Source of the DNA: Alphaproteobacteria bacterium | GTDB taxonomy: Bacteria > Pseudomonadota > Alphaproteobacteria > Rhodobacterales > Rhodobacteraceae | Direction: 5' to 3' | Assembly: GCA_030425925.1 (NCBI GenBank) | Contig: JAUHZO010000001.1 | Coordinates: 186,001 to 250,000 of the forward strand | Length of the DNA stretch: 64,000 bases | Shown here: positions 1-64,000 of the stretch, one piece after another | Position numbering within the stretch: the stretch's first letter is position 1 | How the letters are laid out: each line of letters begins with the position of its first letter | Made by a program: the position numbers and the translations under genes | Notes under the pieces: model-generated | The model's input: the letters and a program-made list of their open reading frames with translations, nothing else | The model's database searches: none | What the model was told of the DNA's origin: nothing

Positions 1-258
1 CCCGTCCAGCGTGGCGCGTGCCTCGGGCGTCAGCGTCGACTGGTCGACCTGAAAGAACACCCGGTCGCCCACGGTCTGCTGGAAATAGGCCTGCGAGGCG
101 GGATCGTTGGCGCTGCCCGGGATGATGCCGCTGTCGACACCGCTGCCCGCGTTCAGCCCCGCGCCGGCAGAGGCGTCATTGTCGAAACGGTTGCCATTGG
201 TGCAGCCTGCGGCGGCAAGGGCCGCGATCAGCAGCGCGGCTCTGGTCTGATGGGTCAT
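1..258 (-). CDS. pal: Peptidoglycan-associated lipoprotein Pal (5' part, cut by window edge)
   Basis: Outer-membrane lipoprotein of the Tol-Pal system that binds peptidoglycan through an OmpA-type C-terminal domain. The first 86 residues are visible. They show a short hydrophobic signal with a lipobox ending AAGC, so Cys19 should be lipidated, then a Gly/Ala/Ser-rich linker, then the start of the Pal domain (DRVFFQVDQSTLTPEA). The peptidoglycan-binding residues lie beyond the window. The ATG at 258 is the only start that places the signal peptide correctly. In most proteobacteria tolB lies directly upstream of pal; here tolB ends at 24344, about 24 kb away. The intervening DNA holds the block described below, so this pal copy probably uses its own promoter. 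Confidence 0.93.
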   Translation of the reverse strand, partial: MTHQTRAALLIAALAAAGCTNGNRFDNDASAGAGLNAGSGVDSGIIPGSANDPASQAYFQQTVGDRVFFQVDQSTLTPEARATLDG

Positions 259-696
259 GGTCTGTCCTGCTCTGTTGTTTCGCCGGAGGCTAGCACAGGC
301 CGCACGGGGTTGGAATAAGCCGCGGCGGCCGCCGATCCCCGGCCGCGACGGCACGGGCCCCGCACGGCCCGGACAGGCACGATCCCGCCGATCCTGTCCC
401 GGCGGTCCGAAGGGTCTGCGCGGAACCGGTCCGGAGCCGGTTTTTCGCCGCCGGAAAAGCGGTCGAAAGCAGGCACCACGGATTTTCCCGCGGTCATCTC
501 GCGCCGACGCTGCACAAGCCGGTCGAAGCGCCTCGCAGAGATTGGGCGGAGCGGGACCTTTTCCTACACATTTCCCGCCAGGCATTCCCGCTTTGCGCGG
601 GTCTTGTGCCGCAACGGCGCTTGGTGCCATCCAGCGCCTAGAGCACAAAGCAACAGAACAATCACGCAGCCGCACGCGCCAAGCGTCGGACCTTGG
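259..696. other. 438-bp gene-free stretch upstream of pal
   Basis: I see no convincing gene here; the open frames have no recognisable domain and no good ribosome site. The stretch lies between pal and the minus-strand gene ending at 697, so it should hold the pal promoter and one boundary of the inserted block. A small hairpin (CCCGC, loop TTTGC, GCGGG) lies at 587-601. No clear direct repeat shared with the other boundary (24083-24343) was found by eye. Confidence 0.5.
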
Positions 697-2160
697 TCAC
701 CCCAGGCGCCGGCTGCGTAGCACCTCCATCGGGTCTGTCGCGCCAAGGCGCGGCATTGCCTTGCGACGTTCGGCAAGGGTCATTTGCACCAGTCGATAGG
801 TCAGCCGAGCCTGATTCGATACCACTGCTTGCGCCCAGTCATCATACCCTTGACGCGGCGGGGTCTGCATACGCAGTGCCAGCCGGTCAAAGCTGCGCGG
901 GTCGGCCACCGAAAACGCAGTCATCGTCGCCAGAACCAGATTGCCGCCGGCCATCGCGCCACGATCTTTCTGCCATGTGCCCAGCACCGCAGGTCCGAAC
1001 TCCAGCCAGGACAGCGCCGCACACAGATCCGGATCAAGAAACAGGTCCCGGTCCAGCAATGCGGCAAAAAGCGCGCGATAGGGAATCACCGCTTGCGCAA
1101 GCAAGGCCCGTCGCCGTAGCGCCGCCCGGCAGGCAAGGTCCAGCACCAGAGCATGCGTCAGGACCGCGGCGCTGGTCATCACACGTGCAGCCTGTCTCAG
1201 CCGCGCGCCGTCGGGATCGTCCCGCAAGGCGGCAGCAGCGGTCGACAAGGCAGGAACCTCGGCACCTATGGCTGCAAGAAGATCGGGCAGCCCGGCGGAC
1301 GGGGCAAGCGACTGACGCCGGTCCAGCCGGTCTGCCTGGGCAGGCAACGCCTCGGCCTCGGCGCGGGACAGCCCTGCGGCCACCGCTGCGCGGGTCAGGC
1401 AAAGCTGTCCTGCTCCAAAGAACTGCATGTCGGCCTCGGTGATCCGTTGCCGGTAGCCCCATGCCAGGGTGTCACTGTAGCGGCGTTCCTCCGCCAGGTT
1501 TTCGAGATGGCGTATGGCAGCAGATGCAAAGCTGTCGTCGGGCTGCAGTACACGGTAGTCCGCACGGCCCATCGCGGCCTGACGACGGGATCCGGGCGCA
1601 ACCCGGCCGCGTGGTGCGGCTTTCAGCCGGGGCGGCCTAAGCGGCTGGTCCGGCGCGTGCCAGTTGGCGGCATGGCGCGCCCAGTGCAGGATTTGCGGCA
1701 CCAGCGCAGGAGCATGAGCAGCCCAGAATTCACGATCCAGTCGCAACGTCACCTGCTCGGCGAAATCGGTGCGCGAGGCCACGTCCATGCCGGGATGACG
1801 CGGCCTGTCGACACCGGTCAGGACCTGACGAAGGAGCGTGACAACCGTGTCGCGCCCGGAATGGCGGATGACCACGCCGCCGCCTTCTTTCAGGGCCTGG
1901 GGGCATAACACTCCCCGCGCTGCAGTGCGGATGGCGTGATCGCCGGGATGCGCCCATTTCGCCGCGGGGCCAGCCATGCGCGGACCGGGCCGGACGGCAA
2001 ACCCGCTGGGCCGGTCCACCGCCCCCCTGACCGGATCCCCGGTAAGCCGGGTGAACAGCGCGATATCGCACGCCGAGTCGCTGCCCGTGTCCATTGCCGC
2101 GCCGCCGCCATCCGGCGGGGACGGCAGGGCCGCCTTGCGCCCCGTCCCGCTTGTCTGCAT
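697..2160 (-). CDS. Unrecognised soluble protein, about 487 aa, first gene of the block
   Basis: I do not recognise this protein. It is Ala/Arg-rich, has no signal peptide or membrane segment, and is mostly predicted helical in its second half. It is transcribed away from the actin-fold ATPase operon, sharing a 274-bp AT-richer region with it. The start is uncertain: ATG 2160 is used because the frame upstream of it is AT-rich and looks non-coding, and a weak GAGCAGG precedes it. ATG 2094, ATG 2223 and GTG 2283 are alternatives. Its position at the edge of the block, divergent from the operon, would suit a regulator or cytoplasmic partner, but no DNA-binding motif is visible. Confidence 0.7.
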   Translation of the reverse strand: MQTSGTGRKAALPSPPDGGGAAMDTGSDSACDIALFTRLTGDPVRGAVDRPSGFAVRPGPRMAGPAAKWAHPGDHAIRTAARGVLCPQALKEGGGVVIRHSGRDTVVTLLRQVLTGVDRPRHPGMDVASRTDFAEQVTLRLDREFWAAHAPALVPQILHWARHAANWHAPDQPLRPPRLKAAPRGRVAPGSRRQAAMGRADYRVLQPDDSFASAAIRHLENLAEERRYSDTLAWGYRQRITEADMQFFGAGQLCLTRAAVAAGLSRAEAEALPAQADRLDRRQSLAPSAGLPDLLAAIGAEVPALSTAAAALRDDPDGARLRQAARVMTSAAVLTHALVLDLACRAALRRRALLAQAVIPYRALFAALLDRDLFLDPDLCAALSWLEFGPAVLGTWQKDRGAMAGGNLVLATMTAFSVADPRSFDRLALRMQTPPRQGYDDWAQAVVSNQARLTYRLVQMTLAERRKAMPRLGATDPMEVLRSRRLG

Positions 2161-2434
2161 TGCCTGCTCGTTTTTCTTGCCGTTTTTATCTTGTTGAGGG
2201 CAAGGTAGCTTTTTGCCCCGCATGTTGTCCACAGGCTTTTCCACAGACGCCCCGATTGCAATGTCCCGTTTCGCAAATGCCACCGCCGCCGCTTCGGATA
2301 AAAGGAAGCATCCGTATAGGCGAACAGAGCAATTGGATCGGAACAGAGCACGAACATAATCAAGATTGCGTTAAAGCGACAAAGATGTTGCAGCACATCA
2401 CATGACTCAATCAACCATTGCGGCAGGGGGTGTC
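2161..2434. promoter_or_regulatory. Divergent promoter region with two DnaA-box-like sequences
   Basis: This is the shared upstream region of the unknown gene at 697-2160 and the ATPase operon starting at 2435, and it is clearly AT-richer than its surroundings. Two 9-mers close to the DnaA-box consensus, TTGTCCACA (2225-2233) and TTTTCCACA (2237-2245), lie 12 bp apart in the same orientation. An inverted repeat GGGCAA/TTGCCC (2198-2203 and 2213-2218) lies beside them. No confident -35/-10 pair could be chosen by eye. Two boxes without an AT-rich 13-mer array or dnaA nearby do not make an origin. Confidence 0.4.
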
Positions 2435-5400
2435 ATGGGTAAACGTATAAGTAACAAAAACCTGAAAGAGCCTGACCGCAGCCTGACCTTCGTGTTCGAA
2501 GACGAGGAAACACGGAAGAAGTATTTCCCGGTATCGTCGACGGGTGTCGTATTCTTCTCACTCGGCTTCCTGGATGGAACCAACCGGGACTTGGCGCAAA
2601 GAGATGCAAAGATCGTGGCCAAGGCTGCCGAAGTCACGGTCAGCTTCCCGCGTATCCCGGTCACAGTTGTCGATGAGGTCAGAAACGGTCTCATCCCGCG
2701 CTCCGTAATCGGCCGCATTTCTCCCACCGGCGGAACTGGTGGAAGGGAGTTCCCATTCTGGCTGTATTGGGCAGAGTTCGACTCGCTATCCAGTCATGCT
2801 CTGAAGAAATTGTTTGTGGGGCCTTGCGACCCGTCAAGACCGGGCGGGGGTGGATATGCACCGCGCAATCCGGGGCTGCACCCAGAGATTCAGGGGGCCC
2901 CGGAAGGATCCGGGTCCGCCCGGCTGAAGGTTGAGTTGATCGGCACTGGCACGGTCCTGCAAAAGGCACGTCTTGTCCTTTCCCCGCCCGAACATGACCG
3001 GTTCGATGAACAGGCCCGGTACTATCTGGAGGGTTTCAACGGCTCAAAAAGCACGATCAAACCGTCCCGACGGCACGAATTCTCCCGGGCGGGCCACGAA
3101 TTCTCCCGGACGGGCGACGGTACCCTGGAGCTGGAGCTTGCCCTGCCGGACCCGGACCAGGACACGGACGCTGACCGAAAGCTGCTCAAGTCCCTGCTGC
3201 ATCCCAAAGACCATAGCAAGGGACACGCATTGCTGCCGCTCCTGATCGATTTTTCCGGCCCCTTCACACCGGGCGACGCCCCGATAGGCCGCAGAATTAT
3301 TGATAAAAATGAATGCTTTGACGCTCGTGTGCAGACGGTCTTGCCCAAGACTACGGACACGTCTTTCTACGCCATGGTCGAGGCCGCGGCAAATGACTCT
3401 TCCATATGGGTGCAGATAACCGGCGCTCCGGATGAGCAAATCACGGTGTTCGTCGACGGGCTAAAGGGCCCGAATCATCCAGCCATCGAAAACATGGCCG
3501 AGAAAATCAAACTCGAAGTCGTTGAAGTTGGCGCGTCCTCGGCATTGACCGGAGGGAAAGTCGAACCGGCACAGCCCGCCGACGGGACCAGTTTCAGCTA
3601 TTCCACCACGTATGACCACAAAGACATGAACATCCGGGTTACGGTCGATATCCGATGGAACATCTCCTTCCGGCACCGGTTTTCCCTCGACCTTGGGTCG
3701 GGTTCGCACCAGATGGCCTGTCTTTGTCCGGAGGAGTCAGAAGTGGTTACGCCTCTGATTCTGAACATCGCCAATCGATGCACCGCGTCTTACACAGCCC
3801 CGACCGAGGCGCCGGCCCTGCTATACGACCGTCGCGATCAGCACGGCAGCACTCACAGCCTGAACGCGCTCGGGTGTCCATTCGCGAACGAGGCGATCAG
3901 AAACCGTTTCCCGAGCGGCCACTCCCCCCTGGCTGATCTGACGGTGGTTTGCGGCGGTGATGAGGATTGGCTGGCCCGTCTTGGACCGGGGCTCGATGAT
4001 CGGCGCGTCGACGGGTTCAAAAGCGCGCTGTTCCAGGGTGCGGCCTCCATCGACTGGCCCGACCTGGCCGCACCGGTGCTCGACGTCTTTGCCGAGGTCT
4101 GCCGGGTCCGGTTCATCGAAGCCATGATGAGTTTTGAAAAGGATGTCATAAAGAAGGCAATACGCCCGCCTAGCCCTGTACAGCGTCCCCCGGCGCAGTT
4201 CATCGTCACCCATCCCGCCTATGTCGATCCCGAACGCTATGTTGAAATGCTGCATCGGCTTGCCGAGGTTCACGGCAAGCTTGCCTTCGGAGAACAAGGT
4301 AAGTACAACCGGCTGTCGCAGGTCTGCACCATCCCGGAACCCGTCGCCCTGGCGCGCTATCTTGACGCCAAAGAGGGCAAAGAGGCGGGGAGCGACTGCA
4401 TGACCATGCTGGATTTCGGTGCCACCACGCTGGATGTCGCGATCCGCCGCCGATTCCTCGATGGCGACCTGACCAAGACTCTCTTGATCCATGCCTCGGC
4501 CGCCGAACTGGGCGGGCGTGTTCTGGATGCGGCCATCGGGGGGGCGATCGGAGAGGTGCTGGGAAAAACCCTCCCTGCGCCCGGGCAGGCGCAACTGGCC
4601 GACAGGTGCGATCTGTCTTCACACGCCATCGCCCGGGCATTGCGGCAACCGGGCCAGGGTCGGCACCGTGCCGATGTCAAGCGCCGCGCGCTGCAGCGGA
4701 TCGAAGACGCCAAGATCGAGGCGGCAAACGACTGGTCCGACGGCAATCCGACCTTCCGGTTCGAGCTGGCGCGCGTGCAGCAGAACGGGCTATCCCCCAA
4801 CCCCGACGACGACTGGATCCCTCCGGCGCTGTGCGAGGCGTCTCGGCTCGTCCGGCAACAGAATGGCTGGCACGTGGCAGAGATCAGCTGGAGGGACCTG
4901 GAAAATCAGCCATCGTTGCAAAGCTATCTGACGCGGCTCAAGGTGTTCCTGCAGGGCATCCCGGAGCCTCCGAACACAGCGCAGCCTGACGAAATCCAGC
5001 GCTGGTGCCTGGCGGGGCGCGCGGCGCTGTTCAAACCGATCAGCGACGCCGTTCAGGACGAGGCACGGCGGCGCAACCAGGAGTTCTCGGTCCCTTTCGA
5101 ACACGATACCGCCAAGAACAAGGAAGCTGTGGCCAGCGGGGCAATTCTGGTTGCCGCCGAACTGGGCACACTGATCCGCGAAACGGGGATTCAGGCCTGT
5201 CTGTTCCATCTTGACCTGACGGGAGACAAGACCCGCATCGTCGCCGTGCACGATCTTCAGGGGGCGACTGACGGACAGCCAATCGGCGTGGTGGCACCTG
5301 CCACTGCCATCTGCGTGGCGCGGTGCAGCCTGCCGGTGGCCGAATACGTCCGGCAGCATCATGGCAATGATCCCGAAGTGGCACGGCCGTTCTTTCTGGG

Positions 5401-5617
5401 GGACGTGCTGGCGCGTCCGGCCCGTCTGAACCCGGGCACGCGGGAGCTGGTGTTTTCGCGCGGTCCGGCGCAAACTTTCCTCAGCGGTGCGGTGCAGACA
5501 GAGTATTTTCACGCCGCGCAGCATGACGGCGCGACAGAGTTTGGCACGTTGACCTTTTCGCTTGTACGCTTTGGCGGGCTGCACACCGACAGCGGGGCGG
5601 GCACAACGGCGTCATGA
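2435..5617 (+). CDS. Large Hsp70/actin-fold ATPase-like protein (1060 aa)
   Basis: The central part has the layout of the actin/Hsp70 ATPase fold. There is a phosphate-1-like strand-turn (SLDLGSGSHQMA, about residues 416-427), then a segment like the Hsp70 inter-motif strand and helix (FIVTHPAYVDPER, about 588-600), a connect-like IPEPVALARYL (about 632), and a clear phosphate-2 motif (MLDFGATTLDVAI, about 657-669). About 415 residues of unknown fold precede it and about 300 follow. The general plan resembles SrfB-type proteins, but I cannot confirm membership. ATG 2435 is chosen over ATG 2402 because GCAGGGGG precedes it at the right distance. No signal peptide or membrane segment is seen, so it is probably cytoplasmic. 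The stop overlaps the next start (ATGA), so it heads a tightly coupled operon with the PBP and SEDS genes and may act as their filament or regulator. Confidence 0.75.
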   Translation: MGKRISNKNLKEPDRSLTFVFEDEETRKKYFPVSSTGVVFFSLGFLDGTNRDLAQRDAKIVAKAAEVTVSFPRIPVTVVDEVRNGLIPRSVIGRISPTGGTGGREFPFWLYWAEFDSLSSHALKKLFVGPCDPSRPGGGGYAPRNPGLHPEIQGAPEGSGSARLKVELIGTGTVLQKARLVLSPPEHDRFDEQARYYLEGFNGSKSTIKPSRRHEFSRAGHEFSRTGDGTLELELALPDPDQDTDADRKLLKSLLHPKDHSKGHALLPLLIDFSGPFTPGDAPIGRRIIDKNECFDARVQTVLPKTTDTSFYAMVEAAANDSSIWVQITGAPDEQITVFVDGLKGPNHPAIENMAEKIKLEVVEVGASSALTGGKVEPAQPADGTSFSYSTTYDHKDMNIRVTVDIRWNISFRHRFSLDLGSGSHQMACLCPEESEVVTPLILNIANRCTASYTAPTEAPALLYDRRDQHGSTHSLNALGCPFANEAIRNRFPSGHSPLADLTVVCGGDEDWLARLGPGLDDRRVDGFKSALFQGAASIDWPDLAAPVLDVFAEVCRVRFIEAMMSFEKDVIKKAIRPPSPVQRPPAQFIVTHPAYVDPERYVEMLHRLAEVHGKLAFGEQGKYNRLSQVCTIPEPVALARYLDAKEGKEAGSDCMTMLDFGATTLDVAIRRRFLDGDLTKTLLIHASAAELGGRVLDAAIGGAIGEVLGKTLPAPGQAQLADRCDLSSHAIARALRQPGQGRHRADVKRRALQRIEDAKIEAANDWSDGNPTFRFELARVQQNGLSPNPDDDWIPPALCEASRLVRQQNGWHVAEISWRDLENQPSLQSYLTRLKVFLQGIPEPPNTAQPDEIQRWCLAGRAALFKPISDAVQDEARRRNQEFSVPFEHDTAKNKEAVASGAILVAAELGTLIRETGIQACLFHLDLTGDKTRIVAVHDLQGATDGQPIGVVAPATAICVARCSLPVAEYVRQHHGNDPEVARPFFLGDVLARPARLNPGTRELVFSRGPAQTFLSGAVQTEYFHAAQHDGATEFGTLTFSLVRFGGLHTDSGAGTTAS

Positions 5618-7152
5618 CATCTGACACGTCCTTTCCCGAAGCCGACCTTCACATCCTGCTGCTTGCCCACGGCAGACCTGTCGCCTTGCGCGGGCTGATC
5701 GGGATCGAGTTCGGGATGCAGGCACTCGACGCCCGCGATTGCCAGAGCGCAAAAGCCTTCCGTGCGGACGCAGCTTTCAATATCCACTGGAAGAAAGGCT
5801 TGCTCACCCGGCATGAGCGGATCGCCTACCTGTTCGAGACAGACCCGCAAGAGGTGCCGGCGCAAGACGCCGAAGACTACACAACCGACCTTACTTCAGA
5901 AATCACCCGCAGCGACCACGACGGGCCATCCCCCAGCGATGAACCGCTGAATCTGGGCCCGTTCATGGAAGATGCTGCCCATGCCGACTTGCCTTGGCTG
6001 TCGCCGGATCCCCTCCCCGTCATGCAAGGCCGAACCGAACTGGAGGCGCTTCATGATACGCTTGAAGCCACTCTGACCCTGCGCAATCGACACCTGCTGC
6101 AGTATCTCCGCCCATCCCTGCGCGGCCTCGCCCCCACTCCGGACGTGTCGCCGACCGAAAAGGCCGCAGCTGACGTTCCTGGACCAGTAGCAATCCGGCA
6201 AACGATGGCACCGGTTGTCGAGATTGTGAAATGGTTCCGGGAACCCTGGCCGGACCCCGGAAGGGCCGACGACGTGTCAGACGGCACAGGGGACGCGGAA
6301 GACTGGACCGCCGAACCCGAGCGTCGGCCCGAAACGCAGATCACCATCAGGGTGTGCTTCCATCTGTGCGACTGGCAGCAAATCAGGTCTGAAGAAGAGC
6401 GACTCCAAAGTCTGGCGTCCGTTCTTGAAAAACTCGACCAGAACGAAAGCAGCCGGCTCGCCGTCATCCATTTTTTTGACCTCTGTCCGGAACTGGCCGG
6501 AACCGCGGGGCAGGCACAGATCGTCGATGCCCTCGACGGGGCCCTGACCGCCCTGTTGTCCAACGCCGGCGAGCGGAGCGCCTATCTGCCTTATGTTCTT
6601 GCAACCGGAGAGGCCGCGCTGCCTGCAGCCCTGGTCGGCCCTCCCTCCAGTTGGCAGGACATCGCCAACCTGCACCGTGCCGACCGCCAGGACGGCCCCC
6701 GCACACATCTAGACAGCTGGCAGGACCCGACGGGTTTCGCCTACGAGCCGAAATATCTGCAGGAACACCTCTCGGCCGTTGTGAATGCCCCGGGCTTCAC
6801 GTCGTTGGCCACCCGGGCGCGCTCGGGCGGGATCGACCTGCGCCTGGCCCCGTTCGACCGCAACGGGATCGACACCCATCGCCGCAGTCTGGCCTCGATT
6901 CGCCTGCCGCGTGGCACTGCGGTGATCCGAGGCCATCCGCAGGCCGATCTGGGGCCGACGATCTCTACCCTTTTCGATCCTCTGGCCAGGCGCATCCATG
7001 CCGCCGACGATCAAGCTCTCGTCGATCTGGATACCCAGTTCGCACGGTGGCAGCCGATCCGCACCGCCACGGCCCTGCTGGCGGCATTGGCCCCTTATGA
7101 CGAAGAAAAAACCCTTGATCCCGGTGGCGATCGCCCGTTCTATTGGGAGTAG
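5614..7152 (+). CDS. Unrecognised acidic soluble protein (512 aa), coupled to the ATPase
   Basis: I do not recognise a family. The ATG at 5614 overlaps the TGA of the ATPase gene by four bases, which suggests translational coupling and similar amounts of the two proteins. It has no signal peptide or membrane segment. The N-terminal 90 residues look like an alpha/beta domain, residues about 90-230 are acidic and low in order, and the C-terminal 270 residues resume an alpha/beta pattern and end in FYWE. A cytoplasmic partner or adaptor of the ATPase is the simplest inference. Confidence 0.75.
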   Translation: MTSDTSFPEADLHILLLAHGRPVALRGLIGIEFGMQALDARDCQSAKAFRADAAFNIHWKKGLLTRHERIAYLFETDPQEVPAQDAEDYTTDLTSEITRSDHDGPSPSDEPLNLGPFMEDAAHADLPWLSPDPLPVMQGRTELEALHDTLEATLTLRNRHLLQYLRPSLRGLAPTPDVSPTEKAAADVPGPVAIRQTMAPVVEIVKWFREPWPDPGRADDVSDGTGDAEDWTAEPERRPETQITIRVCFHLCDWQQIRSEEERLQSLASVLEKLDQNESSRLAVIHFFDLCPELAGTAGQAQIVDALDGALTALLSNAGERSAYLPYVLATGEAALPAALVGPPSSWQDIANLHRADRQDGPRTHLDSWQDPTGFAYEPKYLQEHLSAVVNAPGFTSLATRARSGGIDLRLAPFDRNGIDTHRRSLASIRLPRGTAVIRGHPQADLGPTISTLFDPLARRIHAADDQALVDLDTQFARWQPIRTATALLAALAPYDEEKTLDPGGDRPFYWE

Positions 7153-7220
7153 AGATTGTCCGCAACCTTGGCGGATAAAAGGGTTATGTTGCCAACCGCC
7201 ATTGTTTCGGGTCCTGCCTC

Positions 7221-9110
7221 ATGCCGATGCTGAAAGACGAAAGCAAACGGGTCGGCGCACGTCAGACATATGTAGAGCTTGGAACCGCCTGGTATCGCGA
7301 ACGCCTTCTGGTCTTTCTGCCCGAACGTATTTCCGAAGGATCGGAAACGGCCACAAAAACGGTGCAGAACTGTCTCGAATCCGTTGCGCAAGTGATCGAA
7401 GCCCCGTTTGTCGAACCGGATTCGCGCATTTTCGCCCCGATGACGCATTTTGTGGTGCGGATGCAAAGCACCGGCGGCCAGCCACACATGATCGAACGGA
7501 TCAACCGCATCATTGCCAAGACCTCGGACGATATCGGGCTGAAATTCCGGCCGCGCATCGCCCGGTCCCATGTCGGTGAAGCCTATACACCCGGCGTGTT
7601 CCTCGGGGCGGCGCTGTTTGCGCCGTTCGACAGGGTAGCACCGCGGGGCCATCTGTCGGTCGATGTCGACTGGACGTCGGCAGACGGTCGCAAGCTGCGC
7701 GCGGAATGCGCCGTTGTGCTGCCCGACCGCTCCGGCGACATCCCCGCCGCCTTCTATCCCGGACAGGATCGCGTGGTCTTTGGCCCGGAACGCCTGCTGC
7801 CCATGCAGATCAAACCGGTCCAGATGCTCGAGGTGGGCCCAGATGGCCGCTGGAAAACGCTGGACGAGACCCCGCCCAACGACCTGTTCCGCAGCGATGC
7901 CATCTGCATGATCCTGCCCTCGATGGACCCGCACAGCCGCGGCACGTTCGGTGTGTACTTCACCAGTCTCTGCCCGGAAGCACGCAAGGTCCTGCTGGCG
8001 CCGGACCAGCAGCAGCGCGCCGCCAAGCCGGTTTCGCTGATCGAGACGGAACATATGGTCAACGGACAGCCGGAACCGGTTCACGGCTGGCGCGACGAGG
8101 TCCATCCCCGGCTTGATCCCGCCACAGGGCGGGCCAGTTGCGACGTCTCTCAGGGGCTTCTCGCTCCGGAAAGGATCGCGATGCTAGCCAAGGCGACCAT
8201 GACGATCGTGCCCAACAACGCCCCGTCGCGCCTGCGCGCCAGTTCGGACAACCTTGGCGGCGGGCATCTGGTCGTGATGGGGCTGATGCTGCCCAGCCCG
8301 GCACGGATGCCCGAGGTCCAGGAATGCGTCGTCAACCTGGCCAGCACCGGCACGCTGCTGTCGCACGGGCTCGAGGCACATGCGATGTCGATCATGGTGC
8401 TGCCGCGGCAGTATTTCGGCGCACGCGATCATGTGGCCTGGGCCGAGGCCGCCAATCCCGCCGGGATGGCACCGACGCTGCTTGGCGCAGGCGAAAACGA
8501 TGTCGGCAACGAACACCGTCTCACCTATCTCAGTCCACGCAGCCATTTCGGCGAGAACATGACAGAGGACGCCCGGCGCCAGGTCACCGGGCTGGCGCAC
8601 AAGATCCAGACCGACATGTTCCTGCTGCTGCGTCCGCAGGAACACGCGACGCCGCTGGGCTATATCGGCCTGCCCCTGCCGCTGACGGATCCCGATGCCG
8701 GACGCAATGACAGCGCCCCCGCCGTCTATCTGCGCGACACCGACCTGCCGGCTGCACAGCAGGTCTGCCTCGACTGGCTCGACAGCGCCGCGCATGTGGT
8801 TGTTGCCAAGGGCCTGGACCGCCAGGAGCTCATGGGGTTTGCGGAATTCTGGAAAAAGGTGGTGGAGCGAAAGCGCCGTTTTGCGGCATGGCTGGATTTC
8901 GACCAGCGTTTCACCATGTACCGTCAGGATGGGTCGCGGGGAAAGCCCTGGGCACATCTGCACGTGGACTGGCGTGCCGGCGTGGGCGACGAACGGCTCA
9001 AGATGCGGCTCGATCCGGGGCGGCATTTCTGGCTGGGTCCGCTTCTTGTGCGCTATGAATGCCCTGCGGCCAACGTCCGGCGGCCCGGCGATGCGGGACC
9101 GCGGCCGTGA
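7221..9110 (+). CDS. Unrecognised soluble protein (629 aa), third gene of the ATPase-PBP-SEDS operon
   Basis: No family is recognised. The protein has no signal peptide or membrane segment and alternates beta-rich and helical stretches. The last 70 residues, ending near WLGPLLVRYE, have the look of the closing strands of a beta-sandwich such as an FHA domain, but this is only a resemblance. ATG 7221 is used; ATG 7227 is possible, and neither has a strong ribosome site. A 68-bp gap separates it from the preceding gene. The stop overlaps the GTG start of the penicillin-binding protein (GTGA at 9107-9110). Confidence 0.72.
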   Translation: MPMLKDESKRVGARQTYVELGTAWYRERLLVFLPERISEGSETATKTVQNCLESVAQVIEAPFVEPDSRIFAPMTHFVVRMQSTGGQPHMIERINRIIAKTSDDIGLKFRPRIARSHVGEAYTPGVFLGAALFAPFDRVAPRGHLSVDVDWTSADGRKLRAECAVVLPDRSGDIPAAFYPGQDRVVFGPERLLPMQIKPVQMLEVGPDGRWKTLDETPPNDLFRSDAICMILPSMDPHSRGTFGVYFTSLCPEARKVLLAPDQQQRAAKPVSLIETEHMVNGQPEPVHGWRDEVHPRLDPATGRASCDVSQGLLAPERIAMLAKATMTIVPNNAPSRLRASSDNLGGGHLVVMGLMLPSPARMPEVQECVVNLASTGTLLSHGLEAHAMSIMVLPRQYFGARDHVAWAEAANPAGMAPTLLGAGENDVGNEHRLTYLSPRSHFGENMTEDARRQVTGLAHKIQTDMFLLLRPQEHATPLGYIGLPLPLTDPDAGRNDSAPAVYLRDTDLPAAQQVCLDWLDSAAHVVVAKGLDRQELMGFAEFWKKVVERKRRFAAWLDFDQRFTMYRQDGSRGKPWAHLHVDWRAGVGDERLKMRLDPGRHFWLGPLLVRYECPAANVRRPGDAGPRP

Positions 9111-11923
9111 CCGGGTTCAAGTCGCTGCTGGTCTCGTTGGCGATGCTGGCGCTGGCGGCGGCCATCGGCATACGGGTCATGACATTCGAGCCAAGGGTCG
9201 TGGCCTCGAACCACGCCTGGATCGACCGGGCCACCGTCAAGGCGCAGAACCGAATGACCGCCAAGCTGTTCCGCAGCGCGGTGCGGCATGGCTATATCCG
9301 CTTCGACACCGCGGACAACCGCATCGTCCTGCTGACACCGCGAGAGATCGACGCCGGCCAGGCCGAACCGCTGGAGGACCTGCCGGCAGGTTTCGGCGAC
9401 ACGTTTGGAGCCGCGGAAACCAGAAAACTGCTGGCGCGCACCCGCGGGGCGGGACCGGAAATCGGCAAGGAAATCGCGCGGCACCAGTCCAATCGCGGCC
9501 TGCTGGGCGTGCGCGATGCCGGGCTGACGTCTCGGTGTGCGACGGTCGACGATGCGGCCTGCAGCGGGCGGCCCTGGACCATCGCGCTGGCCGGGCTGGC
9601 CGAAACCGGCGGCGCGCCCGGTCTTGGCACCGATACCGCGTTTCCAGAACCCGGCATGTTCCGCGGCTTGGTCCGACCGCTGCCACCCTATTCCGGCACC
9701 TGGACAGTGCTGCCCGGGCTGAACGCCGACGGGCGCCGCTTTCGCCTGCGCCCGGTGCGCGCGCGCGCCGGGGCGACGGGGCAGGTGGTGGTCGATCTGG
9801 TCGGGGCCGCGCCTGAACTTGCACCGGAACTGCAGCCGTCGGTGCGGCACACGGCCTTCTGCCTGCCCGACGGCGTCGAGATACAGACGCTGCGCATTGC
9901 GCCCTGTGCCGATCTGAAACAGGACGACACCGCGGCTGTCGCCCACCAGTTCGCCTTTCCGGCCTCCGCATGGCAGCCCGGCAGCTGGATCGAGGCGGGT
10001 CCGGTGGAACTGCCCGCCCTGCCCGCGGGCCTGTCCCGCGCGATCGCCCGGGGGGAACTGCCGAGACTGCTGGACGATCTGGCGCTGGCACCGGAATCCG
10101 GCCTGCTGGAGCGCACGCTGGATGACCGTTTCGAACTGCGTTGCAACCGGGCGGCGTGCTGGCCCCATCTGCGCGACAGCGAGGGCAGCCGTCGGGTCGC
10201 CCGGGACCTGGTGGCCGATGCGCGCGAAAAGGAACAGATCCTTTCGCAGACCGCCACAGATGTGTCCATCGCCGATCCCGAAGGACCGGAGGACGACGAC
10301 CTGCCGGTGTTTGTCGACAACGCCTTTCTGCGCACGACACCGTCCGGCGCGCTGGAACTGACCGAGCTTGCCAGGGCCCTGCACCTGCAGCCGGCGCTGG
10401 GCGTGCCCGGGCTGGAAAACGGCAGTCTGCTGAACTTTCTGGGCCGCTTGCCCGAAGGCGTGACAGCGGGCGAGATCGAACTGACCTTCGATGCCACGAT
10501 CCAGCGTACCGCCCTGACCGTGCTGCGCGGATTCCTGCAGGATCGCGCGGTCCCGTCCGGCACCGCGATCCGCGCCGAGGCATTGCAGCAGCATGTGGCG
10601 CGCCTGCCCGGTGCCCGGGATGCCGAGCGACGCGCGGGATTTGTGCTGATCGACTTGCGCGATCAACCGGGCGCGGTGCGCGCGGCGGTGCGCTATCCGT
10701 TGTTCGATCCCAACCTGCCGATCTGGGATCTGCAAGCCCTGGCAACCGGCACGGAAAGCGCCAGCCCGGCCACGCCCACCTTCTGGCGCGGACTGGACGG
10801 CCGCACCCAGCCCGGCTCGTCGATGAAGATCATCTCGGCGCTGTCGCAGATCCGCTCGGCATTGGGGATGAACGCAGGCGTGCCCGAAGACCGCCACGAT
10901 GCCATTCGCCAGGCCGTTCTGGGGGCCGATCCGGGCAGCTACCCGTCCCGTATGGGGTTTCGCGTGGACCAGGCGCAGACAACCCTGTCGCCACAGCCGG
11001 GCTACAATGCACCAGATTTCACCTTTGCCGACCGTGGCGAGGTTCCCTTGCAATACAATGACGGCGTGCGGCAAGCCTGCCGGTCGCGCGGTGTGGCAGC
11101 GGAGTTGGCCTTTGCCGGGCGCAACTACGGTGTGTGCGAGGCAATGGCGCGATCGTCCAACATCTTTTTCGGGCGCATGGCCGTCTACGAGAACCCGCAG
11201 GCCATTGCCGCGCTGATCGACGCCGAGGCCGATCCGCGCCCCTTCACCGCGCTGGCACAAACGCTGGATGCGCTGGGGCTGGTTCGCCCGGCACCGCTGG
11301 TGCTTCTCCCACCGGACGTCGCGACGGAGGCAAGTTTTGCGCCAAGGGCCGAACGCCCGTCCCTGGTCAGCGCGCCTGACCTGGGCAAGCGGCCGGCGCC
11401 GCAAGCCCGCAACGCGTTTCACGCCCAGACCGTTGCGATCGACGCCTATGGTCAGGGGGCACAGATGGCCCCCCTTGCGATGGCCACGGCAGCCGGGGCC
11501 GTGGCGCTGAACGCCGTTGTGACGCCGCACATCGCCCGCGCCGAAGGGGCCGAGGCGCGGCCCGGCCCCCCGCTTGTGCCCGACACGACGGTGGCCGGGG
11601 CAATGCTGGACGAGCTTCGGCTGGGCATGCGGGCGGTGGTGTCACCGGGCGGCACCGGATATGCCAGCTTCAACGCAATATCGCCGAACGCCGCCTCGAT
11701 CCTGCCGCGCGTCTCTGGCAAGACGGGCACCGCAACACAGGACGACCGCCAGTCCGGCACGACATTCTACACGCACTGGTTTGTGGGCTGGGTCAGTGAC
11801 GACGCGGCCCACCCGCGCTTTGCCTTTGCATGTGCGGTCAGCCACACCACAGGTGGTTTGGTCTGTCCGGCCCTGACCGGTGCGATCCTGGGCGAACTCG
11901 ACGCCGTCGGGGCGCTGCAATGA
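9107..11923 (+). CDS. Class B penicillin-binding protein with an enlarged N-terminal region (938 aa)
   Basis: Peptidoglycan DD-transpeptidase that cross-links stem peptides in the periplasm. One N-terminal membrane anchor (about residues 5-25) is followed by about 430 residues of non-catalytic region with several Cys residues and no recognised domain. The transpeptidase domain opens near residue 458 (LTFDATIQRTAL). All three catalytic motifs are present: SSMK with nucleophile Ser571, SSN at 683-685, and KTGT at 872-875. At 938 residues it is much longer than PBP2 or FtsI (about 580-650). GTG 9107 is preferred because it overlaps the upstream stop and puts the anchor at the N-terminus. Its stop overlaps the start of a SEDS gene (ATGA), the usual partner arrangement of class B PBPs. 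Confidence 0.9.
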   Translation: MTGFKSLLVSLAMLALAAAIGIRVMTFEPRVVASNHAWIDRATVKAQNRMTAKLFRSAVRHGYIRFDTADNRIVLLTPREIDAGQAEPLEDLPAGFGDTFGAAETRKLLARTRGAGPEIGKEIARHQSNRGLLGVRDAGLTSRCATVDDAACSGRPWTIALAGLAETGGAPGLGTDTAFPEPGMFRGLVRPLPPYSGTWTVLPGLNADGRRFRLRPVRARAGATGQVVVDLVGAAPELAPELQPSVRHTAFCLPDGVEIQTLRIAPCADLKQDDTAAVAHQFAFPASAWQPGSWIEAGPVELPALPAGLSRAIARGELPRLLDDLALAPESGLLERTLDDRFELRCNRAACWPHLRDSEGSRRVARDLVADAREKEQILSQTATDVSIADPEGPEDDDLPVFVDNAFLRTTPSGALELTELARALHLQPALGVPGLENGSLLNFLGRLPEGVTAGEIELTFDATIQRTALTVLRGFLQDRAVPSGTAIRAEALQQHVARLPGARDAERRAGFVLIDLRDQPGAVRAAVRYPLFDPNLPIWDLQALATGTESASPATPTFWRGLDGRTQPGSSMKIISALSQIRSALGMNAGVPEDRHDAIRQAVLGADPGSYPSRMGFRVDQAQTTLSPQPGYNAPDFTFADRGEVPLQYNDGVRQACRSRGVAAELAFAGRNYGVCEAMARSSNIFFGRMAVYENPQAIAALIDAEADPRPFTALAQTLDALGLVRPAPLVLLPPDVATEASFAPRAERPSLVSAPDLGKRPAPQARNAFHAQTVAIDAYGQGAQMAPLAMATAAGAVALNAVVTPHIARAEGAEARPGPPLVPDTTVAGAMLDELRLGMRAVVSPGGTGYASFNAISPNAASILPRVSGKTGTATQDDRQSGTTFYTHWFVGWVSDDAAHPRFAFACAVSHTTGGLVCPALTGAILGELDAVGALQ

Positions 11924-14900
11924 ACGACGGCGCAGTCCGGTTCCTGGGCAAGATCGTCAGCGTCGTCCTGATCGCCATCGTGCTGGCGCTGGGATGGCTG
12001 TGGTATACGCTTTACGCCGACAAGATGGCCACCCTGCCCGCGGTCCGGACGCTGGAAAGACTGGCCGTTCCCATTCCCGACAGCGGCAGCGAGGACGACG
12101 CGGTGATCTTCGGCCGCATCGAACTGGGCCAGACCGAAGGCCTCGACAGCGCGGAAATCCGTCACATCGCCCTCTACGGCGGCCCGGAAGGCCCGTCCAT
12201 CGCCAATGTGGCCGGGCAGCGGCTTTTGCAGTTGAGGTATGAAGAGGCCTCGCTGCCCAACATGACAGCCTTGCTGGGCGATGGCGACGTCCTGCAGCTT
12301 GGCGCCGCGAGCTACGGCATCGCGATCGACGGCGCGCAGCTGAGCCTGACGCGTGAGGGGACGGAGGCCCCGGTACTGACCCTGCCGCGCAGTTACGGCA
12401 CCCGCCAGCCGGGCCTGCGCACATGGCCGTCACGCTCGGTCTCTATCGGCGGGCGGGTGGCGCATGATCCGGACCTGCTGTCCTATCCCGGCTGGATCGG
12501 GCGGCAGAAGCGCCTGATCGAGGCCTGGGCGCTGCAGCGCGCGGCCCCCGCGATCCTGCTGCCACAGCCCGACATCCCGGAAGACAGCGCCACCATCGCA
12601 CGCGGCGCGAACGGCTACCTGTTGCGTCTGAAGCGTGGCATGGTGGCGGTGCTCTGCCCGAAAGACGGGACCTGTTACCAGGTGGGCCGCCAGCGGTGGC
12701 CGCTGCAGGGGTCCGACCGGCTGGGCGACCTGCAAGAGATCATCGCGGGGCGCACGACCTATGCCGTGGACATCGAAGGCAGAGAGGTTCTGTTCCGCCC
12801 TGTCGAACGAGGACACTGGCTGCCGCTGCGCGATGTGCCCGACGTCCCCGGTGCCAGGTATACCCCCAAGTTCAAGCGCGGCCTTCCCGCCGATGCCGCT
12901 CCGCCCGGGGCCCTGGCGGCGCTGACCGGACTGTTCATCCAACCCTCGCTGGTGGCGCTGGTCACGTTTGCCGCCATCTTTGCCGCTTTCCGCGTCCCCA
13001 TCGGCTCGCGTCCCCTGGCCGGGGCGGCGGTCCTGCTGGCGGTCTGGCTGGGCACCATCGCGGCCACTCCGGCGACCACGCAGAACGGGTTCATCACCAA
13101 CCGGCCGGAACTGCTGTTCCTGGTTGCCGCACTTGCCCTGTTCGTCCAGCCCGCCCGTGCCGCGCTGGCGCTGGCAACGCGCGGCAACCCGCTGTCGCGT
13201 GGGCTGGGCGACAATCTGGACTTCGTCAAGAGCCGGATCGGTACCGACCAACTGCTGTTCACACCGCTGGGCGTGGCGCTCCTTGTGGCGCTGTCCTTCA
13301 CGGACTGGCTGGGTATCTCGACCCCCGGAGTGCAAGACAGAAACACCGATCTGTTCCACGCCCATGTCGCGGTGATCGCCCTGTTCATGCTGGTGCTGTT
13401 GGGCATGATGCGGCTGTTGCGGGTCTCGACCGCCGGAAACGCGATGCTGGTGGTGTTCTGGGGCGCTGCGACCGTGGTCTCGGCGCTTGGGGCGGTATCG
13501 CTGGCCTATCTGGCCCTCGGTCACCGCTTTGCCGTGCACGAGCAGCTTTATGACAGGCACCTGCTGGCCTTGGGGGCGATCGGCACGGTTTCAGCCGTAT
13601 TGGTCTGGTCCGACCCTCGGGCATTGATCGAAGCGCTCAAGGCGTTCTTTCGCTGGAGCTACCGCAGCCTGCGGGTGGAGTTGCGCTGGCTGCTGGCGGC
13701 GGTTGGCGTTGTCATCGGTCTGCTGGTCGGGATCCTGTCGTGGTGGGCGCTGGCGGTGACCGACCTGTCCGCGTTGCTGCCCGCCCGCGACAGCCTCCAG
13801 CCCGCCCCGATTGCGGTTGCCGTGCTGGTGCTCGGACTGATCGGGCTCACGGTGTTTCGCAAGCGGCACGGCCTTGGCACGTTGCTGCACCGGCGCATCA
13901 CGATCCCGTCTGTTGTGCTGGTGGTGCTGTCTCTGGCCATGGGGGCGCTGGTCTTCGTCACGCCCGAGGCCGGGATCGGCGGCGTGCAGCCCAGCGAACT
14001 GGCCAAGACCTGGCTGGCCGTGCTGCTGGCCCTGATCCTGGCGGGCAGCCTCGAGCGGCGCGAATGGCTTCTGTCGTTCGAACGCGGCGCCTCGTTGATC
14101 CTGCTGATCCTGGTCTATCTGATGGTGGCGCTGTTCTTTGCCGCCGGCAGCTTCATCAATTTCGACCTGTCGCCCATCGCCATCATCCTCGCGATGACCT
14201 CGGTTTCGCTGGCCGCGATGGGGGTCTATTTCTTCTTTGCCTGGCTGCCGCGTCCGCTGCGCCTGCTGCTGGCCGCGATCGTTCTGCTGGCACTGGTGGC
14301 AGGGGGGGCAAGCGCCATGTCGCTGGCTGCGGCCTGCATCCTGCTGCTGATCCTTGTGACCATGCGCGGCGCCCCCGGAGACGTGCGCCAGCGCATTCCC
14401 TCCATCGGCATGATCCGGTCGGAATGGTACCTCGGGGCCCGCAACATGGAGCGCAACACCCTGCCCACGCTGGCCGACCTGACAAAGGCCGCGGGTGCGC
14501 TCGTGCTGCTGGTCGGTGTCTGGATGCTCGTCGTTCAGCCGGGGGCCGCCCGGGTGGCGGACTTTGTCAACGAAACCGACAAGCTGGAGACCCTGCAGGC
14601 CGATCTGGGGGTGATCGACATGCCGTCGGTGCCGCAGGAACGCGTGCTGGCCTTTCAGGACGCCAACCTGTTCAAGGCACCCGATGGCGCAAACGGCGCA
14701 CTGGTGGTGGAACATCCCGACCATTCGCTTCAGGTGCGCAAATCGCGCGAGGTTCTGGCGGCAACCGGCTGCGGTCTTGTGGACCAAGTGTCGGGGTATG
14801 TGCCCCCGGCCCTGGCCGACGTCCTGCGCCCGGTGGTTCAGCAGGCAGAGCGGGCGGTGTCGGTCTTTGCCGACCCGCGGGCCGTTTGTCCGCGGCACGA

Positions 14901-15390
14901 CACCATCTTTCCCTTTGACGGGGCGGTCCCGGGCGCGGTGATCCGCGTGCCTGCGATCCAGGACGATTTTGCAACGACCTTCCTGATTGGCAGTCTTGGC
15001 ATGGATGCCGGGCTGATCCTGATCGTGGCGCAGGCGATCATGGTCACCGCCATGATCGCCATCGGCGTGAACGGCCTGCTGCAGACCGGCGATCTGCCCA
15101 GCTTTCAGGGGGTCGGCACCTTTGGTGCCGTTGCCGTCGGCAACCTCGCAGTGATCCTGTCATGCCAGTTCGTGCTTTCATGGAGCAATATCTTCGGGCT
15201 TCTGCCGGTTGTGGGGCAACCGATGACCTTTGCCTCGTTCGGGGCCTCGCACCATCTGGCCTTTGGCCTGCCCGCGGTTGCGCTTACCGTGGCCGTGGCG
15301 ATGACCACAAAGCCCGAAGCGTTGCAGGCCCGCGTGGCCCAGCCGATCCATGGCCTGACGCTGCGCCGGTTCTGGGGGCCGGTCTGGTAG
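11920..15390 (+). CDS. SEDS-family (FtsW/RodA-like) glycan polymerase with extra extracytoplasmic domain (1156 aa)
   Basis: SEDS proteins polymerise lipid II into glycan strands together with a class B PBP. Family signatures are visible: GVQPSELAK (about residues 688-696, compare QPSELAK in FtsW/RodA), IQDDF (about 1013) and GLLPVVGQPMTFASFG near residue 1094, which matches the family's LPTKGxxLPFxSYGGSS. Unusual parts are an N-terminal anchor (8-30) followed by about 300 extracytoplasmic residues of beta-rich character, additional membrane helices from about 337 onward, and a long loop (about 884-1012) where SEDS proteins carry the catalytic extracellular loop. FtsW and RodA are about 370-420 residues, so this protein is nearly three times longer. 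It starts within the stop of the PBP gene. I infer a dedicated polymerase-transpeptidase pair. Confidence 0.88.
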   Translation: MNDGAVRFLGKIVSVVLIAIVLALGWLWYTLYADKMATLPAVRTLERLAVPIPDSGSEDDAVIFGRIELGQTEGLDSAEIRHIALYGGPEGPSIANVAGQRLLQLRYEEASLPNMTALLGDGDVLQLGAASYGIAIDGAQLSLTREGTEAPVLTLPRSYGTRQPGLRTWPSRSVSIGGRVAHDPDLLSYPGWIGRQKRLIEAWALQRAAPAILLPQPDIPEDSATIARGANGYLLRLKRGMVAVLCPKDGTCYQVGRQRWPLQGSDRLGDLQEIIAGRTTYAVDIEGREVLFRPVERGHWLPLRDVPDVPGARYTPKFKRGLPADAAPPGALAALTGLFIQPSLVALVTFAAIFAAFRVPIGSRPLAGAAVLLAVWLGTIAATPATTQNGFITNRPELLFLVAALALFVQPARAALALATRGNPLSRGLGDNLDFVKSRIGTDQLLFTPLGVALLVALSFTDWLGISTPGVQDRNTDLFHAHVAVIALFMLVLLGMMRLLRVSTAGNAMLVVFWGAATVVSALGAVSLAYLALGHRFAVHEQLYDRHLLALGAIGTVSAVLVWSDPRALIEALKAFFRWSYRSLRVELRWLLAAVGVVIGLLVGILSWWALAVTDLSALLPARDSLQPAPIAVAVLVLGLIGLTVFRKRHGLGTLLHRRITIPSVVLVVLSLAMGALVFVTPEAGIGGVQPSELAKTWLAVLLALILAGSLERREWLLSFERGASLILLILVYLMVALFFAAGSFINFDLSPIAIILAMTSVSLAAMGVYFFFAWLPRPLRLLLAAIVLLALVAGGASAMSLAAACILLLILVTMRGAPGDVRQRIPSIGMIRSEWYLGARNMERNTLPTLADLTKAAGALVLLVGVWMLVVQPGAARVADFVNETDKLETLQADLGVIDMPSVPQERVLAFQDANLFKAPDGANGALVVEHPDHSLQVRKSREVLAATGCGLVDQVSGYVPPALADVLRPVVQQAERAVSVFADPRAVCPRHDTIFPFDGAVPGAVIRVPAIQDDFATTFLIGSLGMDAGLILIVAQAIMVTAMIAIGVNGLLQTGDLPSFQGVGTFGAVAVGNLAVILSCQFVLSWSNIFGLLPVVGQPMTFASFGASHHLAFGLPAVALTVAVAMTTKPEALQARVAQPIHGLTLRRFWGPVW

Positions 15391-15397
15391 GTCTGAC

Positions 15398-18001
15398 TCA
15401 GTAGGGCCGCCGCCGCGGATCGGACAGACCCGTGATGGCACCGGCCAGCACAAGGGCAAGCATCCAGCCGGTCAGCACCATCAGGGCCTCCAGTGCCATG
15501 GCCACGGCCAGTATCGGTTCGTTGAAGGCCGAGCGCGCCCGGTCGCTGGACGTGTCGCTGTCACCGCCCGGTCCACCGGTGCCCGCTGCGCGCCCGGAAC
15601 CGTCTGTTGCCTCGCCCGTAGCGTCGTCCGCGTCGTCCTCACGGTCCGGAAGGTCACTCTGCTTTGTGCCCTGCGCCTCGCTGATATCCCTGTCGTCATA
15701 CCGCCCCGTTGTCAGGTCCGGCAATGTCACGCGGATCGACCAGTCCTTTTCCTGCCGCAGGTCCAGAAGCGGAATGACCACATCCGCCGAATACAGCCAC
15801 GGACTGAAGGTGGAGTATTCCGCCGGCAGGAAGATCGCGCAGGTCTCGCCGCGCAACTCGGGGCGGAAACTCGATACGACGTGCCGCCAGACGTCGTGCT
15901 CGTCCACCCGTTTGTCCCGGTCACGACAGGCCGCGGACCAGCGGTTCGAGCCAGAGCCGTCGCAATACCGTTTGGCGTAGCGCGCGCGCAACGTGGCCAC
16001 CCATTTCTCCGGCGTGATGGCCTCTGGCCGCGCCCAGTTGTGACGGCAGGCGTGGAAATGGTCCGACAGGTGGAGCCGATCATGGAAATCATGGTTCTTG
16101 TTGGCCCCGTTCCCGTATTCGTCAACAGCGCTCAGGCTCTTTTTCAGCGCGACAAAATCCAGCGGCCCGGCCAGCGGACCGACCGTGCCGCGCGTGCCCG
16201 CCTTCATTTCATTTTCGGCATCGTTTTCGGCATCGTTCGCGTCGTCCTGTTGCAAATGCAGTCCGCGATAGCGCAGTTCCATATGGATCCAGTCGCGTTT
16301 CGACGCGACAAAGGCCGCGCGCTCCGGGCTCATGGCTCCGCGATTGGCCAAAAGATCGGCACCCATTACACCGAACAGCCATAGCATGACGATCTGCCCC
16401 ACCACTTTCAGCGGCTTGACCCCGCCGCGAATGGTGATCAGCACCAGCCAGTCGAAGAACATTGCCGGATAAGAGGTCGGCTTCTTGAGCAACCTAGTAC
16501 CGAGCATCATCGCGAACCCGAACCCGAACACCAAAGCGGCAATACGCGAGGATGTCCACCAACCTGCTATGGGATCCGCGGCAGCAGCGCAATGGATGAA
16601 CAAGTAAATAACGCAACCAAGAAATGCGCCGAAGCATAGGAAGAAAGAAGTTACGGGAAAGCGTCCCAGCCACGGAATACGCCGCACCCAGCCGGAGAAC
16701 ATTTCTCGATAGTCCTCGGCCAGGGCCAGTTCCTTTTCGGCAATGACCATACTATCGGCGGCGCGCATGTCGCCCTGGGCCATCAACGCCTGGGCCAGAC
16801 GTGTCAGCGACCGACGTTCGGACTCCGGAGCCAGCGCGGCCAGCGGTCTGAGGATGGCCGCCCGCTGCGCAACGTTGTTCCTGGACTTGCCGTCGTCGCC
16901 GATCCACGGATCGACGCTGGCCCGGGCCAGCAGCGCCTGGTGCAACCCCCGCGGCGTTGCGGCGGCAACCGGCGGATCCAGTGCAAGCCGGGACGGCGGA
17001 AGACCGATGGCGTCGGCGGTCATGGCCTCAAGACGCAGATGCCCGAGATCGGCATGGGCCAGGTCCAGAAGCGACAACCGCCCCACCTCGTCTTCGCCAG
17101 TTTTGGTGAGGATACTGGGCGTAAGCCCGTCAAGCGTCAGGCGATGCTCGACCCGCAAACCGCGGCCCGAAACAAGCACCTCGCAGACCCTTTCCGGGTG
17201 TGGCGGACCGCCGGAAAGGCCCAGTGCCTGACGGAATACCGCTCTTTCCAGGTTGATACGGTGCCCGGACCCAAGGCCAATCGGCGGGAACGAGGCAAGG
17301 TTTTGCTGCCTCGTGTCTTGGTCCGCCGAAACAGACAGGTCCTCGGCCTCGAAACGGAACAGGTGGATTTCCGCCGTTCCCTCGACAAAGGCATCACCGA
17401 GATCACAATGCAGATACGGCATTGAAAGCGGTTCGTCGTTTCCGTCGCGCCTTTCCAGAACCGCGAATTCGCCCTGTTTCCTCTCAACCATCCTGATCGA
17501 CAACCGCCGCGAGACATGCACCGTTCCGAGATCCAGACCCAGTACAGCAAGCGGCGTCATGCCAGCGAACGAGGATACTGCGCCCGCGATGCTGATGTCC
17601 AACGTGTCGATCGTTGCGCCTTCGAGGTTCAAACCGGTGCTTTTGCGGCTCGGTTCCGTCGGGCAAAAGATGCAGTCTTCGAAAACCACCCGCCGGGCAT
17701 GGACAGCGCTCAGATCGGCAGTACTATGAAACGCACATTTCCTGAACACGATCTCGTCGGTACGCAGGGCTTTGAACGAGACACCCGCTTCAAACGTGTT
17801 GTTGCGAAATTCGAGCCGCCCGTATTTTTCGCCGTCGGCACAAAGCAGCTTCCGGAACTTGGTCTTGTCACCAAAGGTCAGCGATCGTCCCGCGCCCTGC
17901 AACTCGACACAGTTGAAGTCGTCCTTGGACTGCTGCGGTTTCTCTGGCGGGAAGGTCCCTGTCAAGTTTTGCTCTTTTGCAGGTAATCGATAGACTGTCA
18001 T
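15398..18001 (-). CDS. Membrane protein with pentapeptide/beta-helix-like N-terminal half (867 aa), unknown function
   Basis: The first half contains successive short strands of the form VFRKCAF, VVFEDCIF and LEFRNNTF, like the rungs of a pentapeptide or right-handed beta-helix protein. About four hydrophobic segments follow near residues 447-545 and one more near 828-860. Between them lies a soluble region rich in His, Cys and charged residues (about 560-760), and the part before the last helix is Asp/Ser/Gly-rich and probably disordered. ATG 18001 is used because AAGGTCGGG precedes it and the frame upstream loses the repeat pattern. The gene converges on the SEDS gene with only 7 bases between stops and no terminator, and it diverges from the coiled-coil membrane protein gene at 18144. 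Confidence 0.75.
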   Translation of the reverse strand: MTVYRLPAKEQNLTGTFPPEKPQQSKDDFNCVELQGAGRSLTFGDKTKFRKLLCADGEKYGRLEFRNNTFEAGVSFKALRTDEIVFRKCAFHSTADLSAVHARRVVFEDCIFCPTEPSRKSTGLNLEGATIDTLDISIAGAVSSFAGMTPLAVLGLDLGTVHVSRRLSIRMVERKQGEFAVLERRDGNDEPLSMPYLHCDLGDAFVEGTAEIHLFRFEAEDLSVSADQDTRQQNLASFPPIGLGSGHRINLERAVFRQALGLSGGPPHPERVCEVLVSGRGLRVEHRLTLDGLTPSILTKTGEDEVGRLSLLDLAHADLGHLRLEAMTADAIGLPPSRLALDPPVAAATPRGLHQALLARASVDPWIGDDGKSRNNVAQRAAILRPLAALAPESERRSLTRLAQALMAQGDMRAADSMVIAEKELALAEDYREMFSGWVRRIPWLGRFPVTSFFLCFGAFLGCVIYLFIHCAAAADPIAGWWTSSRIAALVFGFGFAMMLGTRLLKKPTSYPAMFFDWLVLITIRGGVKPLKVVGQIVMLWLFGVMGADLLANRGAMSPERAAFVASKRDWIHMELRYRGLHLQQDDANDAENDAENEMKAGTRGTVGPLAGPLDFVALKKSLSAVDEYGNGANKNHDFHDRLHLSDHFHACRHNWARPEAITPEKWVATLRARYAKRYCDGSGSNRWSAACRDRDKRVDEHDVWRHVVSSFRPELRGETCAIFLPAEYSTFSPWLYSADVVIPLLDLRQEKDWSIRVTLPDLTTGRYDDRDISEAQGTKQSDLPDREDDADDATGEATDGSGRAAGTGGPGGDSDTSSDRARSAFNEPILAVAMALEALMVLTGWMLALVLAGAITGLSDPRRRPY

Positions 18002-18143
18002 TGTCCCGACCTTGAAAAACACGCACGCAAATGTGACATATAACACGAAGTGTTGACACAAATTCACCTTTGACGCGAGATCATTCTGCGGACCCGTCAG
18101 GATTGCCGGCCCCGCACCACAACAGCAAACGGAGGGTAGTGCC
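18002..18143. promoter_or_regulatory. Divergent promoter region with 13-bp palindrome
   Basis: This AT-rich gap separates two divergent block genes. A perfect palindrome AACAC-GAA-GTGTT lies at 18042-18054, and TTGACA (18053-18058) begins inside its right arm, in position to be the -35 of the plus-strand gene. No good -10 follows at 16-18 bp. On the opposite strand TTATAT overlaps the left side. A regulator bound to the palindrome could control both genes. The plus-strand start has a strong GGAGGG at 18131-18136. Confidence 0.4.
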
Positions 18144-21056
18144 ATGGCGGCTTCGGAGCGTTTCAGAACCTGGCCCCCGCATTTCATCGACCGTGTCTGC
18201 CTGGGCCTGTTCCTGGGCCTTGGCCTGTTTGCAATGGTCAGCCTGGCGCTGCCATCGGTGTTCAACACGCCGCTTGATTACTGGATGCGTGCTATCAGCC
18301 TGGTGATGATCATCTGGGGCTCGATGCGGCTGGGCCACCGCATGATCGTCGACCATATGGACCGGCTGGGCCGGACCGACAGCGGCGCGGTCATGATGCT
18401 GGCCGGGGCGGTGGCTCTGTCGGGCGTCAGCTTTGCCACCACGATGTTCGGCATGGCCGAGTTCGCCTCGCAGCGCGGCAGCCAGACCGGAGCGGACGGC
18501 ACCGGGCTGGTGGGCTGGTTCATCAGCCTGCTGACCACCTTTGGCATCCAGATCATCATGCTCTTCATCGCGCTGCGGCTGGGCGAACAACTGGTGCAGA
18601 TGCGCCCCAGCGTCGACGAGCAGTTCGAGGCCGCGACACCCCCGGTAGGCGAGATGCGTCAGGCTTTGCTGCGCAACATCCTGCGGGCGGTTCCCGTGCT
18701 GCTGCTGGCCCCCCTGGCGATGGTGCTTCTGGGCGTCCCGTTCATGGCACTTCTCGAAGTGCTCAGCGCGCCTGAAACCGTCACCGGTTTGGACCGGGTC
18801 GGTGTTGTGGCCGCTTATGGGCTGGTGGTTCTGGCGGTTGCCATCGCCTCGGGACTGTTGTCGCTCAGCTGGGCGGCCGGCGTGGGGGTGCTGCTGGCGT
18901 TCGCCTATGTCGGCACACTGGCGGTATCGTCGCTCTTCTCCTTCGACAGCTACTACCGGCTGGTGCAGGACGACAGCGATGTCGAGCGGCGCCGTATCGC
19001 CATCGTCGAGGAAACGACCTCGTCCATGCTGCGCGATGCCGAAACGTCCCTGCGCAACCAGATCGTGGCGTTGCAGGAAAGCCCCGACGCGCAATCGGTG
19101 CTCTCCGGAGTCGAGACGCTGCTGGACGACCTGCAGCGCCGCAAGGACGAGATCAACCAGAAGCTGGCCGAAGACGCCGAGGCTTTCGTGGCCCGGCTGG
19201 GCCAACGCCGCGACACGCTGCGTGCGGAATTGCAGACGCGGCTGGCAGAAAAGCAAGAAGCGATTGCAGCGTTGGACACCGGAGACGATTCGGCCAACGA
19301 GGCAATTCGCGCGCGGACCGAAGCGGAAACCAACCTGAAGACCGCGCAGGATGCGCTGGCAGCGCTTGAAGAGGCGCGGGACGACGCCAGGGCCGAGGCT
19401 GCAACCAATGAAACGCTCGCAGAGTGCGAACGCATCGGCGACAACCAGTCGCCCGGCTGCGAGGGAACAAGCGGGATTGCCGGGGAGCGGTCTGCCTTTA
19501 CGCGGTTTACCAACGCTGCCGTTGCCGCGAACGCACGCGCCACCAGGCTTGAAAACGTCGACATTCCCAATGCCGCCGCCGAGGTGGAAATCGCCGAAAG
19601 AGCGTTTGACCGTGCCGAGGCCCGCGTCGCTGCCGCCCAGCCACTGAGCGTTGAGGCCGTAGTTGCCGCGCGCCAGCAGGCACTGGATCGGATCAATGAG
19701 CGTTTTGACGATCGAATCGAGGAAATCCAGAACGCCATCGCCGCGCTGCCCACGCCGGAACAGGCCGGGCGAATCTCGCTCGAATCGCTGGAGGAGGCGT
19801 TCATCCGTTTCAAGGGCAATCCCGGCAATGCCTCGCTGGCGGAATGGGTGTCCGAGTGCACCAACGTGCGCCAGTCGCTGCTGGAGGCCGAAAGCACCGC
19901 TGCAGACATCCGCGATCTGGTCTGCCGCCCAGTCGCGATGGTGGACATGGCCCAGCAGGGCGACGCGCTGCGCGCGGCGCAGCAGCGCTTCCAGGGGTTG
20001 GGCGACGACGGCAATCCGCAGGACGGGGCGCTGGTCTGCACCTCGGTTGGCGGCCTGCCGTCCCGCACCGCCGAAGCCGATGTCCAGGCCGCGCTGGACA
20101 CGCTGGTGGACAACACCCGCACCTGTCTCGGGATCGCCAACCGCGGACAGCCCGAGATCGAGAAACTCCAGGGCCAGCTGACCGAACTGGTGTCGATCTA
20201 TCTGGGGCAGAACACCGACATGCGCCGGTCGATCGAAGACCTGCGCCGCGGCTCTCCGTTTGCCGTGGGGGCTGCGGCCGGGGCGGTGTTTGTCGATGTG
20301 CTGATCCTTGTCGTGGGCTTTCTGGCCGCGCTTGGCGCGACCGCCACGCAAAGCCACAACCCGATCCGGCCCAATCTGGATACCGTGCGCGACAAGCTGT
20401 CAAAACGCGCCGCACCGTTTTCGCGCGACGGCACGGCCGTGGTCCCGTTGCAGCGCTTCCTGTCCTATCTCGAACCGCGACGCATCCATGCCGCCCAGCA
20501 GACCGATCCGAACGTGGCCTACAACATGCTGTTCCGCTTTGCCCTGAACCGTGCGGCGGTGCGCCCCGAGGACGAGGCCCTGGTCAAGGCGATCATGGCC
20601 GCGGTCCCCGTGCGCTATCAGCGATGGATGCCTTTCGACTATCGCATGCCCGACGGGCAGACCGTGCTGGAAGAGCGCGAGGCGATCAGCCAGTCGGTGG
20701 TGGATATCATGTTCGATCTTGCCTATCCCAGCTGGACCGAAACCGACCGCATCGCCCGCGACGTGCTGGCAGAAGACCCCACAACCAGCGCACCTGCGGC
20801 GGATCGCGATGCCATCCCGGCGGCGCGGGCCGCGCTCCGGCTGCCGCCGCCGCGCAGCAAGGCCGTGGACAGCGTGCGCGCGGTGGTCGATTTCGAATCC
20901 CGCCGCGCCCGGCTGGCACAGACCGCCGACGGTGCGACACCGTCAGAACAGCAGGGTGGCAACACGGCGGGTGATGCCAGCGGGACCGCGCCTCCGCCGG
21001 CCAGGCCTGCAAATCCGCTCGCCGATGACGACGAACGCCCTGCCCATCAGGCCTGA
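18144..21056 (+). CDS. Polytopic membrane protein with long coiled coil (970 aa), unknown function
   Basis: About seven hydrophobic segments occupy residues 19-262. They are followed by a long charged region with heptad-like spacing (about 280-560), a Cys-containing region (about 560-700), one more membrane segment (about 703-732) and a C-terminal soluble domain of about 235 residues that ends in a Pro/Ala-rich tail. If the coiled coil lies between helices 7 and 8 it would be on one side of the inner membrane and could span a good part of the periplasm. I know no family with this layout. ATG 18144 has a strong ribosome site (GGAGGG, 8 bases upstream). It belongs to the same block as the PBP/SEDS operon and may be a structural partner of it. 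Confidence 0.75.
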   Translation: MAASERFRTWPPHFIDRVCLGLFLGLGLFAMVSLALPSVFNTPLDYWMRAISLVMIIWGSMRLGHRMIVDHMDRLGRTDSGAVMMLAGAVALSGVSFATTMFGMAEFASQRGSQTGADGTGLVGWFISLLTTFGIQIIMLFIALRLGEQLVQMRPSVDEQFEAATPPVGEMRQALLRNILRAVPVLLLAPLAMVLLGVPFMALLEVLSAPETVTGLDRVGVVAAYGLVVLAVAIASGLLSLSWAAGVGVLLAFAYVGTLAVSSLFSFDSYYRLVQDDSDVERRRIAIVEETTSSMLRDAETSLRNQIVALQESPDAQSVLSGVETLLDDLQRRKDEINQKLAEDAEAFVARLGQRRDTLRAELQTRLAEKQEAIAALDTGDDSANEAIRARTEAETNLKTAQDALAALEEARDDARAEAATNETLAECERIGDNQSPGCEGTSGIAGERSAFTRFTNAAVAANARATRLENVDIPNAAAEVEIAERAFDRAEARVAAAQPLSVEAVVAARQQALDRINERFDDRIEEIQNAIAALPTPEQAGRISLESLEEAFIRFKGNPGNASLAEWVSECTNVRQSLLEAESTAADIRDLVCRPVAMVDMAQQGDALRAAQQRFQGLGDDGNPQDGALVCTSVGGLPSRTAEADVQAALDTLVDNTRTCLGIANRGQPEIEKLQGQLTELVSIYLGQNTDMRRSIEDLRRGSPFAVGAAAGAVFVDVLILVVGFLAALGATATQSHNPIRPNLDTVRDKLSKRAAPFSRDGTAVVPLQRFLSYLEPRRIHAAQQTDPNVAYNMLFRFALNRAAVRPEDEALVKAIMAAVPVRYQRWMPFDYRMPDGQTVLEEREAISQSVVDIMFDLAYPSWTETDRIARDVLAEDPTTSAPAADRDAIPAARAALRLPPPRSKAVDSVRAVVDFESRRARLAQTADGATPSEQQGGNTAGDASGTAPPPARPANPLADDDERPAHQA

Positions 21057-21205
21057 TCCCTGTCACGCAGCCCGCTGACTGTTGCACGAATGCATGACAC
21101 GCCCCGGAATGGCGCAATGCGCCACCCGAGTCCGCTTCACTCGCCTCATGCAATAGTCAAAACAGATATGTTCAATGATTGCTTGGGGCTGGATTTTCGT
21201 CGGGG

Positions 21206-24082
21206 ATGAACGGGGACTTGCAGGATGATTCACGCCAGACACTGTTCGACGAGCTGGAACGGCTGGTCATCCTGCGGTTTTCCGATCCCGAGAACAGCCC
21301 CGCCGCACTGAGCAGAACAAGAGCACCCCTCGATCGCAATCAACCGATCTGGCAAATCTCCTTTCTCACGCCGAACGCGCCGGAAGAGCCCTTTGACGAA
21401 TACGAGGAATTCGCCGAAATCCGGATGGAGGACGGAACCTATCTTGGGTCACTCAACCGTCAGAAAAACGGAGATACTGCTCATATCGCCGAGGTGATTT
21501 TTGCACCGGCACCAGAAAACGACATCTTGCGCCTGGAAATCCACGCGAAAGTCGACAACGCCCCGGTTGCGCCGGTTGTTCTGGAACTGCACGCCCACCC
21601 GCCTGCGAACCCCACTCATGTCCGCCGCATCTTTGCCGATACAGCCCCCACCGCGCGGGTCTGCAATCTGGGTGTTGAGGACTTCGAAATCGGCGCCCCC
21701 GAAGCCCCGCCAACAACCAAGACCATACTCAGCCAGACCCGCGCGGTCGATGCCGACGCAAGAACGCTCGCACTGGGCCCGGCTGTACCGGAGCACGCGG
21801 CCGACCCGGACAGCCCCGATCCATTGCTTGCCATCGAGCCCCGGCGGCACGACGCGCTGCGCAGGCAATGGCCCGAGCGCGACAACAACAACCCGCGCGA
21901 CACGTCTGCCGAAGGCCTGATGCAGGTTCACTTTCTGGAGAATGGGCAAAAGGTGAAACCCGCACGGCTGGACTCCCGGGCAGAAACCTATGCAAGCGCG
22001 TGCCTTGGGGTGGTGCTGATGCATTTTCACCTGCGCCGCTGGTTGGCAGGGCACCCGAACATGCAACAGATCGCAAGGCACTCGATCTTTTCGCAGCGCA
22101 CCAGCGAGGTGGTCTGGGCCTCGTCGCTGTTCTCGCATCTCGGCCCCGTCTGCGACATCGTCGACGATTGGGTGGCCCGGTATCTCGCAGCCGATCTGGA
22201 CTCAGATGACGCCAGGCCCGACGCGGTCGACGACAACACCCTGTGGCACATGCTGAAACACCGGCTGAAGAGGATCGAGGCAGAGGCCTATGACGAACTC
22301 TACGACCCCTTGATTGCCGGCGGGTTTCCCGGAGTCGAGGCGCAGATCGCCAAGGCCCTGCCGCTTTTCATGCGCACCCGGCTTCTGGCCGATTTCCAGT
22401 GGCCCGCCCCGGGCGATGACGATCAGGCACTTCAGTTCGAGCGGTTCGTGCTGCCGCTGGCCACACGTATCCTGCGCAGCGCGTTGGCGCGCGACCGTGC
22501 TCCCGATGAGATCGCCTTCAATACCCAGGCCTTGTCCCCCGATACCTTTGACGTTGTGGGCATGTACAACCACAATCCTGCCAGCGCAGTGGTGCATCTG
22601 ATCGACACCGCCAGCTGGCTGCGCCATCACGCCAGCCGGCAGGCGCTGTCTCAGACCCAACCGCTGGACAGGCGGTTCTTTGTCTGGTGCAGTGGCGACT
22701 GGCTTGCCATCCAGATCGGTCAGGACAACCCGTTCTCCGATCTCTACACCCTGGCCGAAGCAACGTTCGCCCTGGCCGGTCGCCCCGGCACCGGACCCTC
22801 GCAGACCGGTCCGGCCCTTGCCCGCGGGCCCGAGTCTGCCTGGATGCGGCTGGTGTTCTGGCGCCGAGCCCTTCTGTCCGGCCGGTACTCGACGCCACAG
22901 GACATCGACGCCCTGGACAACGGACAGGCCCTGCGGCTGCTGACGGCACCGGAACTGGCCACGATCGAAGAGCTTCCGGAACAGATCACAACCCCCAACC
23001 CGGCAACAACGTGGTCCGAAACCGATCCGGCATACTGGCTGGCGCGCGAGCGGTTCGGGCCGGGGCCGCATCCCGGGGCGTACTCAGACGCCGCACTGCT
23101 GCGCGCCCTTGCGGAGCCGGACCTCGACACCGATCCCGAAGCCGGTTGGCGCCTCTGGGTTGACGCGGCGTGGCCCTTTCCGCTGGCCAGCCTGCCCGGC
23201 ACAAGCCTGGATTTCCTGTCCAACGCGCGCTTGATCGCCGCCCCGGACAAAGCGTGGAGCGCCATCGCCAGAGCCGGGGTTGGGGCGCGCAAGAACATTC
23301 CGCCAGAAGATGTTGAAGAAAGCTTTGCCACGATTCCATCGGGCGCACGGATCCAGTTGTCCAACTTCATCAAGAGTCCGACAAAAGAGCATCTGGCCCG
23401 ACTGCTCGAAAAGATCGACGGCGGTGTCGGTTCTGAGGGTTTTCGCGCGCTGGTCCCGCAGTTGAACACCTACCTGCGAAGGTTGCTGGAGGATCTGAAG
23501 ACCGCTGCCAGCAGCGAAAGCCCGTTGCACCGTTTGTTCCGCAACGTTGACGGCCCAAACGGCGTACTCTGGCTCGACCAGGACATGGCGTCCCTGCTTG
23601 GACCGCTGCTGGCAACACACGCGGACGTGTTCAAGACCGAATGGGTGCGCGACCTGCCGCTGGGCTCGGTCCAGTGTTCCCTTGCAACGGCCGCGGCGGA
23701 CAGTCTGGCCCCGCCCGGGAACGTCCCGCAGAACATTCCGGAACTGGCCTATGCGCCACTTGCCCGATCAGCTGCACCTGCCCTGGAAAGACCGCAGGAC
23801 CTGCAGCACCTCATTGGCCTGGCCGGGAACGCAGCGGTGCAGGCGCATCTGGACCCCGAGGCCGTGATTGAAAAGCCGGTCGATGTTCTCACCCGGGTCT
23901 GGTTTGCCGGGTACGGCGCGGACCCCGCTGGGCAACCGGCGGTCGCTCTGCTTGTTCAGAAGCTTTTGCAGAAGCAACTGCCCGTCGCCGGCAACAAGAC
24001 CGCCGGGCAAATCTGGCACGACGCCATCATACCGACGTTTGCCAAGGATGCCGCGGCCATCGCCAGCGTGCTTGGCCGCTGA
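21206..24082 (+). CDS. Unrecognised large soluble protein (958 aa), last gene of the block
   Basis: No family, signal peptide or membrane segment is recognised. The N-terminal 150 residues are beta-rich and resemble a sandwich domain, a polar linker follows, and residues about 230-958 are mainly helical with many Trp and Leu. The start is unclear: ATG 21206 is preceded only by CGGGG, while an in-frame TTG at 21179 would add nine residues. A 149-bp gap separates it from the preceding gene, so it may have its own promoter. It is transcribed toward tolB, which runs the opposite way, and the 261 bp between the two stops is one boundary of the block. Confidence 0.72.
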   Translation: MNGDLQDDSRQTLFDELERLVILRFSDPENSPAALSRTRAPLDRNQPIWQISFLTPNAPEEPFDEYEEFAEIRMEDGTYLGSLNRQKNGDTAHIAEVIFAPAPENDILRLEIHAKVDNAPVAPVVLELHAHPPANPTHVRRIFADTAPTARVCNLGVEDFEIGAPEAPPTTKTILSQTRAVDADARTLALGPAVPEHAADPDSPDPLLAIEPRRHDALRRQWPERDNNNPRDTSAEGLMQVHFLENGQKVKPARLDSRAETYASACLGVVLMHFHLRRWLAGHPNMQQIARHSIFSQRTSEVVWASSLFSHLGPVCDIVDDWVARYLAADLDSDDARPDAVDDNTLWHMLKHRLKRIEAEAYDELYDPLIAGGFPGVEAQIAKALPLFMRTRLLADFQWPAPGDDDQALQFERFVLPLATRILRSALARDRAPDEIAFNTQALSPDTFDVVGMYNHNPASAVVHLIDTASWLRHHASRQALSQTQPLDRRFFVWCSGDWLAIQIGQDNPFSDLYTLAEATFALAGRPGTGPSQTGPALARGPESAWMRLVFWRRALLSGRYSTPQDIDALDNGQALRLLTAPELATIEELPEQITTPNPATTWSETDPAYWLARERFGPGPHPGAYSDAALLRALAEPDLDTDPEAGWRLWVDAAWPFPLASLPGTSLDFLSNARLIAAPDKAWSAIARAGVGARKNIPPEDVEESFATIPSGARIQLSNFIKSPTKEHLARLLEKIDGGVGSEGFRALVPQLNTYLRRLLEDLKTAASSESPLHRLFRNVDGPNGVLWLDQDMASLLGPLLATHADVFKTEWVRDLPLGSVQCSLATAAADSLAPPGNVPQNIPELAYAPLARSAAPALERPQDLQHLIGLAGNAAVQAHLDPEAVIEKPVDVLTRVWFAGYGADPAGQPAVALLVQKLLQKQLPVAGNKTAGQIWHDAIIPTFAKDAAAIASVLGR

Positions 24083-24343
24083 GCAAGGGCAACGCGCGCT
24101 GCGGCAAGAACGGCTTTACCTTTTGCGCGCAAAACCGCCCCCGGTACCACCAAAGACAGGATCACGGCCCTTGGGGGCCCGTCGATCGCGCGGCAGACGG
24201 GGCGACGCCCCACAGGGTTCCGGGTCTGGCACACCCGGGGCAACGATCCGGTTTCGGCGGCCGCCGTTTTTCAGCCCATGCAAACACGACCCTCGCCATC
24301 CCGGAGCCTTGCCCGGCGGTGGCCGAAGGCGCGTGCGGCAGCG
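24083..24343. other. Gap between the block and tolB, no gene seen
   Basis: The region lies between two convergent stops. I see no gene, no clear intrinsic terminator and no obvious attachment site or transposon end. It contains a short palindromic GCGGCCGC-type stretch near 24258 that also occurs near 321, but this is too short and GC-rich to call a boundary repeat. Confidence 0.4.
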
Positions 24344-25744
24344 TTATTGCAGCGGGCCCCAGCTTGGGTCCGAGCCGCCCGCGGGCGTGCGCACCCGGCG
24401 CAGGTTGCGCCCCGAGATGTCCACCGAATACAGCGCCGAGGCCCCCTGCGCGCCCTGGGTTTCCCGGGCGAACATGATGACGCGGCCATTGGGCGACCAG
24501 GTCGGGCCTTCATCCAGAAAGGACGCGGTCAGCAGCCGCTCTTCGCTGCCATCGGTGCGCATCACGCCGATATGAAACCGCCCGCCGGACTGCTTGGTAA
24601 AGGCGATGCGGTCGCCGCGCGGCGACCAGACCGGCGTGCCGTAACGGCCGTCGCCAAAGCTGATCCGCTGCGCCTCGCCCCCCATGGCGGGCATGACATA
24701 CAGCTGCTGCGTGCCCGACCGGTCGCTTTCGAACACGATGCGGCTGCCATCGGGGCTGTAGCTGGGGGCGGTCTCGATCGACGGGGCCGAGGTCAGCCGC
24801 CTTGTGGCACCGCTGGCGATGTCCATCGCCCAGAGATCGGTGTTGGACCCCTGGGTGACCGAATAGACCACCGTGCGCCCGTCGGGCGAAAAGCGCGGCG
24901 CAAAGCTCATCACGCCCTCGTCCGCCTCCAGAATGCGCGAGCGCACATCGCCCACGCTGACCACATGGATGCGCGGGAACCCGGTTTCATAGCTGGTATA
25001 CAGCACCTGGCTGCCATCGGGCGAAAAGCGCGGGGCCAGCACGATGGCACTGCTGCCGGTGAGGTACTGCACGTTGGCCCCGTCGTAATCCATGATCGCC
25101 AGCCGCTTCTTGCGATCCGCCTTGGGCCCGGTTTCGGACACATAGACCACGCGGCTGTCGAAATAGGGCTGTTCGCCGGTCAGGCGGGAGTAGACCTGGT
25201 CGGCCACCTTGTGGCCCAGCCGCCGCACGCCCGAGACGTCCGAGGCGAACTGCATCCCCTGCCCCAGTTCGGCCTGGGCAAACACATCCCAGACCCTGAA
25301 CTTGACCACCACGCGCCCGCCCGAAGCGCTGACCGATCCGGTGATCAGCGCCTGCGCGTTGATCGCCTTCCAGTCGGCGAACTGCACCGGCGCGCCAAAG
25401 CTTGTCACCCGGCTGATATGGGCATCGCGCGAGATTTCGCGGAACAGCCCGGTGCCCGTCAGATCGTCCGAGATCACCTGCGTGACCTCGGCGGCCAGCG
25501 CCTGCGCCTCGGCATTTTCGGCCACGAAAAGCGGCAGCGCAAAGGGCAGCGGTTCCACCACGCCCTCGGTGATCTCGATCCTCAGCGGGCCCTGCGCGGC
25601 CACGCGGGTGGTCATCACCAGAACGCTGCCCAGCAGCAGGATCATCAGCGCCAGCCCCGTGGCAGCCAGCCCGATGTGCCTGTCGGCCCGCGCAATTTTC
25701 GTATGATCGGGAGATGCCCCGAACCGCTGTCGATGCCGCCTCAT
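24344..25744 (-). CDS. tolB: Tol-Pal translocation protein TolB
   Basis: Periplasmic beta-propeller that links Pal, TolA and outer-membrane proteins during constriction of the envelope. The protein of 466 residues has a long, positively charged N-terminus and a hydrophobic signal (about 24-48) ending near VAAQG. The TolB N-terminal domain follows (LRIEITEG, then GTGLFREI), and then six WD40-like TolB repeats of the form FSPDG, YSPDG and WSPNG. ATG 25744 is supported by a strong AAGGAGG. The gene is separated from tolA by about 11 kb of transporter genes and from pal by about 24 kb. It is divergent from a LysR regulator, so its promoter must lie within 25745-25968. Confidence 0.95.
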
Positions 25745-25968
25745 GCCTTGCCCCTCCTTCGGGAACCCGTCGCTGCCACGCTGCGGGTCTGTTGCCCGCC
25801 TGACCCTAGCATACAAGACGCGACGGCTTTGCGAAACAGGTGTTGGCGGGGAAACGGGCAAGGCACCGCTCAGCCGGCGCGGCACCGCGCGGATTGCCAA
25901 GCCGAAACGGCGGGCCGATACTGAAGGCACAGGGGCGGCGGACGCCAGGGACGGGATCGGGGAACGCA

Positions 25969-26886
25969 TTGGATCTGAGACAGCTCGAAGTGTTCGAGGC
26001 GATCATGCGCGCCGGGTCCGTGTCGGCCGCCGCGCGGGAACTTGGCCTGACGCAATCGGCGGTCAGCCGCATCCTCGCCCGGCTCGAAACCGGTCTGGGG
26101 GCCGATCTCTTCGTGCGCGCCAACGGGCGGCTGACCCCGACCCGCCATGCCAGCCGCGTGCTGCCGCAGGCCCGCGGCATCCTGGAATCGGTGGCGGCGA
26201 TGCAGGCGCTTTCGGGCCGGACCGAACGCGACCGGCGCGAGCTGACCTTTGTCACCGTGCCCAGCCTGTCCTATGGCCTGGTGCCGTCGGTCCTGCGGGC
26301 GTTTGCGCAGTTGCGGCCCGACATCCGCTTCGGCTTTGACGTCCGCACGACCGAGGCGACGGTGGATGCCATGGTGCGCAGCGAGGCGGAATTCGCCATC
26401 GTGGCCCTGCCGGTCTCGCATCCGCGGCTGCGGGTGACGCCGCTGTTCCGTACCGCCAGTTGCGCCGTGCTGCGCAAGGACCACCCGCTTGCCGCGCGCC
26501 CGGTGATCCGGCCCGCCGATCTGGTGGGCGAGCGGATGATCTTTCTGCTGCGCCGCCAGCCGACGCGGCAGCTGATCGAGGACGCGTTCCTCAGGGACGG
26601 GCGGAAACCGGATATCCGGGTCGAGACGTCGAACGTGGCCACCGCCTGCCGCTGCGCCGCCGAAGGCCTGGGCGTGGCGGTGGTCAACGCGATGATGGCA
26701 GGCTATTCCACCACGCCCGATCTGGTGATCCGCCCGTTCGAGCCGCGCATCCACCACACCGTGGCCCTGATCGAACAGTCCGGGGCCGAGCGCAGCGCCG
26801 AGCTGGACCTGTTCGTGACCTGCCTGGTGGCCGAGGTGCGCCAGACCTTCGACACCCTGGGACTGACCTTGGACCACCTGACCTGA
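25969..26886 (+). CDS. LysR-type transcriptional regulator
   Basis: A 305-residue LysR regulator with an N-terminal winged helix ([10 protein letters not shown]..., [24 protein letters not shown]) and a substrate-binding domain like that of regulators of amino-acid-type ligands. An in-frame TTG at 25969 gives the usual LysR length and start (DLRQLEVF); an ATG at 25840 would add 43 low-complexity residues. It lies 125 bp upstream of a peptide ABC operon in the same direction, and a T-N11-A palindrome occurs between them, so it probably controls that operon and perhaps itself. Confidence 0.9.
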
Positions 26887-26918
26887 CCCGCGCGGACGGC
26901 ACCGGGCACGCCCAAGGC

Positions 26919-26933
26919 ATTCCGAACCGGAAT
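26919..26933. promoter_or_regulatory. LysR-type T-N11-A operator candidate
   Basis: The sequence ATTCCG-AAC-CGGAAT is a perfect inverted repeat with 6-bp arms and fits the T-N11-A rule for LysR binding sites. It lies between the LysR gene and the binding-protein gene, 79 bp before the latter's start, where an activator or recognition site would be expected. Confidence 0.6.
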
Positions 26934-27011
26934 ACCCCCAATCCGAGACTTCATAAGATTGCGCCGGGGGCAAACGGCAATAGCCTTCCGCCACACCTTG
27001 GGAGGTCTGAC

Positions 27012-28622
27012 ATGAAAAAAACGACACTCGCCGCCGCTGCCCTGTTGCTTGGCACGGCCACTCAACCAGCGTTTGCCCAGTCGCTGACCGCGGCGTTCGC
27101 CTCGGAACCCAGCTCCGTCGATCCGCTGTATCACAACCTTGGCCCCAACAACGCCACGCGCAAGCACATGTTCGAGGCGCTGGTGGGCGAGGACGAGAAC
27201 CTGGGCATCGTGCCGATGCTGGCCGAAAGCTGGACCACGTCCGAGGACGGCCTGACCTGGACGTTCAACCTGCGCCAGGGCGTGAAGTTCCACGATGGCG
27301 GCGATTTTGCCGCGCGGGATTTCCTCTACACCGCCTGCCGCATTCCGAACGTGCCCAACAGCCCCTCGTCGATGGCCGGCTTCATCAAGTCCGCCACCTC
27401 GATCACCGCGCCCGACGCGCAGACCATCCAGGTCACCACCGCCGCGCCCTATCCGCTGCTGCTGACCGACTTCGCCAGCTTCGGCGTGATCTCGGCCTCG
27501 GCCAACGGGCATGACGGCGATGTGACCTACACGCCCGAGGGCTGCCCCGGCATCGACAGCTACCTCGATTCGAACGCCTATAACGACGGCACCGCGACCG
27601 TCGGCACCGGGCCCTACAAGTTCGTGTCGTTCACGCCGGGTGAAAGCATCGTCATGGCGCGCAACGACGATTACTGGGGCGCGGCACCGCATTGGGAACA
27701 GATCACCATCCGTCCCGTCACCAATGACGGCGCGCGGGTCGCAGCACTTCTGGCCGGCGATGTGGACGTGATCGAAAAGCCGCCGGTGCAGGATCTCGAA
27801 CGCCTGCGCAACGATCCCGAGGTCAATGTCGTCCAGGGCGCGTCGAGCCGGGTGATCTATCTGCATTTCGACCACCAGGGCGACCCGAGCCCGGGCATCG
27901 AAGGTACCGACGGCAAGAACCCGATGATGGACGTGCGCGTGCGCAAGGCGATTTCGCTGGCCATCAACCGGCCGCTGATCGTCGACCGCATCATGGGCGG
28001 CCTGGCCGTGCCGGCGCGTCAGCTGGTGCCCGATTTCATGCGCGGCACCGACCCCGAGATCGCGCTGGAAGAGCCCGATCTGGACGAGGCCAAGCGTCTG
28101 CTGGCCGAGGCGGGGTATCCCGACGGCTTCAAGCTGGTGCTGGGCACGCCCAACGACCGCTACATCAACGACTCCAAGATCGCCCAGGCCGTGGCGCAGA
28201 TGCTGACCCGCGCCGGGATCGAAACCGAGGTCGACGCGATGACGGCCAGCGTGTTCTTCTCGCGCCGCAACAACTACGAGTTCTCGCTCTACCTGGCGGG
28301 CTGGGGGGCATCGGGGGCCGGCATGGCCTCGCCGCTGCGCGCTCTGGTGGCCTCGCAGAACAAGGACAAGGGTCTGGGCGGCACCAACCGCGGGCGCTAT
28401 TCCAACCCCGAGCTGGATGCCGTGATCGAAGAGGCGCTGGCCACGGTCGAGCCCGAGGCGCATGACGCGCTGCTGCGCAAGGCCAGCCGGATCGTCGTCG
28501 ACGATGTGGCGATCCTGCCGCTGCACTTCGAAGTGACCCCCTGGGCCCTGCGGGCCGGTCTGACCATGGACCCCCGCGCCGACCAGCACACGGTTCTGAC
28601 CTCGGTGCGTCCGGCAGAATGA
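27012..28622 (+). CDS. Peptide ABC transporter substrate-binding protein (SBP family 5)
   Basis: Periplasmic receptor for small peptides or related amides. The 536-residue protein has a clear signal peptide ending AFAQS (cleavage near residue 22). It then shows the family-5 pattern: SEPSSVDPLY, MLAESWTTSEDGLTWTF, LRQGVKFHDG and, further on, VRKAISLAINR. ATG 27012 has an ideal TGGGAGGTCTGAC upstream. It is the first gene of a transporter operon that also carries gamma-glutamyltransferase-like and M20 amidohydrolase genes, which points to gamma-glutamyl or acyl-glutamate-type peptides as ligands, but the ligand cannot be read from the sequence. Confidence 0.93.
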   Translation: MKKTTLAAAALLLGTATQPAFAQSLTAAFASEPSSVDPLYHNLGPNNATRKHMFEALVGEDENLGIVPMLAESWTTSEDGLTWTFNLRQGVKFHDGGDFAARDFLYTACRIPNVPNSPSSMAGFIKSATSITAPDAQTIQVTTAAPYPLLLTDFASFGVISASANGHDGDVTYTPEGCPGIDSYLDSNAYNDGTATVGTGPYKFVSFTPGESIVMARNDDYWGAAPHWEQITIRPVTNDGARVAALLAGDVDVIEKPPVQDLERLRNDPEVNVVQGASSRVIYLHFDHQGDPSPGIEGTDGKNPMMDVRVRKAISLAINRPLIVDRIMGGLAVPARQLVPDFMRGTDPEIALEEPDLDEAKRLLAEAGYPDGFKLVLGTPNDRYINDSKIAQAVAQMLTRAGIETEVDAMTASVFFSRRNNYEFSLYLAGWGASGAGMASPLRALVASQNKDKGLGGTNRGRYSNPELDAVIEEALATVEPEAHDALLRKASRIVVDDVAILPLHFEVTPWALRAGLTMDPRADQHTVLTSVRPAE

Positions 28623-28629
28623 CGACAAC

Positions 28630-28656
28630 GGGCGGGCACCGGACCGGTGCCCGCCC
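28630..28656 (+). terminator. Strong intra-operon hairpin after the binding-protein gene
   Basis: A perfect inverted repeat with 13-bp arms (GGGCGGGCACCGG and its complement) around a single A begins 7 bases after the binding-protein stop. There is no T run. Such hairpins usually protect the upstream mRNA and reduce read-through, so that more binding protein than permease is made. Confidence 0.7.
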
Positions 28657-28674
28657 CACAAACGGGGCCAAGAC

Positions 28675-29652
28675 ATGCTTGCCTACCTGATCCGGCGTCT
28701 CAGCCAGGCCCTGCTTGTCATGGCGGTGATGGCGACCATCGTGTTCTTTGGCCTTTACGCCGTGGGCAACCCGGTGGACCTGCTGATCAACCCCGAGGCC
28801 GACCTGGCCGAACAGGAAGCGACGATCCGCCGCCTGGGGCTCGACAAACCGGTGCATGTGCAGTTCGGCTATTTCCTGGGCGGTCTGGTCCAGGGCGATC
28901 TGGGCACCTCCTTCGTGCACAACCGACCGGCGCTGGAACTGATCCTGTCGCGGCTGCCCGCCACGCTGGAACTGGCCTTTCTGGGCATCCTGATCGCCAT
29001 CGTCCTGGGCATCCCGCTGGGCATGATTGCCGGGCTGCGCCCCGACGCGCCATCCAGCAAGCTGATCATGGCCGGGTCGGTCATCGGCTTTTCCACCCCG
29101 AATTTCTGGCAGGGCCTGATGCTGATCATGCTGTTTGCCGTGTTCCTGGGCTGGCTGCCGGCCGGCGGACGCGGCGACACGGTGGACGTGCTGGGCATCC
29201 CGGTCAGCTTCCTGACCTGGGACGGGCTCAGCCACCTGATCCTGCCCGCCGTCAATGTCGCCATCTTCAAGATGTCGCTGGTGATCCGCCTGACCCGCGC
29301 CGGCACCTCCGAGGTCGCGCTGCAGGATTACGTGAAATACGCCCGCGCCCGCGGGCTGTCGCCCACGCGCGTGGTGGGGGTGCACATTCTCAAGAACATC
29401 CTGATCCCCGTCGTCACCGTGCTCGGGCTGGAGACCGGCAACGTGATCGCCTTTGCCGTGGTCACCGAAACCGTGTTCGCCTGGCCCGGGATCGGCAAGC
29501 TGCTGATCGATTCCATCGGCCTGCTGGACCGTCCCGTGGTGGTGGCCTACCTGATGTTGACGGTGTTCCTGTTCGTGATGATCAACCTTGTGGTGGACAT
29601 CGCCTATTCGATTCTGGACCCGCGGGTGCGGATCCGGGGAGCCAAGGCATGA
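28675..29652 (+). CDS. Peptide ABC transporter permease, DppB type
   Basis: Inner-membrane permease of 325 residues. The N-terminal helix (LIRRLSQALLVMAVMATIVFF) and the DppB/OppB extracytoplasmic region with the motif RRLGLDKPVHVQFGYFL are visible. The EAA-type cytoplasmic loop follows (YVKYARARGLSPTRVVGVHILKN), which contacts the ATPases. It overlaps the next permease by four bases (ATGA). Confidence 0.94.
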   Translation: MLAYLIRRLSQALLVMAVMATIVFFGLYAVGNPVDLLINPEADLAEQEATIRRLGLDKPVHVQFGYFLGGLVQGDLGTSFVHNRPALELILSRLPATLELAFLGILIAIVLGIPLGMIAGLRPDAPSSKLIMAGSVIGFSTPNFWQGLMLIMLFAVFLGWLPAGGRGDTVDVLGIPVSFLTWDGLSHLILPAVNVAIFKMSLVIRLTRAGTSEVALQDYVKYARARGLSPTRVVGVHILKNILIPVVTVLGLETGNVIAFAVVTETVFAWPGIGKLLIDSIGLLDRPVVVAYLMLTVFLFVMINLVVDIAYSILDPRVRIRGAKA

Positions 29653-30533
29653 TGCTGGCCGCTGACGCCCCCCTGCGCCGCTTTGCCGGCGATTTCGTGA
29701 AAAGCCCGCTGGCGGTGGCCGCCGCGCTGGGGCTCCTGGCCATCATCCTGATGGCGGTCTTTGCCGGGGCCGTGGCCCCGCAGAACCCCTACAACCTGGC
29801 CGAGATCGACATTCTCGACGGCTCGCTGGAGCCCGGGCAGGAGGGGTTCACCGGCTTCACCTTCTGGCTGGGCAGCGACGAACAGGGCCGCGACATGCTG
29901 TCGGCGATGATCTACGGGCTGCGGATTTCGCTGTTCGTCAGCTTTGTCGCGGTCAGTTCGGCGGTGCTTGTGGGCATGACGCTGGGGCTTCTGGCGGCCT
30001 GGCGCGGCGGCTGGATCGAGACGGTCATCATGCGCACCGTCGACATCCAGCTGAGCTTTCCGGCGCTGCTGGTGGCGCTGTTGCTGCTGGCCGCGCTGGG
30101 CAAGGGCGTCGACAAGGTGATCATTGCGCTGATCCTGGTGCAATGGGCCTATTTCGCCCGCACCGTGCGCGCCGCTGCGCTGGTGGAGATCAAGAAGGAT
30201 TACGTCATGGCCGCCCGCGCCGCCGCGTTGCCGGAACGGCGCATCCTGTTCGGCCATGTCCTGCCAAACGTGATGCCCCCGGTCCTTGTGATCGCCACCG
30301 TGCAGGTGGCCAATGCCATCGCCATCGAAGCCTCGCTCAGCTTTCTGGGCGTGGGCGTGCCCATCACCGAACCGTCGCTGGGGCTGCTGATTGCCAACGG
30401 GTTCGACTATCTGCTGTCGGGGCGCTACTGGATCAGCTTCTACCCCGGCGTCGCACTTCTGGTCACGCTGGTCTGCATCAACGTGGTGGGCGACCATGTG
30501 CGCGACATCCTGAACCCGAGGCTGCAGCGATGA
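29649..30533 (+). CDS. Peptide ABC transporter permease, DppC type
   Basis: Inner-membrane permease of 294 residues, pairing with the DppB-type protein. The family's WLGSDEQGRDMLS motif follows the first helix, and the EAA loop (YVMAARAAALPERRILFGHVLPN) is present. Translation starts at ATG 29649, within the stop of the previous gene; ATG 29652 directly follows and could also be used. Its stop overlaps the first ATPase gene. Confidence 0.94.
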   Translation: MMLAADAPLRRFAGDFVKSPLAVAAALGLLAIILMAVFAGAVAPQNPYNLAEIDILDGSLEPGQEGFTGFTFWLGSDEQGRDMLSAMIYGLRISLFVSFVAVSSAVLVGMTLGLLAAWRGGWIETVIMRTVDIQLSFPALLVALLLLAALGKGVDKVIIALILVQWAYFARTVRAAALVEIKKDYVMAARAAALPERRILFGHVLPNVMPPVLVIATVQVANAIAIEASLSFLGVGVPITEPSLGLLIANGFDYLLSGRYWISFYPGVALLVTLVCINVVGDHVRDILNPRLQR

Positions 30534-31507
30534 GCACGCCTGTCCTTTCCGTGCGTGGCCTGACCACGACCTTCGACACCCGCGCCGGCACGGTGACGGC
30601 GGTGGACGGCGTGTCGTTCGACGTCGGGCCCGGCGAGGTGCTGGGCGTGGTGGGCGAAAGCGGCTCGGGCAAGACGATCACCGGCTTTTCGGTGCTGGGG
30701 CTGATCGACCCTCCGGGGAAGATCGCGGCGGGCGAGGTTCTGCTGAACGGGCGCGACCTGCGCACGCTGCCCGAGGCCGAGATGCACAGGCTGCGCGGCG
30801 ACCGGATCGCGATGATCTTCCAGGACCCGATGATGACGCTCAACCCGGTCCTGCGCATCGACACCCAGATGATCGAGACGATCCGCGCCCATCGCGACGT
30901 GTCCAGGGCCCGCGCGCGCGAGATGGCCGCCGAGGCGCTGGCGCTGGTGGGCATTCCCTCGCCGGTGGAGCGCCTGCGCACCTACCCGCACGAGATGTCC
31001 GGCGGCATGCGCCAGCGCGTGGTCATCGCCATCGCCCTGATGCTGGAACCGGACCTGATCATCGCCGACGAACCCACCACCGCGCTTGACGTCACCATCC
31101 AGTCGCAGATCCTGTCCGAGATGCAGCGCCTGCTGGCCCAGCGCAACACAGCGCTGATCTGGATCACCCATGACCTGACCGTGGTCGCCGGGCTCGCCGA
31201 CCGGGTGGCGGTGATGTATGCCGGCCGCATCGTCGAGACCGGGCCGGTGGACGACCTGCTGGACCGCCCGGCGCATCCCTATACCCAGGGTCTGATCGCG
31301 TCGATCCCGTCCGCGGTGCCGCGCGGCACGCGGCTGGTGCCGATCCGCGGCATGACGCCCAGCCTGGTCAACCTGCCGCCAGGCTGCGCCTTTGCCCCGC
31401 GCTGCCCGCATGCCAGCAACACCTGCCGCGCCGCCCGGCCGGACGAGCAGGCGCGGGGCCATGGCCGCGCGCTGCGCTGCTTTCACCCGCTGGAGACCAC
31501 GCCGTGA
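30530..31507 (+). CDS. Peptide ABC transporter ATPase, DppD type
   Basis: Cytoplasmic ATPase of 325 residues with Walker [10 protein letters not shown]-loop [10 protein letters not shown], signature MSGGMRQR, Walker [13 protein letters not shown] and the switch His in ITHDL. The C-terminal oligopeptide-transporter extension has the usual Cys pattern ([10 protein letters not shown]...C). ATG 30530 overlaps the upstream stop and the stop overlaps the following GTG. Confidence 0.95.
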
Positions 31508-32508
31508 CACAGCTTCTGTCGCTTCGGGATATCTCGCAAACCTATGTCTCGGCACCGGACATGGCCGAGCGGATCGCCAACCTGGCCGGGGCGGGGTATC
31601 GCGAAACCCGCGTCCGCGCGGTGGACGGCGTCAGCTTTGACGTGGCCGAGGGCGAGGTTGTGGGCCTTGTGGGCGAATCCGGCTGCGGCAAGTCCACGCT
31701 GGGCCGCATGGTGGTGGGTGTGGAGCGCCCCAGCGGCGGCACGCTGGCCTGGAAAGGCACGCCGCTGACCGAGATGACGCCGGAACAGCGGCGACAATGG
31801 GCGCTTGAGGTCCAGATGATCTTTCAGGACCCGTTCGCCTCGCTCAATCCGCGCATGCGGGTGGAACAGATCGTGGGCGAGGCGGCGGTGATCCACGGGC
31901 TGATCCGGCGGCGCGAACGGCGCGACTACGTGGCGGACCTGCTGACCCGGGTGGGGCTGAACGCCGATGTGCTGACGCGCTATCCACACCAGTTCTCGGG
32001 CGGGCAGCGTCAGCGGGTCGGCATCGCCCGGGCGTTGGCACTGCGGCCCAGGCTGATTGTCTGCGACGAGGCGATTTCGGCGCTGGACGTGTCGATCCAG
32101 GCGCAGGTGCTGAACCTCTTCGAGGATCTGCGCAACGAATTCGGCTTTGCCTATCTCTTCATCAGTCACGATCTGGGCGCGGTCGAGCACATCGCCGACC
32201 GGGTGGCGATCATGTATCTGGGCAGGCTGGTCGAGATCGGCACCGCCGACGAGGTGTTCGAGAACCCGCGCCACCCCTACACCCGGGCGCTTCTGGCCGA
32301 AGCGCCGCGGCTGGACCGGCGGCGCCAGACCTTTGCCCCGATCAGGGGCGAAATTCCCTCGCCGCTGAACCCGCCCCCGGGTTGCACCTTTCACCCGCGC
32401 TGTCCGCTGGCGACCGAAGCCTGCAAGCGCGAGGTGCCCGCGCTGCAACCCGGACGGGACGGCCGCCGGACCGCCTGCCTGCTGGAACACCAGGACGCGG
32501 CGGCATGA
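31504..32508 (+). CDS. Peptide ABC transporter ATPase, DppF type
   Basis: Second ATPase of the importer, 334 residues, with Walker A GESGCGKST, Q-loop FQDPFASLNP, signature FSGGQRQR and Walker B LIVCDEAISALD. Glu of Walker B is present although the motif reads DEAIS, which is normal for this subfamily. The C-terminal extension carries the Cys-containing CTFHPRCPLA region. The GTG start at 31504 overlaps the stop of the DppD-type gene and its own stop overlaps the next gene. Confidence 0.95.
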   Translation: MTQLLSLRDISQTYVSAPDMAERIANLAGAGYRETRVRAVDGVSFDVAEGEVVGLVGESGCGKSTLGRMVVGVERPSGGTLAWKGTPLTEMTPEQRRQWALEVQMIFQDPFASLNPRMRVEQIVGEAAVIHGLIRRRERRDYVADLLTRVGLNADVLTRYPHQFSGGQRQRVGIARALALRPRLIVCDEAISALDVSIQAQVLNLFEDLRNEFGFAYLFISHDLGAVEHIADRVAIMYLGRLVEIGTADEVFENPRHPYTRALLAEAPRLDRRRQTFAPIRGEIPSPLNPPPGCTFHPRCPLATEACKREVPALQPGRDGRRTACLLEHQDAAA

Positions 32509-34139
32509 AGCTGGACGATCTTCTGTCGGATGCGGCGGCGCAGGCGGCGGGCGGGCGGGCAGCCTGGCTGGCGTCGGGCGATCCCGGCGGGGTTGCGGCG
32601 CATCTGATGGCCGAGCGCGCCGCCGACGGGCCGGGGCGTTGCGGCGCGGTGGCCACAGGATCACCCCACGCGACGCGCGTCGGGATGGAGATCCTGCGCG
32701 CGGGCGGCACCGCGGCGGATGCCGCCGCGGCGGCGGCGCTGGCGATGATGGTCGTTGATCCGCCCAATGCCTCTCCGGCCGGGCGCGGACACATCCTGTG
32801 GGCCCGTGCAGGCGACGCGGCGCAGGCCATCGACGGGGCAACCGCCGCCCCGGACGACCTGCCCGCCGGGCTGGGCAAGCTGCCGGACGCGCAGGCGCTG
32901 CCGCTGCCGGGCATCCTGCGCGCGGTGCTGCACCTGCATGAAGAGGCCGGGCGGCTGCCGCTGGCCACCATCGCGACCCCCGCCCGCGACCTCGCGCGGG
33001 ACGGCTTTGCCGTGCCGCCGGAACTGGCGCGGATCTGGGCCTGGCGCGCGCCCGAGATCATGGACGACTACGCCCGCCGCCTGCTCTTGCCGCTTGGCAC
33101 AGCACCCGGGGCGGGCGAAACCTTTGCCAATCCGGCCCTTGCGGGCTTTTTCGACCGGCTGATCGCCACCGGGCGCGATCCCTTTGCCGATCCCGACTAT
33201 GCAACGCCGCTGTGTGAGCGGCTGGCCGCGCGCGGGGCGTACTGGAGCGCAGGGGCGCTGGCCGGTGCAACACCGCGTGTCGGGGAAACCGTGGCCTTCG
33301 ACGGCCCCGGCTGGCGGTTGACCAGCATCGGGCGGCAGGGCTGGGGGCACACGTTGCTGCGCATCGTCGCGCTGGTCGCCTCGGCCCGGGCCGAAACCGA
33401 CTGCGCCGCCGAGATCGCGCACCTGCTGGCCATCCTCTGCGCCTTCGAGGAACGCCCCGAGGAGTTGCGGTCGCTCAAGCCCAAGACCGATCCGCTGCCC
33501 TGGCGGGTCCTGCACGACCGGCTGGGCGATCCGCTGGCCGAGGACTGGGCGTCCGAGGCCTATCTGGCCGACGCCCTGCGCAAGGCACGCCTGCCCGAGG
33601 ATGACGACGACCGCGACACCACGCACCTGTCGGTGGTCGATGCCGAGGGCATGCGCGTGGCGCTGACCCAGTCCATCGGTCCGCATTTCGGCGCGCGGGT
33701 GGCGGATGCCGAAACCGGCCTGCTGCTGGCGCATTCCTACCGCATGGCGCAGGATCCGGCGCCCGGCGCCCGCGACGTGACCGAGCAATGCCCCTGCCTG
33801 CTGGACATGGGCGACGCCGCCTATGCCCTGGGCGGCGCGGGCAGCGAGCGCATCCCCGGCGCCATCGCCGCCGTGATCCGCCACCTGCTGGACGGCAGGA
33901 CCCTGCCCGAGGCGATGGCCGCCCCGCGCAGCAACTGGGTGGGAGCCACCGCGCGTCTGCACGTGGATGCACCGCAGGAGCTGGAAACCCGGCTGGCCGC
34001 CGCCGGGGCCATCACCGCCTTTACCGGGCGCGGCCCGGTCGATCATCTGGGCGTGGTCCAGGCCGCCGGCCGGCTGCGCGACGGCCGCGTCACCGCCGCC
34101 GCAGACCCCGCCTATGCCGGAGCCGCCGCCGCAGAATGA
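32505..34139 (+). CDS. Gamma-glutamyltransferase-family protein without signal peptide
   Basis: Ntn-hydrolase family that cleaves or transfers gamma-glutamyl groups after self-processing into two subunits. The 544-residue protein has the N-terminal family region (SPHATRVGMEILRAGGTAADAA) and the processing site DTTHLSVVD, in which Thr372 would become the nucleophile. The large-subunit part, upstream of Thr372, is of normal length. No signal peptide is present, so the enzyme should act in the cytoplasm on imported peptides, unlike periplasmic GGT. ATG 32505 overlaps the ATPase stop. The Gly-rich substrate loop after Thr372 differs from E. coli GGT, so activity on glutathione is not assured. Confidence 0.88.
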   Translation: MKLDDLLSDAAAQAAGGRAAWLASGDPGGVAAHLMAERAADGPGRCGAVATGSPHATRVGMEILRAGGTAADAAAAAALAMMVVDPPNASPAGRGHILWARAGDAAQAIDGATAAPDDLPAGLGKLPDAQALPLPGILRAVLHLHEEAGRLPLATIATPARDLARDGFAVPPELARIWAWRAPEIMDDYARRLLLPLGTAPGAGETFANPALAGFFDRLIATGRDPFADPDYATPLCERLAARGAYWSAGALAGATPRVGETVAFDGPGWRLTSIGRQGWGHTLLRIVALVASARAETDCAAEIAHLLAILCAFEERPEELRSLKPKTDPLPWRVLHDRLGDPLAEDWASEAYLADALRKARLPEDDDDRDTTHLSVVDAEGMRVALTQSIGPHFGARVADAETGLLLAHSYRMAQDPAPGARDVTEQCPCLLDMGDAAYALGGAGSERIPGAIAAVIRHLLDGRTLPEAMAAPRSNWVGATARLHVDAPQELETRLAAAGAITAFTGRGPVDHLGVVQAAGRLRDGRVTAAADPAYAGAAAAE

Positions 34140-34153
34140 CCAGGGAGAGACAC

Positions 34154-35584
34154 ATGCAGAACACCGATCCCGTCTGGGACCATGTCGACCGCCACAGGGA
34201 CAGCTTCATCACCCTGTCCGACACCGTCTTTGACATGCCCGAAACGCTTTACACCGAATTCCGCTCGGTGGCCGAGCATCGCCGGATGCTCGAGGAACAG
34301 GGCTTTCGCATCACCGCGAACGCGGCCGGCATTCCCACCGCCGTCATCGGCGAGGCGGGTGAGGACGGCCCGGTGATCGCCATCCTGGGCGAGTTCGACG
34401 CCCTGCCCTATCTCAGTCAGGCCCCGGGCGTGGCCAGCCATCAGCCGCTGGAAGACGGCGGCAACGGCCATGGCTGCGGCCACAACCTGCTGGGGGCCGC
34501 CGCACTGCTTGCCGCCACGGCGGTCAAGGACTGGCTGGCCGAAAACGGCATCCGGGCGCGGGTGCGCTATTACGGCTGCCCCGCCGAAGAGGGCGGCGCG
34601 GCCAAGACCTACATGGTGCGCGCCGGTCTGTTCGACGATGTCGACGCGGCCATCTCGTGGCACCCGGCGACCTTTACGGCGGTGAACGAGGCGGTGTCGC
34701 TGGCCAATACGCGCATCGACTTCACCTTTCACGGCAAGGCGGCGCATGCCGCGGGTGCGCCGGAACTGGGACGTTCGGCGCTGGACGCGGTGGAACTGAT
34801 GAATATCGGCGTCAACTACCTGCGCGAGCACATGCCCGATGCCGCACGGGTGCATTACGCCTATCTCGACGCCGGTGGCGTGGCCCCGAACGTGGTGCAG
34901 GCCAAGGCGACGGTGCGCCAGCTGATCCGCGCCAGCACCCTGCCCGAACTGCGCGACCTGGTGGCGCGGGTGCGCAAGATCGCCGATGGCGCCGCGCTGA
35001 TGACCGAGACCCGGGTGGAAAGCCGCGTGTTCTCGGGCGTGTCCAACCTCCTCGGCAACCGCCCGCTGGAAGAGGCGATGCAGGCCGAACTGGACCGGCT
35101 GGGCCCGGTGGCGTTCGACGAGGCAGACCGCGCCTTTGCCCGCGAGATCCAGAAGACGCTGACCGATGCCGACATCGCCGCCACCTTCAAGCGCATCGGG
35201 ACAAAGCCCGACAAGGGGCTGGCGCTGTGCGATTTCGTGGCCCCGCTGGACCGCAAGCGCGAAGGCGGCGAAGGCTCGACCGATGTGGGCGATGTCAGCT
35301 GGGCGGTGCCCACGGTGCAGGCCCGTGTGGCCACCTGCGCCATCGGCACGCCGTTCCACACCTGGCAGACCGTGGCGCAGGGCAAGGCCCCCGCGGCGCA
35401 CAAGGGCATGATCTACGCCGCCAAGGCCATGGCGGCCACCGCCTGCCGGCTGATCCAGAACCCCGACCTGATCGCAACCGCGCAGGCGGCGCATCGCGCG
35501 CATCTGGACGACACGCCCTATGTCTGCCCGATCCCCGACGAGGTCGGCCCGCCGGTCGTCACACCGGTCGTCACACCGGCCTGA
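34154..35584 (+). CDS. M20-family amidohydrolase, AbgB-like
   Basis: Zinc or manganese amidohydrolase of 476 residues that probably removes acyl or aryl groups from amino acids such as glutamate after uptake. Metal-site motifs are visible: GEFDALP, GNGHGCGHNLLG and CPAEEGG, followed by the dimerisation-domain segment FHGKAAHAAGAPE typical of AbgB/M20D proteins. ATG 34154 has AGGGAGAG upstream. It is the last gene of the transporter operon. The C-terminal tail ends in a doubled VVTP caused by a 12-bp tandem duplication. Confidence 0.9.
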   Translation: MQNTDPVWDHVDRHRDSFITLSDTVFDMPETLYTEFRSVAEHRRMLEEQGFRITANAAGIPTAVIGEAGEDGPVIAILGEFDALPYLSQAPGVASHQPLEDGGNGHGCGHNLLGAAALLAATAVKDWLAENGIRARVRYYGCPAEEGGAAKTYMVRAGLFDDVDAAISWHPATFTAVNEAVSLANTRIDFTFHGKAAHAAGAPELGRSALDAVELMNIGVNYLREHMPDAARVHYAYLDAGGVAPNVVQAKATVRQLIRASTLPELRDLVARVRKIADGAALMTETRVESRVFSGVSNLLGNRPLEEAMQAELDRLGPVAFDEADRAFAREIQKTLTDADIAATFKRIGTKPDKGLALCDFVAPLDRKREGGEGSTDVGDVSWAVPTVQARVATCAIGTPFHTWQTVAQGKAPAAHKGMIYAAKAMAATACRLIQNPDLIATAQAAHRAHLDDTPYVCPIPDEVGPPVVTPVVTPA

Positions 35585-35669
35585 CGCGCGGGATGGCGCG
35601 CCGCCGGGGCGGCTGACGGCCACGGCAAGGTCGCAGACCGGCCATTGCGTCGCGTTCGGTACAGAAACG

Positions 35670-35706
35670 CCTGTGCAGGTCCGCACTCTGGAGGCACCTG
35701 CACAGG
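35670..35706 (+). promoter_or_regulatory. 11-bp perfect inverted repeat upstream of the MFS gene
   Basis: CCTGTGCAGGT and its exact complement ACCTGCACAGG are separated by 15 bases, and the right arm ends 12 bases before the MFS start. The loop contains GGAGG. It may be a repressor operator, a hairpin that controls translation of the permease, or the end of the peptide operon transcript. No T run follows. Confidence 0.5.
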
Positions 35707-35718
35707 ACCGGTCTCCGC

Positions 35719-37017
35719 ATGTTCGAACGCCGCATTCCCGAATGGCTGCGCCACGCGCCCGCCCCCTCTGTCCGCGGCTTCGCCACCCTGAACGGGTTCG
35801 AGGCGATCACCCGCGGCATGCTGATCTCGGTCTTTCCGGTGGCGATGTACGAGGCGTTCCAGGACGCCGCCGCGATCAGCGCGGTCTATTTCGCCATCGG
35901 CATCCTGTCGCTGGGCGTGGGCCTTCTGGTGCCGTTCCTGAACCGCTTCGTGCCGCGGCGGGTGATGTATTGCCTGGGCGGGCTGTGTTTCGTGCTGGGC
36001 TCGGTCCTGGCGATGGCGGGCACCGCCCAGGCCATCGTTCTGGGCCTGATGCTGAACGCGCTGGGGGCGGTGATCTGCTTTGTCTGCTTCAACGCCTATG
36101 TGCTGGACTACATCCAGCGCGTCGAGCTTGGCAAATGCGAGACCCTGCGCATGTTCTATTCGGCGCTGGGCTGGGCGGTGGGGCCAGTGCTGGGCGTGCT
36201 GCTGTGGGGCTGGTGGAAACCCGCGCCCTTCCTGGTATCGGCCGTCGCCGCCACCGCGATGCTGGGCGCGTTTCTCTACATGCGGCTGGGCAATGGCAAG
36301 CTGATCACGCGGGCGCGGCGGCCCTCGCCCAACCCGTTGGCCTTTCTGGGCCGGTTCTTCCGGCAGCCGCGGCTTGTGGCGGGCTGGCTGTTCGCCGTGA
36401 TCCGGTCCTGCGGGTGGTGGGCCTATGTCGTCTACCTGCCGATCTACGCGGTGGAAAACGGGCTTGGCACCCAGCTGGGCGGCATCCTTCTGTCGGTGAC
36501 CAATGCGGGCCTGTTCCTGTCGCCGCTGATGCTGCGCTGGATGCAGGCGCGATCGGTGCGCACCGCGGTGCGCCGCGGGTTCCTTGTCACCGCCGGGCTG
36601 TTCCTTGCCGCGGGGCTGGGCGGCGCGGTTCCGCCGGTGGCGATCCTGTGCCTGTTTGCCGGCAGCTTCTTTCTGATCCTGCTGGACATCTGCGGCGGCC
36701 TGCCTTTCCTGATGGCGGTCAAGCCGTCGGAGCGCACCGAGATGTCGGCGATCTATTCCTCGTTCCGCGACGTGTCGGGCATCCTGACCCCCGGCCTTGC
36801 CTGGGCGGTGCTGCTGGTGCTGCCCATCGCGGGCATCTTCACGGTGACCGGGCTGCTCTGCCTGACGGCCTGGGGCATCGCCGGGCGCCTGCATCCGCGC
36901 CTGGGCGAGAAACGGCTGCAGCCCGTGGCCATGCCACCGGTGCCCGACCTGGCCGATCCGGCCCCTGCCCCCGCCTCTGCCCCGGTGCTCAGCGCAGGCG
37001 CATCTGTTCGGGGTTGA
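35719..37017 (+). CDS. MFS transporter
   Basis: A 432-residue polytopic inner-membrane protein with about 12 hydrophobic segments and an MFS-like fold; a central loop (about residues 195-215) separates two halves. The substrate is not evident. ATG 35719 has only a weak AGGACC upstream. The gene follows the peptide operon in the same direction after 134 bp and could export or import a related product. Its last 29 bases overlap the 3' end of tolA on the opposite strand, so the junction with the Tol genes is extremely tight. The C-terminal tail is Pro/Ala-rich, partly because it is read opposite the tolA end. Confidence 0.87.
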   Translation: MFERRIPEWLRHAPAPSVRGFATLNGFEAITRGMLISVFPVAMYEAFQDAAAISAVYFAIGILSLGVGLLVPFLNRFVPRRVMYCLGGLCFVLGSVLAMAGTAQAIVLGLMLNALGAVICFVCFNAYVLDYIQRVELGKCETLRMFYSALGWAVGPVLGVLLWGWWKPAPFLVSAVAATAMLGAFLYMRLGNGKLITRARRPSPNPLAFLGRFFRQPRLVAGWLFAVIRSCGWWAYVVYLPIYAVENGLGTQLGGILLSVTNAGLFLSPLMLRWMQARSVRTAVRRGFLVTAGLFLAAGLGGAVPPVAILCLFAGSFFLILLDICGGLPFLMAVKPSERTEMSAIYSSFRDVSGILTPGLAWAVLLVLPIAGIFTVTGLLCLTAWGIAGRLHPRLGEKRLQPVAMPPVPDLADPAPAPASAPVLSAGASVRG

Positions 37018-38161
37018 AGACCATCTCGATCTCGCGCCAGAGGTCGTATTTCTCTTCGGGCAGGTCATATCCCTCCTGCCCGCAGCGCAGCACCGCGCGG
37101 CGGGCGGCCTGAAAGGCGGTCTGCACCGCCGCGCCGCTGCCGCCCGAAGCCTCGACCAGCCGCAGCGAGCTGGCCACGACGCGGCCGTCGCGCTCCATGG
37201 CAAAGCCCAGCACCACCGTCACGTTCGAGGCCTGGCTGCCCACGTCGACCTGCCAGCAGGTCTGCACGGCGAGACGCAGCGCCTCCTGTTCACCGCGGGT
37301 CAGCTGGCCCGCGGGGGCCGGCCGCGACGGGGCGCTGCCGCCTGTGCTTCCGCCCAGCGCCTCGGCCAGGGCGGCGGCCAGCGCGTCGTCCGCCCCCGCC
37401 GGAGCGGTGTCGTCGGCCACCTCCTGCGGTTGCGGCGGCGGATCGGCGGCGGCGCTGCGCTGCGCCGGGCGCGCCTGCGGGCGCAGCGACCGTCCGGGGG
37501 CCGAGGCGGCAGGCTCTTCGGCCTCGGTGACGATCTCGGTGGCGGTTTCCTCGGGCGCAGTGGCCTCTTGTGCCTCTTCGGCGCGGTCGGGGCTGTCGGC
37601 CTCGGCATCGGCGGCCTGCTGCAGGTCGGGCGCTTCGCTGGCGTCGGGCGGCGGCGGAGCCACCGGTTCGGGCGCAACGCGCGGCGCGGGCCGCGGCTTG
37701 GGCCGCAACGAGGCGGTGGGCGCGTTGGGGATCACCACCGGTTCGGGCGGCGGCGGCGCGTCGCTGAATTCGGGCGCGGGGGGCGGCGCGGGGACCACGT
37801 CCGGTTCGGGCGCGGGCTCTGGTGCAGGGGCCGGTTCGGGAACCGGGGCGGGCTCCGGCGGGGTCGGCTCGGGCGCGGGGACGGGCTCGGGGGCGGGTTC
37901 CGGCTCGGGGACGGGCGCCGGTACGGGCGCAGGGTCCGGCGCGGGCTCCGGTTCCGGAGCGGGGGCCGGCTCCGGGGCAGGTTCGGGGGCAGGTTCGGGG
38001 GCAGGCGCGGGACGGCGCAGCGCCTCGAATTCCTCTTCCGACAGCACGGTGACATCGGCGACCTGCATCTCGGGCGGGTCCGCGCGGAAGATCCCGCCGA
38101 ACAGCGCCCACAGGATCACGAGGCCGTGCAGCCCCGCCGATATGGTTGTCCCCCGGGACAT
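36989..38161 (-). CDS. tolA: Tol-Pal protein TolA
   Basis: Inner-membrane protein that reaches across the periplasm to TolB/Pal and is energised by TolQR. The 390-residue protein has an N-terminal membrane segment (ISAGLHGLVILWALFGGIF), a long linker made of Pro-Ala/Pro-Glu repeats, then Ala/Glu/Asp-rich stretches, and a C-terminal TolA domain (about 290-390) with CWQVDVGSQASNVTVVLGF. It starts 5 bases after tolR. Its end overlaps the converging MFS gene, and tolB, which usually follows, lies more than 11 kb further on. Confidence 0.93.
   Translation of the reverse strand: MSRGTTISAGLHGLVILWALFGGIFRADPPEMQVADVTVLSEEEFEALRRPAPAPEPAPEPAPEPAPAPEPEPAPDPAPVPAPVPEPEPAPEPVPAPEPTPPEPAPVPEPAPAPEPAPEPDVVPAPPPAPEFSDAPPPPEPVVIPNAPTASLRPKPRPAPRVAPEPVAPPPPDASEAPDLQQAADAEADSPDRAEEAQEATAPEETATEIVTEAEEPAASAPGRSLRPQARPAQRSAAADPPPQPQEVADDTAPAGADDALAAALAEALGGSTGGSAPSRPAPAGQLTRGEQEALRLAVQTCWQVDVGSQASNVTVVLGFAMERDGRVVASSLRLVEASGGSGAAVQTAFQAARRAVLRCGQEGYDLPEEKYDLWREIEMVFNPEQMRLR
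37801..38013 (-). repeat. tolA: Low-complexity Pro-Ala-Glu coding repeat in tolA
   Basis: Repeated codons for Pro, Ala and Glu form an irregular array in units of 6 and 12 bases (for example CAGGTTCGGGGG twice near 37978-38001). It encodes an extended, rigid rod. It is part of the gene, not a mobile or CRISPR repeat. Confidence 0.85.
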
Positions 38162-38166
38162 GCGCC

Positions 38167-38640
38167 TCAGCCGCCGGACGCGTCGAGCGCGGGGCCGCCC
38201 ACATCCGTCACGAGGCCGATGGAGCCGAACCCGCCCGCGTTCAGCGCCCCCATCACCTGGGCCACGACCTCGTAAGGCACCGAACCGTCGGCGCGCAGAT
38301 AGACCCGGTCATCGGCGCGTTCGGCGGCGATGGCGCGCAGACGCGCCACCAGTTCGTCCCGCGGCACGTCGGTGTTCTGGATCGCCACCGTGCCGTCGGC
38401 AGAGATGGTCACCGTCAGCGGCTCTTCGGTTTCCTGCGGCAGCGCCTGCGCGGCGGTCTTGGGCAGCTCCACCGGCACGCCCACCGTCAGCAGCGGCGCG
38501 GCCACCATGAAGATGATCAGCAGCACCAGCATCACGTCCACAAAGGGCGTGACGTTGATTTCGGCCATGGGCTGGGTGCGGCGGCGCGCGCCGCGGCGGC
38601 GTCCGCCGCCCCCGCCCGGTTTCATCACACCGGCCCCCAT
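38167..38640 (-). CDS. tolR: Tol-Pal protein TolR
   Basis: Inner-membrane subunit of the proton-driven TolQR motor, ExbD/TolR family, 157 residues. A basic N-terminus is followed by AEINVTPFVDVMLVLLIIFMV, the single membrane helix with the conserved Asp that conducts protons, and by a periplasmic TolR domain. It starts 3 bases after tolQ and is followed by tolA after 5 bases. Confidence 0.95.
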   Translation of the reverse strand: MGAGVMKPGGGGGRRRGARRRTQPMAEINVTPFVDVMLVLLIIFMVAAPLLTVGVPVELPKTAAQALPQETEEPLTVTISADGTVAIQNTDVPRDELVARLRAIAAERADDRVYLRADGSVPYEVVAQVMGALNAGGFGSIGLVTDVGGPALDASGG

Positions 38641-38643
38641 CGC

Positions 38644-39339
38644 TCAGCCGTCCAGCTGGCGCGAAAGGATGGTCGAGAACTCGTCGGCGAAACTGTCATA
38701 GCCCGCGATGATGCGGTCGCTGTCCGACGAGAACTTGTTGTAGAAGATCACCGCCGGGATCGCCGCCAGAAGGCCCAGACCGGTGGCCAGCAGCGCCTCG
38801 GCGATGCCCGGGGCCACGACCACCAGCGAGGTGTTCTGCTGCTCGGCGATCTCGATAAAGGAGTGCATGATCCCGAACACCGTGCCGAAGAGCCCGATGA
38901 ACGGCGCGGTGGAGCCGACGGTGGCCAGCACCGGCAGGCCGCGCTGTAGGCCCTCGGCCTCTTTCTGGATGGCGACGTCCATCGACCTGTCGATGCGCGA
39001 CTGCGCGCCGGGGATGAGCCCGCCATCGTCGCGATGGCTGCGCCGCCATTCCGTCATCCCGGCGGCAAAGATCCGTTCGGCCCGGCCCTTGGGTTCGGGC
39101 CCCAGCTGGTCATAGAGTTCGTCCAGCGGCTCTCCGGACCAGAAGGCGCGGTCGAACCGGGCCGCCTCGCGCCGGGCGGCACGGTAGCTGACGGCCTTGT
39201 CAAAGATGATCCCCCAGGCCCAGACCGAGGCCACGATCAGCATCAGCATCACGATCTTTACGGTCAGCGTGGCCCGCGCAAAAAGCCCCCACATGGAGAA
39301 ATCGACCTCCTGTGCGAGCGCAAGTGTCTCTGCTTCCAT
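38644..39339 (-). CDS. tolQ: Tol-Pal protein TolQ
   Basis: Stator subunit of the Tol motor (MotA/TolQ/ExbB family), 231 residues with three membrane helices: about 18-44, and the pair around GLPVLATVGSTAPFIGLFGTV and GIAEALLATGLGLLAAIPAVIFYN. It heads tolQ-tolR-tolA. The upstream DNA (39340-39473) holds a small hairpin CGCCCG/CGGGCG at 39361-39378. In most relatives ybgC lies directly upstream; here HxlR and epoxide hydrolase genes intervene. Confidence 0.95.
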   Translation of the reverse strand: MEAETLALAQEVDFSMWGLFARATLTVKIVMLMLIVASVWAWGIIFDKAVSYRAARREAARFDRAFWSGEPLDELYDQLGPEPKGRAERIFAAGMTEWRRSHRDDGGLIPGAQSRIDRSMDVAIQKEAEGLQRGLPVLATVGSTAPFIGLFGTVFGIMHSFIEIAEQQNTSLVVVAPGIAEALLATGLGLLAAIPAVIFYNKFSSDSDRIIAGYDSFADEFSTILSRQLDG

Positions 39340-39473
39340 CCGCCTGCTCTTTGTTGTTTTCGCCCGTCCCTGCGGGCGTTTCTGCGTGTTTGTCTACCTG
39401 ATTTGCGCGGCAAAGGCCAACACAACCGCACGAAGACAGGCAAGCCGTCGCCGATGTCGTCTTGGCGGTTCGA

Positions 39474-39800
39474 TCAGGGGGCCCGGTCGCCGCGCTGGTC
39501 GAGATAGGCCGCGCCCCAGCTGGCCATGTCGCGCAAGAGCGGCGTCAGGGTCTGGCCCAGCGGGGTCAGCGCGTAGTCCACCCGCGGTGGCACTTCGCGG
39601 TGGTCGTGCCGGGCGACAATGCCGTCGGCCACCAGTTCCTTGAGCTGGCGGATCAGCACGCGTTCCGAGATCCACGGCATGTCGCGCTTCAGTTCGCCAT
39701 AGCGAAAGCTGCGGTCTGCCAACCGGAACAGGATGCCGGGCTTCCATTTGCCGCCGAACACGCGGCTGGCGGCCTCCATCGGGCAGGTGGGGGCGGTCAT
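39474..39800 (-). CDS. HxlR-family transcriptional regulator
   Basis: A winged-helix regulator of 108 residues. The family's opening is clear (CPMEAASRVFGGKWKPGILFRL), then RYGELKRDMPWISERVLIRQLKEL and the wing, ending in ALTPLGQTL. The CP near the N-terminus is the redox- or ligand-sensing Cys of many HxlR proteins. ATG 39800 has AAGGAG upstream. It is divergent from an epoxide hydrolase-like gene with a GACAA-AA-TTGTC palindrome between them, so it probably controls that gene. Confidence 0.92.
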   Translation of the reverse strand: MTAPTCPMEAASRVFGGKWKPGILFRLADRSFRYGELKRDMPWISERVLIRQLKELVADGIVARHDHREVPPRVDYALTPLGQTLTPLLRDMASWGAAYLDQRGDRAP

Positions 39801-39813
39801 GATGCTCCTTGCT

Positions 39814-39825
39814 GACAAAATTGTC
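39814..39825. promoter_or_regulatory. Palindrome between hxlR and epoxide hydrolase gene
   Basis: GACAA-AA-TTGTC is a perfect inverted repeat in the AT-rich 91-bp gap between the two divergent genes, 13 bases from the HxlR start. HxlR dimers commonly bind such short palindromes to repress both genes. Confidence 0.5.
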
Positions 39826-39891
39826 GGTACTTTACTTTTGGCAGGCATAGCACAGAGTGCGGGCCATCGAACAGCCGCAAAAGGATCCCCC

Positions 39892-41088
39892 ATGCGCGTC
39901 CCCGCCCTTTTCGCCGCCGCGGCGCTTGCCCTGCTGCCCCAGTCCATCCCCGCCGAGGAGACCGTGCCCGTGACACCGTTTGAAATCGCCCTGCCCGATG
40001 CAATCCTGGACGACCTGAGCGCGCGGCTCGCCGCGACGCGACTGCCCGACGCGCTCCCCGGTGCCGGCTGGGAGTACGGCACCGATGCCGATGCGCTGGC
40101 CGACCTGATCGGCTACTGGAAGGACGGGTTCGACTGGCGCGCGCAAGAGGCGCGGCTGAACGGGTTCGACCATTTCAAGGCCGATATCGACGGGATGCAG
40201 ATCCATTTCGTGCATGCGCCGTCGCCACGTGCGGACGCGATGCCGCTGATGCTGCTGCATGGCTGGCCGTCCTCTTTTGTGCAGATGCTCGACATCCTTC
40301 CGCTGCTGACAGAGCCCGCCGACGGCCCGGCGTTTCACGTCGTCGTGCCCTCGCTGCCCGGCTATGGCTTTTCCGACATCCCCACAGCACCCGGCATGAG
40401 CCCGGCGGCGATGGCCCCGCTGATGCACCGGCTGATGACCGAGGCGCTGGGCTATGACCGCTATGGCCTGCGCTCCAGCGATCTGGGCGCGGGCGTGGCG
40501 GCGGCGATGGCGCTGGCCTATCCCGAGGCGGTCATCGGCTCGCATACCGGCGGCACCAACCCCTATCTGCAACACCCGCTGCCCGAGGATCTGAGCGCCG
40601 AGGAACAGGCCTTTGTCCAGGCCGCGCAGGACTGGCAGTTCACGGAAATGGCCTATGCCTTTCTTCATGCGTCCAAGCCGCAGACGTTAGCCTTTGCGCT
40701 GAACGATTCACCGGCCGGGCTGGCCTCGTGGATGCTGGAGAAGTTCCACAGATGGGTGGATCACGACGGCGATCTCTATGCCGCGATCTCGCGCGATGCG
40801 CTGCTGACCAACCTGACGATCTACTGGGCCACGGGCACGATCCATTCCTCGATGCGGCTTTATTACGAGGCCGCGCGGGCGCAGGGCGGCTGGGGCGTGC
40901 CGCAGGTGCCGGTGGGCTACCTGATGCCGGCCAACGATTTCTTTCCCACCCCGCGCAGCTGGATCGAGCGGCAGGGCCCGGTGGCGCACTGGACCGAAAC
41001 GGACAAGGGCGGGCATTTCATGGAATGGGAGCAGCCCGAAATCGTCGCCCAGGATCTGCGGACCTTCTTCGGGGCCATCGCGCGCTAG
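39892..41088 (+). CDS. Epoxide hydrolase-like alpha/beta hydrolase, secreted
   Basis: Epoxide hydrolase family with the EHN N-terminal domain, 398 residues including a signal peptide (MRVPALFAAAALALLPQSIPA). The EHN region (TPFEIALPDAILDDLSARLAATRLP) is followed by the oxyanion-hole HGWPSS, the nucleophile region SSDLGAGVAA in which Asp would be the nucleophile, and the base region KGGHFMEWEQP. In the usual family the nucleophile motif reads GGDWG; the SDLGAG form here is a variation. ATG 39892 follows AAAGGATCC. It ends by overlapping the stop of ybgC (CTAG, 41085-41088). Confidence 0.9.
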   Translation: MRVPALFAAAALALLPQSIPAEETVPVTPFEIALPDAILDDLSARLAATRLPDALPGAGWEYGTDADALADLIGYWKDGFDWRAQEARLNGFDHFKADIDGMQIHFVHAPSPRADAMPLMLLHGWPSSFVQMLDILPLLTEPADGPAFHVVVPSLPGYGFSDIPTAPGMSPAAMAPLMHRLMTEALGYDRYGLRSSDLGAGVAAAMALAYPEAVIGSHTGGTNPYLQHPLPEDLSAEEQAFVQAAQDWQFTEMAYAFLHASKPQTLAFALNDSPAGLASWMLEKFHRWVDHDGDLYAAISRDALLTNLTIYWATGTIHSSMRLYYEAARAQGGWGVPQVPVGYLMPANDFFPTPRSWIERQGPVAHWTETDKGGHFMEWEQPEIVAQDLRTFFGAIAR

Positions 41089-41468
41089 TGCACCTTGTGC
41101 CGCAACGCTTCGGGCAGGCGGGTGGGCTGGCCGGCGAGGGTGGTGCAGACCGCCGTGACCTCGGCGCGGAAGATCACCTCGCCCCGGCGCAGCACCTCCT
41201 GGCCCATCACCAGGCGCACGCCGGTCATGGAGCGGACCACCGTGCGCACCTCCAGCATGTCGTCAAAGCGGGCGGCGGCGAGATAGTCCGCCTCGATCCG
41301 GCGGACGACAAAGACGATGCCCTCGTCCCGCATGGCGTTCTGGTCGAGCCCCTGCTGGCGGACCCAGTCCGACCGCGCGCGCTCGATATATTTCAGGTAG
41401 TTGGCGTGATACACGATCCCCGCCATGTCGGTGTCTTCGTAGTAGACGCGGATCGGGTAGGCATGCAT
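41085..41468 (-). CDS. ybgC: Tol-Pal-associated acyl-CoA thioesterase YbgC
   Basis: Hotdog-fold thioesterase of 127 residues, usually the first gene of the Tol-Pal cluster. The family's YYEDTDMAGIVYHANYLKYIERAR is present, with the catalytic Asp and the nearby His. ATG 41468 is chosen because AAGGAG precedes it; an upstream in-frame start would add 18 residues. Here it is separated from tolQ by an HxlR gene on the same strand and an epoxide hydrolase on the other. Confidence 0.95.
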   Translation of the reverse strand: MHAYPIRVYYEDTDMAGIVYHANYLKYIERARSDWVRQQGLDQNAMRDEGIVFVVRRIEADYLAAARFDDMLEVRTVVRSMTGVRLVMGQEVLRRGEVIFRAEVTAVCTTLAGQPTRLPEALRHKVH

Positions 41469-41571
41469 GCGGGCGCTCCTTGTTTCAAGGGCAGAGTAAT
41501 GGAACAGTTGCGCCAAGCGCACCCCCGAAACGACCCCGGGCCGGTGCGGTCATCTGCAACAGGAGGACATC

Positions 41572-42264
41572 ATGAACATCATCTGGCTTGGCCATGGCTC
41601 TTTCCGGCTGGAAATCGAGGATCAGGTGATCCTTGTCGACCCGTGGCTGAACGGCAATCCGATGCTGGCCGAGGATCAGCACGACGCCGCCACCCAGGGC
41701 GCGACGCAGATCCTTGTCACCCATGGCCATTTCGACCACACCGCCGATATCGCGGCGGTGTCGCAGAAGACGGGCGCGCCGGTGTCAGCCATGTACGAAC
41801 TGGCGCAGATGCTGGTGGCGCGGGGCGCGGTGGAGGGCAACGCCTTCAACAAGGGCGGCACGATCCGGTTCGGAGACGTGGCGGTCAGCATGGTGCCGGC
41901 CTCGCATTCCTCGTCCATGGCGGTGGACGGTGTGCAGACCTATGCGGGCATGGAAATCGGCTATGTCCTGCAGGGCGGCGGACATTGCCTGTATCTGTCG
42001 GGCGATACCGGGATCATGGCCGACATGGACTGGATCGGGGATTTCTTCAAACCCGATATCGGCATCCTGTCGGCAGGCGGGCACTACACAATGAACATGG
42101 CGCAGGCGGCCTATGCGGCAAGGCGGTATTTCGATTTCAGGACCGTGATCCCCTGCCACTACCGCACCTTCCCGGCGCTGGAGCAATCGGCCGAGGTGCT
42201 GGCGGCCGGGTTGCCCGGCGTGCAGGTGATCGAGCCGCAGGTGATGCAGCCGATCACGCTGTAA
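41572..42264 (+). CDS. UPF0173-type metal-dependent hydrolase
   Basis: Metallo-beta-lactamase-fold hydrolase of 230 residues. The metal motif THGHFDHTAD, the GHGSF start and the late Asp/His positions (LSGDTGIMADM, IPCHY) match the UPF0173 family of small metal-dependent hydrolases. Its substrate is unknown. ATG 41572 has ACAGGAGGACATC upstream. Confidence 0.92.
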   Translation: MNIIWLGHGSFRLEIEDQVILVDPWLNGNPMLAEDQHDAATQGATQILVTHGHFDHTADIAAVSQKTGAPVSAMYELAQMLVARGAVEGNAFNKGGTIRFGDVAVSMVPASHSSSMAVDGVQTYAGMEIGYVLQGGGHCLYLSGDTGIMADMDWIGDFFKPDIGILSAGGHYTMNMAQAAYAARRYFDFRTVIPCHYRTFPALEQSAEVLAAGLPGVQVIEPQVMQPITL

Positions 42265-42274
42265 GCGCGGCGCG

Positions 42275-42772
42275 TCAGGGCATCAGGATCTGCGCCCGGT
42301 CGAAGCGGGCGCTTTCCACCGACAGGTCGTCATAGGTGATCTCGACCGTCACGCTGGCCACCGAGCCCCGCGCAAAGCCGCGATAGGGCAGCCCGTCGCC
42401 GTCGCGTATGGCGTTGGGGGCGTTGGTGTCGAGATGGCAGTCGGGCAGCGGCCAGGGCTCCGGCGGGCCGTCATTGACCGCGATGCGGATCTGCGCCAGC
42501 CCGCAGCGCCACGACCACAGATGCGTGACATACAGCAGGTCCTGCCCGTTGAAATCGCGCACCGCGACCCAGTTGGCGCGGGTCGCCTGCAGGATCGGGC
42601 GCACCTCGACCGCGGTGGTGAACCGGCCCGAGGGCACCTGCGGCTCGGCCGCAAGTCCGGGCACCACCGCCGCCTCCTGCGGGGCCATGGGCGACGCGGC
42701 GGGGGCGGCGCTTTCGGTGTCCTGCGCCCCGCCCAGCGCCGCGGCAATCACGATCAGCACGATTTCGAACAT
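42275..42772 (-). CDS. Conserved hypothetical periplasmic protein
   Basis: A 165-residue protein with an N-terminal hydrophobic segment (FEIVLIVIAAALGGA) and an Ala/Pro-rich linker, then a compact domain containing two Cys (RCGL, DCHL) that could form a disulfide. No known family is recognised. ATG 42772 is preferred because GGGGAAAGGGAAG precedes it; the frame continues further upstream but would lose the signal position. It is divergent from a glycosyltransferase-like gene. Confidence 0.75.
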   Translation of the reverse strand: MFEIVLIVIAAALGGAQDTESAAPAASPMAPQEAAVVPGLAAEPQVPSGRFTTAVEVRPILQATRANWVAVRDFNGQDLLYVTHLWSWRCGLAQIRIAVNDGPPEPWPLPDCHLDTNAPNAIRDGDGLPYRGFARGSVASVTVEITYDDLSVESARFDRAQILMP

Positions 42773-42863
42773 CTTCCCTTTCCCCCTGCGCGAGATCGCC
42801 GCTTTCGAGGCGGCGCAAACCCGCCTATACTCGCGCAAAAGACCGATAACGGGCAGCCCCACA

Positions 42864-43868
42864 ATGGCACGGACCGCGCAGGCAGGACAAACTGTCAATA
42901 TCCTCATCATCGGCCAGGCGGGCCGGCTGCAATACGAGGCGGTGCTGTTCGCCGCCTCGCTGGCCGAGGCGCACACGGCCGGGCGGTTCCGGCTGTTCGT
43001 GGCCCATCCGCGGCCCGGGCCGCTCTGGCCGAACGATCCCTCGGTGCGCGATCCCGATCTGGTTGCGCTGCTGGAAGGTTTCGGCGCGACGCTGCTGCCG
43101 TTCGAAAGCCGGCATTTCGGCCATGCCTATCCCTATGGCAACAAGATCGAGGCGCTGGCCGCCCTGCCCGAGGGCGAGCCGTTTGTCTTTTTCGACACCG
43201 ACACGCTGATCCTGGACGATCCGGCCCTTGTGCCGTTCGATTTCGACCGGCCCACCGCGTCGATGCGGCGCGAAGGCACCTGGCCGCAGCTGGAACTGTA
43301 CGGGCCGGGCTATGCGGCAACCTGGAAATCGCTCTATGACATGTTCGGGCTGGATTTCGACAGCTCGCTCGATCTGTCCCAGCCCGACGAGTACTGGCAG
43401 CGCTATCTGTATTTCAACGCGGGCTTCTTCTTTTACCGCTGTCCGAAGGAATTCGGGAGCCGGTTTCTGCACTACGCGCTGGCGATCCGCGACACGCCGC
43501 CGCCGGAACTGGTCTGCCAGAGCCTTGATCCCTGGCTGGACCAGGTGGCCTTGCCGCTGGTGATCCACGCGCTGGGCGGTGGCCGCGACACCCTGCCCGG
43601 GGGGCTCTTGGACGGATCGGTCAGCTGCCACTACCGCACGCTGCCGCTGCTTTATGCGCGCGAGGCGGATGCGGTCGTGGCCTGTCTGGAGCGGCTGGCC
43701 GAGCCCAACCGCGTCAAGAAGGTGCTCAAGCAATATGACCCGTTCAAGCGGATGATCTACCAGAAGCGCGGGCACAAGGTGCGGGCGCTGTTCGACCGCG
43801 ACGACCTGCCCCGGCGCGAGCAGGCCATCCGCAACACGCTCAAACGCGAAGGGTTCTGGATGCGGTGA
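42864..43868 (+). CDS. GT-A-type glycosyltransferase-like protein
   Basis: A soluble 334-residue protein with an alpha/beta start (VNILIIGQAGRLQYEAVLFA) and a DxD-type motif FFDTDTLIL with Asp111 and Asp113, the metal and nucleotide-sugar site of GT-A transferases. No signal peptide or membrane helix is seen. The C-terminus is basic. Acceptor and donor are not evident; the neighbours give no clue. ATG 42864 lacks a strong ribosome site. Confidence 0.75.
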   Translation: MARTAQAGQTVNILIIGQAGRLQYEAVLFAASLAEAHTAGRFRLFVAHPRPGPLWPNDPSVRDPDLVALLEGFGATLLPFESRHFGHAYPYGNKIEALAALPEGEPFVFFDTDTLILDDPALVPFDFDRPTASMRREGTWPQLELYGPGYAATWKSLYDMFGLDFDSSLDLSQPDEYWQRYLYFNAGFFFYRCPKEFGSRFLHYALAIRDTPPPELVCQSLDPWLDQVALPLVIHALGGGRDTLPGGLLDGSVSCHYRTLPLLYAREADAVVACLERLAEPNRVKKVLKQYDPFKRMIYQKRGHKVRALFDRDDLPRREQAIRNTLKREGFWMR

Positions 43869-43876
43869 GCGGGTCC

Positions 43877-43940
43877 GGGGGCGCTGCCCCCGTCGTCACA
43901 TGCGTGACGACTCCCCCGGAGGTATTTGGAGAAAGATGAA
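43877..43940 (+). repeat. Hairpin pair plus GTATTTGGA-type repeat
   Basis: Two perfect stems follow the glycosyltransferase stop: GGGGGC/GCCCCC (43877-43891) and GTCGTCAC/GTGACGAC (43892-43911). The sequence GGTATTTGGAGAAAGATGAA (43921-43940) comes next. A close copy of that 20-mer occurs on the minus strand at 61496-61516, so this is a dispersed intergenic repeat; the stems may act as a terminator. Confidence 0.6.
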
Positions 43941-44019
43941 AGAGCGCGGGGGGGCTGTTTGGGGACCCGAGTCGCTGTCTGATGTGGTAGGGTGCTGCTG
44001 TACCAGGCGGGGGGAAGGC

Positions 44020-45183
44020 GTGTTGGATCAGGCTGTGACCGTGCTGGCGGGGACGTCCAAGGGGTTGTTCCTGCTGCGATCGGATGGCGCGCGGCGCGAC
44101 TGGCGGGTCGAGGGGCCGCTGTGTGACGGCTGGGCCATCAACCACGCCATCGGCGACGGGACGCGCGGCGCGCTCTGGGCGGCGGGCGGCGGGGCGTTCT
44201 TTGGTGCGGGGGTCTGGCGGTCGCTGGACAATGGCGCGACCTGGGACAGTGCGCTGCTGGCCGACGGGCAGATGGCGGAGTGGATCCGCAACGACCCGGA
44301 CACGGCGGCGTTCTTTGGCAAGGCCCCGCAGCCGCCGGCGCCGTTCACCGGCGAGGTGGAGGCGCTGTGGTCGCTGGGCCGGGCGGCGGATGGCACGCTG
44401 TATGCCGGCGGCAAACCCGCGATGCTGTATGCCAGCCGGGATGACGGGGCAAGCTGGGCGCCGGTGACGGGGCTGAACGCCTATCCCGGGCGCGAAGGCT
44501 GGACCCCGGGCGCGGTGGGGCTGACGCTGCACAGCATCGTGCCCGCACCGGACCCGGAGCGGCTGTGGCTGGGGATCTCGGCGGCGGGGGTCTTTGCCAC
44601 CGAGGATGGCGGCGCGACGTTCGAGCGGCGCAACCGGCTCTCCAATGCCGGGGCCTGCCAGCACGCGCACCACCCCGCCGCGCCCGGCGGCGGCGAGACC
44701 GGGCTGTGCGTGCACAACATGGTGCGTGCCGATGCCGGGGGCGATCTGCTGTACCAGCAGAACCATCACGGCGTGTTCCGGTCGCGCAATGGCGGGCGCA
44801 GCTGGGACGACATCACCGCGGGCCTGCCGTCGACCTTCGGCTTTCCCATCGCGGTGCATCCGGACAAGCCCGACACGCTCTGGACGCTGCCCCTGAACGG
44901 CGACATGGACGGCCGGTTCCCGCCCGGGGCGGCGGCGGCGGTGTGGCGGTCGCGCGATGGCGGCGACAGCTGGGAGGCCTGCCGCAGCGGGCTGCCGCAG
45001 ACGGCGTGCTATTTCACCGTGCTGCGCCAGGCGATGGCGGTGGACCGGGCCGAGACGCCGGGGGTGTATTTCGGGACAAATTCGGGATCGGTCTTTGCCA
45101 GTCTCGACGAGGGCGACAGCTGGACCGAGATCGCCCGCCACCTGCCCACCGTTCTGAGTGTCGAGGTGATGGTCGCGGGCTGA
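44020..45183 (+). CDS. BNR/sialidase-like beta-propeller protein
   Basis: A 387-residue protein built of repeated BNR-type blades with SxDxGxxW motifs: SLDNGATWD, SRDDGASWA, TEDGGATF, SRNGGRSWDD, SRDGGDSWE and SLDEGDSWTE. No catalytic sialidase residues can be assigned and no signal peptide is seen, so it is more likely a cytoplasmic propeller of unknown role. The start is GTG 44020 or TTG 44023, after GGGGGGAAGGC. It is followed by a strong hairpin shared with the converging gene. Confidence 0.82.
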   Translation: MLDQAVTVLAGTSKGLFLLRSDGARRDWRVEGPLCDGWAINHAIGDGTRGALWAAGGGAFFGAGVWRSLDNGATWDSALLADGQMAEWIRNDPDTAAFFGKAPQPPAPFTGEVEALWSLGRAADGTLYAGGKPAMLYASRDDGASWAPVTGLNAYPGREGWTPGAVGLTLHSIVPAPDPERLWLGISAAGVFATEDGGATFERRNRLSNAGACQHAHHPAAPGGGETGLCVHNMVRADAGGDLLYQQNHHGVFRSRNGGRSWDDITAGLPSTFGFPIAVHPDKPDTLWTLPLNGDMDGRFPPGAAAAVWRSRDGGDSWEACRSGLPQTACYFTVLRQAMAVDRAETPGVYFGTNSGSVFASLDEGDSWTEIARHLPTVLSVEVMVAG

Positions 45184-45188
45184 GAGGA

Positions 45189-45211
45189 CCGGGGCGGCGG
45201 GGCCGCCCCGG
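45189..45211. terminator. Hairpin between convergent genes
   Basis: CCGGGGCGGC, loop GGG, GCCGCCCCGG: 10-bp perfect stem beginning 5 bases after the BNR gene stop and ending 15 bases before the stop of the converging gene. It lacks a T run but is well placed to end both transcripts. Confidence 0.65.
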
Positions 45212-45226
45212 TGCGGATGTCCCGGC

Positions 45227-45772
45227 TCAGGCGTCCTTGGCCAGGAGCGTGTAGGACGAGATGATCTCGCCCGTGGCCTGGCCGCGCATGACCTTCTTGT
45301 CGTCGTTGCGCTTGCCCACGGCACCCACGGCCTTGCGGATCAGGCGGCCCAGCTGCTGGTTGAGCAGGCGCTGGCGGCGGCCGGAATGCTTGGAGCCTTC
45401 GGCGATGGCGGTATTGTAGAGGGTCATGAAACCCTTGTCCTTGGCCGCGGTCTGCATGACGGTCAGCACGAAGGCTTCGTCGAACTTGCCATCGGCGTCC
45501 AGCTTCTGCGCCAGGGTGACGACATGGTCGATCACCGCGCGCTTGGACTTGATGCGCTCGGCCAGTTCATCGCCGTCCGCGGCCTTTTCCAGCAGGTGGT
45601 TTTCCACCAGCTTCTGCAGGTAGTGTCCCAGTTCGTGGCCTTCGGCCTTGGCCAGCTGCACCATGCGGGCGCGCACCTGCGGTTCGAGGCTGAAGGCAAC
45701 GATGCCTTCGCCGCCGCTGGATTTCTTCTTGGATTTCGGGGTCGCCTTTGCGGCGGTTTGCGTGTCTGCCAT
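45227..45772 (-). CDS. Ribbon-helix-helix-like protein, probably self-regulated
   Basis: A 181-residue protein. After a Lys-rich tail, residues about 20-62 have a ribbon-helix-helix pattern: a short strand (GIVAFSL), helix A (EPQVRARMVQLAKAEG) and helix B (ELGHYLQKLVENHLLEK). The remainder is helical and basic toward the end. I know no function for it. A 23-bp perfect palindrome lies 55 bp upstream of its start, a natural site for a symmetric repressor such as this. ATG 45772 follows AAGGAGG. Confidence 0.75.
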   Translation of the reverse strand: MADTQTAAKATPKSKKKSSGGEGIVAFSLEPQVRARMVQLAKAEGHELGHYLQKLVENHLLEKAADGDELAERIKSKRAVIDHVVTLAQKLDADGKFDEAFVLTVMQTAAKDKGFMTLYNTAIAEGSKHSGRRQRLLNQQLGRLIRKAVGAVGKRNDDKKVMRGQATGEIISSYTLLAKDA

Positions 45773-45827
45773 TGTCTGGCCTCCTTGACTGCTGCGGGGC
45801 CAGGATACGCCGGATTCGCCCTGCGCT

Positions 45828-45850
45828 CAACATACTTTGAAAGTATGTTG
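45828..45850. promoter_or_regulatory. 23-bp perfect palindrome, operator candidate
   Basis: CAACATACTTT-G-AAAGTATGTTG has 11-bp arms around a single base, in the gap between the RHH-like gene and metY, which diverge. The core CTTTGAAAG recurs in the hairpins at 51054-51101. It lies 55 bases before the RHH gene and 139 before metY, so it most likely controls the former, perhaps both. Confidence 0.55.
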
Positions 45851-45989
45851 GTAAAATCCTGCCGATCCCCGCCGGGACATCCGTTCCGCCCGCCGGGGCA
45901 AATCCGGGAAAGCGGTCCTTGTGCGCCCGGAGGCGTTGTGGGCCTGCGGGGCTTGGCCTATCACTGCCACAGCAACAAGGGAGACAGCC

Positions 45990-47282
45990 ATGACCGACGG
46001 TCCCACCTACGGGTTCGACACGCTGCAGATCCATGCCGGCGCCCGCCCGGATCCGGCCACCGGCGCGCGCCAGACGCCGATCTACCAGACCACCGCCTAC
46101 GTGTTCCGCGATGCCGAACACGCCGCGGCGCTCTTCAACCTGCAGGAGGTGGGTTACATCTATTCGCGCCTCACCAACCCCACCGTGGCGGTGCTGCAGG
46201 AGCGGATGGCGGTGCTGGAAGGCGGCGTGGGCGCGGTCTGCTGTTCCTCGGGACATGCGGCGCAGATCATGGCGCTGTTCCCGCTGATGGGACCGGGGCG
46301 CAACGTGGTGGTGTCGACGCGGCTTTACGGCGGCACCGTCACGCAGTTCAGCCAGACCATCAAGCGGTTCGGCTGGAACGCGACCTTTGTGGATTTCGAC
46401 GATCTCGACGCCGTCAAGGCGGCCATCGACGACGACACCCGCGCGGTGTTCTGCGAATCCATCGCCAATCCGGGCGGCTACATCACCGACCTTCCGGCCA
46501 TCGCCGGAATCGCCGACGCGGCGGGCCTGCCTCTGATCGTCGACAACACCTCGGCCACGCCGTATCTGTGCCGCCCGATCGAGCATGGCGCGACGCTGGT
46601 GGTGCATTCGCTGACCAAGTACCTGACCGGCAACGGCACCGTGACCGGCGGCGTGGTCGTGGACAGCGGCACGTTCGACTGGTCGGCCTCGGACAAGTTC
46701 CCGTCGCTCAGCGCGCCGGAGCCCGCCTATCACGGGCTGAAATTCCACGAGACGTTCGGCCCGCTGGCCTTCACCTTCCATGGCATCGCCGTGGGCCTGC
46801 GCGATCTGGGCATGACGCTGAACCCGCAGGCCGCGCATTACACGCTGATGGGGATCGAGACGCTGTCGCTGCGCATGCAGCGCCATGTCGAGAACGCCGA
46901 GAAGATCGCCACCTGGCTCGAAGGCCATGACGCGGTCGAGGCGGTGACCTATGCCGGCCTGCCCTCCTCGCCTTACAACGGCCGCTTGGCCACCGTGTGC
47001 CCCAAGGGCGCGGGGGCGCTGTTCACCGTGGCGCTGAAGGGCGGGTACGAGGCGTGCATCCGGTTCGTCGACGCGCTGGAAATCTTCAGCCACGTCGCGA
47101 ACCTGGGTGACACGCGCAGCCTGGTGATCCATTCGGCTTCGACCACGCACCGCCAGTTGACGCCGGAACAGCAGACCGCCGCCGGGGCCGCGCCGAACGT
47201 GGTGCGGATTTCCATCGGGATCGAGGATGCCGACGACCTGATCGCGGATCTGGATCAGGCGCTGAAGAAGGCCGGGGGCTGA
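45990..47282 (+). CDS. metY: O-acetylhomoserine sulfhydrylase family enzyme (MetY)
   Basis: PLP enzyme that makes homocysteine from O-acetylhomoserine and sulfide (direct sulfhydrylation of methionine synthesis). The 430-residue protein shows FDTLQIHAG, the Cys/Met-metabolism PLP motif, and the Schiff-base Lys210 in HSLTKYLTGNG. Length and the C-terminal SIGIEDADDLIADL are typical. ATG 45990 follows CAAGGGAGA. No SAM-type riboswitch is evident in the 139 bp upstream. Confidence 0.94.
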   Translation: MTDGPTYGFDTLQIHAGARPDPATGARQTPIYQTTAYVFRDAEHAAALFNLQEVGYIYSRLTNPTVAVLQERMAVLEGGVGAVCCSSGHAAQIMALFPLMGPGRNVVVSTRLYGGTVTQFSQTIKRFGWNATFVDFDDLDAVKAAIDDDTRAVFCESIANPGGYITDLPAIAGIADAAGLPLIVDNTSATPYLCRPIEHGATLVVHSLTKYLTGNGTVTGGVVVDSGTFDWSASDKFPSLSAPEPAYHGLKFHETFGPLAFTFHGIAVGLRDLGMTLNPQAAHYTLMGIETLSLRMQRHVENAEKIATWLEGHDAVEAVTYAGLPSSPYNGRLATVCPKGAGALFTVALKGGYEACIRFVDALEIFSHVANLGDTRSLVIHSASTTHRQLTPEQQTAAGAAPNVVRISIGIEDADDLIADLDQALKKAGG

Positions 47283-47328
47283 CCGGACGGGGTGGGCCCC
47301 GGCCCGCCCTGCTTTCCTCTCGGGGCGT

Positions 47329-48006
47329 TCAGGGCGCGGCGATCTCGAAGACCATCGTGACATCGGCGCGCAGTTCGGTCTCGCCCGCGGCGACGGGCAC
47401 CGGGGCGGCCGCTTCGGTGCGGAACATCGCCGTGGGCATGGGGCCGCCGCCGCCCCCCGCCTCCGAGATCGACAACACGCGGCCCAGCGCAACGCCCGCC
47501 GCCGCGGCATAGAGCGCAGCCTTGTCGCGGGCGTCCTGCACCGCGGCCTCGCGCGCGCGGTCGAGCAGCGGACCGGGCTCCTGCAGGCCGAAGCTCAGGC
47601 CCGAGAATTCGTTTGCGCCGTCCTCCAGCACCGCCTGCAGCACCTCGCCCAGCCGGTCGAGATTGCGCACCCGCACCGTCAGCGCGTTGCGCGCGCGGTA
47701 GCCGGTGACCTTGCGTTTGCCCGGGCTGTTTTCCCAGTTTTCCTGCAGCGACAGGCCCGAGGTCTGGATGTCGCGCGCGTCAAGGCCCAGCGCGCGCAGC
47801 CGGTCCAGGATCGCAGCCATCGCTGCCGAGCTGGCATCGACCGCCTCTACCGGCACGTCCGCAAAGGACTCCACCCCCAGCGTGATCGTGGCCATGTCCG
47901 GAGCAGCGGCCACGCGACCTTCGCCGGTGACCGTGAGCGTCGGTAAGGTTTCCGAAAGGACCGGTGTGGTAAACAGGACGCTAAGCAAGATCGCGAGCAG
48001 GCGCAT
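47329..48006 (-). CDS. SIMPL-domain (DUF541) periplasmic protein
   Basis: A 225-residue protein with a signal peptide (LLAILLSVLFTTPVLSETL) and a SIMPL domain: TVTGEGRVAAAPDMATITLGV, then LQENWE and a C-terminal strand ending in VTMVFEIAAP. These proteins are envelope factors linked to stress tolerance, exact role unclear. ATG 48006 is preferred because it places the signal peptide at the N-terminus. It converges on metY. Confidence 0.9.
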   Translation of the reverse strand: MRLLAILLSVLFTTPVLSETLPTLTVTGEGRVAAAPDMATITLGVESFADVPVEAVDASSAAMAAILDRLRALGLDARDIQTSGLSLQENWENSPGKRKVTGYRARNALTVRVRNLDRLGEVLQAVLEDGANEFSGLSFGLQEPGPLLDRAREAAVQDARDKAALYAAAAGVALGRVLSISEAGGGGGPMPTAMFRTEAAAPVPVAAGETELRADVTMVFEIAAP

Positions 48007-48168
48007 GATGAGGCTACGTGGTTTTTGCCCCACACTTGTTGCGTCCGGGCCGGGGCCGGGCAAGGGGCTGTGCCGCGGATTCTTTCCTTCGGCGGAAGGT
48101 TGCTATATCATCTGCCAACGCTCGAAACAGACTCCCCGAACCAAGGCAGGACTGGTAGAGACCGCCAC

Positions 48169-50982
48169 ATGGTACCGAATTTTGCGCTTTCCCTCTCTTT
48201 CGAAGGCATCGCCCTGTTGCGCCGGATGGATGACGGCTGGGCCCGGATCGCCGACGCTGCGCTGGACAGCGCCGATCTTGACGCCGAAATGCATCGTCTC
48301 AGGGCCGAGGCCCAGGCGCTGGATCCCGACGGGGCCGACGTTGCGCTGGTCATCCCGAACGAACAGATCCGCTATATCGACCTGCCCGATCTGGGCGGCG
48401 ATGCGGCGATGCGGGAAACCGCGATCCTCGCTGCGCTGGATGGCGCGACGCCCTATGCCGTCAGCGACCTGGGCCACGATCATTCGCTGGCCGGCGGACG
48501 GCTGAAGATCGCCGCGGTGGCGCGCGAGACCCTGCAAGAGGCCGAGGCCTTTGCCACCCAGCACGGCTTTGCCCCGGTCAGCTTCCTTGCCAACCCGCCC
48601 GATGGCGCGTTTGACGGCGCGGTGTTCTTTGGCGCGGCGGCGTCCTGGAAGGGGGCGGCCCCGTCACGCCCCGCCGAAGCGCTGCGCATCGTGCCCGCGG
48701 ACGCCGCCGCACGGCAACCGCTGGCAGCCCCCGAACCAGCCGCGGATGTCGCGGCAGAGCCTGACGCCGGCGATCCCGTCATCGCTGCCGACGCAGAGCA
48801 GGACGCGCGGGACGTCCCCGCGGCCGAGGCGAAGATCCCCCCGGCTCCGCCCGAAGTGGCCGGGACCGCCGCCGAGGAACCGGGCCCCGCCACACGGGCA
48901 CGTCTGACCGCGCTTGCTCTTGCGGCCATCGACCCGGACGAGGAGCCCGATGAGATTGCGGACAAGGCCCCGGACCAGAGCGGTGACGCGGACGCGACCG
49001 TCGACACCGCGCCCACGCCGTCCTTTTCCACCATCCGTGCCCGGCGCGACGGCGACGCAGGCATCCCCAAGGCACCCTCGGTCCTGTTGACCGCTCCCAC
49101 AGCCGTGCCGGGCAAGCCCCGCTTTACCCCGGTGCCCGGCGACAGCGGTGCCCTGAAATCCGCCGGCATCACCTCCGACCGGCTGGATGCCGACGGCACC
49201 GACACAGAAAGCGCCGGGCTGGGGGCCGCCGCCGCGCAGGCGGCGCGCAGCTTCTTCAGCCGCCGCAAACCGGCCGAGGCCGAAGGTGTCGCCGACAGTG
49301 CCGAAACAAGCCCTGCGGGCGAAAAGCCGGGCGCGCCGCCGCTGGGACGCGCCACCAAGCCTCGCGGCAAGCCGCCCGCCGTGCCGCCGCTGAAACGCGA
49401 CCCGGCCCCGGCGAAAGCCGCACCGCGCCTGGCCGCCATTGCGGCGCGGACGGCCGACACCTCGAACGACGCCGACACCGGGCGCGAAGCGTTCAACCCG
49501 CTGGCGGGCCTTACGGCGCTGCGCGGCACCGCCCGGCCCGAACCGGCGCTGGCCGGTGCCGGTGGCGCGGCGGTGCTGTCCCCGCAGGACGAACGCGAGC
49601 GGATGACCATTTTCGGCGCGCGCGAACGCGAACGCAGCGGCGCGCGCCCGCGCATGCTGGGTCTGGCGCTGACGGCGGTGCTCTTGCTGTTCCTGGCCGG
49701 CGTGGCGGCCTGGGCCTCGGTCTTTCTGGATGACGGCCTGGCGCGGTTCTTCAGGTCCGAGCCCGAAAACCGCGCCATCGCCGCCCTGCCCGAGGTTGTC
49801 GCCGCCCCCGCCGAGCCCGATCTTGCGGTGCGCGCCGCCGTAGCACCCACGCCGCAGGCGGTGGCGCTGGCCCCGGTCCCGCCGCTGGTGCAGCGCAGCA
49901 CCGAAGGTGCCGGCAGCGGCGAAGATGTGGTGCTGGCCGCGCTCGACACCACACCCGATGCCTCCGACGCGCGCCCGGTGCTCAGCGCCCCCATCGCGCC
50001 ACGCGCGCTGAGCCCCGAAGAGGCCATCGCCACCTATGCCGCCACCGGCTACTGGCTGCGCGCACCGGACGCGCCGCATCTGCCGCCGGTGCAGGGGGTG
50101 GAGGATGTCTATGTCGCCTCCATCGACCCGGCGGTAGAGCCGCTGGATGCGGTGGCCCTGCCCGCGTTGAACAGCGTTGCACCGGACGCGGCGATGGAAG
50201 AGCCGGGCCTGCCACCGCCGGCGGGGCTGCGGTTTGACTTTGACGCGCGCGATCTGGTGCGCGCCACGCCCGAAGGCGCGCTGAACCCCGACGGGCTGCG
50301 GATCTATACCGGTCGGCCTCCGGCGGTCCCGCCGCTGCGTGGCGCCGCGCCAGACCTGGACACGCCCGCGGTGCCGGATGCCGCGCTGGCCGCCCTGCGC
50401 CCGGCAGCCCGGCCGGACGATCTGGTGGAACAGAAGGAACGCGCCGACCTGGGCGGTTTCTCGCGCGAGGAACTCTCCGGGCTGCGGCCGGTGCTGCGCC
50501 CCCGCACCGCGCAGGACGACGCCCGCGAGGAAGAGCCGGACGAACCCGCGACCGCACAAGCGGTGCGCCGGTCGCTTGTGCCGGTCAACCGCCCGCGCGA
50601 CATGGCCAGCATCGTGCGCCGGACCGAGCGGCTGCAGGAGCGGCAAGAGGCACGGGAAGAGGAAGACGCAGGCGGAGAGGATGCGCCCACCCGCACGGCA
50701 GCGGTGGCCCAGCGCACCGTGCGGCCTTCGGGTCCGACCGGCACCTCGGTGGCCAAGCAGGCCACGGTGCGCAATGCCATCAACCTGAACCGGATCAGCC
50801 TGATCGGCGTCTACGGCACGCCGCAGAACCGGCGTGCCCTGGTGCGTATGGCCAATGGCGACTACAAGAAGGTCAAGGTGGGCGACCGCATCGATGGCGG
50901 CCGCGTGCGGGCCATCGGGGACAGCGATCTGAGCTACGCCAAGGGCGGACGGTCGGTGACGCTGACGATGCCGCGTAGCTGA
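48169..50982 (+). CDS. Large bitopic protein with GspL/PilM-like N-terminus and PilP/GspC-like C-terminus
   Basis: A 937-residue protein. Residues about 1-160 resemble the actin-like cytoplasmic part of GspL or PilM (VALVIPNEQIRYIDLP). A long Pro/Ala-rich disordered region follows (about 160-490), one membrane helix (about 497-520, LTAVLLLFLAGVAAWASVFL), another disordered periplasmic region, and a C-terminal 70-residue domain (ISLIGVYGTPQNRRALVRMANGDYKKVKVGD) like the PilP/GspC homology region. The combination in one chain suggests a bridge from cytoplasm to periplasm. No pilus or type II secretion genes are nearby. ATG 48169 has no strong ribosome site (GGTAGAG upstream). Confidence 0.75.
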   Translation: MVPNFALSLSFEGIALLRRMDDGWARIADAALDSADLDAEMHRLRAEAQALDPDGADVALVIPNEQIRYIDLPDLGGDAAMRETAILAALDGATPYAVSDLGHDHSLAGGRLKIAAVARETLQEAEAFATQHGFAPVSFLANPPDGAFDGAVFFGAAASWKGAAPSRPAEALRIVPADAAARQPLAAPEPAADVAAEPDAGDPVIAADAEQDARDVPAAEAKIPPAPPEVAGTAAEEPGPATRARLTALALAAIDPDEEPDEIADKAPDQSGDADATVDTAPTPSFSTIRARRDGDAGIPKAPSVLLTAPTAVPGKPRFTPVPGDSGALKSAGITSDRLDADGTDTESAGLGAAAAQAARSFFSRRKPAEAEGVADSAETSPAGEKPGAPPLGRATKPRGKPPAVPPLKRDPAPAKAAPRLAAIAARTADTSNDADTGREAFNPLAGLTALRGTARPEPALAGAGGAAVLSPQDERERMTIFGARERERSGARPRMLGLALTAVLLLFLAGVAAWASVFLDDGLARFFRSEPENRAIAALPEVVAAPAEPDLAVRAAVAPTPQAVALAPVPPLVQRSTEGAGSGEDVVLAALDTTPDASDARPVLSAPIAPRALSPEEAIATYAATGYWLRAPDAPHLPPVQGVEDVYVASIDPAVEPLDAVALPALNSVAPDAAMEEPGLPPPAGLRFDFDARDLVRATPEGALNPDGLRIYTGRPPAVPPLRGAAPDLDTPAVPDAALAALRPAARPDDLVEQKERADLGGFSREELSGLRPVLRPRTAQDDAREEEPDEPATAQAVRRSLVPVNRPRDMASIVRRTERLQERQEAREEEDAGGEDAPTRTAAVAQRTVRPSGPTGTSVAKQATVRNAINLNRISLIGVYGTPQNRRALVRMANGDYKKVKVGDRIDGGRVRAIGDSDLSYAKGGRSVTLTMPRS

Positions 50983-51053
50983 GCGTGGTGCGCCTTGAAG
51001 GCGCGCGGGCCGGGAGACCGGGGTGACACGTCGCGCATCGCTGAGGCCGGGGG

Positions 51054-51101
51054 CCGGAAGCTTTGAAAGCTTCCGGGCCGATTTCTTTGAAAGAAATCGG
51101 C
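51054..51101. repeat. Two adjacent perfect palindromes with CTTTGAAAG core
   Basis: CCGGAAGCTTT-G-AAAGCTTCCGG (51054-51076) and GCCGATTTCTTT-G-AAAGAAATCGGC (51077-51101) lie directly one after the other, each with 11 or 12 perfect pairs around one G. They lie between convergent genes and may end both transcripts; the shared core suggests members of one small repeat family. Confidence 0.75.
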
Positions 51102-51232
51102 GCGCCCCTTGGCCTTCGTGCAGCCCGGACGGCGGGTGACGCGCTTGTGAATTTCGGTGGAAACAGGAGGGGCCCCCGGCACGTCGACGGAGTGGCTGCG
51201 GATCCTTGCTGCGCAAGGACCGCCTTGCCACC

Positions 51233-51260
51233 GGCAGCAATCCCCTGCGGGATTGCTGCC
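51233..51260. terminator. Hairpin at the 3' end of the helicase gene
   Basis: GGCAGCAATCCC, loop CTGC, GGGATTGCTGCC: 12-bp perfect stem touching the stop codon of the uvrD/pcrA gene. A weaker imperfect stem (GCGGATCCTTG...CAAGGACCGC) lies just before it, near 51198-51222. There is no T run. Confidence 0.65.
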
Positions 51261-53698
51261 TAAAACGGTACGTCGTCTGCGGCGACGACGAAGCGGGCGA
51301 CGACCTTCTTGGCCCCCGCCTTCTCGAAGGCCACGTCCAGCTTGTCACCCTCGATCCCCTGGATCGCGCCATAGCCGAATTTCTGGTGGAACACGCGCTC
51401 GCCCACGGTGAAGGCGCTGACCGCATCGAGATCGATCACTTGCGTCCGGCTTTCGCGCGGCTGACCCATGCCGCGTTCCCCGGCGCGGGCCTGCATGCGT
51501 TTCCAGCCCGGCGAATTGTAGACATCCGCGCGGCTCGCCTTTTCCTGCAGGTCGCTCTGCGCCGCCGTCATGATCGCGGGCGAGGCCGCGGCGGCCATGC
51601 CCGCCGCGCCGTATCCGCCACCGTAAAGCCCGGGTGGCGTCAGAACGTCCACGTGTTCGTCGGGCAGTTCATCGACAAAGCGCGAGGGCATCTGCGACTG
51701 CCACTGCCCGAACACCCGCCGGTTGCCCGCAAACGAAATGGTGCAGACCTCTTCGGCGCGGGTGATGCCGACATAGGCGAGCCGCCGCTCCTCTTCGAGG
51801 CCCTTCACACCGCTTTCATCCATCGAGCGCTGGGACGGGAACAGCCCGTCCTCCCAGCCGGGCAGGAACACCACCGGGAATTCCAGCCCCTTGGCCGCGT
51901 GCAGCGTCATGATCGAGACCTTGGCCCCGGCCGCGTCGGACTCGTTGTCCATCACGAGGCTGACATGCTCCAGGAACCCTTGCAGGTTCTCGAAGCCTTC
52001 CAGCGCCTTGACCAGTTCCTTGAGGTTCTCCAGACGGCCCGGCGCTTCGGGCGTCTTGTCGTTCTGCCACATCTCGGTATAGCCGGATTCGTCCAGCACG
52101 ATCTGCGCCAGTTCCACATGGCTGATCTCGGGCGCGGCCTGCAGGGGGCGCGCCTCGTCATCCACCACGGCGTCAGTGTCCAACGGGGCCACGGGCTGCA
52201 CCATCCGACCCCAGCGCGCCAGATCGGTGATCAGGCGGGCCAGTTCCTTCGCGCCCTTGCCCTTGATCGCACCCTGTTCCACCGCCAGGGCCGCGCCGTC
52301 CACAAGCGACACGCCGTTTTCTCGCGCGATCCGCTGGATCGTCTGCTGCGCCTTGTCGCCAAGGCCGCGCTTGGGCGTGTTCACCACCCGCTCAAAAGCC
52401 AGATCATCCGCGGGCGAAACGACCAGCCGGAAATAGGCCATGGCGTCGCGGATCTCCATCCGTTCGTAGAACCGGGGCCCGCCGATCACACGATAGGGCA
52501 GACCGATGGTCAGGAACCTGTCCTCGAACGCGCGCATCTGGTGCGAGGCGCGCACGAGGATCGCCATGTCATCCAGCGAAAACGGTCGCATCCCGCGGGT
52601 GCCGCCCTGCATCGCCTCGATCTCTTCGCCGATCCAGCGCGCCTCTTCCTCGCCGTCCCAATGGCCGATCAGGCGGACCTTTTCGCCCTCCTCGGCCTCG
52701 GTCCACAATTCCTTGCCCAGGCGCGAGGCATTGCCCCGGATCACGCCCGACGCGGCCTTGAGGATATGCGGGGTGGAGCGGTAGTTCTGTTCCAGCCGCA
52801 CCACATGCGCGCCGGGGAAATCCTTTTCGAACCGCAGGATATTGCCCACCTCGGCCCCGCGCCAGCCATAGATCGACTGGTCATCGTCGCCCACGCAGCA
52901 GATGTTGCGATGCGCCTGCGCCAGAAGCCGCAGCCACATGTACTGGGCCACGTTGGTGTCCTGGTATTCGTCCACGAGGATGTAGCGGAACCAGCGCTGA
53001 TACTGCGCCAGCACGTCCTCGTGGGTCTGGAAGATCGTGACCATGTGCAACAGCAGGTCGCCGAAATCGACGGCGTTCAGCACGCGCAAGCGGACCTGGT
53101 ACTGGGCATAAAGCTCTGCCCCGCGGTGGTTGTAGGCCCCGGCATCGGCGGCAGGGATCTTGTCGGGCGTGATCGCGCGGTTCTTCCAGCCGTCGATGAT
53201 CGACGACAACAGACGCGCGGGCCAGCGCTTGTCGTCGATCCCGGCCGCAGCGATCAGCTGTTTGAGCAGGCGCAGCTGGTCGTCGGTGTCGAGGATGGTG
53301 AAGTTGGACTTCAGCCCCACCAGTTCGGCATGGCGGCGCAGGAGCTTGACGCAGATCGAATGGAAGGTGCCCAGCCAGGGCATGCCCTCGACCGTCTGGC
53401 CCAGCATGCCCGAGATGCGCGATTTCATCTCGCGCGCGGCCTTGTTGGTGAAGGTCACCGCCAGCACTTCGTTCGGACGCGCGCGCCCGGTGTTCAGCAG
53501 ATGCACCACCCGCGCCGTCAGCGCGCGCGTCTTGCCGGTGCCGGCCCCTGCCAGCATCAGCACGGGGCCATCCATCACCTCCACCGCCTCGCGCTGCGCC
53601 GCGTTCAGACCGTCGAGATACGGCGCGGGCCGCGCGGCCATGGCGCGCGACGACAGCGACGCGCCTTCGAAGGCATCCATGTCATCGAAACTGCTCAT
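51260..53698 (-). CDS. UvrD/PcrA-type DNA helicase
   Basis: Superfamily 1A 3'-5' helicase of 812 residues for DNA repair and clearing of replication blocks. Visible motifs are the Q motif (LNAAQREAV), Walker A AGAGTGKT, motif II DEYQDTN, motif III CVGDDDQSIYGWRGA, motif IV EQNYRS, motif V LMTLHAAKGLEFPVVFLPG and motif VI GITRAEE. The C-terminal tail (FHQKFGYGAIQGIEGDKLDVAFEKAG) is the UvrD/PcrA RNA-polymerase-binding type. ATG 53698 is preferred; longer forms would add low-complexity sequence that overlaps a repeat. Confidence 0.95.
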   Translation of the reverse strand: MSSFDDMDAFEGASLSSRAMAARPAPYLDGLNAAQREAVEVMDGPVLMLAGAGTGKTRALTARVVHLLNTGRARPNEVLAVTFTNKAAREMKSRISGMLGQTVEGMPWLGTFHSICVKLLRRHAELVGLKSNFTILDTDDQLRLLKQLIAAAGIDDKRWPARLLSSIIDGWKNRAITPDKIPAADAGAYNHRGAELYAQYQVRLRVLNAVDFGDLLLHMVTIFQTHEDVLAQYQRWFRYILVDEYQDTNVAQYMWLRLLAQAHRNICCVGDDDQSIYGWRGAEVGNILRFEKDFPGAHVVRLEQNYRSTPHILKAASGVIRGNASRLGKELWTEAEEGEKVRLIGHWDGEEEARWIGEEIEAMQGGTRGMRPFSLDDMAILVRASHQMRAFEDRFLTIGLPYRVIGGPRFYERMEIRDAMAYFRLVVSPADDLAFERVVNTPKRGLGDKAQQTIQRIARENGVSLVDGAALAVEQGAIKGKGAKELARLITDLARWGRMVQPVAPLDTDAVVDDEARPLQAAPEISHVELAQIVLDESGYTEMWQNDKTPEAPGRLENLKELVKALEGFENLQGFLEHVSLVMDNESDAAGAKVSIMTLHAAKGLEFPVVFLPGWEDGLFPSQRSMDESGVKGLEEERRLAYVGITRAEEVCTISFAGNRRVFGQWQSQMPSRFVDELPDEHVDVLTPPGLYGGGYGAAGMAAAASPAIMTAAQSDLQEKASRADVYNSPGWKRMQARAGERGMGQPRESRTQVIDLDAVSAFTVGERVFHQKFGYGAIQGIEGDKLDVAFEKAGAKKVVARFVVAADDVPF

Positions 53699-53779
53699 GG
53701 CCGGATGATAGCGCCGCGCGGGGCAGAGATAAAGAGACGTTCGGCAATTGTTCCGGCATATGCCGCACTTTGCGACGCA

Positions 53780-53843
53780 GTCCCGGACCTGATCCGGGAC
53801 CTCCCCTTGCCCGGACGTGGAGGTCCCGGGGCAGGCCCGGGAC
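53780..53843. repeat. Imperfect inverted repeat related to the one at 56738-56889
   Basis: GTCCCGGACCTGATCCGGGACCTCC at 53780-53804 pairs with 53819-53843 with three mismatches. The sequence GTCCCGG...CCGGGACCTC and its continuation GGCGGCGCGCC recur at 56738-56889. It lies just outside the 3' end of the HNH gene. Confidence 0.7.
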
Positions 53844-53853
53844 GGCGGCGCGC

Positions 53854-54147
53854 CTAGCGTTTGCGGCGCGCGCCGGGGGTGCGGCTGTGAAACTCCGGCG
53901 GGCGTTTGGCGACCCAGGCCAGGAACTTCGCCATTTCGGGATGCGCGCGCAGGGCCTCTACCGTGTTCAGCTCTCGCGCCAGTTGCCCTTCGGTGAACCG
54001 CGCGTGGATGGCGCTGTGACAGACCTGGTGCAACAGCACCACCGGCCCGCCCTTGCCGCCCTTCAGCTTCGGGATCAGGTGATGCAGGCTTTGCCGCACA
54101 TGCGCCGGAATGGGCCGGTCGCAAAGCGGACAGATCGGATCGGTCAT
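53854..54147 (-). CDS. Small HNH endonuclease
   Basis: A 97-residue protein with a zinc knuckle CPLCDRP at the N-terminus and an HNH-type core SLHHLIPKLKGGKGG...LLHQVCHSAIH. It is the size of the free-standing HNH proteins with HHLIPK motifs found in many proteobacteria. Target DNA is unknown. It lies between the helicase and a mechanosensitive channel gene that diverges from it. Confidence 0.9.
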   Translation of the reverse strand: MTDPICPLCDRPIPAHVRQSLHHLIPKLKGGKGGPVVLLHQVCHSAIHARFTEGQLARELNTVEALRAHPEMAKFLAWVAKRPPEFHSRTPGARRKR

Positions 54148-54221
54148 GGTCCCCCCTTGCCGTCCCGCCGGTCCCGGGGCAAGAGGAGAGCGCCAACAGG
54201 ACAGACGTCAAGGATCCGCCC

Positions 54222-55547
54222 ATGTTCGGGGACCTCGCCAACCAGCCCGAGATCATCCAGCGCAGCATCGGCTACGCCGTGCAGGGCTGGGACATCGCCA
54301 AGGGCTGGCTGCTGTCGGCCGCCGCCTGGTCGCAATTCGGGCTGCTGGCGCTGTCCTTTCTTGCGGCGTGGTACCTGACCAAGAAGATGCGCCCGCATCT
54401 GGAGCGCTGGCTGACCCCCGAAGAGGGCCGCGCCTCGATCCTCGCCACGCTGCGCCGCTTCGTGCTGGTCTTCGTGCCGCTGCTCTTGCCGCTGCTGGCC
54501 TGGATCTTCACCGGGATCGGCGAAGGGCTGACCCGCGCGCTGTTCGGCTCGGGCGCGGTGATCGCGTTCGGCAAGCGTGTCTTCCTGCTCATCGCGGCCC
54601 GCATTCTGGTGCAGGAGATCATCACCGAGCCGTTCCTCAAGCTCTTGGGCAAGTACATCCTGCTGCCCATCATGGCGCTTTACGCGCTGGGGATCCTCGA
54701 CGACAGCATCGCGCGGCTGAACGAGATGACGGTGAGCCTGGGCAACATCACCTTCTCGGTGATGGCGATCATCCGCGGCGTGATCTCAGGCTCCATCCTG
54801 TTCTGGCTGGGGCGCTGGTCGAACGACCAGACCGGCAGCTACATCCAGCGCCAGGAAGAGATGCGCCCCGCCACCCGCGAGCTGGCGCAGAAAGGTGCGG
54901 AGTTCGCCATCTTCGGCGTGGCCTTCCTGCTCTTGATGAACATCATGGGCATCCCGCTGACCTCGTTGGCCGTGCTGGGCGGGGCCATCGGTGTCGGCCT
55001 GGGTCTGGGCCTGCAGAAGATCGCGTCGAACTACATCTCGGGCATCATCCTGCTGCTGGAAGGGCAGGCGACGGTGGGCGACTACGTGGCGCTCGACAAT
55101 GGCGAGGAAGGCACGATCGTCAAGACCACCGCCCGCGCGATGATCCTCGAAACCTTCGACGGCAGGTGGATCGTTGTTCCGAACGAGGATTTCATCACCA
55201 CGCGGGTGGTCAACTACTCTGACCAGGGCAGCGCAAACCGTTACGAGGTGGGCTTCCGCGTGCGCTTTGACACCGATCTGGACAAGCTGCCCGGCATCGT
55301 CGAGGCGGCGGTGGCAAGCCACCCGGCGGTGCTGGACAAACCCATGCCGCCCGATTGCGAATTCCGGGATTTCGCCGAAACGGGGTTCGATTTCGCGGTG
55401 GAGTTCTGGGTGAACGGGATCGACGACGGCAAGAACAAGTTCACCTCGGACGTGCGTTTCCTGATCTGGAAGGCGCTGAAGGAAAACGGGATCGAGGTGC
55501 CGTTCCCGCCCCGCATGCTGATCCTGCGTCCCGAAGACTTGGCATGA
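54222..55547 (+). CDS. Mechanosensitive ion channel, MscS family
   Basis: Inner-membrane channel of 441 residues that opens on membrane tension. Several helices occupy the first half; the pore-lining helix region (LTSLAVLGGAIGVGLGLGLQKIASNYISGIILL) and the MscS beta domain (ALDNGEEGTIVKTTARAMILETFDG, VVPNEDFITTRVVNYS) follow. ATG 54222 has AAGGATCCGCC upstream. Its stop overlaps the start of the flavoprotein gene (ATGA). Confidence 0.94.
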   Translation: MFGDLANQPEIIQRSIGYAVQGWDIAKGWLLSAAAWSQFGLLALSFLAAWYLTKKMRPHLERWLTPEEGRASILATLRRFVLVFVPLLLPLLAWIFTGIGEGLTRALFGSGAVIAFGKRVFLLIAARILVQEIITEPFLKLLGKYILLPIMALYALGILDDSIARLNEMTVSLGNITFSVMAIIRGVISGSILFWLGRWSNDQTGSYIQRQEEMRPATRELAQKGAEFAIFGVAFLLLMNIMGIPLTSLAVLGGAIGVGLGLGLQKIASNYISGIILLLEGQATVGDYVALDNGEEGTIVKTTARAMILETFDGRWIVVPNEDFITTRVVNYSDQGSANRYEVGFRVRFDTDLDKLPGIVEAAVASHPAVLDKPMPPDCEFRDFAETGFDFAVEFWVNGIDDGKNKFTSDVRFLIWKALKENGIEVPFPPRMLILRPEDLA

Positions 55548-56725
55548 CCCGCGCGCTGGTGATCGGCGGCGGCCCTGCCGGGCTGATGGCGGCCGAGGCA
55601 TTGCTGACGGCAGGCGCATCGGTCACCCTGGCCGAGGCCAAGCCGTCGGTGGGGCGCAAGTTCCTGATGGCAGGCAAGTCGGGGCTGAACCTGACCAAGG
55701 TGGAGCCCCTGGCGCAGGTCCATGCTGCCTATGCCTGCCCGCGCCTTGCGCCGATGATCGACGCCCTGCCCCCGGACGCGGTGCGCGCCTGGGCCGAGGG
55801 CCTGGGGCAAGAGGTGTTTGTCGGCTCGACGGGGCGGCTTTTTCCCAAGGCCATGAAGGCCTCGCCGCTCTTGCGCGCCTGGCTGGCACGGCTGGAGGGC
55901 ATGGGACTGCAGCGGCGGGTGCGATGGCGCTGGACGGGGAGTGCCGACGGCGTGGTGCGCTTTGACACGCCGGACGGTCCGCAAGAGCTGCGCCCCGATG
56001 TCACCGTTCTGGCCCTGGGCGGGGCCAGCTGGGCGCGGCTGGGATCGGACGGGGCCTGGGCACCGTTGCTGTCGGCCCTGGGCGTGGAAACGCGGCCCTT
56101 TCAGCCCTCGAATGCCGGGCTGGTGGTGCGCTGGTCGGCGCATATGCAGCCGCATTTCGGCCAGCCGCTCAAGAACGTGGCCTTTCGCGCGGGCGATCTG
56201 ACCTCGCGCGGGGAGGCGGTGATCTCGGCCCTCGGGCTGGAGGGCGGCGGGATTTATGCGCTGACGCCGGCGCTGCGCGCGGGCGCGGCGCTGCAGGTGG
56301 ACCTGACGCCGGACCTGTCGCTTGAAACCGTGGCAGAGCGGCTGTCGCGGCCCCGCGGCAAGGCGAGCTTGTCGAACGTCTTGCGCAAGGCGCTGCGTCT
56401 GGCGCCGCAGGCGCAGGCGCTGCTGATGGAATGCGCCCGCCCCCTGCCGCAGGACCCGAAGGCATTGGCGGCAAGGGTCAAGGCCCTGCCTGTCCCGCAT
56501 GACGGCCCGCGCCCGCTGGACGAGGCCATCTCGACCGCGGGCGGCGTGGCGTGGGAGGCTCTGGACAAGGGCCTGATGCTGACCGCCCTGCCCGGCGTGT
56601 TCTGCGCGGGCGAGATGATCGACTGGGAGGCCCCCACGGGCGGCTACCTGATCACCGCCTGCCTGGCCACCGGGCTCTGGGCCGGGCGGCATGCGGCGGG
56701 CTTTGCCGCGGGTCTGTCGCGCTGA
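55544..56725 (+). CDS. NAD(P)/FAD-dependent oxidoreductase, HI0933-like
   Basis: A flavoprotein of 393 residues with an N-terminal dinucleotide-binding motif VIGGGPAGLMAAEALL and the HI0933-like GRKFLMAGKSGLNLTK. A second conserved region near the end (FCAGEMIDWEAPTGGYLITACLATGLWAG) closes the FAD fold. Substrate unknown. It is translated from an ATGA overlap with the mscS gene. Confidence 0.93.
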   Translation: MTRALVIGGGPAGLMAAEALLTAGASVTLAEAKPSVGRKFLMAGKSGLNLTKVEPLAQVHAAYACPRLAPMIDALPPDAVRAWAEGLGQEVFVGSTGRLFPKAMKASPLLRAWLARLEGMGLQRRVRWRWTGSADGVVRFDTPDGPQELRPDVTVLALGGASWARLGSDGAWAPLLSALGVETRPFQPSNAGLVVRWSAHMQPHFGQPLKNVAFRAGDLTSRGEAVISALGLEGGGIYALTPALRAGAALQVDLTPDLSLETVAERLSRPRGKASLSNVLRKALRLAPQAQALLMECARPLPQDPKALAARVKALPVPHDGPRPLDEAISTAGGVAWEALDKGLMLTALPGVFCAGEMIDWEAPTGGYLITACLATGLWAGRHAAGFAAGLSR

Positions 56726-56737
56726 TCCCTCCGCCCC

Positions 56738-56889
56738 GCGCGCCGCAGTCCCGGCCTTGCGCCGGGACCTCTCCCGTTGGGCGGCGCGACGGGTCGGGAC
56801 AGGGTGCCGGACCGGGCAAGGCGCACGCCGCCGCCGCCTCGGCTGCCGATCCCGGGAGGTCCCGGCACAAGGCCGGGACTGCGGCGCGC
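56738..56889. repeat. 34-bp inverted repeat, one mismatch, between convergent genes
   Basis: The arms at 56738-56771 and 56856-56889 are complementary except for one base and are separated by 84 bp. Each arm is itself a hairpin (GTCCCGGC...GCCGGGAC), so the stretch can form two small or one large structure. It contains the same sequence family as 53780-53843. No transposase gene is present within. Confidence 0.8.
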
Positions 56890-56920
56890 CTTCGGGCAGG
56901 CCGTCGGGTCAAGGGCCCTG

Positions 56921-58996
56921 TCAGTCCCAGCGGTAGGACACCCGGTCCGCCCCGGCCACCGGACGGCTGTCGATGCGCAGCCGGTCGGGGTCGACCCCGC
57001 GCAGGACGAACGCGTCGCGCAGGGCTTCGGCCCGGCGGCGCGCAAGCTGGCGGTTCAGCGCAGGCAGCGGGGACGCGCCGACCTCGACGTCGATGGTCAG
57101 CACCCGTGCCGGCAGGCGCTGGCAGGTACGGGCCACGCCGGCCAGCGCCGCCAGCGGCCAGGCGGCGGTCAGGTCGGGTGTGAACTGCCCGGGGGCAAAG
57201 GGCACTGGCCGGGCCATGGCCATCGCTTCGGCGCAGGGCTGCGGCTCCGGCACGATGGCGGTTTCGGGAAACCAGAAGCCGTCGCGAAACACCTGCGGGA
57301 CGCGCAGGATGGCGTGGAACCGGCGGGTGCCCTCCAGCGCGGGGGCCGCGGCGCGCAGCGCCAGCGTGACCTCGCCCATCTGCGGGGCCAGCCGGTCGGC
57401 AATGGCGTCCACATCGCTGCCCTGCGTCAGCGCGATCTCCAGCCGTGTGCCGCCGTTGCGATGGTCCAGCACCAGCGAGTCCATATCCCGCAGGAACGGC
57501 TCCAGCGCGTGGAGCGCGCGCAGGACCGGTGCGCCATTCCCCTCGGGCGACACCGGCGGACGGCCGCGCAGCGCGTCCAGGTGCAGGGCCTCGGCCAGCG
57601 CCGGCATCGACAGCCCCGCGGGCAACTTGCCCAGAACCGAGCCCCCCTTGGCCGGATCGTAGCGCAGGGTGAAATGCGCCGGCGCGCCGTCGTCGGCGAG
57701 GTCGATCTTGAGCTCGGCCCCCGGGCCCGCGCGCCGCACCGCCATGCGCCGCGCCACCGGATCCACCGCGCGGCCCACCAGTTTCAGCTGCGCGCCGTCC
57801 CATTCCAGCACGCCGCTTTGCAGGCCCTTGAGGGCGCGCAGCCCCGGCCAGATGCCCTCGTCCCAGTCGTCGAGATCCGGGTAGGGCCCGCGCACCAGCC
57901 TGACGGCGTCCGGTGGCTGGCCAAACCGGGCCTCCACGTCGTCCAGCGGAAAATCCCGCGGCACGCGGCCCGACAGCACCAGCGCCGCGCCGTCCCACCT
58001 GGCCGTGAAAGACAGGTCCGGCCCGTCATCGGCGGGGATCAGCGCCAGGCGCAGGGTCATCTCGTCCGGCAGGAGGTCGCGCAAGGCCTGCGCCTCTGCC
58101 ATGATATCGGGCGACACGGGCCCGCCCGACAGCGTCAGCATGTCCGGCGACACCGCCAGCGTCCCCGCCTCGATCGTGGCCATCAGCGGCAGGGTGGCCG
58201 TCACGGCCCCGGCAAAGCCCGGCGCGTCCAGCGGAAGCGGCGCCTGCGTCAGGTCTCGTTCCTGCGCAACACCCAGCACGTCGAAAGCGGCCAGATCGAA
58301 GTCCGGCGGCAGCTTGCCCGACAGTCGCTGGCCCATCAGCGGATCGCGCTCGACCAGCAGGCTGTAGGGCAGGCCGTCATCCAGCGCGGTCACCTCCAGC
58401 GTGACCGTGTAGTCTTCGGGCAGGCCGGTCAGAGCGGCCTCGATCTGCTGCACGGTGCGCGGCAAATGCGCCTGCCCCCGCAACAGAACCTGCCGGTCCT
58501 CGATGCGCATCTCACCCTGCAGCAGCAGGGCCAGTTGTTCCGCCACGCGCTCTGCCACCCCGTCCCAGGCCCGGTCCGGCGTGCCCGTGGCAAGCGGCAG
58601 GCCCGGATCGGCCCCGAACAGCGCCCGCAGCCGCGCCGCCATGGCCTCTGTCGGCAGGTGACCGGCAAAGCGGACCGCGTCGTCGCTGGTGATCTCCAGC
58701 ACAAAGGGCGACACGTCGGGCATCAGCACCAGCGCGTCCACAACCTCCTCCACCCCGTCCAATGCGGCCAGCCGTGACAGGAGCGCCGCGCGCTCGGCTT
58801 CGGTTTCCACCCGGCCCCGCGCCGTCACCACCCGGCCCTTGACCGAGACCGCGACGGGATGACGCGCCTGGTAGACCGCACCTTCGGCCGCGGCCTGGAT
58901 GCCCGCCGCCACCAGCGCGTTTTCATCCGGCACGCGGAACACGCCCAGCCCCACAACCGCGGCCAGGATGGCAAGGATGGCGAAAAAATCGCGCAT
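56921..58996 (-). CDS. BON/OmpA-domain envelope protein
   Basis: A 691-residue protein with an N-terminal membrane anchor (FFAILAILAAVVGLGVF), a BON-like repeat at about 45-95 (VSVKGRVVTARGRVETEAERAALLSRL), several further repeats of similar strand pattern, and a C-terminal OmpA-type region (RQLARRRAEALRDAFVLRGVDPDRLRI) that would bind peptidoglycan. It starts 8 bases downstream of the dat stop, in the D-amino acid operon, so a role near peptidoglycan is plausible. Confidence 0.88.
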   Translation of the reverse strand: MRDFFAILAILAAVVGLGVFRVPDENALVAAGIQAAAEGAVYQARHPVAVSVKGRVVTARGRVETEAERAALLSRLAALDGVEEVVDALVLMPDVSPFVLEITSDDAVRFAGHLPTEAMAARLRALFGADPGLPLATGTPDRAWDGVAERVAEQLALLLQGEMRIEDRQVLLRGQAHLPRTVQQIEAALTGLPEDYTVTLEVTALDDGLPYSLLVERDPLMGQRLSGKLPPDFDLAAFDVLGVAQERDLTQAPLPLDAPGFAGAVTATLPLMATIEAGTLAVSPDMLTLSGGPVSPDIMAEAQALRDLLPDEMTLRLALIPADDGPDLSFTARWDGAALVLSGRVPRDFPLDDVEARFGQPPDAVRLVRGPYPDLDDWDEGIWPGLRALKGLQSGVLEWDGAQLKLVGRAVDPVARRMAVRRAGPGAELKIDLADDGAPAHFTLRYDPAKGGSVLGKLPAGLSMPALAEALHLDALRGRPPVSPEGNGAPVLRALHALEPFLRDMDSLVLDHRNGGTRLEIALTQGSDVDAIADRLAPQMGEVTLALRAAAPALEGTRRFHAILRVPQVFRDGFWFPETAIVPEPQPCAEAMAMARPVPFAPGQFTPDLTAAWPLAALAGVARTCQRLPARVLTIDVEVGASPLPALNRQLARRRAEALRDAFVLRGVDPDRLRIDSRPVAGADRVSYRWD

Positions 58997-59004
58997 GTCG
59001 CGCC

Positions 59005-59865
59005 TCAGATGGCCGCCTTGCGGCTTTCGTCGAGATAGATCTCGCGCAGCCGCAGCGCGCGCGGCCCCGGCGTGCCATCCCCCAGCGCGACGCCGTCGAT
59101 CTCAACCACCGGCATCACGAAGGCCGAAGCCGAGGTGATGAACGCCTCATCCGCCTCCTGCGCCTCGGCGATGGTGAAGTTGCGCTCTTCGACCTCCATC
59201 TGGGCCTCTTCGGCATAGCGCAGCACGGCGGCGCGGGTGATCCCGTGCAGGATGTCATGCGACCGCGCGCGGGTCACGATCCTGTTGCCCTTGATGAAAT
59301 AGGCGTTGTTCGAGGTGCCCTCGGTCACATAGCCGTCCATCACCATCCAGGCATCGTCGGCCCCGGCCTTTTTCGCCATCATCTTGCCCATGGAGGGATA
59401 AAGCAGCTGCACCGTCTTGATGTCGCGCCGGTGCCAGCGCAGGTCGTCGACCGAGATCACCTTGATCCCTTTGCGCGCCAGCGGGCTGTCGGCCAGGCCG
59501 GGCTTGTTCTGGGTAAACAGCACGATGGTCGGCGGCGTGGTTTCGGGATCGGGGAAGATGAAATCGCGATCGTCCGGCGCGCCGCGGGTGATCTGCAGAT
59601 AGACCAGCCCGTCCTCGATCCCGTTCACCCGCACCAGTTCGCGGTGGATCTCCAGCAACTGGTCCTTGGTGACGGGGCTGCGCATGTCGAGCTCGGTCAG
59701 GGACCGCTCCAGCCGCACCGCGTGCCCGTCAAAGTCGATCAGCTTGCCGCCCAGCACGCTGGTCACCTCGTAGACCCCGTCGGCCATCAGGAAGGCCCGG
59801 TCGAAGATCGAGACCTTGGCTTCGGTCTCGGGCAGGTAGTCGCCGTTCAGATAGACGGTGCGCAT
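59005..59865 (-). CDS. D-amino acid aminotransferase (class IV PLP)
   Basis: Fold-type IV transaminase of 286 residues that interconverts D-amino acids and 2-oxoacids, for example D-alanine with 2-oxoglutarate to D-glutamate. The Schiff-base Lys150 is in RRDIKTVQLL and the D-aminotransferase-like DGVYEVTSVLGG is present; the PLP-binding region EGTSNNAYFI follows. ATG 59865 has AAGGAGG upstream. It follows the DgcN/DgcA genes with a broken NUDIX gene between, which supports a role in D-glutamate metabolism. Confidence 0.9.
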   Translation of the reverse strand: MRTVYLNGDYLPETEAKVSIFDRAFLMADGVYEVTSVLGGKLIDFDGHAVRLERSLTELDMRSPVTKDQLLEIHRELVRVNGIEDGLVYLQITRGAPDDRDFIFPDPETTPPTIVLFTQNKPGLADSPLARKGIKVISVDDLRWHRRDIKTVQLLYPSMGKMMAKKAGADDAWMVMDGYVTEGTSNNAYFIKGNRIVTRARSHDILHGITRAAVLRYAEEAQMEVEERNFTIAEAQEADEAFITSASAFVMPVVEIDGVALGDGTPGPRALRLREIYLDESRKAAI

Positions 59866-59934
59866 GGGGGCCTCCTTGGTCGCTGGCCCCATCTGTTCCG
59901 GCATTCCGCGGGCCGGGTCAAGCCCGGCCACCGC

Positions 59935-60526
59935 TCACCCCGCCGGCTTGAGGTGCAGCGCGGCATATTGCAGGAGGATGACGGTTTTGGCATCGCGGAT
60001 CCGCCCGTCGGCGATCATCGCCAGCGCCCTGTCCAGGGGCAGATCGAGGATCTCGATCTCTTCACCTTCCTCGGCCAGACCGCCGAACCGCGCCTGCGCC
60101 GCCTCGGCACCATAGCGCGCGGCAAAGAAGTGCAGCTTCTCGGTGACCAATCCGGGCGACATGCAAAGCGCGAACAGAAAGTCCGGGTCCGTCAGCGACA
60201 GGCCCAGTTCCTCCTGAGCCTCCGCGCGGATGCGTGCCTCGGGCGCGGCATCGTCCAGCAGCCCCGCCCTCCGCCTGGATCAGGAAGGGATCGGCATCGC
60301 CGCGCGACGCCGCGGGCCAGCGGAACTGACGTCCCAGCAGCACATGCCGCCGGTCGGGGTCACAGGGCAGGATCACCGCCCCGTCGCCCCGGTCATAGGT
60401 CTCGCGCCATTGCTCCGACACCTGCCCGTCCGCCAGCGTCAGGCGCAGCCGCGTGGCTTTCAGGATCGCCCAGTTGTCCGACAGAAGGCGCGTCTCCAGC
60501 ACCTTCCAGCCCGCGTTCAGCCCCAT
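59935..60526 (-). pseudogene. NUDIX hydrolase (ADP-sugar pyrophosphatase type), frameshifted
   Basis: The first reading frame (from ATG 60526) encodes the start of a NUDIX protein up to DPFLIQAEGG. The protein then continues in another frame as GLLDDAAPEARIRAEAQEELGLS and on to the stop at 59935. The switch falls in the GC run near 60264-60273, where one extra base relative to the expected GAGGCGGGG makes GAGGGCGGGG. The second-frame NUDIX box has Ala where the usual Arg of REUxEE stands. The intact parent would be about 197 residues. Either a true disrupted gene or a sequencing error in the run. Confidence 0.75.
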
Positions 60527-61479
60527 AGGGCCGCCTCCGGCGGATGCACGCCCGCGTCGTCATACCGCAAGGGCCGGTCACGGTCTTCCGCCAGCAGCAG
60601 CGGTCCGTCCAGGTCGGTCACCTCGGCCCCCTGCGCCACCAGCACCGCCGGGGCCATGGCCAGCGACGATCCCACCATGCACCCCACCATCACGCCAAAC
60701 CCCGCGCCCCGCGCCGCGTCCCGCAGCGCCAGCGCCTCGGTCAGCCCGCCGGTCTTGTCCAGCTTGATGTTGACCATGTCATACTTGCCCGCAAGCCCCG
60801 GCAGCGAGGCCCGGTCATGGCAACTCTCGTCGGCACAGACCGGGACCGGACGGGCCAGCCCCAGAAGCGCGTCGTCGGCTTCCGACGGCAGCGGCTGCTC
60901 CACCAGTGCCACGCCCAGGCGCAGCAGATGCGGTGCCAGATCGGCATAGACCTCCGCCGACCAGCCTTCATTGGCATCCACGATGATCCGCGCCCCGGGC
61001 GCGCCGCGCCGCACCGCTTCCAGCCGGGGCATGTCGTCGGGCGTGCCGAGCTTGATCTTCAGAAGCGGACGATGCGCCTGCCGCCGCGCCGCCGCCTCCA
61101 TCCGCTCCGGCGCATCGAGCGACAGGGTAAAGGCGGTGATCTCCGGCCCCGGCGCCGGCAGCCCGGCAAGCTCCCAGACCCGGACACCGGCAACCTTCGC
61201 CGCCCGGTCCCACAGCGCACAATCCACCGCATTGCGCGCCGCGCCCGCGGGCAGCGCCGCCTGCAACCCCGCCCGCGTGATCCCCGCAGGCAGGCCTTCG
61301 ATCTGCGCCGTCACGCTCTCCGGCGTCTCGCCATACCGCGCATAGGGCACGCATTCGCCCCAGCCCGTCACGCCGTCGCGCTCCACCCGCACCGTCAGCA
61401 CCTGCGCCTCGGTGCGCGACCCGCGCGAGATCGTGAACGCCTCGGCCAGCCGGAACACGTCCCGTGTCACCTCGATCAT
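60517..61479 (-). CDS. dgcA: N-acetyl-D-glutamate racemase DgcA (enolase superfamily)
   Basis: Enolase-superfamily enzyme of 320 residues. The base motif LLKIKLG, metal-binding VDANEGW, EQPLPS and CADESCHD and the second base region VNIKLDKTGG are those of the L-Ala-D/L-Glu epimerase group. Beside dgcN the better assignment is DgcA, which converts N-acetyl-D-glutamate to the L form in the D-glutamate pathway of marine proteobacteria. ATG 61479 has GCAGGGGG upstream. Its last bases overlap the NUDIX start. Confidence 0.85.
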   Translation of the reverse strand: MIEVTRDVFRLAEAFTISRGSRTEAQVLTVRVERDGVTGWGECVPYARYGETPESVTAQIEGLPAGITRAGLQAALPAGAARNAVDCALWDRAAKVAGVRVWELAGLPAPGPEITAFTLSLDAPERMEAAARRQAHRPLLKIKLGTPDDMPRLEAVRRGAPGARIIVDANEGWSAEVYADLAPHLLRLGVALVEQPLPSEADDALLGLARPVPVCADESCHDRASLPGLAGKYDMVNIKLDKTGGLTEALALRDAARGAGFGVMVGCMVGSSLAMAPAVLVAQGAEVTDLDGPLLLAEDRDRPLRYDDAGVHPPEAALWG

Positions 61480-61495
61480 GCGCACCCCCTGCACC

Positions 61496-61516
61496 TTCTT
61501 CTTGGTCCAAATACCC
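61496..61516 (-). repeat. GTATTTGGA-type repeat upstream of dgcA
   Basis: Read on the minus strand it is GGGTATTTGGACCAAGAAGAA, matching GGTATTTGGAGAAAGATGAA at 43921-43940. It precedes the ribosome site of dgcA. Confidence 0.6.
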
Positions 61517-61580
61517 GCCAGCCTCTCCGCCCGCACCACGCAAGGCACGGCGCGCCCTGCGGGACGGCGGGCGGGGCGCC

Positions 61581-61601
61581 TTTCGGCCCGAAGGGCCGAA
61601 A
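61581..61601 (-). terminator. Hairpin between dgcN and dgcA
   Basis: TTTCGGCCC, loop GAA, GGGCCGAAA: 9-bp perfect stem that starts 15 bases after the dgcN stop, with more GC pairing outside (GGCGC/GCGCC). It could slow read-through from dgcN to dgcA. Confidence 0.5.
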
Positions 61602-61616
61602 CAGCGCCGTCCGGCG

Positions 61617-62609
61617 TCAGAGCGCGTCCACCAGGCGCGCCGCGCCATGGCGGAACGGATCCACCGTGGGCAGGCCCATGCGCACCTCGACCTCGGCGCA
61701 ATAGGCCGCCGCCTCCTCTGCCCCCATGTGCTGCGTGTTGATCGACACGCCCACCGCGCGGCAGTCCGGGTTGACCACATGCGCCATCTGCAGCGACAGG
61801 TCCCGCACCGCCTGCAGCGAGGGCAGGTCGAAGCCCGGCAAGCCCCGCATGTGATGCCGTGTCGGCTCGTGGCAGAGCACCAGCGCGTCGGGCTGGCCGC
61901 CATGGATCAGCGCCAGGCTCACGCCGGAATAGCTGGCATGGAACAGGCTGCCCTGACCCTCGATCACGTCCCAGTGGTCGGGATCGTTGTCCGGCGTCAG
62001 CCATTCGATGGCCCCGGCCATGAAATCCGCGATCACCGCGTCCAGCGGCACGCCGTCGCCGGTGATCAGGATGCCGGTCTGGCCGGTGGCGCGGAAGCTG
62101 CTCTTCATGCCGCGGGCGCGCATCTCGGCCTCCATGGCCAGCGTCGTGTACATCTTGCCCACCGAGCAATCCGTGCCCACCGCCAGAAGCCGCTTGCCGC
62201 TGCGCCGCACGCCATTGGCGATGGGATAGTCCACCTCCGGCACCCGCACGTCATGCAGGCTGCGCCCTGTCGCACGGGCCACGGCCACAAGGTCCGGCTC
62301 GTTGCGCAAGAGGTTGTGCAGGCCCGACGCCAGATCGAACCCCTCTTCCAGCGCCGTCACCAGCACCTTCTTCCAAGCCTTCGAGATCACGCCGCCCCGG
62401 TTGGCCACGCCGATCACCAGTGTTTTCGCCCCGGCGGCGCGCGCCTCGGCAAGGCCCATCTCCGGCAACCCCAGATCGGCGCGGCAGCCCTCCATCCGGT
62501 ACTGGCCCATGCAATTGTCCGGCCGCCAGTCACGGATACCCTGCGCCACCTTGGCGGCCAGCGCATCCGGCGCGTCGCCCAGGAACAACAGATATGGGGT
62601 TTCGATCAT
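61617..62609 (-). CDS. dgcN: D-glutamate N-acetyltransferase DgcN (DUF1611 type)
   Basis: A 330-residue protein with a central P-loop-like VGTDCSVGKMYTTLAM, as in DUF1611/DgcN proteins. It contains the conserved GDGVPLDAVIADFMAGAIEWL and VVNPDCRAVGVSINT regions. DgcN acetylates D-glutamate so that DgcA can epimerise it to N-acetyl-L-glutamate. ATG 62609 has AGGAGGCGACC upstream. It begins the operon dgcN-dgcA-NUDIX-dat-BON/OmpA. Confidence 0.88.
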   Translation of the reverse strand: MIETPYLLFLGDAPDALAAKVAQGIRDWRPDNCMGQYRMEGCRADLGLPEMGLAEARAAGAKTLVIGVANRGGVISKAWKKVLVTALEEGFDLASGLHNLLRNEPDLVAVARATGRSLHDVRVPEVDYPIANGVRRSGKRLLAVGTDCSVGKMYTTLAMEAEMRARGMKSSFRATGQTGILITGDGVPLDAVIADFMAGAIEWLTPDNDPDHWDVIEGQGSLFHASYSGVSLALIHGGQPDALVLCHEPTRHHMRGLPGFDLPSLQAVRDLSLQMAHVVNPDCRAVGVSINTQHMGAEEAAAYCAEVEVRMGLPTVDPFRHGAARLVDAL

Positions 62610-62712
62610 GGTCGCCTCCTGTCCTCTTGCGCTCAGTCTGATGCGATCCTGCCGGGAAATTCGTGCAACTTCACCGGATTTTGCCCCCACCGGGCACGAT
62701 TTGCCCGCCCAA

Positions 62713-62735
62713 ACGATTTTTCGGCGAAAAATCGT
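62713..62735. repeat. 10-bp perfect palindrome in the dgcN-mcl1 gap
   Basis: ACGATTTTTC-GGC-GAAAAATCGT lies about 105 bases upstream of dgcN and 116 before mcl1. It may be an operator for either divergent gene or a member of an intergenic hairpin family. Confidence 0.5.
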
Positions 62736-62773
62736 GCGCCGCGCCGCCCGCTTTGCTGCGTTGCAACATCAAT

Positions 62774-62823
62774 TTGCTTGCGCAGCATTTCGACATTTTA
62801 TATCCCGTATGCCAAGGCATACG
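62774..62823 (+). promoter_or_regulatory. mcl1 promoter with overlapping operator palindrome
   Basis: TTGCTT (62774-62779) and TTATAT (62798-62803) are 18 bp apart and point toward mcl1. Directly after the -10 lies CGTATGCC-AA-GGCATACG (62806-62823), a perfect 8-bp-arm palindrome over the probable transcription start, where a repressor would block initiation. The start codon follows at 62851 with GGAGGAGACACAG. Confidence 0.55.
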
Positions 62824-62850
62824 AAATTTCCTTACCCGGAGGAGACACAG

Positions 62851-63810
62851 ATGAGCTTCCGCATCCAGCCCCCCGCCCCGTCCACGCCCAACCGCTGCCA
62901 GCTGTTCGGCCCGGGGTCGCGCCCGGCGATCTTTGAAAAGATGGCCGCCAGCGCCGCCGACGTGATCAATCTCGATCTCGAGGACAGCGTCGCCCCCTCC
63001 GACAAGGACAGCGCCCGGGCCAACGTGATCGCGGCCATCGGCGATATCGACTGGGGGGCCAAGACCCTGTCGGTGCGCATCAACGGGCTCGACACCCCCT
63101 ATTGGCACCGCGACGTGATCGACCTGGTGGAAAAGGGGGCCGACCGTCTGGACCGGATCATGATCCCCAAGGTGGGCTGCGCCGCCGATCTCTACGCGGT
63201 CGACGCGCTGGTCACCGCGTGCGAGCGTGCGCGGGGCCGCGCCCGGCCGCTCGATTTCGAGGTGATCATCGAATCGGCTGCCGGCATCACCCATGTCGAA
63301 GAGATCGCCCAGGGCTCGCCCCGGCTGAAGGCGATGAGCCTCGGGGCCGCGGATTTCGCCGCCTCCATGGGCATGGCCACCACCGGAATCGGCGGCACGC
63401 AGGAAAACTACTACATGCTCCACGCAGGCCAGAAGCACTGGTCCGATCCCTGGCACTGGGCGCAGGCCGCCATCGTCGCCGCCTGCCGCACCCATGGCGT
63501 GCTGCCGGTGGATGGCCCGTTCGGCGATTTTTCCGACGAGGACGGGTTCCGCGCGCAGGCGCTGCGGTCCGCCACGCTGGGCATGGTCGGCAAATGGGCG
63601 ATCCACCCCAGGCAGGTGGCGCTGGCCAACGAGGTGTTCACCCCTTCGGTGGCCGCCGTGACCGAGGCGCGCGAGATCCTCGCCGCCATGGAAGAGGCCA
63701 AGGCCAAGGGCGAAGGCGCCACGGTCTACAAGGGCCGGCTGGTGGACATCGCCTCGATCAAGCAGGCCGAGGTCATCGTGCGCCAGGCCGAGATGATCGC
63801 GGCGGAGTGA
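62851..63810 (+). CDS. mcl1: L-malyl-CoA/beta-methylmalyl-CoA lyase
   Basis: HpcH/HpaI-CitE family lyase of 319 residues that cleaves malyl-CoA and beta-methylmalyl-CoA in the ethylmalonyl-CoA pathway and related routes. The sequence is very close to that remembered for Rhodobacter Mcl1: CQLFGPGSRPAIFEKMAASA, DVINLDLEDSVAPSDKD with the Mg-binding residues, VIIESAAGITHVEEIA and GKWAIHPRQVALANEVF. ATG 62851 follows a strong ribosome site. The 3' end overlaps a possible opposite gene. Confidence 0.96.
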   Translation: MSFRIQPPAPSTPNRCQLFGPGSRPAIFEKMAASAADVINLDLEDSVAPSDKDSARANVIAAIGDIDWGAKTLSVRINGLDTPYWHRDVIDLVEKGADRLDRIMIPKVGCAADLYAVDALVTACERARGRARPLDFEVIIESAAGITHVEEIAQGSPRLKAMSLGAADFAASMGMATTGIGGTQENYYMLHAGQKHWSDPWHWAQAAIVAACRTHGVLPVDGPFGDFSDEDGFRAQALRSATLGMVGKWAIHPRQVALANEVFTPSVAAVTEAREILAAMEEAKAKGEGATVYKGRLVDIASIKQAEVIVRQAEMIAAE

Positions 63811-64000
63811 CGGGGCCGGCCCCGGCGGCGGCAGAGACCCGCTCTGCCGCGCCGGGGCAAAGCTTCTCCAGAGCGCGAGGGCGGATGCGCGATCCGTCCG
63901 CCGCAAAGGCATCCAAAGTGGTGCCGTCATGGATGAGGACCGCGACGGGAGCCTTGTGCCCGACGGCCGCGACGGCCGGGCCAAGCGCTTCGGCGGTCAC
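63773..64000 (-). CDS. Possible partial unrecognised protein at the window edge
   Basis: An open frame on the minus strand reaches the right edge and encodes about 75 residues, including VAVLIHDGTTLDAFAADGSRI. Composition looks like coding DNA, but no family is recognised, and the last 38 bases overlap the end of mcl1, which is more than usual. It may be the 3' end of a converging gene or only chance. Confidence 0.35.
   Translation of the reverse strand: MTAEALGPAVAAVGHKAPVAVLIHDGTTLDAFAADGSRIRPRALEKLCPGAAERVSAAAGAGPVTPPRSSRPGAR

Follow-up and report, generated by a model that had tools for sequence, protein, structure and literature searches.

A cassette inserted into the tol-pal operon of a Rhodobacteraceae bacterium probably encodes an accessory SEDS/PBP peptidoglycan synthase with its own Hsp70-type ATPase

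Which function is encoded by a 23-kb block of nine large genes that separates tolB from pal in an alphaproteobacterium of the family Rhodobacteraceae? Pairs of a SEDS protein and a class B penicillin-binding protein (PBP) make and cross-link peptidoglycan, and the SEDS/PBP synthases known so far are understood to be organized by MreB or by FtsA/FtsZ. An initial annotation of the window (the whole stretch of 64,000 nucleotides analyzed here, to which the positions refer) had recognized such a pair in the block together with an Hsp70/actin-fold protein and had proposed a third, accessory synthase with a dedicated ATPase. Our analysis confirmed the observation itself and partly supported this interpretation.

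The nine large ORFs listed for the block (697 to 24082), here named P1 to P9, were all present, and codon-position composition favors them as coding frames. The block and its flanks are organized as follows.

pal, 5′ part: 1 to 258, minus strand; insertion flank, runs on past the window edge
P1: 697 to 2283, minus strand; about 490-528 aa, no family match in Pfam or NCBIfam, no predicted transmembrane (TM) segment
P2: 2402 to 5617, plus strand; 1071 aa, predicted Hsp70-type ATPase, nucleotide-binding region at about residues 420-950 after an N-terminal extension of about 400 aa
P3: 5614 to 7152, plus strand; 512 aa, no family match, cytosolic by sequence
P4: 7221 to 9110, plus strand; 629 aa, in a family of proteins of about 500 aa encoded directly 5′ of the PBP in ATPase-bearing relatives
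P5: 9107 to 11923, plus strand; penicillin-binding transpeptidase with one N-terminal TM segment
P6: 11920 to 15390, plus strand; membrane protein resembling SEDS glycosyltransferases, with an FHA-fold domain in its N-terminal part
P7: 15398 to 18001, minus strand; membrane protein of about 867 aa, N-terminal part weakly pentapeptide-like, conserved C-terminal motif
P8: 18144 to 21056, plus strand; 970 aa, TM segments at both ends, long coiled coil between them, several Cys
P9: 21206 to 24082, plus strand; about 958 aa, no family match, no predicted TM segment
tolB: 24344 to 25744, minus strand; other insertion flank, TolB_N 3.8e-30

Stop and start codons overlap by 4 bp at three positions (ATGA at 5614, GTGA at 9107, ATGA at 11920), which makes 9107 and 11920 the probable starts of P5 and P6, respectively. 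Residue numbers given here follow the longer ORFs with starts at 9059 and 11830; the likely proteins are shorter by 16 (P5) and 30 (P6) residues. The overlaps described for a tight operon are thus real, but tight packing is confined to P2-P6: P1 and P7 lie on the minus strand, and P8 and P9 share the strand of P2-P6 and are placed past the reversed P7. Single-sequence searches against Pfam and NCBIfam revealed no usable family for seven of the nine proteins (P1-P4 and P7-P9); six had been counted before. PADLOC searches with the same seven single sequences yielded nothing usable, the matches being weak and of the coiled-coil type.

The block exactly fills the space between tolB (24344, minus strand) and pal (start at 258, minus strand). 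The pal product, a lipoprotein of 175 aa when read over the window edge, is 69-75% identical to the tolB-adjoining Pal of its closest relatives. All 24 relatives examined have tolB and pal on one strand, separated by 80-576 bp; hence, an insertion of 23 kb has split the tol-pal operon here. The G+C content of the block is 64.7% as compared to 69.1% in the remaining window. No tRNA was found, no integrase was recognized in the block, and its own ends showed neither a mobility gene nor a long flanking repeat. Furthermore, the PBP and the ATPase were not found on the plasmids searched, and the SEDS protein was not found in the phage records searched. Apparently, the cassette was acquired horizontally and is transferable. 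The tol operon is also broken between tolA (36989-38161, named by position) and tolB; this region (25744-38161) carries, on the other strand, a peptide ABC transporter with SBP_bac_5 (26460-28622) and an MFS gene (35719-37017).

The ordinary wall machines of the host are encoded elsewhere: contig C10 carries MreB, PBP2 and RodA together, and contig C25 carries FtsI and FtsW. P5 and P6 therefore form a third pair, as had been proposed, and the block is an addition and not a replacement.

A second copy of the complete block was found in another genus of the same family (genome G765), with homologues of all nine proteins within about 23 kb in the order P1-P2-P3-P4-P5-P6-P7-P8-P9. P7 is reversed as in the window, and the order and strands of P2-P9 are equal in both genomes; just P1 differs, its homologue (E 4e-35, 27% identity) being located upstream of P2 on the strand opposite to that in the window. 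Identities ranged from 24% (P9) to 46% (P5) and E values from 2.7e-28 to 0; P3 (1.7e-42), P7 (2e-48) and P9 (2.7e-28) were matched at positions corresponding to those in the window. With all nine homologues in one stretch at such E values, the gene set is more than chance, and the low identity combined with the kept gene order strongly indicates that the nine genes function as a unit. The G765 copy sits elsewhere in its genome, not at tolB-pal, and adjoins an IS transposase. The idea that the genes are conserved as a set was borne out by this 23-kb stretch and by a core set in other genera. Nor were the genes found separately in most genomes: P9 homologues beyond G765 numbered 0 in 241 genomes of the order, and P7-like matches outside G765 mostly comprised a C-terminal motif of about 50 residues.

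The assignment of P5 and P6 as a class B PBP and a SEDS protein held. P5 matched Pfam Transpeptidase (9.4e-15) and NCBIfam pbp2_mrdA (1.7e-15) and has both features of class B PBPs, a transpeptidase domain with SxxK, SxN and KTG and an N-terminal membrane anchor. Among its relatives, SxxK and KTGT were each conserved in 30 of 30 sequences and SxN in each of the 29 sequences that extend over this motif. The PBP_dimer pedestal (PF03717) matched just the two other PBPs of this genome and not P5. P6 as a single sequence reached 0.0015 with rodA_shape and nothing above chance in Pfam. A profile of 32 P6-family sequences (A5), searched against solved structures, matched FtsW (2.6e-7) and E. coli MrdB (1.2e-6); when the order was scanned, it also recovered an ordinary SEDS protein in 388 of the 391 genomes. 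Pfam PF01098 (FTSW_RODA_SPOVE) matched just two proteins of this genome above its cut-off, both canonical; that P6 was missed is a matter of the model's reach and no property of the protein. Asp1046 of P6 is invariant (32 of 32 sequences), and the surrounding motif PAVQDDF aligns with the DF motif of FtsW; the positions following this catalytic-type Asp are EE in FtsW and non-acidic in P6-family SEDS proteins. Lacking a match to PBP_dimer and PF01098, respectively, P5 and P6 are both remote from proven enzymes. Conservation of the catalytic residues in both proteins across this very wide divergence argues that the pair is active as enzymes. Additionally, the PBP and SEDS genes are neighbours in nearly all complete loci.

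An AlphaFold model of P6 (mean pLDDT 66, pTM 0.71) was superposed on FtsW with Z 20.0 and an rmsd of 3.3 over 316 residues and on RodA with Z 19.6. Foldseek ranked FtsW and RodA at the top as well, though with E values of just 0.005-0.008. The O-antigen ligase WaaL reached Z 10.4 with the P6 core, about half the score of FtsW and RodA; matches to pyrophosphatases, sliding clamps and helical bundles were regarded as background. Residues 73-317 of the model resemble FHA domains, namely those of Rv1747 (Z 6.7), GarA (6.5), 3po8 (6.3), which is a phosphothreonine-binding FHA domain, and EssC (5.2). These Z values are modest, yet several unrelated FHA domains match over one range of P6. A TM segment precedes the domain and is itself preceded by Arg-rich residues; according to the positive-inside rule, the FHA-fold domain would hence be periplasmic, which argues against phosphothreonine binding.

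P2 is, judged by its sequence, an Hsp70-type ATPase distinct from MreB and FtsA. A profile of P2 and 14 relatives (A4) matched the nucleotide-binding domains of Hsp70/DnaK in the PDB with a best E value of 1.4e-6; 105 PDB sequences scored below 0.1 and, among the matches listed, 60 of 60 were Hsp70. The match spans part of the nucleotide-binding domain. Conserved motifs are LDLGSG and LDFGATTLDV, which represent the phosphate motifs, a PEP/PEA helix, GGRVLD (GG...LD) and GRAALF. P2 gave no match to MreB, and the genome's own MreB lies elsewhere. The actin-fold ATPase described at the start of the operon was thus recovered and narrowed to the Hsp70 type, whereas the sequence lends no support to the parallel drawn with filaments of MreB or FtsA. 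About 120 residues remain after the ATPase region as space for an Hsp70 substrate-binding domain (model mean pLDDT 35). Hsp70-type ATPases open and close on a partner depending on the nucleotide; for P2, control of assembly or activity is therefore likelier than formation of filaments. An SrfABC system was also considered, SrfB being a large Hsp70/actin-like protein, and was dropped as no SrfB/SrfC Pfam match occurred in P2, its relatives or their neighbours.

How is the cassette distributed? P6 alone as a query found almost nothing in the order and led to one homologous SEDS-PBP pair, in one genome. An alignment of five SEDS proteins, used to search a collection of 84,980 species, revealed 48 loci. 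In alphaproteobacteria, one gene order was found repeatedly: ATPase, a protein of 265-400 aa, a P4-like protein of about 500 aa, PBP, SEDS and a coiled-coil P8-like protein. This core order is carried by a Rhizobium sp., Hoeflea (five), Puniceibacterium, two MAGs and genome G003. Bosea loci contain the ATPase, P4-like, PBP and SEDS genes, and no P8-like gene was seen there. A profile scan of the order detected the long SEDS form in four genomes out of 391, namely this genome, G003, G781 and G765, and no neighbour of the block was constant across genera. The cassette is rare and patchy.

Two observations were made beside the core genes. Bosea has a conserved convergent cluster of family-less proteins 3′ of the SEDS gene, where others have the P8-like gene (L049:13078-19819); in L049 it includes an OmpA-domain protein (17948-18571). 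G003, Hoeflea and Puniceibacterium encode a GTPase of about 315-345 aa and a partner of about 850 aa next to the core set (L006/L007, L129/L130 and L041). This GTPase matched DO-GTPase2 weakly (E 0.012), and a search of the window's genome with its profile, carried out without a positive control, gave no match.

Profile comparison linked P2 to the ATPase family of the other loci (98.7%), P4 together with its G765 homologue to family F4 (hhalign, 97.6%, E 4e-12) and P8 to family F5 (hhalign, 99.4%, E 3e-21). P1, P3, P7 and P9 showed no link to the F6, F7, F17 and F19 proteins of other loci; hence, the nine-gene and core forms share P2, P4, P5, P6 and P8 only. PDB profile searches with the families of P3 (a pair profile), P4, P7 and P9 gave no match. 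A possible degenerate GTPase motif in P3 was discarded, having no profile support, and matches of P8 to LeoBC, ZorA and SMC were taken as compositional, reflecting the coiled coil. A cytosolic location is probable for P1, P2, P3, P4 and P9, which lack TM segments. For P8, the TM segments close to its two ends and the long coiled coil with Cys suggest a periplasmic location. The C-terminal motif of P7 reads EYSTFxxWLYxADVVIPLLDLRQE; eight further genomes of the order have it in stand-alone ORFs with lengths of 505-690 aa (L138, L140-L142), so P7 seems to be part of a wider family of membrane proteins.

A tree of 52 SEDS core sequences was obtained by a quick search, with some rows on long branches. 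Canonical RodA and the P6 family were split with full support, each on a branch of 0.86. One clade of 23 members (SH-aLRT 95; RodA 100) contained all 20 ATPase-associated SEDS proteins, among which those of the window and of G765 are sisters (support 100). The remaining P6-family members belong to gamma-, alpha- and deltaproteobacteria and a few others. Seven loci outside the ATPase class carry F13, a P4-related family usually encoded immediately 5′ of the PBP; F13 of this kinase-linked class is related to F4 (95%). This second PBP-SEDS class is located near genes for Ser/Thr kinase, caspase-like (Peptidase_C14), FGE-sulfatase and FHA proteins (L037, L047, L064, L073, L075, L033, L067, L055). 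Its hosts are gammaproteobacteria, Desulfobacteraceae and some alphaproteobacteria, and contigs of Thiomargarita and Achromatium are among this family.

We consider it rather probable that the block is a cassette gained by horizontal transfer and that it encodes an accessory peptidoglycan synthase of the SEDS/PBP type, equipped with a dedicated Hsp70-type ATPase and a coiled-coil scaffold. We infer enzymatic activity, assembly into a single complex, topology and conditional use of the cassette. P6 most likely polymerizes lipid II by means of its conserved extracytoplasmic Asp, and the translationally coupled P5 would cross-link the resulting strand by the usual Ser transpeptidase chemistry. 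From the cytoplasm, P2 most likely governs assembly or opening of the complex through an ATP-dependent conformational change passed on by P3, P4 and P9. P8 may span the membrane, its long coiled coil reaching into the periplasm as a scaffold. Use of the cassette is probably limited to special conditions, since the host has retained its two normal wall machines and the cassette is missing from nearly all relatives; its rarity and mobility point to stress-related wall synthesis or an answer to attack. More tentatively, and with slightly less than even confidence, we suggest that the cassette represents a third class of wall machine, in which an Hsp70-type ATPase takes the place of an actin-like filament and drives or gates a SEDS protein and a transpeptidase; this machine would have FHA-fold and coiled-coil scaffolds in the periplasm and would travel between bacteria as a cassette.

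Could the block instead be an island of defence or biological conflict? The Hsp70-type ATPase, in relatives together with the GTPase, would then be an NTP-driven switch, and the PBP-SEDS pair an effector that remodels or repairs the wall after attack by phages or competitors. Such a role would suit a rare and patchy block inserted in a core operon, the weak resemblance of the relatives' GTPase to DO-GTPase2 and the caspase-like, FGE-sulfatase and FHA genes near the kinase-linked relatives; NTP-driven conflict systems with Hsp70 and DO-GTPases were described (Kaur et al. 2020, PMC7159879). However, penicillin-binding and SEDS proteins are unmentioned in that paper, this genome revealed no homologue of the relatives' GTPase, the PADLOC matches were weak and of the coiled-coil type, and the cassette was not found on the phages or plasmids searched. 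We regard this explanation as unlikely.

Even less probable appears a synthase dedicated to one structure, which would build or open the wall locally so as to accommodate a large complex of the envelope or to form a specialized type of cell or structure such as a stalk, a cyst or a polar structure. The many large family-less partners, the membrane and periplasmic scaffold and the conserved cluster with its OmpA-domain protein in Bosea would fit, but neither the block nor the G765 copy contains recognizable secretion, flagellar or pilus genes, and the block has no constant neighbour across genera. That the SEDS and PBP folds were repurposed, serving another polymer or acting as sensors rather than synthesizing peptidoglycan, is very improbable in our view. 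Extreme divergence, the unmatched PBP_dimer in P5 and the resemblance of the P6 core to WaaL can be cited for it; the transpeptidase triad and the SEDS Asp are nevertheless retained over wide divergence, PBP and SEDS genes adjoin in nearly all complete loci, and the scores of FtsW and RodA are double that of WaaL.

If an accessory synthase with an Hsp70-type ATPase partner is indeed encoded, this partner would represent another cytoplasmic route to control wall synthesis, and a functional context would follow for several new protein families. Cultured genera (Bosea, Hoeflea, Rhizobium and Puniceibacterium) offer a testable system, and the cassette transpeptidase may be a beta-lactam target outside the known sets. 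In the literature, for which coverage is thin for subscription journals, we found no described system with this gene set, in agreement with the initial annotation; the cassette as a gene set appears undescribed.

How does it compare with known systems? Like the elongasome MreB-RodA-PBP2 (MrdB/MrdA), the cassette combines a SEDS protein and a monofunctional transpeptidase with a cytoplasmic ATPase of the actin/Hsp70 superfamily, and P6 superposes on RodA with Z 19.6. Unlike it, the cassette has an ATPase of the Hsp70 type with a 400-aa extension, additional family-less proteins and an FHA-fold SEDS protein, and the canonical elongasome is present separately in this genome. The SEDS/PBP pair is also shared with the divisome core FtsA-FtsW-FtsI-FtsQLB, FtsW being the best structural match of P6; however, no gene for FtsA, FtsQ/L/B or FtsZ was recognized in the block, and the cassette is rare whereas the divisome is universal. 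In DO-GTPase/Hsp70 conflict systems, an Hsp70-type ATPase and large partners occur as here, and relatives of the cassette have a TRAFAC-like GTPase, but no GAP1 proteins were recognized and no GTPase was found here; PBP and SEDS proteins are present instead.

The actinobacterial cluster pknB-pknA-pbpA-rodA-pstP-fhaB-fhaA links a SEDS protein and a PBP to FHA domains. The cassette has a comparable link, and the P6 family has a kinase-linked sister class; by contrast, the FHA fold of P6 is fused to the SEDS protein and, by its charge pattern, would be extracytoplasmic, and none of the nine cassette proteins matched a Ser/Thr kinase in Pfam or NCBIfam. Accessory SEDS pairs that act during sporulation or under stress were found in the literature; SpoVE-SpoVD is the SEDS/PBP pair of sporulation. 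Additional or specialized pairs with conditional roles beside the essential ones were reported for C. difficile (PMC10693644), and a SEDS protein of this kind for Enterococcus faecalis (PMC12724132). The cassette resembles these accessory pairs as an extra or specialized pair of conditional use; they belong to Firmicutes, however, and their descriptions include neither an Hsp70-type ATPase nor a SEDS protein with an FHA fold, nor this gene set. An accessory SEDS-PBP synthase is hence of a known kind, whereas an Hsp70-type ATPase as partner, a SEDS protein with an FHA fold and the family-less partners are new.
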